Position numbers and translations under genes: made by a program
IMG/VR virus record: IMGVR_UViG_3300020125_000164
Coordinates: 1-23,440 of that record
DNA: 23,440 bases
Source: a virus
Direction: 5' to 3' (one strand)
The notes under the pieces: model-generated
What the model was told of the DNA's origin: nothing
The model's input: the letters and a program-made list of their open reading frames with translations, nothing else
Databases searched by the model: none
In this document: piece after piece, positions 1-23,440 of the stretch
How positions within the stretch are numbered: the stretch's first letter is position 1
Layout of the letters: each line of letters starts with the position of its first letter

Positions 1-297
1 CGCCTTCTTACTGCGCGACTTCGTCGTGAGCGGGTCGCGCTGTCGCGCGATGGTCTCGGACACGGCGGCGGGGATCGCGAGCCGGAGACTTCCCTCGCGG
101 CCGACCATCTCCAGAAAGATCGTGTCGCCCTGCCCGATCTGGCGATAGCTCTGCACGATCCATGTCTGGCTGTTGCCCAAGAGCGGCGTAACCGACCGCA
201 CCGTCGAGGGCCTGGTGCTCACCACGTCCGGCAGTCCATGCAACGCGCCGAGCAGCCGATCGTAGGCGTCCGGCATCTCTGCTGATCTCTCGCTCAT
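1..297 (-). CDS. hypothetical protein, truncated by the window edge
   Basis: Partial gene: 99 codons are visible from the ATG at 297-295 and the frame stays open to base 1. A Shine-Dalgarno GGAGGT sits 8 bases before the ATG, inside a leader of about 15 bases downstream of promoter P1. The product begins MSERSAEMPDAYDRLLGAL. It has a mixed alpha/beta look with a segment WIVQSYRQIGQGDTIFLEMV, then a basic stretch KSRSKK near the edge. I do not recognise a family. It is the first gene of the third minus-strand operon. Another minus frame is open over the same bases but lacks the ribosome site and gives an arginine-rich, unlikely product. Confidence 0.75.
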   Translation of the reverse strand, partial: MSERSAEMPDAYDRLLGALHGLPDVVSTRPSTVRSVTPLLGNSQTWIVQSYRQIGQGDTIFLEMVGREGSLRLAIPAAVSETIARQRDPLTTKSRSKKA

Positions 298-318
298 TGT
301 TCGTTACCTCCAGTGCAT

Positions 319-347
319 ACCATAGCATGGTGCGCGCCGAAAGTCAA
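319..347 (-). promoter_or_regulatory. promoter P1 with palindromic operator
   Basis: Read on the minus strand: TTGACT (347-342), 17-base spacer, TATGGT (324-319). The palindrome ACCATAGCATGGT (plus-strand reading, 319-331) covers the whole -10 and 7 spacer bases. The TGA stop of the nuclease gene (346-344) is part of the -35. Transcription should start near 312 and serve the gene at 297. Confidence 0.8.
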
Positions 348-1606
348 TCCCGATGGACTCCAAACCGCCGCTTCGACTTCTCCGTCAGGATCGGAGCGAG
401 GGCGCGGGCTTGGGCGTCCCGATCCTTCGGGTGGATGTAGCGCATCAGGCTCTCCGCCTGCTGCACGCCGACCCCGAGGGCCTGAATGAGACCGGGCATG
501 GTCGCCTGTTGAGCCTCTACGTCCCCGGCGCGGATCTTCTTAACCCACGCCTCGCCGAGCACCTCGGCGGCGTTCGGGGTGAGCGCCCGCTGCGTCTCGA
601 TCACGGTCCCCACCTGGGCGCCGTCGATCTGTAGCGGCTCCTCGGCCGTGGCGAAGCGCAGAGGACCCGGCGCGGAACTCGTCCCCGCCACTCGCCGGAT
701 CTCGGCCTCAGCCATCGCGTAGGCGTAGGCCATGGAGAGCGGTTCCGAGGAGCCGTAGACGGCACGGAGGAACTCTTGCGCCGGCGCACAACCGCCCAGA
801 TAGGGGCAGCCGTAGCACTGGCCGCCTGGAGTCGCGACGCGCTCACCGTCGAAGCCTACCTGCTCCTCGCGCGACCGGATCTCCGTCTCGATCTCGGAGC
901 GCCAGCGCGCCATGACCTCGGCGCCTTCCGGCGTGTTCGGAAACACACTCATCTCAAACGGCCGCCGGAGCCGGAAGTTGATGACGACGAGGTGCAACTC
1001 CTCGTGCCCCTCGCCCCACTTCTCCCAGGACAGCACGGCCTGAATCTTCCGCTGCAAGGTGCCCAACTCGGATTCATCCGCGTTCCATGCCGACTTGTAA
1101 TCGATCACGTCGAGCTTTGGGCCGGCGGCGTCCTCGGGATCGAACAGGCCAGGGAGGACGGTGCCGACCGCATCGATTCTGCAACGGAGCCACGCCTCTT
1201 TCCCGTAGGGCTGCAAGCGCCACTCCCGGTCTACCGCTACGCCTTCCTCGAACCGTAGATCATAGGGCAGCGGGAAGTCTTTGACGTAGGACATGGCGAG
1301 GTCACGACCGCGCCATACCAAGTCCGATGGCAGGGGCGGCTCACGGTCGCCCTCGAAGTCTCTCCCGAACGCAATCAGCTCGCCGCAGGTAACCCGCGCG
1401 ACCTCCTCGGCCTCCAGGGTGTCCAGGAAGCGCCCGGCCGCCGCGCTGGCCTTGCCAATCTCCTCCAGGACCGCGTGCGCCGCCGAGCCCACTGCGAACA
1501 TCCGGCGATCATACGGGCGGCCTTCTTCCGCACACGTGAGCGCGGCCGGGCAATGCTTCTCCGCCAGGCTCAGGGTGGTCGAGCGCCAACCGCGACGGGC
1601 GGTCAC
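344..1606 (-). CDS. Cas4/RecB-like PD-(D/E)XK exonuclease with 4Fe-4S cysteines
   Basis: 420 aa. Predicted DNA exonuclease of the RecB/Cas4 branch of the PD-(D/E)XK fold, probably acting on DNA ends in phage recombination or replication. Seen: RecB-type motif GSAAHAVLE with H44; an aspartate-containing CRIDAV strand; catalytic D169-Y-K171; and cysteines C19, C264, C267, C273. The spacing C-X2-C-X5-C plus a distant N-terminal Cys matches the 4Fe-4S clasp of Cas4 and AddB. About 145 residues follow the last Cys, more than in a minimal Cas4. Start: GTG at 1606, overlapping the upstream stop as GTGA. The longer open frame to 1936 is rejected because it would run through two neighbouring genes. 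No cas genes or CRISPR repeats accompany it. Confidence in nuclease class is high; the exact role is inferred. Confidence 0.88.
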   Translation of the reverse strand: MTARRGWRSTTLSLAEKHCPAALTCAEEGRPYDRRMFAVGSAAHAVLEEIGKASAAAGRFLDTLEAEEVARVTCGELIAFGRDFEGDREPPLPSDLVWRGRDLAMSYVKDFPLPYDLRFEEGVAVDREWRLQPYGKEAWLRCRIDAVGTVLPGLFDPEDAAGPKLDVIDYKSAWNADESELGTLQRKIQAVLSWEKWGEGHEELHLVVINFRLRRPFEMSVFPNTPEGAEVMARWRSEIETEIRSREEQVGFDGERVATPGGQCYGCPYLGGCAPAQEFLRAVYGSSEPLSMAYAYAMAEAEIRRVAGTSSAPGPLRFATAEEPLQIDGAQVGTVIETQRALTPNAAEVLGEAWVKKIRAGDVEAQQATMPGLIQALGVGVQQAESLMRYIHPKDRDAQARALAPILTEKSKRRFGVHRD

Positions 1607-1785
1607 CCGCTGTGCTTCTCCGGGAAGAATTCGCGATGGGCGCGGTCGGCCGCATCTCTGAGCTGCGCCTCCCAGCAGGCTGCGGCCGAACGCTTGAACT
1701 CCTCGATTGTCATGCCGCCGAGTATCGCCGTGCGGACGGCGTCGTCGATCTCGGCCTGAGCGGTGTCCTCGCGCCTTACATTCAT
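1603..1785 (-). CDS. small hypothetical protein (60 aa)
   Basis: The start ATG (1785) overlaps the stop of the upstream gene as ATGA and its own stop forms GTGA with the Cas4-like gene, so it sits in a tightly coupled three-gene run. The product starts MNVRREDTAQAEIDDAV and is predicted almost entirely helical, with one Cys (AAACWEA) and an acidic/basic amphipathic pattern. No family recognised. Its position directly before a nuclease gene makes a nuclease partner or inhibitor possible, but nothing in the sequence proves it. Confidence 0.75.
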   Translation of the reverse strand: MNVRREDTAQAEIDDAVRTAILGGMTIEEFKRSAAACWEAQLRDAADRAHREFFPEKHSG

Positions 1786-2303
1786 GCGCTGCACCCCGAC
1801 TCGCGTCCCTCTCGACATGCCCGGCAGGTCCGACCGGCAGCCATATCCTCGAATACGCCGAGACCGTAGGCGTCGAGCAGGGCGGCATAGTCAACGCCGA
1901 GGTGCCGGCAAAGCGCGCGCAGGATCGGCGCGCCATAGTTCGGGTACGGCTCGGTGTCGCAGATCTTCACCGCCTCTTCATCTCCGGCGAGCCAGCATAA
2001 CGCGCGGAGCTTCTCCACCGTGCGGTTTGCGCTGATGCCCCGATGGTTGACGGCCTTGTCGATCCCGACGCGCTGAATGTAGTCCACAGCCTCAGCAAGC
2101 GCCGTTTCGCGTGTGCGCGGTAGGGGCTCGGGCCACCCGTCCGCGGTCAGATCCGGCTTCATCCACGGCCGCGCCTCCTCGAATGACAGGAAGCGCGCGA
2201 GCGCCTCACGGTCGAATCCGAGGAATGACGGTTCCCCGTCGCTCCCGACGTAGGCTAGAACCTCGGCGGCGGTTCGGGTTTCTCTCGGTGACTCTTCCGG
2301 CAT
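1782..2303 (-). CDS. hypothetical protein (173 aa) with C-terminal CxxC
   Basis: ATG at 2303 preceded by a strong AGGGAGGAAGAGT ribosome site. The product has a helical middle with the segment NHRGISANRTVEKLRALCWL, then RALCRHLGVDYAALL, and ends in TCRACREG. The C-terminal CxxC has no obvious partner pair, so zinc binding is uncertain. I do not recognise a named family. First gene of a coupled run 2303-344 (this gene, the 60-aa protein, the Cas4-like nuclease), which suggests all three are made together. The 72 bases between it and the upstream Cys-rich gene hold no gene I can support. Confidence 0.8.
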   Translation of the reverse strand: MPEESPRETRTAAEVLAYVGSDGEPSFLGFDREALARFLSFEEARPWMKPDLTADGWPEPLPRTRETALAEAVDYIQRVGIDKAVNHRGISANRTVEKLRALCWLAGDEEAVKICDTEPYPNYGAPILRALCRHLGVDYAALLDAYGLGVFEDMAAGRTCRACREGRESGCSA

Positions 2304-2375
2304 ACTCTTCCTCCCTTGTCCGGCATCTCTCGCTACCGCCCACCGTGGCGAGCGGCAGCGGGTGAGGCCGGGCGG

Positions 2376-2660
2376 TTAGCAGGTGGGCCCGAAGTCTCCG
2401 GGGCAGTTGTTGGCACACCACGAGTAGCAGGCATTGAAGGTGACGGCGCACTGGTTCATGCAGTCGTTGTAGGCGGTGCCGGTCTTGCCGCTGCACGAGG
2501 GCCAACAGTAATACTCCTTGTCCGCCTCGCATTGGTCGGCGCAGTCGCACCGGCTCGGACAGCCGCCGCTGTACTGGTTCTGAGGCAGGATCGCCACCGG
2601 CGTGAGCGCCGGGGCAAGGTTGAGCCAGAAGCTGACGAGACAGGTCGCGGCGAAGTGCAT
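2376..2660 (-). CDS. secreted-looking cysteine-rich protein, 12 Cys in CX3C pairs
   Basis: 94 aa. ATG at 2660 follows GAGGAG with 6 bases spacing. The N-terminus (about residues 3-27) is a hydrophobic, uncharged segment resembling a signal peptide, with WLNLAPALTPVAIL. From residue 34 on there are 12 cysteines, mostly in C-X3-C pairs: CPSRC, CADQC, CWPSC, CMNQC, CYSWC, then CANNC sharing a Cys. Regular CX3C pairs in helices usually form disulfide-linked helical hairpins outside the cytosol, or bind metal. I do not recognise the family. A cytosolic metal-binding protein is the alternative. An extracytoplasmic Cys-rich protein is unusual in a phage early operon. Confidence 0.78.
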   Translation of the reverse strand: MHFAATCLVSFWLNLAPALTPVAILPQNQYSGGCPSRCDCADQCEADKEYYCWPSCSGKTGTAYNDCMNQCAVTFNACYSWCANNCPGDFGPTC

Positions 2661-2748
2661 GGGCAACTCCTCTGGTAGTCGGCGCCCGTTCTGGAGCGTC
2701 CGCCCCTACGCACCGACCGGGCGAGGGCCGATGCGCAGGAGCTGCACT

Positions 2749-3033
2749 TCAGTCAGCCTCAAGCGCCGCCGCTATGCGGTCAAGTCGGTCGATCTCCGCG
2801 AGGAGGAGGGCTGCGGCGCGTACCATGTTCCGTCGCCGGTCTTTCGGCCTCCAGAACTCCTCCGCCCACGGCCAAAGCTGGACCGCTAGCTTGGGGCTCT
2901 CATCCACCACGGCGTAGGCGGCGCCAGCAAAGGCGAGTTCTCCGCCGCTATGAAAATCGTCGTGGTCTTCGCCCCACTCCTCCTCTACTATCTGGCGGTT
3001 GCGCTCGTTTGCTACATCGGCGAGGGCTCCCAT
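2749..3033 (-). CDS. conserved phage protein, GELAFAGAAYA / PWAEEFW type
   Basis: 94 aa. Start ATG at 3033 shares one base with the upstream stop (TGATG); AAGGAG lies before it. The family is familiar from many phages and prophages. Its pattern is an N-terminal RNRQ..EEEWGEDHDD, then GELAFAGAAYA, a Trp-rich LWPWAEEFWRP, and a C-terminal RRNMVRAAALLLAEIDRLDR helix. The acidic and His residues (EDHDDFH) resemble the metal-binding helices of MazG-like all-alpha NTP pyrophosphatases, but I cannot assign that activity. Function unknown in the literature I recall. Confidence 0.85.
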   Translation of the reverse strand: MGALADVANERNRQIVEEEWGEDHDDFHSGGELAFAGAAYAVVDESPKLAVQLWPWAEEFWRPKDRRRNMVRAAALLLAEIDRLDRIAAALEAD

Positions 3034-3374
3034 CAGGGCTCCTTTCGGTTGCGGGCGACGAGAACGGCCACGTGGTAAAGACCGGGGTCGGCAAAGTCGC
3101 CTAGCGCCATATCGACGGTGTGCTTGTTAACGGAGTCGAGCCTGGCATTCGTGATCGCGCTCGGCTCCGTCTCGCCCGGCACAAAGAGCCCGTGCTCGGG
3201 ATGGTGGGAGGTCGCATGGACCCAATAGTCGCCCTGTGTGGTGCGGACTACCTCGGCCGAGCCGCCTGGAAAGACGATCCGCACCGACTCCGGCTCGGGC
3301 TCGCGACGGTCGCCCTGCAGGCGGATCACGGCGACCTTGGAATCGCTGTCGAGCTCCACGGTGGGCTTGCGCAT
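3033..3374 (-). CDS. hypothetical beta-rich protein (113 aa)
   Basis: Start ATG at 3374, overlapping the upstream stop as TAATG, with AAGGAG five bases upstream. Beginning at MRKPTVELDSDSKVAVIRL, the protein reads as alternating beta strands (VRIVFPGG, AEVVRTTQGDYWVHAT), ending LYHVAVLVARNRKEP. A longer open frame reaches 3467 but runs through the small membrane-protein gene and has no better start. No family recognised. The beta-sandwich look and the segment GLFVPGETEP give no function. Confidence 0.78.
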   Translation of the reverse strand: MRKPTVELDSDSKVAVIRLQGDRREPEPESVRIVFPGGSAEVVRTTQGDYWVHATSHHPEHGLFVPGETEPSAITNARLDSVNKHTVDMALGDFADPGLYHVAVLVARNRKEP

Positions 3375-3478
3375 TAGCGCTCCTTTCTGCCCGCGAGCGA
3401 CGCCATCAGCGCCACCGCGAGCACTACGATCAGCTCCGCGAAAATCGTGCAGATCACGCCTGCCCAAAATGGGCTCAT
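3374..3478 (-). CDS. single-span small membrane protein (34 aa)
   Basis: ATG at 3478 follows GGGAGGTCCG, a strong ribosome site, and the stop TAA overlaps the next start as TAATG. The product MSPFWAGVICTIFAELIVVL continues AVALMASL and ends in basic AGRKER: one hydrophobic helix with a positive C-terminal tail. Topology would be N-out, C-in by the positive-inside rule. It is short enough that automatic gene calling would usually miss it. Function unknown; small phage membrane proteins of this kind can be holin-like, exclusion or host-modulating, none of which is shown here. Confidence 0.72.
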   Translation of the reverse strand: MSPFWAGVICTIFAELIVVLAVALMASLAGRKER

Positions 3479-3489
3479 CGGACCTCCCT

Positions 3490-3522
3490 TCACTCCCAGG
3501 GATCGGAAATGCTACCTGCCAT
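3490..3522 (-). CDS. possible 10-codon mini-ORF
   Basis: ATG at 3522 is preceded by a good GAGGAGG and reads MAGSISDPWE then TGA at 3490-3492. The next ribosome site (GGGAGG) lies just downstream. It may be a leader peptide coupling translation into the membrane-protein gene, or chance. An in-frame ATG 21 bases further upstream would give 17 codons. Confidence 0.3.
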   Translation of the reverse strand: MAGSISDPWE

Positions 3523-3558
3523 AATTGGCCTCCTCTCTCTCATTTTTGAGCGCTCGCC

Positions 3559-3585
3559 GCCGCCCACCTCGCAGAGATGGGCGGC
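3559..3585 (-). other. hairpin in the 3479-3603 intergenic stretch
   Basis: Perfect 8-bp inverted repeat GCCGCCCA / TGGGCGGC with an 11-base loop, in the largest gap of the left arm (125 bases). Neither strand has a T-run after the stem, so it is not a convincing intrinsic terminator. It may act as an mRNA processing or stability element between the zinc-type gene and the downstream run. Confidence 0.4.
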
Positions 3586-3603
3586 AAGAAGGCTCAGGCG
3601 ATC

Positions 3604-3816
3604 CTAGCGGTCGCTGCCGGTCTTAGCCCTCGCCGCCTTCGCCTGGCGCCGCGCGCAGTCCTTGCAGGTAACGAGTTCGCTACGTGCGCCATCCGTCGTC
3701 ATCCAGACTCCGCAGAGGGCGCGGTAGCGGAGACCGCCGCTCGGCGCTTGGGCCGAAAAGGCGAGATGCAGCGGCGAATCACTGCGAGTGCTCTTGCCGG
3801 TGAATGCGTAAAGCAT
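3604..3816 (-). CDS. small protein with LCG / CKDC zinc-type motif
   Basis: 70 aa from the ATG at 3816, which follows GGAGGAG by 7 bases; the longer frame to 3840 lacks a site. The C-terminal half holds ALCG, about 17 residues, then TCKDCARR, a three- or four-ligand pattern common in small phage and actinobacterial proteins that bind zinc. The tail is very basic (RRQAKAARAKTGSDR) and could bind nucleic acid. The N-terminal residues include HLAF, where His might be the fourth ligand. Function unknown. Confidence 0.75.
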   Translation of the reverse strand: MLYAFTGKSTRSDSPLHLAFSAQAPSGGLRYRALCGVWMTTDGARSELVTCKDCARRQAKAARAKTGSDR

Positions 3817-3842
3817 TTCTCGTCTCCTCCGCAGGGACACAA

Positions 3843-3859
3843 CCCGGCTCCGCGCCGGG
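3843..3859 (-). other. short GC hairpin between two genes
   Basis: CCCGGC-TCCGC-GCCGGG: 6-bp stem, 5-base loop, in the 63-base gap upstream of the zinc-type gene. On the minus strand it is followed by TTGTGT, too weak a T-tract to call a terminator with confidence. Confidence 0.35.
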
Positions 3860-3879
3860 CTGCTACCGCCTAGACACCG

Positions 3880-4164
3880 TCAACCCTCAGATTGGTAAGC
3901 AACCTTCTTGCGCAGATCCCGCCGGATCGCCTCCCGCTTCCGGCGCGGGAGGTTGCGGAGTCCGCAGAGGCTGCGCCGGGCCGGCGGGGTGTAGAGCGGG
4001 GGATGCCAGGCATTGAAGCCAAACGGCATGCTCGGCTCGGCGCGCCCCGTCAGTTCAGCCGTGCGCGCGGCCAGCCACTTCACCGTCTTGTCGTCCGTCA
4101 TCCCTCCGCGGGCGACCGTGGACTGCTTCGGGTGCTTCGGGGAACGGAAGCGGTTGGCGGCCAT
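3880..4164 (-). CDS. basic hypothetical protein (94 aa)
   Basis: ATG at 4164 directly abuts the upstream stop (TAGATG). The GGAGAG before it lies in the upstream gene. The product is strongly basic: MAANRFRSPKHPKQSTVARG at the start and NLPRRKREAIRRDLRKKV near the end, with a Pro-rich middle (WHPPLYTPPARR). Nucleic-acid binding is plausible from charge alone. An internal in-frame ATG gives a 73-residue version starting MTDDKTVKWLAART; without a better ribosome site I keep the longer start. No family recognised. Confidence 0.65.
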   Translation of the reverse strand: MAANRFRSPKHPKQSTVARGGMTDDKTVKWLAARTAELTGRAEPSMPFGFNAWHPPLYTPPARRSLCGLRNLPRRKREAIRRDLRKKVAYQSEG

Positions 4165-4335
4165 CTAGCGGCTCTCCGCCTCTTCCGCGAGCGCGGCGTC
4201 ATGGCGGATGTACCGCGCCAGGTGATAAGCCTCGGCAGCCCCATCGAGATCGCCATCTTCTGCAAGGGCTGTCGCGTAACGCGCCATCTTCGCGGCGCGC
4301 TCCTCCAATTCATCTACCGACGGGTGTTCATGCAT
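4165..4335 (-). CDS. small helical acidic protein (56 aa), first gene of the P2 operon
   Basis: ATG at 4335 with CTGGAGAGCGCC before it, about 40 bases downstream of the predicted P2 start site. The product reads MHEHPSVDELEERAAKMARY, then a TPR-like helical segment DGDLDGAAEAYHLARYIRHD, and ends EEAESR. It is all-helical and acidic. One helix-turn-helix repeat of this style is too little to call a domain. Its TAG stop touches the next ATG. Its high third-position GC and ribosome site mark it as real. Confidence 0.75.
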   Translation of the reverse strand: MHEHPSVDELEERAAKMARYATALAEDGDLDGAAEAYHLARYIRHDAALAEEAESR

Positions 4336-4383
4336 GGCGCTCTCCAGGGGTTGAAATGTGGCCTCGATTGCTCAACTAGATGC

Positions 4384-4412
4384 ACCATAGCATGGTGCGC
4401 GCGGAGCGTCAA
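4384..4412 (-). promoter_or_regulatory. promoter P2 with palindromic operator
   Basis: Minus-strand TTGACG (4412-4407), 17-base spacer, TATGGT (4389-4384). The palindrome extends to 17 bp here (GCACCAT-3-ATGGTGC). The TGA stop of the upstream nuclease gene (4411-4409) lies inside the -35. It drives the operon from 4335 to 344. Confidence 0.82.
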
Positions 4413-4972
4413 GCGCCGAACATGTCTAGAGTGACGGGAACGATGCGGACCTGCCAGGACATCTTAGGCTTCCGGGCGCCGCGAAGGAGCAACGCCTGAG
4501 CCTCATCTACGGGCCGAGAAGCCCATCCCCAGACCTGGATTCGGTTGCCCGCGGAGAGCCACTTGCGGGCCACATCTAGGCTCTTGATCTTGCTGACCCT
4601 GGTGCTCGCGTTGGAGGCCGAGGTGCATTGGATCAGGAGTGAGCCCGGCAGGCCGTCGAGCACCAACAAGTCCCCGTAGCCGAACAAATCCTTCTTGACG
4701 CCGGGCGGTCCCTCGCGTTGCTTGATCGCGGCCGCACGGATGAGCACGCCTCCGCGAAGATCCCCAAGTGTCGCGCGTAGAACGTCAGCCGTGAAAGCGT
4801 CGGCGGTGAAGGATGACAGGCTCTCTATCATCGCGACGCACTCCAGGAACGCGGCGAGCCTGCCGGCATCTTTCGGATCGCCCATCACCTGGAAGTACTC
4901 CCCCTGCGCCCAGGGCCACCCGCGCCGGTCGAGTTCCCTCTTGGTGAGGGCGGAGGGAGTGGGAGCGGTCAT
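4409..4972 (-). CDS. PD-(D/E)XK-like nuclease (VRR/Holliday-resolvase-like)
   Basis: 187 aa. The central motif KDLFGYGDLLVLDG with D95 and D101, followed by SLLIQCTSASN with Q115-x-T117, then RVSKIKSLDVARKWL and GNRIQVWGW, matches a phage family of small resolvase-like PD-(D/E)XK proteins. Members commonly show DLFGF.D, QVTS and a trailing VxGW. The canonical (D/E)xK is QxT here, as in that family, so catalysis may be altered. The N-terminal 90 residues are unfamiliar. Start ATG 4972 overlaps the upstream stop as ATGA with no strong ribosome site, indicating coupled translation. Last gene of the P3 operon. Confidence 0.78.
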   Translation of the reverse strand: MTAPTPSALTKRELDRRGWPWAQGEYFQVMGDPKDAGRLAAFLECVAMIESLSSFTADAFTADVLRATLGDLRGGVLIRAAAIKQREGPPGVKKDLFGYGDLLVLDGLPGSLLIQCTSASNASTRVSKIKSLDVARKWLSAGNRIQVWGWASRPVDEAQALLLRGARKPKMSWQVRIVPVTLDMFGA

Positions 4973-5148
4973 GGAACCGCAACCACGCTAACGCTGCGGG
5001 CTTGGCAAGCAATTCCTTTCCGCAGGCGGTCGCGCTCTTCCTCGGCGCGCTTCTTCGTCATGAAGATTGCGGGCCGTCCGAGATTGTTGACCAGGAATTC
5101 CTTCGTGCTGGTCTTCCAAATCACAAGCACCGCCCATCCGCGACTCAT
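4969..5148 (-). CDS. small hypothetical protein (59 aa)
   Basis: ATG at 5148 overlaps the upstream TGA (ATGA), and its stop overlaps the nuclease start the same way. The product begins MSRGWAVLVIWKTSTKEFLV, continues FMTKKRAEEERDRLRKG and ends VSVVAVP. This suggests a small alpha/beta protein: two N-terminal strands, a charged helix and a last strand. This arrangement is common in short phage proteins of unknown role. The reading frame is supported by overlaps on both sides, not by homology. Confidence 0.72.
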   Translation of the reverse strand: MSRGWAVLVIWKTSTKEFLVNNLGRPAIFMTKKRAEEERDRLRKGIACQARSVSVVAVP

Positions 5149-5357
5149 GAGCCATGCCCCTGCCGGGCGCCGGAAAACGGGAAGGTTGCCTCGGCCATGC
5201 GCGCCGAATCCTCACACCGCTGGCAAAGCGCCTGCCCCTTGTGGGTGCGGACGAAGATCCGGGCGCAAGCGGGGTCCGCGCACTGCGGGAGGGCGTGCTC
5301 GGTCTGTCTCTCTCCTAGTATGCGGCGGAGGTGGCGAAAGAGGTCTCCTGGGATCAT
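5145..5357 (-). CDS. small zinc-ribbon-like protein (70 aa)
   Basis: Start ATG 5357, with GGAGGG 7 bases upstream and an ATGA overlap with the membrane-protein gene before it; the longer open frame to 5498 is a shadow of that gene. Cysteines are arranged QCADPACARIF, then LCQRC about 12 residues later: a C-X4-C / C-X2-C pattern like a zinc ribbon with a beta hairpin FVRTHKGQAL between the pairs. It probably binds zinc; whether it binds DNA or protein is unknown. Confidence 0.78.
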   Translation of the reverse strand: MIPGDLFRHLRRILGERQTEHALPQCADPACARIFVRTHKGQALCQRCEDSARMAEATFPFSGARQGHGS

Positions 5358-5476
5358 GGCTTGTCCCTCCATGCGCGGATGATGGCCTCGCCTTCCAACA
5401 GGACGAGCGCGCAGACGATGCCGACCGCGACAACGAAAAGGATGGCTATTGTGACGCATGCCTCCGGCCAGCTCAT
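5354..5476 (-). CDS. single-span small membrane protein (40 aa)
   Basis: ATG at 5476 overlaps the preceding stop (ATGA) and its stop overlaps the zinc-ribbon start (ATGA). Its middle is one hydrophobic helix, TIAILFVVAVGIVCALVLL, preceded by MSWPEACV and followed by the charged tail EGEAIIRAWRDKP. Two cysteines lie at or inside the helix. It is one of two sub-50-residue membrane proteins in the left arm. Function unknown. Confidence 0.72.
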   Translation of the reverse strand: MSWPEACVTIAILFVVAVGIVCALVLLEGEAIIRAWRDKP

Positions 5477-5715
5477 GCGATTTCATCCTCACCCGCACCC
5501 GTCACCGCGAGATGCCCCTCGCCATCGCAGAGCCCGCACCCCACGCCTCCGCATCGCCGGCAGATCTCGCTGCCCTCCCGCTCTCCCGGCGTCCATCCCG
5601 CCAGTTGGCGCGCCTGTCGGAAGGCTTCCCGTAGGGTGACACCGCGCCGGCACGGATTCACCTGGGGCTCGATACGCACGGCCTCGCGCGTGTCAACTAC
5701 CGCATACTCTTTCAA
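5473..5715 (-). CDS. DnaJ-type CxxCxGxG zinc protein (80 aa), TTG start
   Basis: The start is TTG at 5715, chosen because a perfect GAGGAGG lies 6 bases before it and no in-frame ATG exists nearby; it overlaps the upstream gene by 23 bases. The C-terminal half contains CRRCGGVG followed at once by CGLCDGEG, two CxxCxGxG motifs as in the zinc domain of DnaJ chaperones, binding one zinc ion. The N-terminal half (TLREAFRQARQLAGW) is helical. It is far too short for a chaperone; such motifs occur in small phage proteins of unknown role. Confidence 0.75.
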   Translation of the reverse strand: MKEYAVVDTREAVRIEPQVNPCRRGVTLREAFRQARQLAGWTPGEREGSEICRRCGGVGCGLCDGEGHLAVTGAGEDEIA

Positions 5716-5899
5716 GTTGCACCTCCTCTTGACAATCCGGGCAGATCACGCCCTCTGGCGTGCGTTGCCATCCTAGCTCGGTGACGCAGTGCTCTTCCGT
5801 CCACTCCGCCCATCCGCGCCCGATGCCGTTGCGGATCTTGTAGCCGACGCGGTTGCCGGGGGAGCAGCGGTCACAAAAGGTGAGGATGAATTCGCTCAT
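5693..5899 (-). CDS. small four-cysteine zinc protein (68 aa)
   Basis: ATG at 5899 overlaps the upstream stop (ATGA), with AAAGGGA as ribosome site. CDRC near residue 10 and CPDC near residue 54 form two CxxC knuckles separated by a Trp-rich stretch (GIGRGWAEWTEEHCV, ELGWQRTPEGVI). This fits a zinc ribbon resembling a host-derived regulatory or RNA-binding knuckle. The extended frame to 6403 crosses the divergent promoters and is rejected. Confidence 0.77.
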   Translation of the reverse strand: MSEFILTFCDRCSPGNRVGYKIRNGIGRGWAEWTEEHCVTELGWQRTPEGVICPDCQEEVQLERVCGS

Positions 5900-6108
5900 G
5901 CGTTCCCTTTGCTTGGCGCTGGACGGACCGACTCCGGCAGCGGTCGGTAGGTCGCGTCGGGAAGATCTATTAGATCCGACCAGATTCCGCGCCGCACAAG
6001 ATCCACGGCTTCTGCTGCGGTAGCGGCCCGCACCTTCGCAGCGCGGCACTGCGCGAAGGCAACATCGACCAGCCAGTCGCGCTCCAGCTTCGGCGTATCC
6101 TTGCTCAT
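5896..6108 (-). CDS. hypothetical protein (70 aa), probably leaderless
   Basis: First gene of the P3 operon. The start is taken as ATG 6108, 8 bases past the end of the P3 -10, so the ATG would sit at or within one or two bases of the transcription start. No ribosome site precedes it. The in-frame ATG at 6120 lies inside the -10 and cannot be in the transcript. The product starts MSKDTPKLERDWLVDVAFAQ and has a helical AAEAVDLVRRGIWSDLI segment. No family recognised. Confidence 0.72.
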   Translation of the reverse strand: MSKDTPKLERDWLVDVAFAQCRAAKVRAATAAEAVDLVRRGIWSDLIDLPDATYRPLPESVRPAPSKGNA

Positions 6109-6115
6109 GTCCAGC

Positions 6116-6145
6116 ACCATAGCATGGTGCCTTCCGTGCCGTCAA
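6116..6145 (-). promoter_or_regulatory. promoter P3 with palindromic operator
   Basis: Minus-strand TTGACG (6145-6140), 18-base spacer, TATGGT (6121-6116); palindrome 6116-6128, extending to 17 bp. It is divergent from P4, whose -35 starts 26 bases away. Predicted transcription start about 6109, next to the ATG at 6108. Confidence 0.8.
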
Positions 6146-6170
6146 CTCCGAGAATTCCCGGCTCGCCCGC

Positions 6171-6199
6171 TTGACCCCGCTCCCGCACCATGCTATGGT
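6171..6199 (+). promoter_or_regulatory. promoter P4 with palindromic operator
   Basis: TTGACC (6171-6176), 17-base spacer, TATGGT (6194-6199); the 13-bp palindrome spans 6187-6199 and extends to 17 bp. It is back-to-back with P3; the two palindrome centres (6122 and 6193) are 71 bp apart. It drives the right arm from 6343 to 10979. Confidence 0.82.
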
Positions 6200-6342
6200 G
6201 CTCCCCGTCGAGGCCAACAATGACCCGCTCCACTTCAACCCCGCCGGCACCCTGCCCGGCTCCCCGTATCGCCACGGCCTCGACGCCGCGGTCGGCGGTA
6301 CGCGCGGAGCCGGGCTGTGTCCCCTGCGGAGGAGCAAAGCTA
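6200..6342 (+). other. leader region of P4, start-site ambiguity
   Basis: Two readings compete. (1) Untranslated leader before the strong GGAGGAG start at 6343. (2) An in-frame ATG at 6220, preceded by GAGG and about 14 bases from the predicted transcription start, adding a Pro/Thr-rich 41-residue extension ending GCVPCGGAKL. A third frame through 6359 has better third-position GC but no start codon inside the transcript. I favour (1) without being certain. Confidence 0.4.
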
Positions 6343-6819
6343 ATGATCCCGATTGGTGAGTACAGCAAGGCCGACATACTTGCCGCCCTTTACAACGCGT
6401 CACGTCCGCTGGGCCTGAGATTCCTGCACTACGACCCGACCCCTATGACACGCGAGGAGGCCGCGGCCCTCTTGGAGCAAACGACCTATTTCGACTACCT
6501 GAAGGGCCGGGTGATGAAGATCGATCTCCACGATGACGTGCTCGACCCGCGCCTGTATGACCGTGACAACGGCGACGGCGCCGCGGCGCGAGCGCTCGCC
6601 GCGTTGAGAGGAACGGGTCTGCCGGTCAACGCCGAGACCGCGGCAGCTCACAAGGCAGGCACCGCGCAGGCGGCGGCCACCGCCCGATCCCTGCTCGACA
6701 CGGAGACGCGCACCACCGAGGCCGACGGCGTCGGCGTGACGCGCCTTGGCCTCGCGGACGCGAAGGAGCGGCTGGCGCCGGCGATTGATGCCGCCGCGCC
6801 ACCGGCTCCCGAGCCCTGA
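6343..6819 (+). CDS. conserved phage protein with YDRDNG motif (158 aa)
   Basis: Start ATG 6343 follows GGAGGAG by 8 bases. Segments ILAALYNASRPLGL, FLHYDP, MTREEAAALLEQ, TYFDYLKGRVMKIDL and LDPRLYDRDNGDGAAARAL form a pattern I recall from small phage proteins of unknown function. In those a short N-terminal domain carries KGRVMKV and YDRDNG. The remaining C-terminal 70 residues are Ala-rich and helical. First gene of the P4 operon. Catalytic activity cannot be deduced; the DRDNG cluster could bind a metal. An N-terminal extension from 6220 remains possible. Confidence 0.8.
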   Translation: MIPIGEYSKADILAALYNASRPLGLRFLHYDPTPMTREEAAALLEQTTYFDYLKGRVMKIDLHDDVLDPRLYDRDNGDGAAARALAALRGTGLPVNAETAAAHKAGTAQAAATARSLLDTETRTTEADGVGVTRLGLADAKERLAPAIDAAAPPAPEP

Positions 6820-6857
6820 GCGCTTTTACCGCCGATCTCCGCGAAAGGATAAGCATC

Positions 6858-7097
6858 ATGCCCGTCAGTTCACACTTCTACGTCGGTGCCGTAGCGCTCG
6901 CGATTAGGATGCACAGGTCCATGGGCACTCAGGAGCGCGACTGGCTCGATGGCGACGGCAACCCCATGAGCCGACTCGCGGCCGACTTCAACGCCCAGGA
7001 GTTGGGCCTGGAGATGCGGCAGAACGGCGCGACATGGATGCTGTGCGACCGCGAGCCCGCGGCTGCCGCAGGGGCGGGCAATGAGGCAGAGGACTGA
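6858..7097 (+). CDS. hypothetical protein (79 aa)
   Basis: ATG at 6858 is preceded by AAAGGATAAGCATC, a good ribosome site, after a 38-base gap with no gene. The product starts MPVSSHFYVGAVALAIRMHR, contains ERDWLDGDGNPMSRLAADF and ends in an Ala/Gly/acidic tail. No recognised domain. The next gene starts two bases after the stop, so the two are co-translated in one operon. Confidence 0.72.
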   Translation: MPVSSHFYVGAVALAIRMHRSMGTQERDWLDGDGNPMSRLAADFNAQELGLEMRQNGATWMLCDREPAAAAGAGNEAED

Positions 7098-7099
7098 CC

Positions 7100-7549
7100 A
7101 TGGTCAAAGCGTCACTACTCCGCGGCCTCCACTACCGCAGGGTCGTCTATAGGCCCGGATTCGGGGTGTGTCGGTGCGAGGTCTGCTCGGCGGCATATGA
7201 AGCCTCCCGCGAGACGGCGGAGCCGCCGGATATGGGCGCGGCCGTCGCCGGATGCCTCTACCGCAATAGAGAGCAGGCTTTCGCGGATCAGTGGGCGCAC
7301 GAGCATCGCATCGGTGACTTGGCGCAGGAGCTAATGGTGCGCCCACCGAAGAAAGGGGAGCGCCGATCGCCCTTCGGATTTGATGGCGTCCTCGCCTTCT
7401 GGCTCACCTACCGTGAGCGAGTCATTCTGGCGACGGTTGTCCAGTGGCTCGGGTCGAATGTCGGTTTCGATTTCCTGCGGCAAGCTCTGGCGCGGTGCGG
7501 CTGCGAGATCGTAGAGAAGGATGCTGCTGCGAAACGGAGGAGCGCATGA
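7100..7549 (+). CDS. hypothetical protein with CRCEVC motif (149 aa)
   Basis: ATG 7100, two bases after the previous stop. The N-terminal part carries VCRCEVCSAAY and a later GCLY; the C-terminal part has FWLTYRERVILATVVQWLG and a terminal RCGCEIVEK. The clustered cysteines at both ends may form a zinc site, but the spacing does not match a family I know. The stop overlaps the start of the UmuD-prime-like gene (ATGA). Function unknown. Confidence 0.72.
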   Translation: MVKASLLRGLHYRRVVYRPGFGVCRCEVCSAAYEASRETAEPPDMGAAVAGCLYRNREQAFADQWAHEHRIGDLAQELMVRPPKKGERRSPFGFDGVLAFWLTYRERVILATVVQWLGSNVGFDFLRQALARCGCEIVEKDAAAKRRSA

Positions 7550-7941
7550 CCACCCCGCGCCCACCGATTGAGCCCGTGACCGGCGCCACCGAGCGTCTCG
7601 CCGTGCCGGGCCATCTCCTGTCCGGCTCAACAGCGGAGCATTACGTCCTCCGCGTAGTGGGCGAGTCGATGGTCGAGGAGGGGATCTACGACGGCGACTA
7701 CGTCGTCGTGCTCCGCGGTGAGGAGATCGTTCCCGGTGACCTGGTCGTCTGCCTGGTGGGCGACGATGCCACCATGAAGCGCTACTGGCCGGAGGGCGAC
7801 GTGATCCGGTTGCAGCCCGCTAACTCAGCGATGCATCCGATCTACGTCAAGCCGGAGGACTTTGAGGTCCGCGGCGTGGTCGTCGGGCTGATGCGCAAGT
7901 ATGCGCGAGGATTACCGCTATCATCCGAGAGGAAGCCCTAA
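7546..7941 (+). CDS. UmuD-prime-like S24 family protein, no HTH
   Basis: 131 aa. Clear LexA/UmuD-type S24 fold: VVGESMVEEGIYDGDYVVV with Ser41, DDATMKRYW with Lys78 (37 residues apart, as in LexA and UmuD), then IRLQPANSAMHPI. It has no DNA-binding domain, and the place where an Ala-Gly or Cys-Gly cleavage bond should sit (about residues 6-8) is Pro-Pro-Ile. It therefore resembles the processed form UmuD-prime, like HumD of phage P1, rather than a repressor. Likely role: modulating error-prone polymerase or the SOS response in the host cytosol. Start ATG overlaps the upstream stop, with GGAGGAGCGC before it. Confidence 0.88.
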   Translation: MTTPRPPIEPVTGATERLAVPGHLLSGSTAEHYVLRVVGESMVEEGIYDGDYVVVLRGEEIVPGDLVVCLVGDDATMKRYWPEGDVIRLQPANSAMHPIYVKPEDFEVRGVVVGLMRKYARGLPLSSERKP

Positions 7942-8562
7942 ATGATGTCACTAGAAGACGCGAAGCTATCACTTCGGCACAGGGTGGCTGCGGCAGAGGC
8001 GGAATGCACCCGCCTCCGCAACGAACTCCGCGACCGAGATACCCGTTACGAGGAGCAAGCCCTCCTCCTCCAAGAGCGCATGCAGGCCGCCGAGGAGGAA
8101 GCGCAGGCCCGCGGAGAGAGGCTAGCTGAAGCGCAGAAGCGCCTTGCCGAACTAGCAGCACAGCGGCCGGCGCCAGACCCCGGCGCCCCGATCCGCCTGA
8201 CGAGCGAGCCACTGCCGGACGGTCAGCACTGCGTCAATGTCATCTACGAGGCGCGCGGCCTCGGCTTTAGCTTGCTCGTAGAACCGGAAGTTGAGGCCAT
8301 CCTCCGCGAACTCGTCCGGGCTCACAACATCCTGCACGGAGAGGACGACGAAGACGATAGAGCCTTCGGCGTCGCGCTTCATGAGGCCGCTGGGCGGATG
8401 TACCGCCGGCAAGCGGACAAGGCGGCGCGCCGTGTCATTCATGAACTCATCGGCGAACGTCACACCGGGAAAGTCAACCTAGTCTCTGACATCATCTACG
8501 AGGAGATGGGCGCGGGCTCGCTCGTGCGCCCGGAGGATGAAGGCGAGGAGGCGGAGGCATGA
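7942..8562 (+). CDS. coiled-coil hypothetical protein (206 aa)
   Basis: ATG follows the previous TAA with no gap; GAGAGGAAG is the ribosome site. Residues about 5-78 are a continuous charged heptad coiled coil (RHRVAAAEAECTRLRNEL, EEEAQARGERLAEAQKRL). A Pro-rich linker and an alpha/beta domain follow, with HCVNVIYEARGLGFSLLV, an acidic GEDDEDDRAF and a helical RRQADKAARRVIHELIGE. It is probably an oligomer. No enzyme motif recognised. Confidence 0.78.
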   Translation: MMSLEDAKLSLRHRVAAAEAECTRLRNELRDRDTRYEEQALLLQERMQAAEEEAQARGERLAEAQKRLAELAAQRPAPDPGAPIRLTSEPLPDGQHCVNVIYEARGLGFSLLVEPEVEAILRELVRAHNILHGEDDEDDRAFGVALHEAAGRMYRRQADKAARRVIHELIGERHTGKVNLVSDIIYEEMGAGSLVRPEDEGEEAEA

Positions 8563-9854
8563 AAGCGTCAGCGCTGCTCACGCCAGAGGAGAAGAGGCTC
8601 CGTGACCTCGCCTGCAAGATCGCCGGTGATCTGTTCACCGGCGGGAGCGGTGATCTGGCGGACCGACTTGTTCTCGTGCGTGATGACTCGGGCCGCGACC
8701 TCGGCGGATGGGCGCTCGGTCCCGCAGTTGAGATAATCTTCCGGCGGCTGCGGGGTGAGGCCGTGAGCGGGCCGACGCGGGAGTACTGCGCGGAGCTCGC
8801 CGCCTTCCTGCGCGACTGCGCGGTGGAAGACGAGCGGTGCGAGTACCCACAGAGTGCCGGACGGTTCCGCGCTGCTGCCGATCTCCTGGACCGCTACCCC
8901 CTGCCCGCGGGCGAGGGGGAGCGGGCGGACCCGCTCACCACTACAGCACGCGGCCTTGCGGCCCATGAGCTGGTTTGTGTCCAGGTGCATAACGCCGCGA
9001 TTGAGGCAGCAGCCCTAATCGTCTGCCCTGAACCGCACGTTGAAGAGGAAGTGGAGTGCTCCGAGGTGGCGCGGCGCATTAGAGGTCTCAAGCGGCTATA
9101 TCGCAGCGCCGAGATTGAGGCGATGTTCGCGCGGCGGGAGACCCTTGCTGATATGCGGCTACGCTCGGCTGCGGAAGATCGTGAATTGGAAGCTCTGCGG
9201 GCGCGGATCGGGCAGCTACCGACCGCGCGCAGTCCCGCGGATCAGGAGGCCGCAGACGAGATCCGCCGCGCCGTCGCCCTCCTCCGGGCGCCCGCGGCAG
9301 AGCCGGCGCAGGATGGGGAGCGGGAGGCGCTGGCCACCTGGCTGAGGGGGCTGGGTGAGCAGCCGCAGTTCCGCCGCGCCGCCCACCTCATGCTCCATCC
9401 CGCAGCGGGGGTAGATCGTAAGGCCGTGCTAAGCGTCTTGACAGAAGAGCGCCGCACTGCTGCGGCCATCGAGTTCGCGACCCCGCATGGCATGGAAGCC
9501 GGCGCGGTTAGGGTCGCCGAAGCCGCTAGCGTCCAGCATAGGCGACTCATGGATCTGGCATTCGACGAGGCGTGCGATCGCGTCCGCGCCCTCCCGGAGA
9601 CCGAATCTGGCGGCGGTTGGCACTACCTCCCGGACCTGCCGCCTGAGCCATCTGAAGGTGAGGAGGTCTGGCTCGATATCTGGCGGTACTACCCACATAA
9701 GCCGGAGCTGCGCCCAGTCCGCGATGAGGTACCATGGCGCGGCGACGCAATCGATGGCCCGCAATTCCTCTTTCGCCACGGCTTCGCGACCTACTGTTGG
9801 CGACGGGCACAGCATGAGCCGCCGCCGATACCGGCACGAGAAGGGCAAGAATGA
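8559..9854 (+). CDS. large hypothetical protein with C-terminal DUF551-like domain (431 aa)
   Basis: Start ATG overlaps the preceding stop (ATGA). Most of the protein is helical and charged, with AVALLRAPAAEPAQDGE and EYCAELAAFLRDCAVE. The last 80 residues, from W354 (GGWHYLPDLPPEPSEGEEVW ... FATYCWRRAQHEPPP), resemble DUF551. That is a short phage-associated domain beginning W..v.d.lP and ending in a Trp-rich WxPLPxPP-like tail. The match is by eye and moderate. Function unknown. Confidence 0.75.
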   Translation: MKASALLTPEEKRLRDLACKIAGDLFTGGSGDLADRLVLVRDDSGRDLGGWALGPAVEIIFRRLRGEAVSGPTREYCAELAAFLRDCAVEDERCEYPQSAGRFRAAADLLDRYPLPAGEGERADPLTTTARGLAAHELVCVQVHNAAIEAAALIVCPEPHVEEEVECSEVARRIRGLKRLYRSAEIEAMFARRETLADMRLRSAAEDRELEALRARIGQLPTARSPADQEAADEIRRAVALLRAPAAEPAQDGEREALATWLRGLGEQPQFRRAAHLMLHPAAGVDRKAVLSVLTEERRTAAAIEFATPHGMEAGAVRVAEAASVQHRRLMDLAFDEACDRVRALPETESGGGWHYLPDLPPEPSEGEEVWLDIWRYYPHKPELRPVRDEVPWRGDAIDGPQFLFRHGFATYCWRRAQHEPPPIPAREGQE

Positions 9855-10075
9855 TACCGCAGCGAGCAGTAACCGAAGGCGCCGCCGAGCGCGCGATGGC
9901 TGATCTTGTCCGCCGCCTGACTGCCGCAGCGAATGACCTAGAGGACGCGTGGGCTGAATATGCGGGCGGCCGTAGCTATGTAGCCGACGGGATCATGGAC
10001 CTCCGCGAGAGGCTCGCGCCCTGCCTCGAATCGGCCCGTGAGCTAGCGGCCTACATGAGAGAGGACCGGGGATAA
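9851..10075 (+). CDS. helical hypothetical protein (74 aa)
   Basis: ATG at 9851 overlaps the upstream stop as ATGA. The product is all-helical: ERAMADLVRRLTAAANDLED, RSYVADGIMDLRERLAPCLE and ARELAAYMRED. A second in-frame ATG gives a shorter version beginning at MADLVRRL. No known domain; a small helical-bundle adaptor is one guess. The spacing to the next gene is three bases. Confidence 0.68.
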   Translation: MIPQRAVTEGAAERAMADLVRRLTAAANDLEDAWAEYAGGRSYVADGIMDLRERLAPCLESARELAAYMREDRG

Positions 10076-10078
10076 GCC

Positions 10079-10351
10079 ATGCATGCGGGATGGGAGTGGA
10101 CACTGAGCAAGCACCGATGGCGGAAGACGCCGCACGGCTACAAGAAGTGCGCTGTCTGCGGCTGGCGAATGCGGACGTTCCGCCGGGCCGCGCTCCCGAA
10201 TCCCTTCCGGCTCCGCACGCCGCAAGGCGCGAAAGGCGTGACGGTGCGGCAATACTCGATTGACGGCACGGTCTGGCGGGAGGAGCGAGAGTTCTATCTG
10301 GTGACGAAGTGCCGCGGGAAACTGCCCCGCGGATTGGAGGGTCGGGGATGA
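10079..10351 (+). CDS. basic protein with single CxxC knuckle (90 aa)
   Basis: ATG 10079, with GGGGATAAGCC before it. The product has HRWRKTPHGYKKCAVCGWRM, a lone CxxC flanked by many basic residues and by two histidines, plus a later KCRGK. A CCHC or CCHH zinc site is possible. The charge suggests nucleic-acid contact. The stop overlaps the following ATG (ATGA). No family recognised. Confidence 0.72.
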   Translation: MHAGWEWTLSKHRWRKTPHGYKKCAVCGWRMRTFRRAALPNPFRLRTPQGAKGVTVRQYSIDGTVWREEREFYLVTKCRGKLPRGLEGRG

Positions 10352-10683
10352 GCACCTCATACAACTACCTGCGCCCGCCAGTGACCGCGCTCCGTCTGGT
10401 CGAGAGGAAACCTCACGACCTCTTGACAGTATGGGAGTCCGGGGCGAACGCGGGCACCTTGACACTCTCCGCGGGAACGGGGCGACGTATCGCGCTCATG
10501 CTCGCGGAAGACGAGGACGATGCCCGCTGCCCGATGCGAACGCTCGGTGGCCCCAACGGCGCCATCATGGTCGTCGAAAACGTCCGCGGCCTTGATCCCG
10601 GCTTGCAGCTCATCAGCGAGACCGGCTTACCGTTCACGGTCGCTGAAATCCGTGCCATGGCGAGAGAGGGACGCGAGCCATGA
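10348..10683 (+). CDS. hypothetical protein (111 aa)
   Basis: ATG at 10348 overlaps the previous TGA. The open frame extends back to 10309, but the upstream ATG there would overlap the previous gene by over 40 bases without a better site. The product, beginning MSTSYNYLRPPVTALRLVER, has TLTLSAGTGRRIALMLAEDE and a C-terminal PFTVAEIRAMAREG. The SAGTGRR segment is not a P-loop (no Lys). Function unknown. Confidence 0.72.
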   Translation: MSTSYNYLRPPVTALRLVERKPHDLLTVWESGANAGTLTLSAGTGRRIALMLAEDEDDARCPMRTLGGPNGAIMVVENVRGLDPGLQLISETGLPFTVAEIRAMAREGREP

Positions 10684-10979
10684 CCCAATACCTCGGTCGG
10701 TGTTTTCGCATCGGAGTCGCAACGCTCCTGGAGATCACAGGAGCCGCGCTCTCGGGATGGGGCGCCGCGCTTCACCACGCACGCCCGATGGGCGTCGGCC
10801 TCCTCCTCTTCGCCCTCGCCATCGGAATTATTTGGAGCATGCCTGACACCGATTCTTCGCCGGTCTCGTCGTGGCTCCGCGCCATGCGTTACCTGCCGAA
10901 GCGCTTCAAGCCTTGGGCGTTGGGCAAGGCGATGGCCGCGAATCGAGTCGAGCGCGTGGATTCCGAAGATTCCCGTTGA
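10680..10979 (+). CDS. membrane protein, two predicted spans (99 aa)
   Basis: ATG overlaps the upstream stop (ATGA). Hydrophobic stretches at about residues 10-30 (IGVATLLEITGAALSGWGAA) and 37-54 (MGVGLLLFALAIGIIWSM) predict two transmembrane helices with a short basic loop (HHARP). A basic cytosolic tail follows (KRFKPWALGKAMAANRVER). Its TGA stop is embedded in the -35 of P5. Last gene of the P4 operon; role unknown. Confidence 0.75.
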   Translation: MTQYLGRCFRIGVATLLEITGAALSGWGAALHHARPMGVGLLLFALAIGIIWSMPDTDSSPVSSWLRAMRYLPKRFKPWALGKAMAANRVERVDSEDSR

Positions 10980-11004
10980 CACCCCCGGCGCACCATGCTA
11001 TGGT
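10976..11004 (+). promoter_or_regulatory. promoter P5 with palindromic operator
   Basis: Perfect TTGACA (10976-10981), 17-base spacer, TATGGT (10999-11004); palindrome 10992-11004. The previous gene's TGA (10977-10979) lies in the -35. The next ATG is at 11012, 8 bases after the -10, predicting a leaderless mRNA. Confidence 0.85.
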
Positions 11005-11011
11005 AGGCGCC

Positions 11012-11527
11012 ATGGACACCTACAACGGTACAGGTGAGCTGAAAGAGATGGGCGACGGAGCCTTGACGGCCCGCGAGTACGATGCCGCCGTGGAGCAGCT
11101 ACTACGTCACCAGCGGCGCGAGATGGGCGCTGCGCTCTCTGCGGTAGAGACTGATCCCGTCCGGCGCGCAAGGCTCTGGCGCGCCTATTCGCCCTGGCAG
11201 CGGGACATCCCGTCCGCCCTGCGCGGAGAGGTCGCCCCCTGCGTCGAGTGTGGCGAATGGGCGCCCCTCCACGGTCAGTGCCCCGATGGGCACCAAGCCG
11301 ACGCAACACGCGTATCCTGCCCCGAGGGATGCGACCACGGGGATGTCCGCCACGCCGAGGTAGACGCCTCTGGCTGTTGGGAGAGCGAGCCCTGCGCGTG
11401 TGATACCTGCGGCGGTGTGGGCACGATCCCCGCCGACGAGACGGACGAAGGATGGTTGCGGATCTACTTCCTGCGCGCGCTGGCCCATGTGCGCGCGCAT
11501 GGCTTCGACTTGAAGGTGCGGCGGTGA
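11012..11527 (+). CDS. cysteine-rich protein, probably leaderless (171 aa)
   Basis: ATG 11012 lies at the predicted P5 transcription start and has no ribosome site. An in-frame ATG three codons earlier falls within the -10 and is excluded. The C-terminal half is rich in Cys: PCVECGEW, HGQCPDGH, SCPEGCDHGD, SGCWESEPCACDTCGGVG. The last piece is a CxxCxGxG-type knuckle like those of DnaJ zinc domains; at least two zinc sites are likely. The N-terminal half is helical (EYDAAVEQLLRHQRREMG). Function unknown. First gene of the P5 operon, coupled to the next by GTGA. Confidence 0.78.
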   Translation: MDTYNGTGELKEMGDGALTAREYDAAVEQLLRHQRREMGAALSAVETDPVRRARLWRAYSPWQRDIPSALRGEVAPCVECGEWAPLHGQCPDGHQADATRVSCPEGCDHGDVRHAEVDASGCWESEPCACDTCGGVGTIPADETDEGWLRIYFLRALAHVRAHGFDLKVRR

Positions 11528-11811
11528 TCTCGCTCGAGCACTGCCGGGCGATCTCCCGTCTTCTCGACGGCGGGCGTGCCGCCGCGGATCATCATCTCTA
11601 CTACCGAGCGGTGAATCGAGCAGCAGGAATTATCGCTGGCGCGATTACGGCGTGGTATGCGACACCAGATACAGTTGCGCGCGCCGCCGAGGACATGATT
11701 TCCGACCTCGAAAGCTCGATGGGCGGTGACCTCCTCGGCTACGGAGGCCGCCCTTTGTTCCCGGCGTTGCGGAAGAGGGTGGCGGAGACACTCGTCGAGA
11801 TGGGCTACTGA
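11524..11811 (+). CDS. helical hypothetical protein (95 aa)
   Basis: GTG start at 11524 overlapping the previous stop as GTGA; the longer frame from 11452 is a shadow of the Cys-rich gene. The product contains HCRAISRLLDGGRAAADHHL and AAEDMISDLESSMGGDLLGY, mostly helical. No motif recognised. It shares one base with the next gene (TGATG). Confidence 0.7.
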   Translation: MISLEHCRAISRLLDGGRAAADHHLYYRAVNRAAGIIAGAITAWYATPDTVARAAEDMISDLESSMGGDLLGYGGRPLFPALRKRVAETLVEMGY

Positions 11812-12146
11812 TGCCCGCGCCGACCGCCAGCGCTCCTCGGCCAGCGGAGGCGAGAGATGATGAAGAGTCGCCCCTGCTCGACCGCCCGCGGCAGATCGTC
11901 CTGGTACGCATGGTCGAGGACTGGCGGCTCGCCGAGCCCGGACGGATTGCGAGAACTGACCTCGGCGAACGGCCCAAGATCGAGATCTATCATCGGCCAG
12001 AGGCGTGCATGTGGTTGCGCCGCGGCACGGCGGCCGACGTCGCCAATGCCCGCGAATTCGCAAAGCGAGAGGGCTACCAGGTTCGGATATATGGCACTAC
12101 GGAGCGTGATCCGCTCGGGCGCGCCAAGCGCGAGGCAAGCAAATGA
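11811..12146 (+). CDS. hypothetical protein (111 aa)
   Basis: ATG 11811 in a TGATG junction. The N-terminal 30 residues are Ala/Pro-rich and probably disordered. The rest is alpha/beta, with RQIVLVRMVEDWRL, KIEIYHRPEACMWL and ADVANAREFAKREGYQVRIY. This reads like a small domain of the kind seen near phage early promoters, but I cannot name it. The stop overlaps the next ATG. Confidence 0.7.
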   Translation: MPAPTASAPRPAEARDDEESPLLDRPRQIVLVRMVEDWRLAEPGRIARTDLGERPKIEIYHRPEACMWLRRGTAADVANAREFAKREGYQVRIYGTTERDPLGRAKREASK

Positions 12147-12709
12147 CCTACATGGAAGAGCAACTGACTATGGCGACACCCATTCCCGCCAAGCGGCCCA
12201 AGCCGATGGATCGATGGGTGACGCTCGCCACCGCCGCCGAGCTGGCGAAGCGCCTGACGAGGCATGATGCCGAATCCCTTCCCGAGAGTGAGAGCGCGAA
12301 AGTGGCAGCACAGATCGCCGATGTTCTCGGGTTGGGCGACGGCTACGAAATCGCCAAAGCTTTAGAGGACGGCCACGGATGGTCTCCCAACATGGAGATT
12401 GCGGAGATTCTTGACCACGCGACGTCCATCCGCTACGGCCTGGTCGAGAAGGCGGAGGAGGAATGGTTCTCCGCCCGCAAGCCCGCGCTCCTGCCGGTAG
12501 GCACCCGCGTCGCCTTCGACACCTACGAGGTGAAGACATGGAAGCCGATCCGCGTAGAAGGCGTGATCCGCTCCGTTGACGACAAGCACGGCCGCTACGC
12601 CGTAGCCTGCCCCTCGCTCGGCCACCTGGGCGATGAAGACGTGGCAGCGCACAAGTGCGGCACCCACGGGAGCGTCGTCAACTATGAGGACGCGGAGCCG
12701 CTACCGTGA
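12143..12709 (+). CDS. hypothetical protein (188 aa)
   Basis: ATG at 12143 in an ATGA overlap. Internal in-frame ATGs at codons 4 and 10 are alternatives. The N-terminal two thirds are helical (LATAAELAKRLTRHDAES, KVAAQIADVLGLGDGYEIA). The C-terminal third is a beta-rich module, LLPVGTRVAFDTYEV with VEGVIRSVDDKHGRYAV, resembling a small SH3- or Tudor-like barrel. His/Cys in AAHKCGTHG could bind a metal. No family recognised. Confidence 0.72.
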   Translation: MTYMEEQLTMATPIPAKRPKPMDRWVTLATAAELAKRLTRHDAESLPESESAKVAAQIADVLGLGDGYEIAKALEDGHGWSPNMEIAEILDHATSIRYGLVEKAEEEWFSARKPALLPVGTRVAFDTYEVKTWKPIRVEGVIRSVDDKHGRYAVACPSLGHLGDEDVAAHKCGTHGSVVNYEDAEPLP

Positions 12710-13377
12710 GGCGATCCCGCCATACTGAATGCGTGCCCCGCGAGCGGCCCATAATCTTCTCGGGCGAGAGCGTGCGGGCCATCATCGCCGGCACGAAGAA
12801 TCAAACGCGGCGGGTCGCGCGGGGGCTAAGCGACGAGCAATCAGCGATCCGGCAGCGCTTCCCGAATCAACAGGGATGTCCGTACGGAATGCCCGGCACT
12901 CGGCTCTGGGCGCGAGAGGCATGGCGCCCCGTCGAGCGCTCAACCAATGACGGATGGACGGCGATTGAATACCGCGCGGACGGCGCGATTGGCAAGCGTT
13001 ACTGGCGGAACGCAGATCCCGCGCGCCAGCTAGCCGCTCGCGCCCTTGACCCCGACCGCCACTGGCGATCGCCGCTCTTCCTGCCCCGCTGGGCTTCGCG
13101 CCTCCTCCTAGAGGTCGATTCCATCCGCGTCGAGCGCCTTCAGGAGATCAGCGAGGAGGACGCGCGAGCCGAGGGCGTGACGCAGACATTCGCCGAGCGC
13201 TTCGCTGAGTTCAGCGCCGAGCAGTGCTTGACTTCTGGCGAACTCGCAAGCTCACGGCCCTACGCGGCATCCTACGCCGTCGCATGGGATGAGTTGAACG
13301 ACGAACGCGCCACCTGGAAAAGCGATCCATGGGTTTGGGTGCTCTCGTTTCATGTCATCCAGGGGAGCGATCGGTGA
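12706..13377 (+). CDS. ASCH-like phage protein (223 aa)
   Basis: Strong match by eye to a phage ASCH-domain family. It has RPIIFSGESVRAIIAGTKNQ-TRR near the N-terminus, CPYGMPGTRLWAREAW, then SPLFLPRWASRLLLEVDSIR and VERLQEISEEDARAEGV, and a terminal WVWVLSFHVI. ASCH domains have a PUA-like beta barrel and are thought to bind RNA or modified nucleotides; some hydrolyse modified cytidines. The start is GTG 12706 in a GTGA overlap; a second GTG at 12733, just before the conserved RERPIIF, is equally possible. Cytosolic; role in the phage unknown. Confidence 0.82.
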   Translation: MRRSRHTECVPRERPIIFSGESVRAIIAGTKNQTRRVARGLSDEQSAIRQRFPNQQGCPYGMPGTRLWAREAWRPVERSTNDGWTAIEYRADGAIGKRYWRNADPARQLAARALDPDRHWRSPLFLPRWASRLLLEVDSIRVERLQEISEEDARAEGVTQTFAERFAEFSAEQCLTSGELASSRPYAASYAVAWDELNDERATWKSDPWVWVLSFHVIQGSDR

Positions 13378-13715
13378 CCGCCGACACCTTAACCGTGACC
13401 GTCCCCCTCGCCGGCCTAGAGGAGGTCATACGACGCCAGGTCGAGCAGTCCTTCGCAGACGGCCACTACCGAGACGATCGCGCTGCGGGTCGTGTCCATC
13501 TCGCGGAGAAGGCAGCAACCGCGGTGCGCGAGTTCGTCCGCACCTACGACGTGAGCGCCCAGGTCGCCGCAATCGCTCCGGCCCTTGCCGAGCAGATCGT
13601 GCGCGAGGAGACCGCCGCCTACCTGGCTAAAGCCGTCCGCAAGGAGCTGAAGGCCATGCAGGAGTCCGGCGAGATCGGGAAGGTCATCTCCGCCGTAGTC
13701 CGGGGAGACCTCTAG
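13374..13715 (+). CDS. helical hypothetical protein (113 aa)
   Basis: GTG start at 13374 in GTGA overlap with the ASCH gene; the frame open from 13329 is out of the real start. The product is nearly all helix: GLEEVIRRQVEQSFADGHY, RVHLAEKAATAVREFVRTYD, EQIVREETAAYLAKAVRKEL. It is heptad-like and probably oligomeric. The next gene shares one base (TAGTG). No function assigned. Confidence 0.72.
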   Translation: MTADTLTVTVPLAGLEEVIRRQVEQSFADGHYRDDRAAGRVHLAEKAATAVREFVRTYDVSAQVAAIAPALAEQIVREETAAYLAKAVRKELKAMQESGEIGKVISAVVRGDL

Positions 13716-14041
13716 TGGCGGCGGGTGATTGGACCGAGGTTTCTCGCAACGTTCTGCCGGGAGTCGTAATCTGCCCCATAGAGCAAGGCTGCTACGCCTG
13801 CCTGCGCTACCGGGTAGTGGAGACCGGTTCGGGCGGCCAGTCGCGGGAACGGTTCGTGGACGGCGAGCCGCTCTACTCCTACAACGCCGGCAACTACCTC
13901 GCCAAGTCGTCCGGTAAGAAGGCAATCGAGAAGATCGTCCTCGGTGCGGACCTAGCCTTCCGCCTGAGCGCAATTCTCGCCGGGGAGCTGCGCGGCGCAA
14001 TTGTGGCCCGTGACCGGCTGACCCCGCGGCGGCGTGCTTGA
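13715..14041 (+). CDS. hypothetical protein (108 aa)
   Basis: GTG start in a TAGTG junction. The product has a beta-rich N-terminal half (GVVICPIEQGCYACLRYRVV) with CYAC, and a helical C-terminal half (GNYLAKSSGKKAIEKIVLGA). The stop TGA (14039-14041) is part of the P6 -35, making this the last gene of the P5 operon. Family unknown. Confidence 0.7.
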   Translation: MAAGDWTEVSRNVLPGVVICPIEQGCYACLRYRVVETGSGGQSRERFVDGEPLYSYNAGNYLAKSSGKKAIEKIVLGADLAFRLSAILAGELRGAIVARDRLTPRRRA

Positions 14042-14069
14042 CTCCTCGGCCGGCGCACCATAGCATGGT
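14038..14069 (+). promoter_or_regulatory. promoter P6 with inverted palindromic operator
   Basis: TTGACT (14038-14043), 17-base spacer, TAGCAT (14061-14066). The palindrome ACCATAGCATGGT (14057-14069) lies in the opposite orientation relative to transcription from the other six, and 3 bases further from the -35. The upstream TGA is embedded in the -35. Start site about 14073, where GGGAGGG begins. Confidence 0.72.
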
Positions 14070-14083
14070 GTCGGGAGGGCCTC

Positions 14084-14284
14084 ATGGCGCGTAAGAGATG
14101 GAATAGCAAGCAGGGCGATTTCGTAATCATGCCCGCCGTCGAGGAGTTCCTGGCTGAAGTGATCGCCGTTGCCCGGAAGCACGGCATCTCTCTCGCGCAC
14201 GAGGACTCACACGGCGCGTTCATCGTGCGGCGCTTCCGCGAAGCCGATATCGAGTGGCTCAGCGACGCCAATTGGGAAGATTAG
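14084..14284 (+). CDS. conserved small phage protein (66 aa)
   Basis: ATG at 14084 with GGGAGGG upstream. The core GISLAHEDSHGAFIVRRFRE followed by IEWLSDAN matches a short phage protein pattern I recall (SHEDxHGAFxxxxxxExNxxWLxxA) that often precedes helicase genes. The N-terminus is basic (MARKRWNSKQGDF). Function unknown. First gene of the P6 operon and three bases from the helicase start, so co-expressed with it. Confidence 0.8.
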   Translation: MARKRWNSKQGDFVIMPAVEEFLAEVIAVARKHGISLAHEDSHGAFIVRRFREADIEWLSDANWED

Positions 14285-14287
14285 GCC

Positions 14288-15682
14288 GTGGAATCGTATA
14301 CCGAGTTCCTCGCGCGCAAGGCGCAGGATGACACCAATCATGGATTCGAGCCAGTATGGATGCCGGACTTCCTGTTCGACTTCCAGCAGGCGCTGGTCGA
14401 GTGGGCGGTGCGCAAGGGGCGCGCGGCAATCTTCTCTTCTTGCGGGTCGGGGAAGACGCCGATGCAGCTTGCCTGGGCTGAGAACGTGGTGCGCCAAACC
14501 AACGGTAGGGTCCTGATCGCGACGCCGCTGGCCGTGTCAGCTCAGACCATACAAGAGGCTGAGAAGTTCGGCGTGACGGCTGCGCGATCCATGGACGGGC
14601 GACCGCATGCCGGGGTGACTGTCACCAATTACGAGCGGCTTCACCACTTCAACCCAAGTGACTACATTGGAATGGTATGTGACGAATCGTCGTGTTTAAA
14701 ATCTTTCGATAGCGCTCGAAAGGCGATTATAACCGACTTCATGCGCAAGATGCACTATCGGCTGCTCTGCACGGCTACTGCGGCGCCGAACGACTACATC
14801 GAATTAGGGACATCGAGCGAGGCGCTCGGATACCTTGGTCATACTGATATGTTGACCCGCTTCTTCAAGAACGCCGGCAACACGATTGACCAGAAAGGCA
14901 AGTGGCGCGGCTTTGGGGCACCGAGAGCTTTCGAGCGTCAGCAGTGGCGCTTCAAGGCACATGCCCGGCCGCATTTCTGGCGGTGGGTTTGCTCTTGGGC
15001 TCGCGCGATTCGTCAACCATCGGACCTTGGTTTCAGTGACGAGAAGTTCATCCTGCCGCCGCTGATTGAAAACGAGTATATCGTTGAGGCGCGGACGCGG
15101 GCGGACGGGATGTTGTTCGAGCTGCCGGCCATCGGACTGAGGGAAGAGCGCGAAGAGCAGAGGCGGACGATCCAGGAGCGATGCGAGAAGGCCGCCGAGT
15201 TGGTAGCCGGCACCGGCAAGCCCGCGATTCTATGGTGTCATCTCAACGCCGAAGGCGACCGACTTGCCAAGATACTACCGGAGGCTCGCCAGGTGAGCGG
15301 TTCACAATCCCCGGAGGAGAAGGAAGAGATATTCACGGCCTTCGCCGCCGGATCGCTTCGCCTCCTAATCGTGAAGCCCAAGATCGCCGCTTGGGGCCTA
15401 AACTGGAGTCACTGCGCGCACATGACCATGTTCCCCAGTCATTCCTTCGAACAGACGTTTCAGTCGATCCGGCGGTGCTGGCGCTTCGGGCAGAAGTCAC
15501 CCGTCGTCGTTGATATCGTGACGACCGAGGGGGGCCGAGAGGCCAAAGAGAATCTGCGGCGCAAAGGACGGGCCGCGGATGAGATGTTCGCCGAATTGGT
15601 CTTTCACATGCGCGATGCCCTGCACGTGGCCCGATCGCGGGACTATGAGCTTCCTGTCGAGGTGCCGGCATGGCTCGCCTAA
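14288..15682 (+). CDS. SNF2-like superfamily 2 DNA helicase/ATPase (464 aa)
   Basis: DNA-dependent ATPase of superfamily 2. Seen: Q-like FQQALVEWA; Walker A SSCGSGKT with K56; motif II DESS at D132-E133; motif III TATAAPND; and motif VI QSIRRCWRFGQ (392-402) with arginine fingers. The full set is in order at the normal length for phage SNF2-like helicases. Cys replaces the usual residue before the first Gly of the P-loop. The start is GTG 14288. The middle is more AT-rich than its neighbours (around 14660-14740), hinting at different ancestry. It could act in replication or repair, or with the adjacent methyltransferase. The HNH gene overlaps its last 13 bases. Confidence 0.9.
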   Translation: MESYTEFLARKAQDDTNHGFEPVWMPDFLFDFQQALVEWAVRKGRAAIFSSCGSGKTPMQLAWAENVVRQTNGRVLIATPLAVSAQTIQEAEKFGVTAARSMDGRPHAGVTVTNYERLHHFNPSDYIGMVCDESSCLKSFDSARKAIITDFMRKMHYRLLCTATAAPNDYIELGTSSEALGYLGHTDMLTRFFKNAGNTIDQKGKWRGFGAPRAFERQQWRFKAHARPHFWRWVCSWARAIRQPSDLGFSDEKFILPPLIENEYIVEARTRADGMLFELPAIGLREEREEQRRTIQERCEKAAELVAGTGKPAILWCHLNAEGDRLAKILPEARQVSGSQSPEEKEEIFTAFAAGSLRLLIVKPKIAAWGLNWSHCAHMTMFPSHSFEQTFQSIRRCWRFGQKSPVVVDIVTTEGGREAKENLRRKGRAADEMFAELVFHMRDALHVARSRDYELPVEVPAWLA

Positions 15683-16146
15683 TTGAACTCACCCAAGGAC
15701 TGGTCACCGTCGTCGATGACTGCGACTATGAACGCTTGGCGGTTTTCAACTGGTGCGCCGATCGGCGCGGAGACGCGTTCTACGCCATTCGGGCTCAGAG
15801 AACCCCTTCGGGCAAGTGGTCCAAGATCTATATGCATCGCGTGATCCTTGCGGCCCCCGAGGGATCCGAAGTAGATCACATGGACCTCGACGGCCTAAAC
15901 AACGTACGCTCGAATCTTAGACTCGCAAGCCGCGCCGAGAACAACCGAAATCAGAGGATGCCGCGCAGCAACTCCAGCGGACTCAAGGGCGCTTCATGGG
16001 ATTGTCGACACGGCCGCTGGCAGGCCAAGATTACCGTCAACCGAGTGCAAATACATCTCGGTCGCTTTGACACGAAAGAGGAAGCTCATGCGGCCTATGT
16101 TGCGGCCAGCGCTAAGCTCCACGGCGCCTTCGGGAGAACGCGATGA
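15670..16146 (+). CDS. HNH homing endonuclease with AP2 DNA-binding domain (158 aa)
   Basis: Free-standing HNH endonuclease: catalytic region with H56-R57, DH at 69-70 and NNVRSNLR at 77-84, the DH...N...N pattern of HNH nucleases. It is followed by an AP2-type DNA-binding domain at about 102-152 (SSGLKGASWDCRHGRWQAKI, then LGRFDTKEEAHAAYV). This architecture is typical of phage homing endonucleases that spread by cutting alleles lacking them. The gene overlaps the helicase by 13 bases and the methyltransferase by 4. It therefore sits between two functional genes without interrupting them. Confidence 0.92.
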   Translation: MARLIELTQGLVTVVDDCDYERLAVFNWCADRRGDAFYAIRAQRTPSGKWSKIYMHRVILAAPEGSEVDHMDLDGLNNVRSNLRLASRAENNRNQRMPRSNSSGLKGASWDCRHGRWQAKITVNRVQIHLGRFDTKEEAHAAYVAASAKLHGAFGRTR

Positions 16147-17186
16147 GCGGAACCGCCGCCCAATCCATAACAGCCAACTACGCCCTCTACAACGGCGACT
16201 GCTGCGAAGTCATGCAATCCTTGCCGAAAGAGTCGGTGCATCTTTCCGTGTACTCCCCTCCATTTGCGCATCGCGGAGGCGGGTTATACCATTATTCCTC
16301 GAGTGAGCACGATCTAAGCAACTCGGGGTCATATGAGGGCTTCTTCGAGCATTACGGCTTCGTGGTGCGTGAGTTGCACCGCCTGACGCTGCCAGGGAGA
16401 ATGACCGCCGTTCACTGCACGGATGTGGCAACCGGGAACACGGGATGCGATGAGCTGATGGATTTTCCCGGCGACATCATCCGCTTGCACAAACGGCATG
16501 GGTGGGCGTACGTGGCGCGCTATCACGCCTGGAAAGAGCCGCTCACCGTCCGCAACCGCACCATGACCAAAGCGCTAGCGCATAAGGGGATCGTAGAAGA
16601 CAGCTCCCGGTGTACGGTCGCCTCCGCGGATTACGTGCTCGTCTTCCGGCGGAGCGGCAAGAACAAGATTCCGATTGCGCACCCGCACGGGCTGATGGAG
16701 TATGCCGGCGAACGGAAGATCCCGGCCGAGTTGCTGCACTACCGAGGATGGACCGGGAACCAGATCGAAAACAGGTACTCACATTGGATTTGGAGACAGT
16801 ACGCGAGCGCGTTCTGGAGTGACATCCGACTGGACCGCGTGTTGCCCTACCGCGAGGCACGAGACCCCGAGGATGAAAAGCATGTCCATCCGCTGCAACT
16901 GGACGTGATCGACCGCATACTGACGCTATGGAGCAATCCTGGCGAGACGGTTCTCAGTCCATTCATGGGCGTAGGGAGTGAGATCTACGGAGCGGTTCGC
17001 GCCGGCCGTCGCGGAATCGGTATCGAGCTAAAGCCGAGTTACTACCGGCAGGCCGTCAAGAATGTCGCCCAGGCGAGCAGGGATATCGGAGAACAGGCAG
17101 AGATCGAATGGCGCGGCAGCGAAGATGAGCTAGGCGCTGAGGACGAGGCCGAGGATGGCGAGACGGCGGAAGAGGTTCTTACATGA
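16143..17186 (+). CDS. DNA N4/N6 amino-methyltransferase, beta class (347 aa)
   Basis: S-adenosylmethionine-dependent DNA base methylase. Catalytic motif IV is S38-P-P-F41, after a NGDCCEVM strand. The target-recognition region follows, and the cofactor motif comes late as PFMGVGSE (F274-G278), with GIGIELKPSYY after it. Catalytic motif before cofactor motif marks the beta class; SPPF favours N4-cytosine, but N6-adenine cannot be excluded. No restriction enzyme is adjacent, so it is probably an orphan protecting phage DNA or regulating genes. The C-terminal 35 residues are acidic and likely disordered. The start overlaps the HNH stop (ATGA). Confidence 0.9.
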   Translation: MSGTAAQSITANYALYNGDCCEVMQSLPKESVHLSVYSPPFAHRGGGLYHYSSSEHDLSNSGSYEGFFEHYGFVVRELHRLTLPGRMTAVHCTDVATGNTGCDELMDFPGDIIRLHKRHGWAYVARYHAWKEPLTVRNRTMTKALAHKGIVEDSSRCTVASADYVLVFRRSGKNKIPIAHPHGLMEYAGERKIPAELLHYRGWTGNQIENRYSHWIWRQYASAFWSDIRLDRVLPYREARDPEDEKHVHPLQLDVIDRILTLWSNPGETVLSPFMGVGSEIYGAVRAGRRGIGIELKPSYYRQAVKNVAQASRDIGEQAEIEWRGSEDELGAEDEAEDGETAEEVLT

Positions 17187-17533
17187 TCTACCTCGCCTGC
17201 CCCTACAGCCATCCCGACGCCTCGGTGCGGAGGGCGCGATTTGATGCCGCCAATTGTGCCGCAGCGCGCCTGATGGCGGAAGGCTTCCTCGTCTTCTCCC
17301 CGATCTCACACTCCCATCCGATCGCGGAGTGCGGTGAGCTGCCGGGCAATTGGGCCTATTGGGGAGCGTTCGACCGCGCAGTCCTTGGTGCATGCAGTGA
17401 GCTACGCGTGCTCAAGGTGGACGGCTACCAGACCTCAGAGGGGATCGCGGCCGAGATCCTAATCGCCCGAGAACTTGGACTGCCGGTCACTTTCGCGGAC
17501 CCCGCCAGTCCGCATTGCGGCGTGGTAGGCTAG
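17183..17533 (+). CDS. DUF1937 family, nucleoside deoxyribosyltransferase-like (116 aa)
   Basis: ATGA overlap with the methyltransferase. The sequence MIYLACPYSHPDASVRRARF with LMAEGFLVFSPISHSHPIAE and VDGYQTSEGIAAEI is diagnostic of DUF1937. That family has the Rossmann-like fold of nucleoside 2-deoxyribosyltransferases and related SLOG-type nucleotide proteins. The likely substrate class is a nucleotide or nucleoside, but the reaction is unproven. Coupling to a DNA methylase suggests a role in nucleotide or DNA modification; that is inference. Confidence 0.88.
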   Translation: MIYLACPYSHPDASVRRARFDAANCAAARLMAEGFLVFSPISHSHPIAECGELPGNWAYWGAFDRAVLGACSELRVLKVDGYQTSEGIAAEILIARELGLPVTFADPASPHCGVVG

Positions 17534-17539
17534 ATCTCC

Positions 17540-17743
17540 ATGAGCAGACCTCCCCGCTTCTCCCTAGAGTTGACCCCGAAGCGCCGCCTCCTCTGGCAGC
17601 GGGCGGCGGATCTTGCCGTGACGGACCGCCAGCGGAACCTGGCCCCCTGGCTCGCGCCTCTAGTGGACCGGCTGGCTGAGATGCAGCTCGCCGGGATAGA
17701 CCCCGGTGAGGCGCTGGACAAGATTCTCGCCCAGACCCCTTGA
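17540..17743 (+). CDS. small hypothetical protein (67 aa)
   Basis: ATG 17540 has only a weak upstream site. The product begins MSRPPRFSLELTPKRRLLWQ, has a helical APWLAPLVDRLAEMQLAG and resembles a small ribbon-helix-helix or adaptor protein, although no motif is certain. Its stop TGA is part of the P8 -35, closing the P6 operon. Confidence 0.68.
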   Translation: MSRPPRFSLELTPKRRLLWQRAADLAVTDRQRNLAPWLAPLVDRLAEMQLAGIDPGEALDKILAQTP

Positions 17744-17768
17744 CATCGTAGTCCGCAGTGCGTACAGT
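17740..17768 (+). promoter_or_regulatory. promoter P8, without the palindrome
   Basis: Perfect TTGACA (17740-17745), 17-base spacer, TACAGT (17763-17768). It is as good a sigma70-type promoter as the others, but no ACCAT-N3-ATGGT palindrome is present. It serves the operon that encodes the ParB-like protein. An ATG lies 8 bases beyond the -10. Confidence 0.8.
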
Positions 17769-17775
17769 AGGGGGC

Positions 17776-17826
17776 ATGGCAAGGGCGATCGAGCCCGGCC
17801 GGACTGAGAGGGAAACCCCGACATGA
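17776..17826 (+). CDS. possible leaderless leader peptide (16 aa)
   Basis: ATG 17776 is 8 bases after the P8 -10, the same spacing as the leaderless starts at P3 and P5. It encodes MARAIEPGRTERETPT, and its TGA overlaps the next ATG (ATGA), so it could be a coupling leader peptide. Equally, it may be an untranslated leader with GAGAGGG serving the ATG at 17823. Confidence 0.45.
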   Translation: MARAIEPGRTERETPT

Positions 17827-18197
17827 GCACGGAGACGCAGACCACCGCAATCACAACCGCCCAAGCGCTCGCCGGTCTGCTCGACAACGACGGCCGGCGG
17901 TTCTCGCCGGTCGGCAACAGCGCGACGCTCGATGATCTCGCACGGAGCGTCGGCGGCAGGCGGACCTTCCGCGACGGCTGGAGAACCGCCACCTACCGCT
18001 GGGATTTCCGCGACGGCAGCGCGATCATCGTCGCTGGTGACGGCCGGGATTTCCCACTCAGCCCGGCCGAGGGCTGTTTCTGTTGGGAGGGTGGCCGGCA
18101 GCACCAGGACGGTTGCCCGGCGCTCGGCGGCCTCCCGGCCGACTACACCGAGGACCAGTGGGCGCTGGACGATGGCGCCGCCGAGGTGCGCTCATGA
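17823..18197 (+). CDS. hypothetical protein (124 aa)
   Basis: ATG at 17823. The product has a beta-rich middle (RTATYRWDFRDGSAIIVAGD) and a C-terminal EGCFCWEGGRQHQDGCPALG with Cys/His residues suggesting a metal site. The segment FRDGSAIIV...GRDFPL looks like a small antirestriction-like or unknown beta domain; I do not assign it. It is coupled to the next gene by ATGA. Confidence 0.7.
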   Translation: MSTETQTTAITTAQALAGLLDNDGRRFSPVGNSATLDDLARSVGGRRTFRDGWRTATYRWDFRDGSAIIVAGDGRDFPLSPAEGCFCWEGGRQHQDGCPALGGLPADYTEDQWALDDGAAEVRS

Positions 18198-18646
18198 TCC
18201 CCGCCACCGGCCCGTTCCTGTCGAGTGCCGAGCAGACTGACGCGCTGCTACTGGAGATCGCCTACGGCAAGGGAGCTGAGGCGGCCCAGGTCGGGCTGCC
18301 CGCAAGCGCGAATCCCTACCCGGAGCCGAAGCGGCCCGGAGCAATCGCCGCGCGTCGCCAAGCGTGGGCGAATGGACATGCCTCTATCCGTGGCAGGGTC
18401 GAGAGTCATCCAAGGCCCGCAGCAACGGTCTACGAGTGGCGCCGCGGCCGTCTCCAGTACCGCGTGCGCTCCTACGGGACCGCCTTCACTCCCTGGGTAG
18501 AGTGCGCCATGGGTGACAATCCACGGCCGGAGGACTGGCAAGAGCTATCACTCGCCGGCTCGATTGAGGCTCTGGTCGCCAAGCTGACTCGCCCCGAGGT
18601 GCCGGACTGCTACCCGTGGGCAGAGACTGAGAGGGTGGCGCCATGA
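18194..18646 (+). CDS. hypothetical protein (150 aa)
   Basis: ATG 18194 in an ATGA overlap; the longer frame from 18083 shadows the previous gene. The product, beginning MIPATGPFLSSAEQTDALLL, has a beta-rich segment VYEWRRGRLQYRVRSYGTAF and WVECAMGDNPRPEDWQE. No family recognised. It belongs to a run of ATGA-linked genes from 17823 to 19714. Confidence 0.7.
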   Translation: MIPATGPFLSSAEQTDALLLEIAYGKGAEAAQVGLPASANPYPEPKRPGAIAARRQAWANGHASIRGRVESHPRPAATVYEWRRGRLQYRVRSYGTAFTPWVECAMGDNPRPEDWQELSLAGSIEALVAKLTRPEVPDCYPWAETERVAP

Positions 18647-18831
18647 GCCGCAACTTCGACCTTCGATATGAGGAGACGGGTGAAGTCCGGCCGCCCTTCG
18701 CCGGGGAGTGGTTTCGCGGCTACAAGGGCTATCCCGTCCGAGCCATGTTCGATTACTCAGTTCAGAGCTTTCCGATCCTGCGGGTGATGCTCATAGAGAT
18801 CTCGGCCGCCGCCGAGGAGGCGCGCCCATGA
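18643..18831 (+). CDS. small protein, paralog of the next gene's N-terminus (62 aa)
   Basis: ATGA overlap. Its core YEETGEVRPPFAGEWF, then about 15 residues, then FDYSVQSFPILRVMLIE, aligns with residues 9-46 of the next protein (YETGEARPPRRGEWF and FDFQVESLRILRVV). This is a tandem duplication followed by divergence. The fold looks beta-rich and the GEWF motif resembles other small phage proteins of unknown role. Confidence 0.78.
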   Translation: MSRNFDLRYEETGEVRPPFAGEWFRGYKGYPVRAMFDYSVQSFPILRVMLIEISAAAEEARP

Positions 18832-19442
18832 GCTACAGCATCAGCGTTCAGCTTTATGAGACAGGTGAGGCCCGGCCTCCGCGACGCGGTGAGTGGTTCC
18901 TTGGAAGTGACGGTAAGCCGGCCGTCGCCCCGTTCGATTTCCAGGTGGAGAGCTTGCGGATTCTAAGGGTAGTGCCCGACGCCGCTCCCGTTCCTCACTC
19001 TGCCCCGGCGGCTGGCGCCAGCTTCTCTGATCTCTCCCCCGACCATCAGATCGAGCAGCTCAAGCGGGAGCTAGACAACGCGCTGCAACGGGAGGAGGCG
19101 GCGCTCAAGCGCGCCATTCGGGTAGAACGTGAACTGGCGGCGGCGATCCGCGAGCGGGACGGGGCAATCGCAACGGAGAGTGAGACGAACAGAACGGCTC
19201 GCAGCCTCGCACAGAAGCTCTCGGCGCGTATCGCTGACCTAGAGGAGGCGGTGATCGATTCCGCCCTAGAGGCGAGGCGCCGTGGAGGTACTCCGCCCCG
19301 AGACTTTCCGACCCCCGAACAAATCGATGCATTGGCGAGCGAGGACGCCGCAGCTCGCCGTGCTGACTCACTAAGCGTCCCCACCTACGGGGATGGATAC
19401 CGGGATGCGTACCTGCGGATGTCACGGGAGGTGAAGCCGTGA
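18828..19442 (+). CDS. GEWF-domain protein with coiled coil (204 aa)
   Basis: ATG 18828 in an ATGA overlap; an open frame further upstream is spurious. Residues 9-46 repeat the preceding small protein. A Pro/Ala linker leads into a long coiled coil at about 70-150 (IEQLKRELDNALQREEAALK, LSARIADLEEAVIDSALEA). The C-terminal part is short and helical, ending in YRDAYLRMSREVKP. The domain plus coiled coil suggests the paralog was extended into an oligomer. Confidence 0.78.
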   Translation: MSYSISVQLYETGEARPPRRGEWFLGSDGKPAVAPFDFQVESLRILRVVPDAAPVPHSAPAAGASFSDLSPDHQIEQLKRELDNALQREEAALKRAIRVERELAAAIRERDGAIATESETNRTARSLAQKLSARIADLEEAVIDSALEARRRGGTPPRDFPTPEQIDALASEDAAARRADSLSVPTYGDGYRDAYLRMSREVKP

Positions 19443-19714
19443 AGGTGATCTTCAAGTACGTCCTCCTCGTGACCGACCGCCAGGAGGTTGAGATGCCGGT
19501 CGGCGCCAAGATCCTCTCGTGCCAGGTCCAGCGGGAGAAGCCGTGCATCTGGGCTCCCGTGGACACCTCGGCACCGCAGGAGTTCCGCGCCTTCATGACC
19601 TACGGCACCGGCCACCCGATCTATCGGGAGCCGGGGGAGTACGTCGGCACCTACCAGCTCGATTCCGGTGGATTCGTCGGCCACGTCTTCATCGATTCCC
19701 AGAGGGAGGGTTAG
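19439..19714 (+). CDS. DUF7352-like protein (91 aa)
   Basis: GTG start in GTGA overlap. The sequence FKYVLLVTDRQEVEMPVGAK, ILSCQVQREKPCIWAPVD, YGTGHPI and YVGTYQLDSGGFVGHVF matches the small beta-barrel family DUF7352 found across phages. Family members read VTDxQxVEMPxGAxIL and YGTGHPI. Function unknown; the conservation level suggests a common phage need. The stop TAG abuts the ParB-like start. Confidence 0.85.
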   Translation: MKVIFKYVLLVTDRQEVEMPVGAKILSCQVQREKPCIWAPVDTSAPQEFRAFMTYGTGHPIYREPGEYVGTYQLDSGGFVGHVFIDSQREG

Positions 19715-20584
19715 ATGCCCCCGAAGGCAGAAGGCGGTAAACGCAAGGACATTCTGAGTTGGCCGCCGGAGGCGCTTTCGAAGATCCGTCGCGGTCCAAA
19801 CCCGTCGCGGTCAAACCCAGGTGCTGACCTGAGCCTAACCGAGCTTGCGGCATCGATCGCGGCCAAGGGGCAGCTTCAGCCAGGCGTCGTTCGGCGCGAC
19901 AGCGAAGGAGTCGCGGTGGTCGTCGTAGGCAACCGCAGGCTCGACGCGATCCTCCTCATCAACGAGGAGCCATCGAAGTGGAAAGACGGCAACGGTAATC
20001 CACTCGCTGGCCCCCTTCCGTTCAACGCCTCGCTGGTGGTCTGCACGGATGAGGAAGCGATCGAGCTCAACCTAATCGAGAACCTTGAACGCCTCGATCT
20101 GAACGCCGTGGACAAGGCGTTCACGGCCCGCGAGCTGGTCAAGCTCGGATGGACTCACGAGCGGATCGGCGGCGTCATGCGCTGCTCGGCGTCCCGAGTA
20201 TCGGGCCTCATCTCGCTACTTACGTTGCCGGCCAGGACGCTGCGGCTGGTGGCGGAGGGTAGGCTCACGGAAGCCGGCGCGAAAGCGTTCCGCGGCCTGC
20301 CCGAGGAAGATGTGCTCGCGCTCACGGCCGAGATCGCCGCCGGTGCCAAGCCCGCGGCAGTGCTCGGCAAGGCACGAGAGCGCAAGCGGGATGAAGGCAA
20401 GGCGCAGCCCCGTAGCCTCGCCGAGGTCCGGGCGGCGCTTGCCGCACACCCCTCGAATCAGGCGGAGGCCCTCCTGCGGTGGATCAATGGCTCGCCAGGC
20501 GCGACGCTCGACGATGCGCGCCTGGAGGACTTCCCGGCACCGGTTCGGCGCGCGGCGCTCTCCCGCGTCGAGGGGATCGCGTAA
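19715..20584 (+). CDS. ParB-like N-domain protein with central HTH (289 aa)
   Basis: ATG immediately after the previous stop, with GAGAGGGAGGG before it. The ParB/Srx-type N-domain is clear: LTELAASIAAKGQLQPGVV, GNRRLDA at 72-78 and ENLER at 122-126. A helix-turn-helix follows at 145-170 (GWTHERIGGVMRCSASRVSG). Then come a Lys/Arg-rich linker and a helical C-terminal region. ParB family proteins bind palindromic sites; KorB of RK2 binds a 13-bp palindrome at many promoters. This gene is the best candidate for reading the window's palindrome (inference). A nuclease-type or partition role is the alternative. It sits in the palindrome-free P8 operon. Confidence 0.88.
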   Translation: MPPKAEGGKRKDILSWPPEALSKIRRGPNPSRSNPGADLSLTELAASIAAKGQLQPGVVRRDSEGVAVVVVGNRRLDAILLINEEPSKWKDGNGNPLAGPLPFNASLVVCTDEEAIELNLIENLERLDLNAVDKAFTARELVKLGWTHERIGGVMRCSASRVSGLISLLTLPARTLRLVAEGRLTEAGAKAFRGLPEEDVLALTAEIAAGAKPAAVLGKARERKRDEGKAQPRSLAEVRAALAAHPSNQAEALLRWINGSPGATLDDARLEDFPAPVRRAALSRVEGIA

Positions 20585-21193
20585 ATGAGGGACGACCTAG
20601 AACGCCTGACCGCCGACGGCCTCCGCCGCGCGGAAGAGCGCGCAAAGGGCAAGTCTGCGGGCTGGTATGAGCTATGCCGTCGCGGCTACCTGCCGGCCGA
20701 GATCGCGGTGCATGCCGATCCTCTCGTGTTCGCCACCGATGTTAGCCAACGGGTGCGGCAGTACGCGGAGCGCTACCAGCTTGCCGTGCCCGTCTCCTGC
20801 GCCACGAAGCGCGTGCATAGCGTTCGGGCCGCCCCCGAGGACTGGCGCGCCGCCTTCCGTTCGACCGTCATGCGCACGGGCATGTGCCTCGCCCTCACGC
20901 AGCCGATGCTAGAGTTCCTCTGCGCCACGGCCGACGGAGTGGTTTGGGATCGCGGCATTCACGGCGCCACGAGCCTGGCGAAGCCGGACAACTTCATCGT
21001 CACCGGCGCCGCGCTAGAGAAACGCGGCCTGATCCGTCGCCGGCCGCCGGCTCGATCAACCGACGATGATGACATCCGCGCCAGCGTGTGGGAGACGACA
21101 GAGGCGGGAGAGGCTGTTGTAGCACTGCTCAAGAGCGTAGGAGTGTTCGTCGAGGCGGACGCTGCGATTGAGAAGCGCGGAGGTACGGCGTGA
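20585..21193 (+). CDS. winged-helix-like conserved phage protein (202 aa)
   Basis: ATG immediately after the ParB-like stop. The C-terminal 90 residues (FLCATADGVVWDRGIHG, ALEKRGLIRRRP, TTEAGEAVVALL) have the look of a winged-helix fold used in small phage regulators. The N-terminal part is helical, with SAGWYELCRRGYLPAE and VRQYAERYQLAVPV. It is a second candidate DNA-binding regulator in this operon. No catalytic motif. Confidence 0.72.
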   Translation: MRDDLERLTADGLRRAEERAKGKSAGWYELCRRGYLPAEIAVHADPLVFATDVSQRVRQYAERYQLAVPVSCATKRVHSVRAAPEDWRAAFRSTVMRTGMCLALTQPMLEFLCATADGVVWDRGIHGATSLAKPDNFIVTGAALEKRGLIRRRPPARSTDDDDIRASVWETTEAGEAVVALLKSVGVFVEADAAIEKRGGTA

Positions 21194-21432
21194 GACCCGC
21201 GCTCCGCCGCCTCCGCTGGCGCTCCCGTCGCGCTCGCCGGCGCTTCGCTCTCCGCCGCGGATGGATCGCTAGCGCCTATAATCCCGTCTTCTACTGGCCG
21301 ATGATCTACGGGGTTACGATCGCCTGGTGGGACGCAACGCTGTTCAACCGCGATCTAGAGGCGAGCATGGCGGCGTCGCGTGCGGCGCTCACCGAGTGGC
21401 AGGAAGCAATCACTGCCCTGATGGACGCGTGA
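21190..21432 (+). CDS. basic membrane-associated protein (80 aa)
   Basis: GTG start overlapping the previous stop (GTGA). The N-terminus is extremely Arg-rich (RRLRWRSRRARRRFALRR). It is followed by a hydrophobic aromatic stretch (NPVFYWPMIYGVTIAWWDA) that could be one membrane span, then a helical tail. By the positive-inside rule the N-terminus stays in the cytosol. Function unknown. Confidence 0.65.
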   Translation: MRPALRRLRWRSRRARRRFALRRGWIASAYNPVFYWPMIYGVTIAWWDATLFNRDLEASMAASRAALTEWQEAITALMDA

Positions 21433-21434
21433 CC

Positions 21435-21710
21435 ATGAGCCACTCAGCCATCCGAATCACCGGCGCCGCCGATCCATCCGTGAACGGCGACTACTACCGG
21501 GGCCGGAAGTGGGCCGCCTCACCCTGGCGAGACGCCCTCCAAGTCGCGAGCGCGCCGGTTTACGGGCTCGGCGCCCTGCTCATCGGGATCTGCGCGGAGC
21601 CGGTCACCAGCGCTCACCTCGGCCCCGGCGCAGTCGCCATCTACGCGGTCGCCGCCGGTGCCTATGTCGTCGGTGCCGGGGTGCTTGTGGCTCGTATCCT
21701 TCTGCGATGA
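21435..21710 (+). CDS. membrane protein, two predicted spans (91 aa)
   Basis: ATG 21435, two bases after the previous stop, with no strong ribosome site. Hydrophobic segments APVYGLGALLIGICAEPV and AVAIYAVAAGAYVVGAGVLV predict two transmembrane helices; the first 30 residues are soluble. The frame open from 21327 is a shadow. The stop overlaps the next start (ATGA). A holin-like role cannot be shown. Confidence 0.72.
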   Translation: MSHSAIRITGAADPSVNGDYYRGRKWAASPWRDALQVASAPVYGLGALLIGICAEPVTSAHLGPGAVAIYAVAAGAYVVGAGVLVARILLR

Positions 21711-22120
21711 GCTACGCCGGCAAGCTCCGGGGCATGCTCTCGGATATAGAGCCCGTCAACCCCTCCACGGCGCAGGGACCAATACCGGAGCACCTGATGC
21801 CGGGGCGGAAGGTGGCGCCAGCTATCGCCACACGGCCGAAGCGCCCAAAGCTGGCGCCCGATCCATTGCCGCCGCTCACAATCGTGCAGCAAGTCATGGC
21901 CTCGCTCGGGGAGGCGGTCGAGACGATCCCGATGGCGGACCCCGAGCCCGATCCGCCAGAGTTTACGCCGTCCGCCGTCGCCCCAGAGACCCCGGCCGAG
22001 CGCCTAGCCCGCCTCCGCCGCGAGCACGAGGCCGCACGGGCAAGTCCGGGGCGGCGTGGACCGCAAAGAGCGGGAGAGGCTAGCCAAGCGCGCCGCAGAG
22101 GCCATCCGTCGCGCCCGTAG
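21707..22120 (+). CDS. proline-rich hypothetical protein (137 aa)
   Basis: ATG in ATGA overlap. The product starts MSYAGKLRGMLSDIEPVNPS. A middle with many prolines (PKLAPDPLPPLTIVQQVM, then MADPEPDPPEFTPSAVAPET) is probably disordered. A helical RLARLRREHEAARA ends the credible part. The last 25 residues overlap the next gene by 65 bases and look less coding, so the true C-terminus may be a relic. Confidence 0.65.
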   Translation: MSYAGKLRGMLSDIEPVNPSTAQGPIPEHLMPGRKVAPAIATRPKRPKLAPDPLPPLTIVQQVMASLGEAVETIPMADPEPDPPEFTPSAVAPETPAERLARLRREHEAARASPGRRGPQRAGEASQARRRGHPSRP

Positions 22121-22286
22121 GGCCGCAGGGGACACGGAACGGCTGAAGCCGTGGGCCGTGGTTGGGCCGGTGGTGGAGCGGCCTGCGTGCCCTAGCGGAT
22201 GCGCGTTGGCGCCAGAGAGGAGAGGGAAGCGCCGGGGCCGGAACCGCTGGCATTGTCCCGGCTGCTTACGGAACTGGCAGGCATGA
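22056..22286 (+). CDS. small zinc-ribbon-like protein (76 aa)
   Basis: GTG start at 22056, inside the previous gene's tail; the frame's third-position GC is high from there on. The N-terminal half is a basic helix (RKERERLAKRAAEAIRRARR). The C-terminal half has CPSGC and, about 20 residues on, WHCPGCLRNW, two knuckles of a C-X3-C / C-X2-C ribbon. It could bind RNA or DNA. The stop overlaps the following ATG. Confidence 0.72.
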   Translation: MDRKERERLAKRAAEAIRRARRAAGDTERLKPWAVVGPVVERPACPSGCALAPERRGKRRGRNRWHCPGCLRNWQA

Positions 22287-22627
22287 ATATCATCGTCTGC
22301 GGCGGCCGAGAGGAACAACTCACGGAAGAGAGAGGCCGCGCGCTCGCGGATGCTCTCTGGCAGTTCAACGATGGCCGCTTGACGCTCTTCCTCGGCGGTG
22401 CCCGCGGGATCGACACCGACGTAGAGCGGTGGAGCGTCCCGATGGGCTACCCGTTCCGGCGGTTCCACGCGGATTGGGAGGCGCATGGACGCGCGGCAGG
22501 GCCGATCCGCAACGCCGAGATGGCTAAGGATGCGGATGCCGTGATCGCCTTCCCAGGTGGCAACGGTACGGCGGACATGATCCGGCGGGCGGAGCGCAAG
22601 GGGATTCCGGTCGTGCGGTTGGAGTGA
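22283..22627 (+). CDS. DUF2493 / YspA-type SLOG protein (114 aa)
   Basis: ATG in ATGA overlap. The Rossmann-like SLOG fold is clear from MNIIVCGGREEQLTEE, LFLGGARGIDTD (GGARGID at 38-44), AGPIRNAEMA (R76-N77) and VIAFPGGNGTADMI. Known DUF2493 proteins are thought to bind nucleotides or ADP-ribose-like ligands, and SLOG relatives occur in nucleotide-signalling defence. Here it ends the P8 operon, just before the convergent tRNA genes. The exact ligand is unknown. Confidence 0.88.
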   Translation: MNIIVCGGREEQLTEERGRALADALWQFNDGRLTLFLGGARGIDTDVERWSVPMGYPFRRFHADWEAHGRAAGPIRNAEMAKDADAVIAFPGGNGTADMIRRAERKGIPVVRLE

Positions 22628-22638
22628 GCGGAGAGGAA

Positions 22639-22716
22639 TGGTCGGGGCGGCACGATTTGAACGTGCGGCCTCTCGGTCCCAGGCCGAGAGCTCTATCCAG
22701 GCTGAGCTACGCCCCG
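22639..22716 (-). tRNA. tRNA-Pro (anticodon UGG) with C33
   Basis: 78 nt including encoded CCA. All arms pair: acceptor CGGGGCG/CGCCCCG with C1-G72 and A73 (proline identity), D-stem GCUC/GAGC, T-arm GCACG-UUCAAAU-CGUGC. The anticodon stem CUCGG/CCGAG encloses loop CCUGGGA, which sets the anticodon as UGG but puts C at position 33, where U is nearly universal. Confidence 0.85.
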
Positions 22717-22719
22717 AAA

Positions 22720-22794
22720 TGGAGCCGGCTACGAGAGTCGAACTCGCTTCGGCCACCTTACAAGGATGGCGCCCCTCCGCAGGGCCTCGCCGGC
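22720..22794 (-). tRNA. tRNA-Thr (anticodon UGU), divergent D-arm
   Basis: 75 nt with encoded CCA and U73. Acceptor GCCGGCG/AGCCGGC (the seventh pair is a G-A mismatch). Anticodon stem CCAUC/GGUGG holds loop CUUGUAA (anticodon UGU). T-arm GCGAG-UUCGACU-CUCGU. The D-region lacks the usual U8 and A14, so it is partly degenerate. Confidence 0.8.
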
Positions 22795-22797
22795 TTG

Positions 22798-22875
22798 TGG
22801 TTGCGGCGGCCCGATTCGAACGGGCGACCTGTGCGTTATGAGCGCACCGAGCTTCCATGACTGCTCTACGCCGCG
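22798..22875 (-). tRNA. initiator tRNA-fMet (anticodon CAU)
   Basis: 78 nt with encoded CCA. Initiator hallmarks: C1-A72 mismatch, A11-U24 in the D-stem GAGC/GCUC, anticodon loop CUCAUAA flanked by three G-C pairs (GCG/CGC instead of the usual GGG/CCC), and A73. T-arm GCCCG-UUCGAAU-CGGGC. First of three tRNAs on the minus strand. Confidence 0.88.
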
Positions 22876-22881
22876 GAGGAG

Positions 22882-22887
22882 AGTATA
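22882..22887 (-). promoter_or_regulatory. possible -10 of the tRNA cluster
   Basis: TATACT on the minus strand ends 7 bases before the 5' end of tRNA-fMet, so transcription could begin at the mature tRNA end. No convincing -35 at 16-18 bases. The P7 palindrome is centred about 46 bases upstream of that start. Confidence 0.4.
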
Positions 22888-22898
22888 GCGCATCGCCG

Positions 22899-22927
22899 TT
22901 GATTCCGGGACGGCACCATGCTATGGT
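22899..22927 (+). promoter_or_regulatory. promoter P7 with palindromic operator
   Basis: TTGATT (22899-22904), 17-base spacer, TATGGT (22922-22927); palindrome 22915-22927. It drives the RNA ligase with a leader of about 42 bases. It sits between the divergent ligase gene and tRNA cluster. Confidence 0.82.
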
Positions 22928-22975
22928 GTCTTTGGCTGAACCGGCCGATCCTTGCCCTAGATTCGGAGGAACCAA

Positions 22976-23440
22976 ATGGCTGATGACTTCTCTTACGATC
23001 TCCTGCCGGGTTTGGTGGACGAAGGTCTGCTCACGATGCGCGAGCACCCGGAAGAGCCGGGATTGCAGATCTACAACTACACGGCTCGCTGCGCCTATGA
23101 AGATGCCTGGACACCAGAGACGCTCGCCTGCCGCGGTCTGATCCTGGATTCTTACGGGAACATCGTCGCGCGGCCGTTCCGTAAGTTCTTCAATCTCTCC
23201 CAGCACCTCCCCGAGTCCTCACCGCTCCCGCGCTTACCGATCGGCGATCCGTTCCTCGCCTACGAGAAGCTAGATGGCTCGCTCGGCATCAGCTACCGCA
23301 TGGGCTATGAGGTGCGCATCGCAACCCGTGGCTCGTTCGATAGCGAGCAGGCGCGATGGGCGACCGCCTGGTGGCGGCGCTTCGGTTCCGAGATCCCCGA
23401 CGGACAGACATGGCTTTTCGAGATCATCTATCCGGGTAAC
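22976..23440 (+). CDS. T4 Rnl1-like RNA ligase, truncated by the window edge
   Basis: 155 codons visible, with the frame open to the window edge. ATG follows CGGAGGA by 5 bases. The nucleotidyltransferase core is clear: CRGLILDSYGNIVARPFRKF, the adenylation motif YEKLDGS with K98, and the downstream motif TWLFEIIYPGN. ATP-dependent RNA ligases of this type rejoin broken RNA; in T4, with a kinase/phosphatase, they repair tRNA cut by the anticodon nuclease PrrC. Its place next to phage tRNAs fits tRNA repair, but no kinase partner is in view. Confidence 0.9.
   Translation, partial: MADDFSYDLLPGLVDEGLLTMREHPEEPGLQIYNYTARCAYEDAWTPETLACRGLILDSYGNIVARPFRKFFNLSQHLPESSPLPRLPIGDPFLAYEKLDGSLGISYRMGYEVRIATRGSFDSEQARWATAWWRRFGSEIPDGQTWLFEIIYPGN

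Follow-up and report, generated by a model that had tools for sequence, protein, structure and literature searches.

Small single-domain helix-turn-helix (HTH) proteins, such as the lambda Cro-type shut-off repressors and the C-proteins of restriction-modification systems, are autoregulated, bind palindromes in promoters and have one or two control regions as their targets. The operator OB of plasmid RK2 is about 13 bp long. RK2 contains 12 KorB sites, a near-invariant palindrome at about a dozen promoters of a single replicon recognised by a global repressor (PMC11790492). The stoperators of cluster A mycobacteriophages such as L5 and TipsytheTRex are also 13-bp repressor sites, many and dispersed. 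They are asymmetric, bound by a monomer and orientation-dependent, and they also stop elongation away from promoters (PMC9283540). In Deinococcus, the XRE-type repressor DdrO acts through a conserved motif, the RDRM, at the promoters of about twenty genes (PMC5552922, PMC8533742).

We analysed a 23,440-nucleotide stretch of viral DNA (IMG/VR record IMGVR_UViG_3300020125_000164, positions 1 to 23,440), hereafter the window. As reported in a preliminary description of this sequence, ACCAT-N3-ATGGT occurs in it exactly seven times (at 319, 4384, 6116, 6187, 10992, 14057 and 22915); in 100 dinucleotide shuffles the chance expectation was 0.00 and the maximum 0. The seven sites do not vary: each reads ACCATGCTATGGT on one strand or the other, and the window contains no copy of this 13-mer with one or two mismatches. 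The 5-bp arms form a perfect palindrome in all copies. The 17-bp sequence GCACCATGCTATGGTGC, previously given as the best form, is whole at some window sites only, the 13-bp core being the invariant part. According to our codon-usage gene finder the window is 93% coding, and the operator centres are intergenic in 7/7 cases, which agrees with the earlier claim that the motif lies outside genes. We found no open-access paper containing the letters of ACCATGCTATGGT. At each window site the palindromic operator overlaps promoter elements of the sigma70 type, as follows (orthologous positions are those of the related genome G002, described below):

319-347, minus strand: P1; operator 319-331 (ACCATGCTATGGT on the minus strand), -10 TATGGT 324-319, -35 TTGACT 347-342, spacer 17; orthologue G002 17714, 13/13 identical, gene downstream different.
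4384-4412, minus strand: P2; operator 4384-4396, -10 TATGGT, -35 TTGACG 4412-4407, spacer 17; orthologue G002 14107.
6116-6145, minus strand: P3; operator 6116-6128, -10 TATGGT, -35 TTGACG 6145-6140, spacer 18; orthologue G002 11224.
6171-6199, plus strand: P4, which forms a divergent pair with P3; operator 6187-6199, -10 TATGGT 6194-6199, -35 TTGACC 6171-6176, spacer 17; orthologue G002 11154.
10976-11004, plus strand: P5; operator 10992-11004, -10 TATGGT, -35 TTGACA 10976-10981, spacer 17; orthologue G002 7929.
14038-14069, plus strand: P6; operator 14057-14069, flipped (ACCATAGCATGGT on the plus strand), -10 TAGCAT 14061-14066, -35 TTGACT 14038-14043, spacer 17; orthologue G002 4747.
22899-22927, plus strand: P7; operator 22915-22927, -10 TATGGT 22922-22927, -35 TTGATT 22899-22904, spacer 17; orthologue G002 90241, different gene downstream.

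The promoter geometry first proposed stands for P1 to P5 (spacer 17; 18 at P3) and in part for P7, where the -35 is TTGATT and not of the TTGAC type. It had to be corrected at P6: there the 13-mer stands in the opposite orientation with TAGCAT as the -10, and the -35 has moved 3 bp further upstream, so that the spacer is still 17; the P6 orthologue has the same arrangement. An RNA-ligase-like gene follows P7, starting at 22976 and continuing past the window end. Just upstream of P7, three adjacent tRNA genes (Pro-TGG, Thr-TGT and Met-CAT) occupy the minus strand (22639-22875), opposite to the reading frames listed for this interval. Elsewhere in the window, an N6/N4 DNA methyltransferase gene (16143-17186) adjoins a gene for a probable HNH-type endonuclease (15670-16146), the latter assigned by sequence appearance alone.

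Further information was obtained by scanning IMG/VR with the pattern TTGAC-N10..15-ACCATGCTATGGT, which retrieved two records with repeated operator copies. One of them, G002 (IMGVR_UViG_3300020118_000164), has 93,367 bases and a 127-base terminal repeat, which indicates a complete circular assembly (93.2 kb); the other, G008, is a 14.8 kb contig fragment. Conservation in related phages, for which the preliminary description had proposed a scan of related contigs, was thus confirmed, with 12 exact copies in G002, two in G008 and 13/13 identity at orthologous sites. The remaining matches were single 13-mer copies in low- or mid-GC contigs, at about chance level, and the low-GC viral matches were rejected as relatives, being single copies consistent with chance. 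The operator is absent from the relatives reached through the helicase (80 loci) and from the 4 more distant loci reached through the TROVE protein, and G002 was the only relative found in the TerL and MCP scans. The TROVE/Ro60-like phage protein (TROVE 9.4e-11, batch scan; L037:7040-8380 and L040:6861-8195) is 97% identical between G002 and G008 and has ~46% relatives in three other viral contigs. Another dispersed palindrome, TCCACCGGGTGGA, was seen five times in an unrelated viral contig (L075, from a 102 kb record; 1520, 4317, 6715, 12947 and 20569), usually with CAGATT directly after it and mostly near gene starts.

The window is collinear with one arc of G002, and each of its seven sites has an orthologue there, with 91/91 bases of the 13-mers identical. 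In an ungapped comparison, window-G002 identity is 92% over the -35 plus spacer and 75% upstream, and past the palindrome it drops to 71% in the first 13 bases and to 57% beyond them. At P1, P2, P3 and P7 the homology fades at or just past the palindrome, and what follows, sequence and gene alike, is unrelated between window and G002. At these sites the promoter-operator stays and the cargo genes change.

The operators are intergenic in the three records, one G002 copy nominally overlapping a start-codon call. A TTG-type -35 and a TAnnnT -10, 17-18 bases apart, can be placed at all exact copies except for the plus-strand promoter at G002 30041, which has TGGACA. In most exact copies (6/7 in the window) the TATGGT of the 3' arm is the -10. 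Other registers also exist. Besides the flipped copies at P6 and its orthologue, there are palindromes within spacers: an exact one at G002 82917 (TTGACG-17-TAGCCT) and the single copy with one mismatch at G002 35448 (TTGACG-17-TACGCT). A further palindrome, at G002 30041, is shared by a pair of divergent promoters; relative to the minus-strand promoter it, too, falls inside the spacer (TTGACG-18-TAGGCT). Since there are several registers (TATGGT, flipped, in the spacer) and one site can serve two promoters, the operator is an element separate from the -10. These same three spacer sites, each with its own -10, make it scarcely credible that the motif is no more than an extended -10, a strong promoter consensus that multiplied in the phage. 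The use of TATGGT as -10 in the window would fit such a consensus; however, nothing requires such a consensus to be palindromic or to flip, and strong palindrome-free promoters are present in the same genomes.

The sequence turnover downstream of the sites raises the question of whether the promoter-palindrome block is mainly a recombination joint for cassette swapping, homologous or site-specific, and no operator. The fading homology at P1, P2, P3 and P7 fits this idea, and so does the comparison of G008 with G002, in which the site located downstream of TerL is followed by unrelated genes. However, a joint predicts neither the 13/13 identity together with the near-absence of copies with one or two mismatches, nor the -35 spacing kept through register changes, nor the placement in spacers. 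Moreover, a site-specific recombinase family was not seen among the batch-scanned G002 proteins. We therefore consider this explanation very unlikely, and cassette joining may be a by-product, as identical promoters would serve as recombination homology.

Each site lies between the -35 and the -10, inclusive, and upstream of its own transcript. Because of this position the palindrome is no RNA signal of that transcript, and an RNA hairpin or terminator was rejected. A protein bound to the palindrome would always stand in the way of RNA polymerase, as expected of a repressor site. Thus, we think that ACCATGCTATGGT is very probably a dispersed operator for a single regulator, and that this regulator is in all likelihood a repressor and not an activator.

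The preliminary description had proposed a global operator by which one DNA-binding protein could switch nearly all operons. The first part is well supported as a predicted operator; the second is too strong. By walking upstream along same-strand runs, a crude count that ignores internal promoters, 53/53 genes of the window and 117/160 genes of G002 lie downstream of an operator. The G002 genes without it are mainly those of the virion run (53.8-75.8 kb) and the lysis run (83.1-89.3 kb), followed by a run at 37.8-42.6 kb and a small minus-strand cluster at 52.8-53.7 kb; TerL and portal are inside operator-headed runs. Several strong promoters of G002 have no operator, and in the window the promoter at 17740-17768 shows that the ACCAT operator is not on every promoter. 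As the operator is missing from the virion and lysis runs and from other promoters, we narrow its reach to an early/accessory regulon. The 17740-17768 promoter belongs to a second class, in which a near-palindrome, GTCCGCAnTGCGTAC, lies against the -10 (TACAGT or TACTAT):

Window 17740-17768, plus strand: strong promoter without operator, TTGACA-17-TACAGT, near-palindrome GTCCGCAGTGCGTAC abutting the -10.
L035:1048-1073, minus strand: second-class site (G002 1048), TTGAC-type -35.
L036:9581-9606, minus strand: second-class site (G002 29581), TTGAC-type -35.
L038:18886-18911, minus strand: second-class site (G002 78886), TTGAC-type -35.

The G002 sites precede three non-orthologous genes, and the copies at 29581 and 78886 are non-orthologous to window 17740-17768. 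GTCCGCAnTGCGTAC is possibly a second operator; elsewhere in IMG/VR this motif gave just single matches, mostly homologous or unrelated.

As to the binder, 116 G002 proteins were batch-scanned against Pfam, and at E 0.01 the clear DNA-binding regulators were only an XRE protein and an excisionase-like HTH_17 protein. The same scan gave matches to BCS1_N, AAA and AAA_lid_BCS1, which are not usual in phages; their owner is likely the 426-aa gene L035:5098-6378. In both G002 and G008 the gene for the XRE protein (76-82 aa; HTH_31 7.6e-09 and HTH_3 2.5e-08, above cut-off) lies between those for TerL and portal, a locus outside the window. In both genomes the order is operator, one or two genes, XRE: in G002, the site at 50236 is followed on one strand by ORFs 50256-50720 and 50708-51004 and by XRE (51021-51251); in G008, the site at 9833 precedes XRE (10714-10962) on the same strand, in the same arrangement as in G002, a position that would allow autoregulation. 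The two proteins share 55 identical HTH residues, with 12/12 nucleotide differences synonymous, and their homology is a 192-bp island with unalignable flanks. Within IMG/VR, no record other than the two with repeated operators yielded this protein. We infer that the window phage also has the gene, beyond the fragment. An AF2 model shows four helices in XRE order at low confidence (pLDDT 61), and Foldseek matches to DdrO, ClgR and C-proteins were weak. The nearest solved relatives are DdrO, ClgR, C-proteins and SinR, all small dimeric HTH repressors with palindromic operators.

Some observations temper this assignment. G008 is fragmentary and akin to G002, and so the co-occurrence of XRE and operator represents one lineage; since 117/160 genes lie behind a site, it says little by itself that XRE does so too; and the central GCT is invariant though a symmetric dimer would not need it, an invariance due in part to the -10 TATGGT. 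On balance we lean slightly towards the XRE protein as the binder of the operator.

That some other protein binds the operator is clearly less probable; candidates would be a host regulator, the HTH_17 protein encoded by G002 or a small phage protein that escaped recognition. Most small proteins have no Pfam match, and G002 gave, besides the HTH_17 protein (4.4e-06), a sub-threshold RHH_3 match. The host version is disfavoured, as TTGAY-N11-ACCATGCTATGGT is in no excess, and a host regulon of this form does not show, among 84,980 genomes, which possibly do not include the host: eight single matches in unrelated taxa were observed and, by our estimate, ~15 are expected at uniform composition. 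The S24/UmuD-like peptidase of the window (7546-7941) was also discarded, with no HTH domain matched and no G002 counterpart. The window encodes one further candidate:

19715-20584, plus strand: ParB-like protein of 289 aa, HTH_ParB 7.5e-09, ParB_N just below the cut-off.

With its HTH_ParB domain and marginal ParB_N match, this protein could be a KorB-like ParB/CTPase that binds the 13-bp palindrome and silences locally and by sliding, just as KorB represses plasmid promoters from its RK2 sites (PMC11790492). However, the ParB gene of G002 is a 79-aa remnant without HTH, yet the 12 sites are intact, and ParA was not seen among the window genes. We consider this explanation unlikely and the protein probably not the binder. 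The remnant is at L039:12799-13038, and the next window gene (20585-21193) is missing in G002.

Returning to the XRE protein, our favoured reading, held with moderate confidence, is that ACCATGCTATGGT is the operator of one phage repressor for an early/accessory regulon, the repressor being most likely XRE. We hypothesize that host RNA polymerase would use the operator promoters early after infection. A repressor dimer on the two ATGGT half-sites would then cover the -10 or the spacer and exclude RNA polymerase. As the product of its own operator-headed operon, XRE would be autoregulated, and upon its accumulation all operator-bearing promoters would be closed together, the main virion and lysis runs, without operator, remaining open. 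An integrase or recombinase family was not found among the Pfam-scanned G002 proteins, which left out the structural ones and a few others. The lack of a recognised integrase among them favours, not decisively, a Cro-like shut-off over a lysogeny repressor.

It is tempting to propose, as a speculative extension, an undescribed design in which an autoregulated XRE protein acts on a dozen invariant operators that are also fixed joints for cassette exchange, with GTCCGCAnTGCGTAC as a second operator class on other promoters. If this were true, incoming genes would be wired at once into the early regulon. The predicted operator itself offers a readable control circuit for an uncultivated phage group: one exact sequence marks the early/accessory genes, most virion and lysis genes lack it, and a small protein can be put forward as the candidate repressor. 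A constant operator with changing downstream genes also hints at how mosaic phages bring newly acquired genes under a programme that already exists.

In summary, this predicted operator system shares features with each of the known ones. Like KorB/OB (PMC11790492), with which the preliminary description compared it, it is a near-invariant palindrome at about a dozen promoters of one replicon, presumably for a global repressor. It differs in sequence and in that sites were seen inside promoters only, and the ParB-family gene of the window is not conserved in a relative keeping all operators. The other analogy of the preliminary description, to stoperators, is right as regards many dispersed 13-bp sites in a phage (PMC9283540). 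It breaks down in that stoperators are asymmetric and also found off promoters, whereas the sites of the window and G002 are near-palindromic and at promoters only: neither an asymmetric site nor a non-promoter site was found among the copies, all with perfectly palindromic arms and, at every exact copy, a promoter-like element. The DdrO/RDRM regulon (PMC5552922, PMC8533742) resembles it in joining an XRE-type repressor to a conserved motif at many promoters. However, that regulon is cellular and serves the response to DNA damage; its repressor is a longer protein of two domains that IrrE cleaves, and the phage protein, of 76-82 aa, has no such domain. Finally, unlike Cro and the C-proteins, the candidate repressor would face a dozen identical operators across the genome.

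Follow-up and report, generated by a model that had tools for sequence, protein, structure and literature searches.

The three G-C pairs of the initiator anticodon stem are a textbook determinant of translation initiation, and the middle one is read by A1339 of the 16S rRNA. The locus described here raises the question of why a phage should carry an initiator tRNA in which precisely this middle pair, 30-40, is reversed to C-G. The tRNA gene lies in a stretch of 23,440 bases (hereafter the window) taken from an IMG/VR virus record, in which phage-type genes encode a helicase, a methyltransferase, an HNH protein, a ParB-like protein, an S24 peptidase and an exonuclease. The minus-strand ORF at 2376-2666 in the same window encodes a very cysteine-rich product of 96 aa with a signal-peptide-like start. 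In the INPHARED phage collection, no DNA relatives of the window were found at megablast level, and none were found for the fMet tRNA alone.

Identity of the tRNA and its likeness to M1

The earlier note had taken the gene for an initiator tRNA, not an elongator Met or Ile2 tRNA, and had proposed a tRNA scan as a check. The scan agrees, since ARAGORN calls tRNA-Met(CAU) at exactly positions 22798-22875 on the minus strand; Rfam RF00005 scores this span at 54.3 bits (E = 2.3e-9; cut-off 29 bits), and all the determinants readable from the sequence bear out the initiator assignment. By direct reading in canonical numbering, the acceptor stem (CGCGGCG/CGCCGCA) opens with the mismatch C1xA72, continues with G2-C71, C3-G70 and four more pairs, and is followed by A73 and an encoded CCA; the D stem (GAGC/GCUC) contains A11-U24; and the anticodon arm is GUGCG-CUCAUAA-CGCAC, with G-C at 29-41, C-G at 30-40 and G-C at 31-39. 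Every stem is paired, and the cloverleaf is the predicted fold. C1xA72 and A11-U24 promote formylation, and C1xA72 disfavours EF-Tu. An elongator Met or Ile2 identity was rejected because the initiator determinants are present, a pseudogene because all stems are paired and CCA is encoded, and a chance tRNA-like sequence because of the Rfam score.

The phage tRNA shares with E. coli tRNAfMet (metZWV/metY) the CAU anticodon, the CUCAUAA loop, C1xA72, G2-C71, C3-G70, A11-U24, A73 and the encoded CCA; the formylation set (1x72, G2-C71, C3-G70, A11-U24) and the set of three G-C pairs (3GC) are summarised in PMC7949028. It differs in having C-G at 30-40, where G-C is normally invariant, in a D loop one base longer than usual, and in its setting, a phage-borne array that also includes Thr and Pro tRNAs. 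The G-C pairs 29-41 and 31-39 of the 3GC set are present and the third, 30-40, is not, so the molecule is classed as a tRNAfMet variant and not as a standard member. The earlier description of the stem as GCG/CGC in place of GGG/CCC was right in that a key initiation determinant is altered, but only the middle pair differs.

The change from G30-C40 to C30-G40 was engineered in E. coli tRNAfMet as ‘M1’ (PMC11497404), and the phage tRNA has the identical single change, C30-G40 in an otherwise initiator-type tRNA. M1 is lab-made and a poor initiator, whereas the phage molecule, known here from its sequence and classed on that basis, is a real, natural M1-type initiator tRNA whose change recurs in phages. 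In cryo-EM structures of M1, A1339 and G1338 of the 16S rRNA make weaker A-minor contacts, with 30-40 and 29-41, respectively; in vivo, translation is down about 20-fold; and GUG and UUG complexes are about 10-fold less stable, while CUG complexes lose no more, so that in M1 the discrimination against CUG disappears (PMC11497404).

These measurements bear on two readings of the phage change. One is an altered choice of start codons, in which relaxed P-site discrimination would allow weak or unusual phage starts, for example CUG, to be read. The same E. coli change does remove discrimination against CUG, but the effect comes from weaker GUG and UUG complexes and not from a stronger CUG complex, with the overall loss of initiation given above (PMC11497404); moreover, the neighbouring RNA ligase gene begins with ATG behind an unremarkable GGAGG Shine-Dalgarno sequence, and host tRNAfMet would remain present, and we consider this reading improbable. 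The suggestion in the earlier note that the variant might help at GTG or TTG starts is weak, being contrary to the nearest experiment, in which the identical swap destabilises those complexes and does no more than lift the additional penalty on CUG (PMC11497404). The second reading is a partial conversion to an elongator, by which the phage tRNA might decode internal AUG codons or act in both capacities. It draws on the identity of the M1 30-40 pair with that of elongator tRNAMet (PMC11497404), but the retention of C1xA72 and A11-U24 in the phage tRNA, with the same pattern in most of its relatives, makes it very improbable.

The tRNA array and the sister phage

The array runs on the minus strand in the order fMet, Thr(UGU), Pro(UGG), with CCA encoded in all three genes. 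The second gene, tRNA-Thr(UGU) (22720-22794, minus strand; ARAGORN), is atypical, with A8, a G7xA66 mismatch and a low Rfam score (36.2 bits), yet it is conserved in a sister phage; the third, tRNA-Pro(UGG), lies at 22639-22716 (minus strand; ARAGORN; Rfam 58.3 bits). By direct reading, a -10-like hexamer, TATACT (22882-22887, minus strand), ends 6 nt before nucleotide 1 of the initiator tRNA and has no clear -35; it is identical in the sister phage.

On the plus strand, a promoter-like TTGATT...TATGGT (22899-22927), with the palindrome ACCATGCTATGGT over its -10, faces the RNA ligase gene and is conserved in the sister contig. The near-palindrome occurs in seven exact copies in the window (at 319, 4384, 6116, 6187, 10992, 14057 and 22915), where 0.2 would be expected; six of the seven have TTGAC or TTGAT 16-17 nt upstream and overlap the -10 of promoter-like sites, and further copies (2 and 5, split between L400 and L316) are found in the sister contig. 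These sites look like a putative phage repressor operator regulon, and a candidate for its regulator is the S24/LexA-like protein encoded at 7444-7941.

The sister phage (IMGVR_UViG_3300020118_000164, 93 kb) encodes a helicase 99% identical at the protein level and shares with the window its tRNA-Thr and tRNA-Pro genes, the TATACT hexamer and the operator-promoter. Its fMet gene has been reduced by a deletion to about 17 nt of the 5' end, so the gene is accessory and was lost there. As the array and its promoter occur in this phage even though fMet is absent, the possibility that the window's tRNA is a host gene at a provirus edge was rejected. The gene that follows the operator-promoter in the sister phage is not the ligase, and no relative of the ligase was found in the sister phage record; a zinc-ribbon, transposase-like gene (L400, reverse strand, ~3130 onward) stands at the ligase's place behind the same operator-promoter. 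In this one comparison, the fMet gene and the ligase co-vary.

Distribution and recurrence of the C30-G40 pair

Viral contigs and 84,980 prokaryote species were searched for a pattern that combines the GCG/CGC stem with an initiator-type D arm, and 48 viral contigs matched it as against 11 prokaryote loci, one of them in Gluconacetobacter sacchari. At least eight of the 11 lie in proviruses or beside phage-type genes: four (Bradyrhizobium Tv2a-2 and Ai1a-2, Rhizorhabdus histidinilytica and Nocardia brasiliensis) have counterparts among IMG/VR contigs that carry the identical tRNA (L254, L113, L227 and L082, respectively), and four further loci have a gene for a portal protein (L204), Erf (L212) or an integrase (L209, L210) in the same stretch. 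At another prokaryote locus the 3' half of the tRNA is lost (L211), and two are on short or end-of-contig MAG pieces (L208, L213). An ordinary G30-C40 initiator is also present in eight of these 11 genomes.

Among native host genes, random samples of 397 Pseudomonadota and 148 Actinomycetota yielded no initiator with G40 beyond the two query proviruses. Each sample gave one other match: G343, which has U30, and G506, which was rejected as an initiator tRNA because its G31 faces U39 and its D arm is abnormal. The matching search for C40 was positive in 51/60 and 57/60 genomes of the two phyla, and open-stem searches in Patescibacteria and Chloroflexota found G30 in all initiators except the two query loci. 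Altogether, 267 of 267 native initiator genes sampled in the four phyla have G30. The earlier note had named a host gene sharing this stem as what would speak against anything phage-specific; such a gene was looked for, and none was present among the native genes sampled, which may not include those of this phage's host. On this evidence the swap is essentially restricted to phages and does not copy a host gene. The open-licence papers searched yielded no description of C30-G40 initiators in nature, and what seems to be new is a C30-G40 swap that occurs naturally, arises repeatedly and is all but limited to phages.

The extent to which phages respect the three pairs can be seen in a sample of viral initiators drawn without regard to the stem, which comprises 97 unique tRNAs among the matches listed, some of which may be host genes at provirus edges. 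In this listed set, 29-41 is A-U in 55, U-A in 21, G-C in 19 and other in 2, and 31-39 is G-C in 66, C-G in 23 and other in 8, while 30-40 is G-C in 93 (about 96%), C-G in 3 and A-C in 1. Phage initiators are therefore generally lax on 3GC yet hold 30-40, and the phage tRNA of the window is one of the few in which the most conserved pair of the set is broken. The difference between viruses and hosts at this pair (3/97 among the matches listed versus 0/267 host genes) has P = 0.018, and the initiator-type tRNAs read from 13 named phages all lack C30-G40. The most frequent phage-specific change in initiators is C31-G39 (P = 7e-15 for the same listed viral tRNAs against 0/267 sampled host genes), which alters nucleotide 39, 3' of the site cut by VapC toxins. 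A C31-G39 initiator-like gene also occurs in 2 of 200 Pseudomonadota genomes (L491, L492), and one viral contig carries two initiator-type tRNAs in tandem (L108:137-263).

The main rival to a function for the swap is relaxed constraint: the phage initiator would supplement host tRNAfMet, its stem would drift, and C30-G40 would be a tolerated outcome without a function of its own. The free variation of viral initiators at 29-41 and 31-39 speaks for it, as do the dispensability of the fMet gene, of which the sister phage deletion leaves only the 5' end, and the few viral initiator-type tRNAs that even have a U30xU40 mismatch (L257, L259, L260, L261, L263, L266). Drift, however, should touch 30-40 last, as the least variable of the three pairs. 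One replacement also predominates when the pair is altered: unique tRNAs with an altered 30-40 pair comprise C-G in 13 cases, U-A in 1, A-U in 1 and UxU in 3, so that C-G makes up 13 of the 15 Watson-Crick replacements, although a route through G-U to A-U needs no broken intermediate.

Nor do the other features of these tRNAs suggest neglect. The 42 unique viral C30-G40 tRNAs have a mismatch or weak pair at 1-72 in 41 cases, G2-C71 in 36, C3-G70 in 36 and A73 in 40, with a fully paired acceptor in 40; initiator features are kept as well as in G30-C40 viral tRNAs, and the molecules are therefore not decaying. A G30-C40 tRNA is the nearest neighbour of 21 of the 42, and on a tree built from the rest of the tRNA (~70 columns, rough) the 30-40 state changes at least 20 times, so that the swap recurs in many lineages. 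That the same costly pair has been reached again and again while everything else stayed intact speaks for selection, but the test is a crude one, and C-G is favoured in G+C-rich genomes. Relaxed constraint is doubtful as an account of the swap, if quite conceivable. At most C30-G40 loci no tRNA other than the initiator occurs in the contig stretch examined, which speaks against simple codon compensation.

A reserve initiator as a possible role

The reading that we prefer, unproven and held at rather less than even confidence, is that the phage tRNA is a reserve initiator, working when host tRNAfMet is cut by anticodon-loop nucleases. The phage tRNA would be transcribed, charged by MetRS and formylated like that of the host. 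By analogy with M1, it would be a weak competitor for the 30S P site as long as the pool of host tRNAfMet is full, but it may work when host tRNAfMet is scarce, as 3GC-mutant initiators function in E. coli strains with the host initiator genes (metZWV) deleted (PMC7949028). During infection the host initiator pool would be cut by anticodon-loop nucleases, for example VapC toxins, some of which cleave tRNAfMet between A38 and C39 (PMC4105405; PMC8522696). In the least supported step, the changed stem might escape or slow cleavage and the phage tRNA would take over phage initiation, in the spirit of the proposal that phage tRNAs evade anticodon nucleases through changes in the anticodon loop (PMC10264068). 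Like those tRNAs, the one described here is phage-borne and differs from the host tRNA in its anticodon arm; unlike them, it is an initiator and the change is in the stem. It differs from all sampled native host initiators, which may not include those of its own host, at 30-40, near the A38/C39 cut.

Several observations count against a reserve initiator. The CUCAUAA anticodon loop and the A38-C39 step are unchanged in the phage tRNA, and in E. coli initiation suffers from the swap. With G30-C40 kept in 93 of the 97 listed viral initiators and no named phage swapped, it would be a minority solution even among phages.

In the reserve-initiator proposal, the neighbouring ligase would mend other cut tRNAs. 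The gene, of the T4 Rnl1 type, is represented by its 5' part (22976-23440, plus strand), cut by the contig end; it is divergent from the tRNA array and starts 100 bp from the fMet gene. It was assigned by PHROG 562 (E 1.2e-33) and Pfam PF09511 RNA_lig_T4_1 (31.0 bits versus a cut-off of 28.3), and its translation, of which the C-terminal part is missing, contains EKLDGS, the KxDG nucleotidyl-transfer motif. An Rnl1-type ligase with this motif beside phage tRNA genes recalls the T4 tRNA repair module (Rnl1 and polynucleotide kinase), although no kinase/phosphatase is seen in the window. In three C30-G40 lineages (the window, L083 and L112/L236, with a distance of 73 bp in L236) an Rnl1-type ligase gene is found no more than about 1.1 kb from the initiator, whereas none was detected near 78 G30-C40 initiators (P = 0.053). 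This association speaks for the proposal, as does the absence of both genes from the sister phage, but its weakness, which leaves it only suggestive, and the truncation of the gene count against it; moreover, among 80 ligase-bearing viral loci examined, the initiators, where present, are without the swap. One viral contig with a related RNA ligase (L036) carries a tmRNA with an unusual tag peptide at 8610-8976.

Explanations other than those considered here take up the remaining probability. A broader form of the reserve-initiator reading, which we advance as a tentative and rather unlikely possibility, is that a second class of initiator, with 30-40 reversed, has arisen repeatedly in phages and is silent while the host initiator is plentiful but working once it is destroyed. 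If a reserve initiator of this kind exists, phage translation would start when that of the host cannot, and the arms race between phages and hosts over tRNAs would extend to the initiator, which phages of hosts with a tRNAfMet-cutting VapC reportedly avoid encoding in general (PMC10264068). The presence in many phages of a swap that is crippling in the laboratory provides natural test molecules for how much of the 3GC set is needed for initiation, and when.
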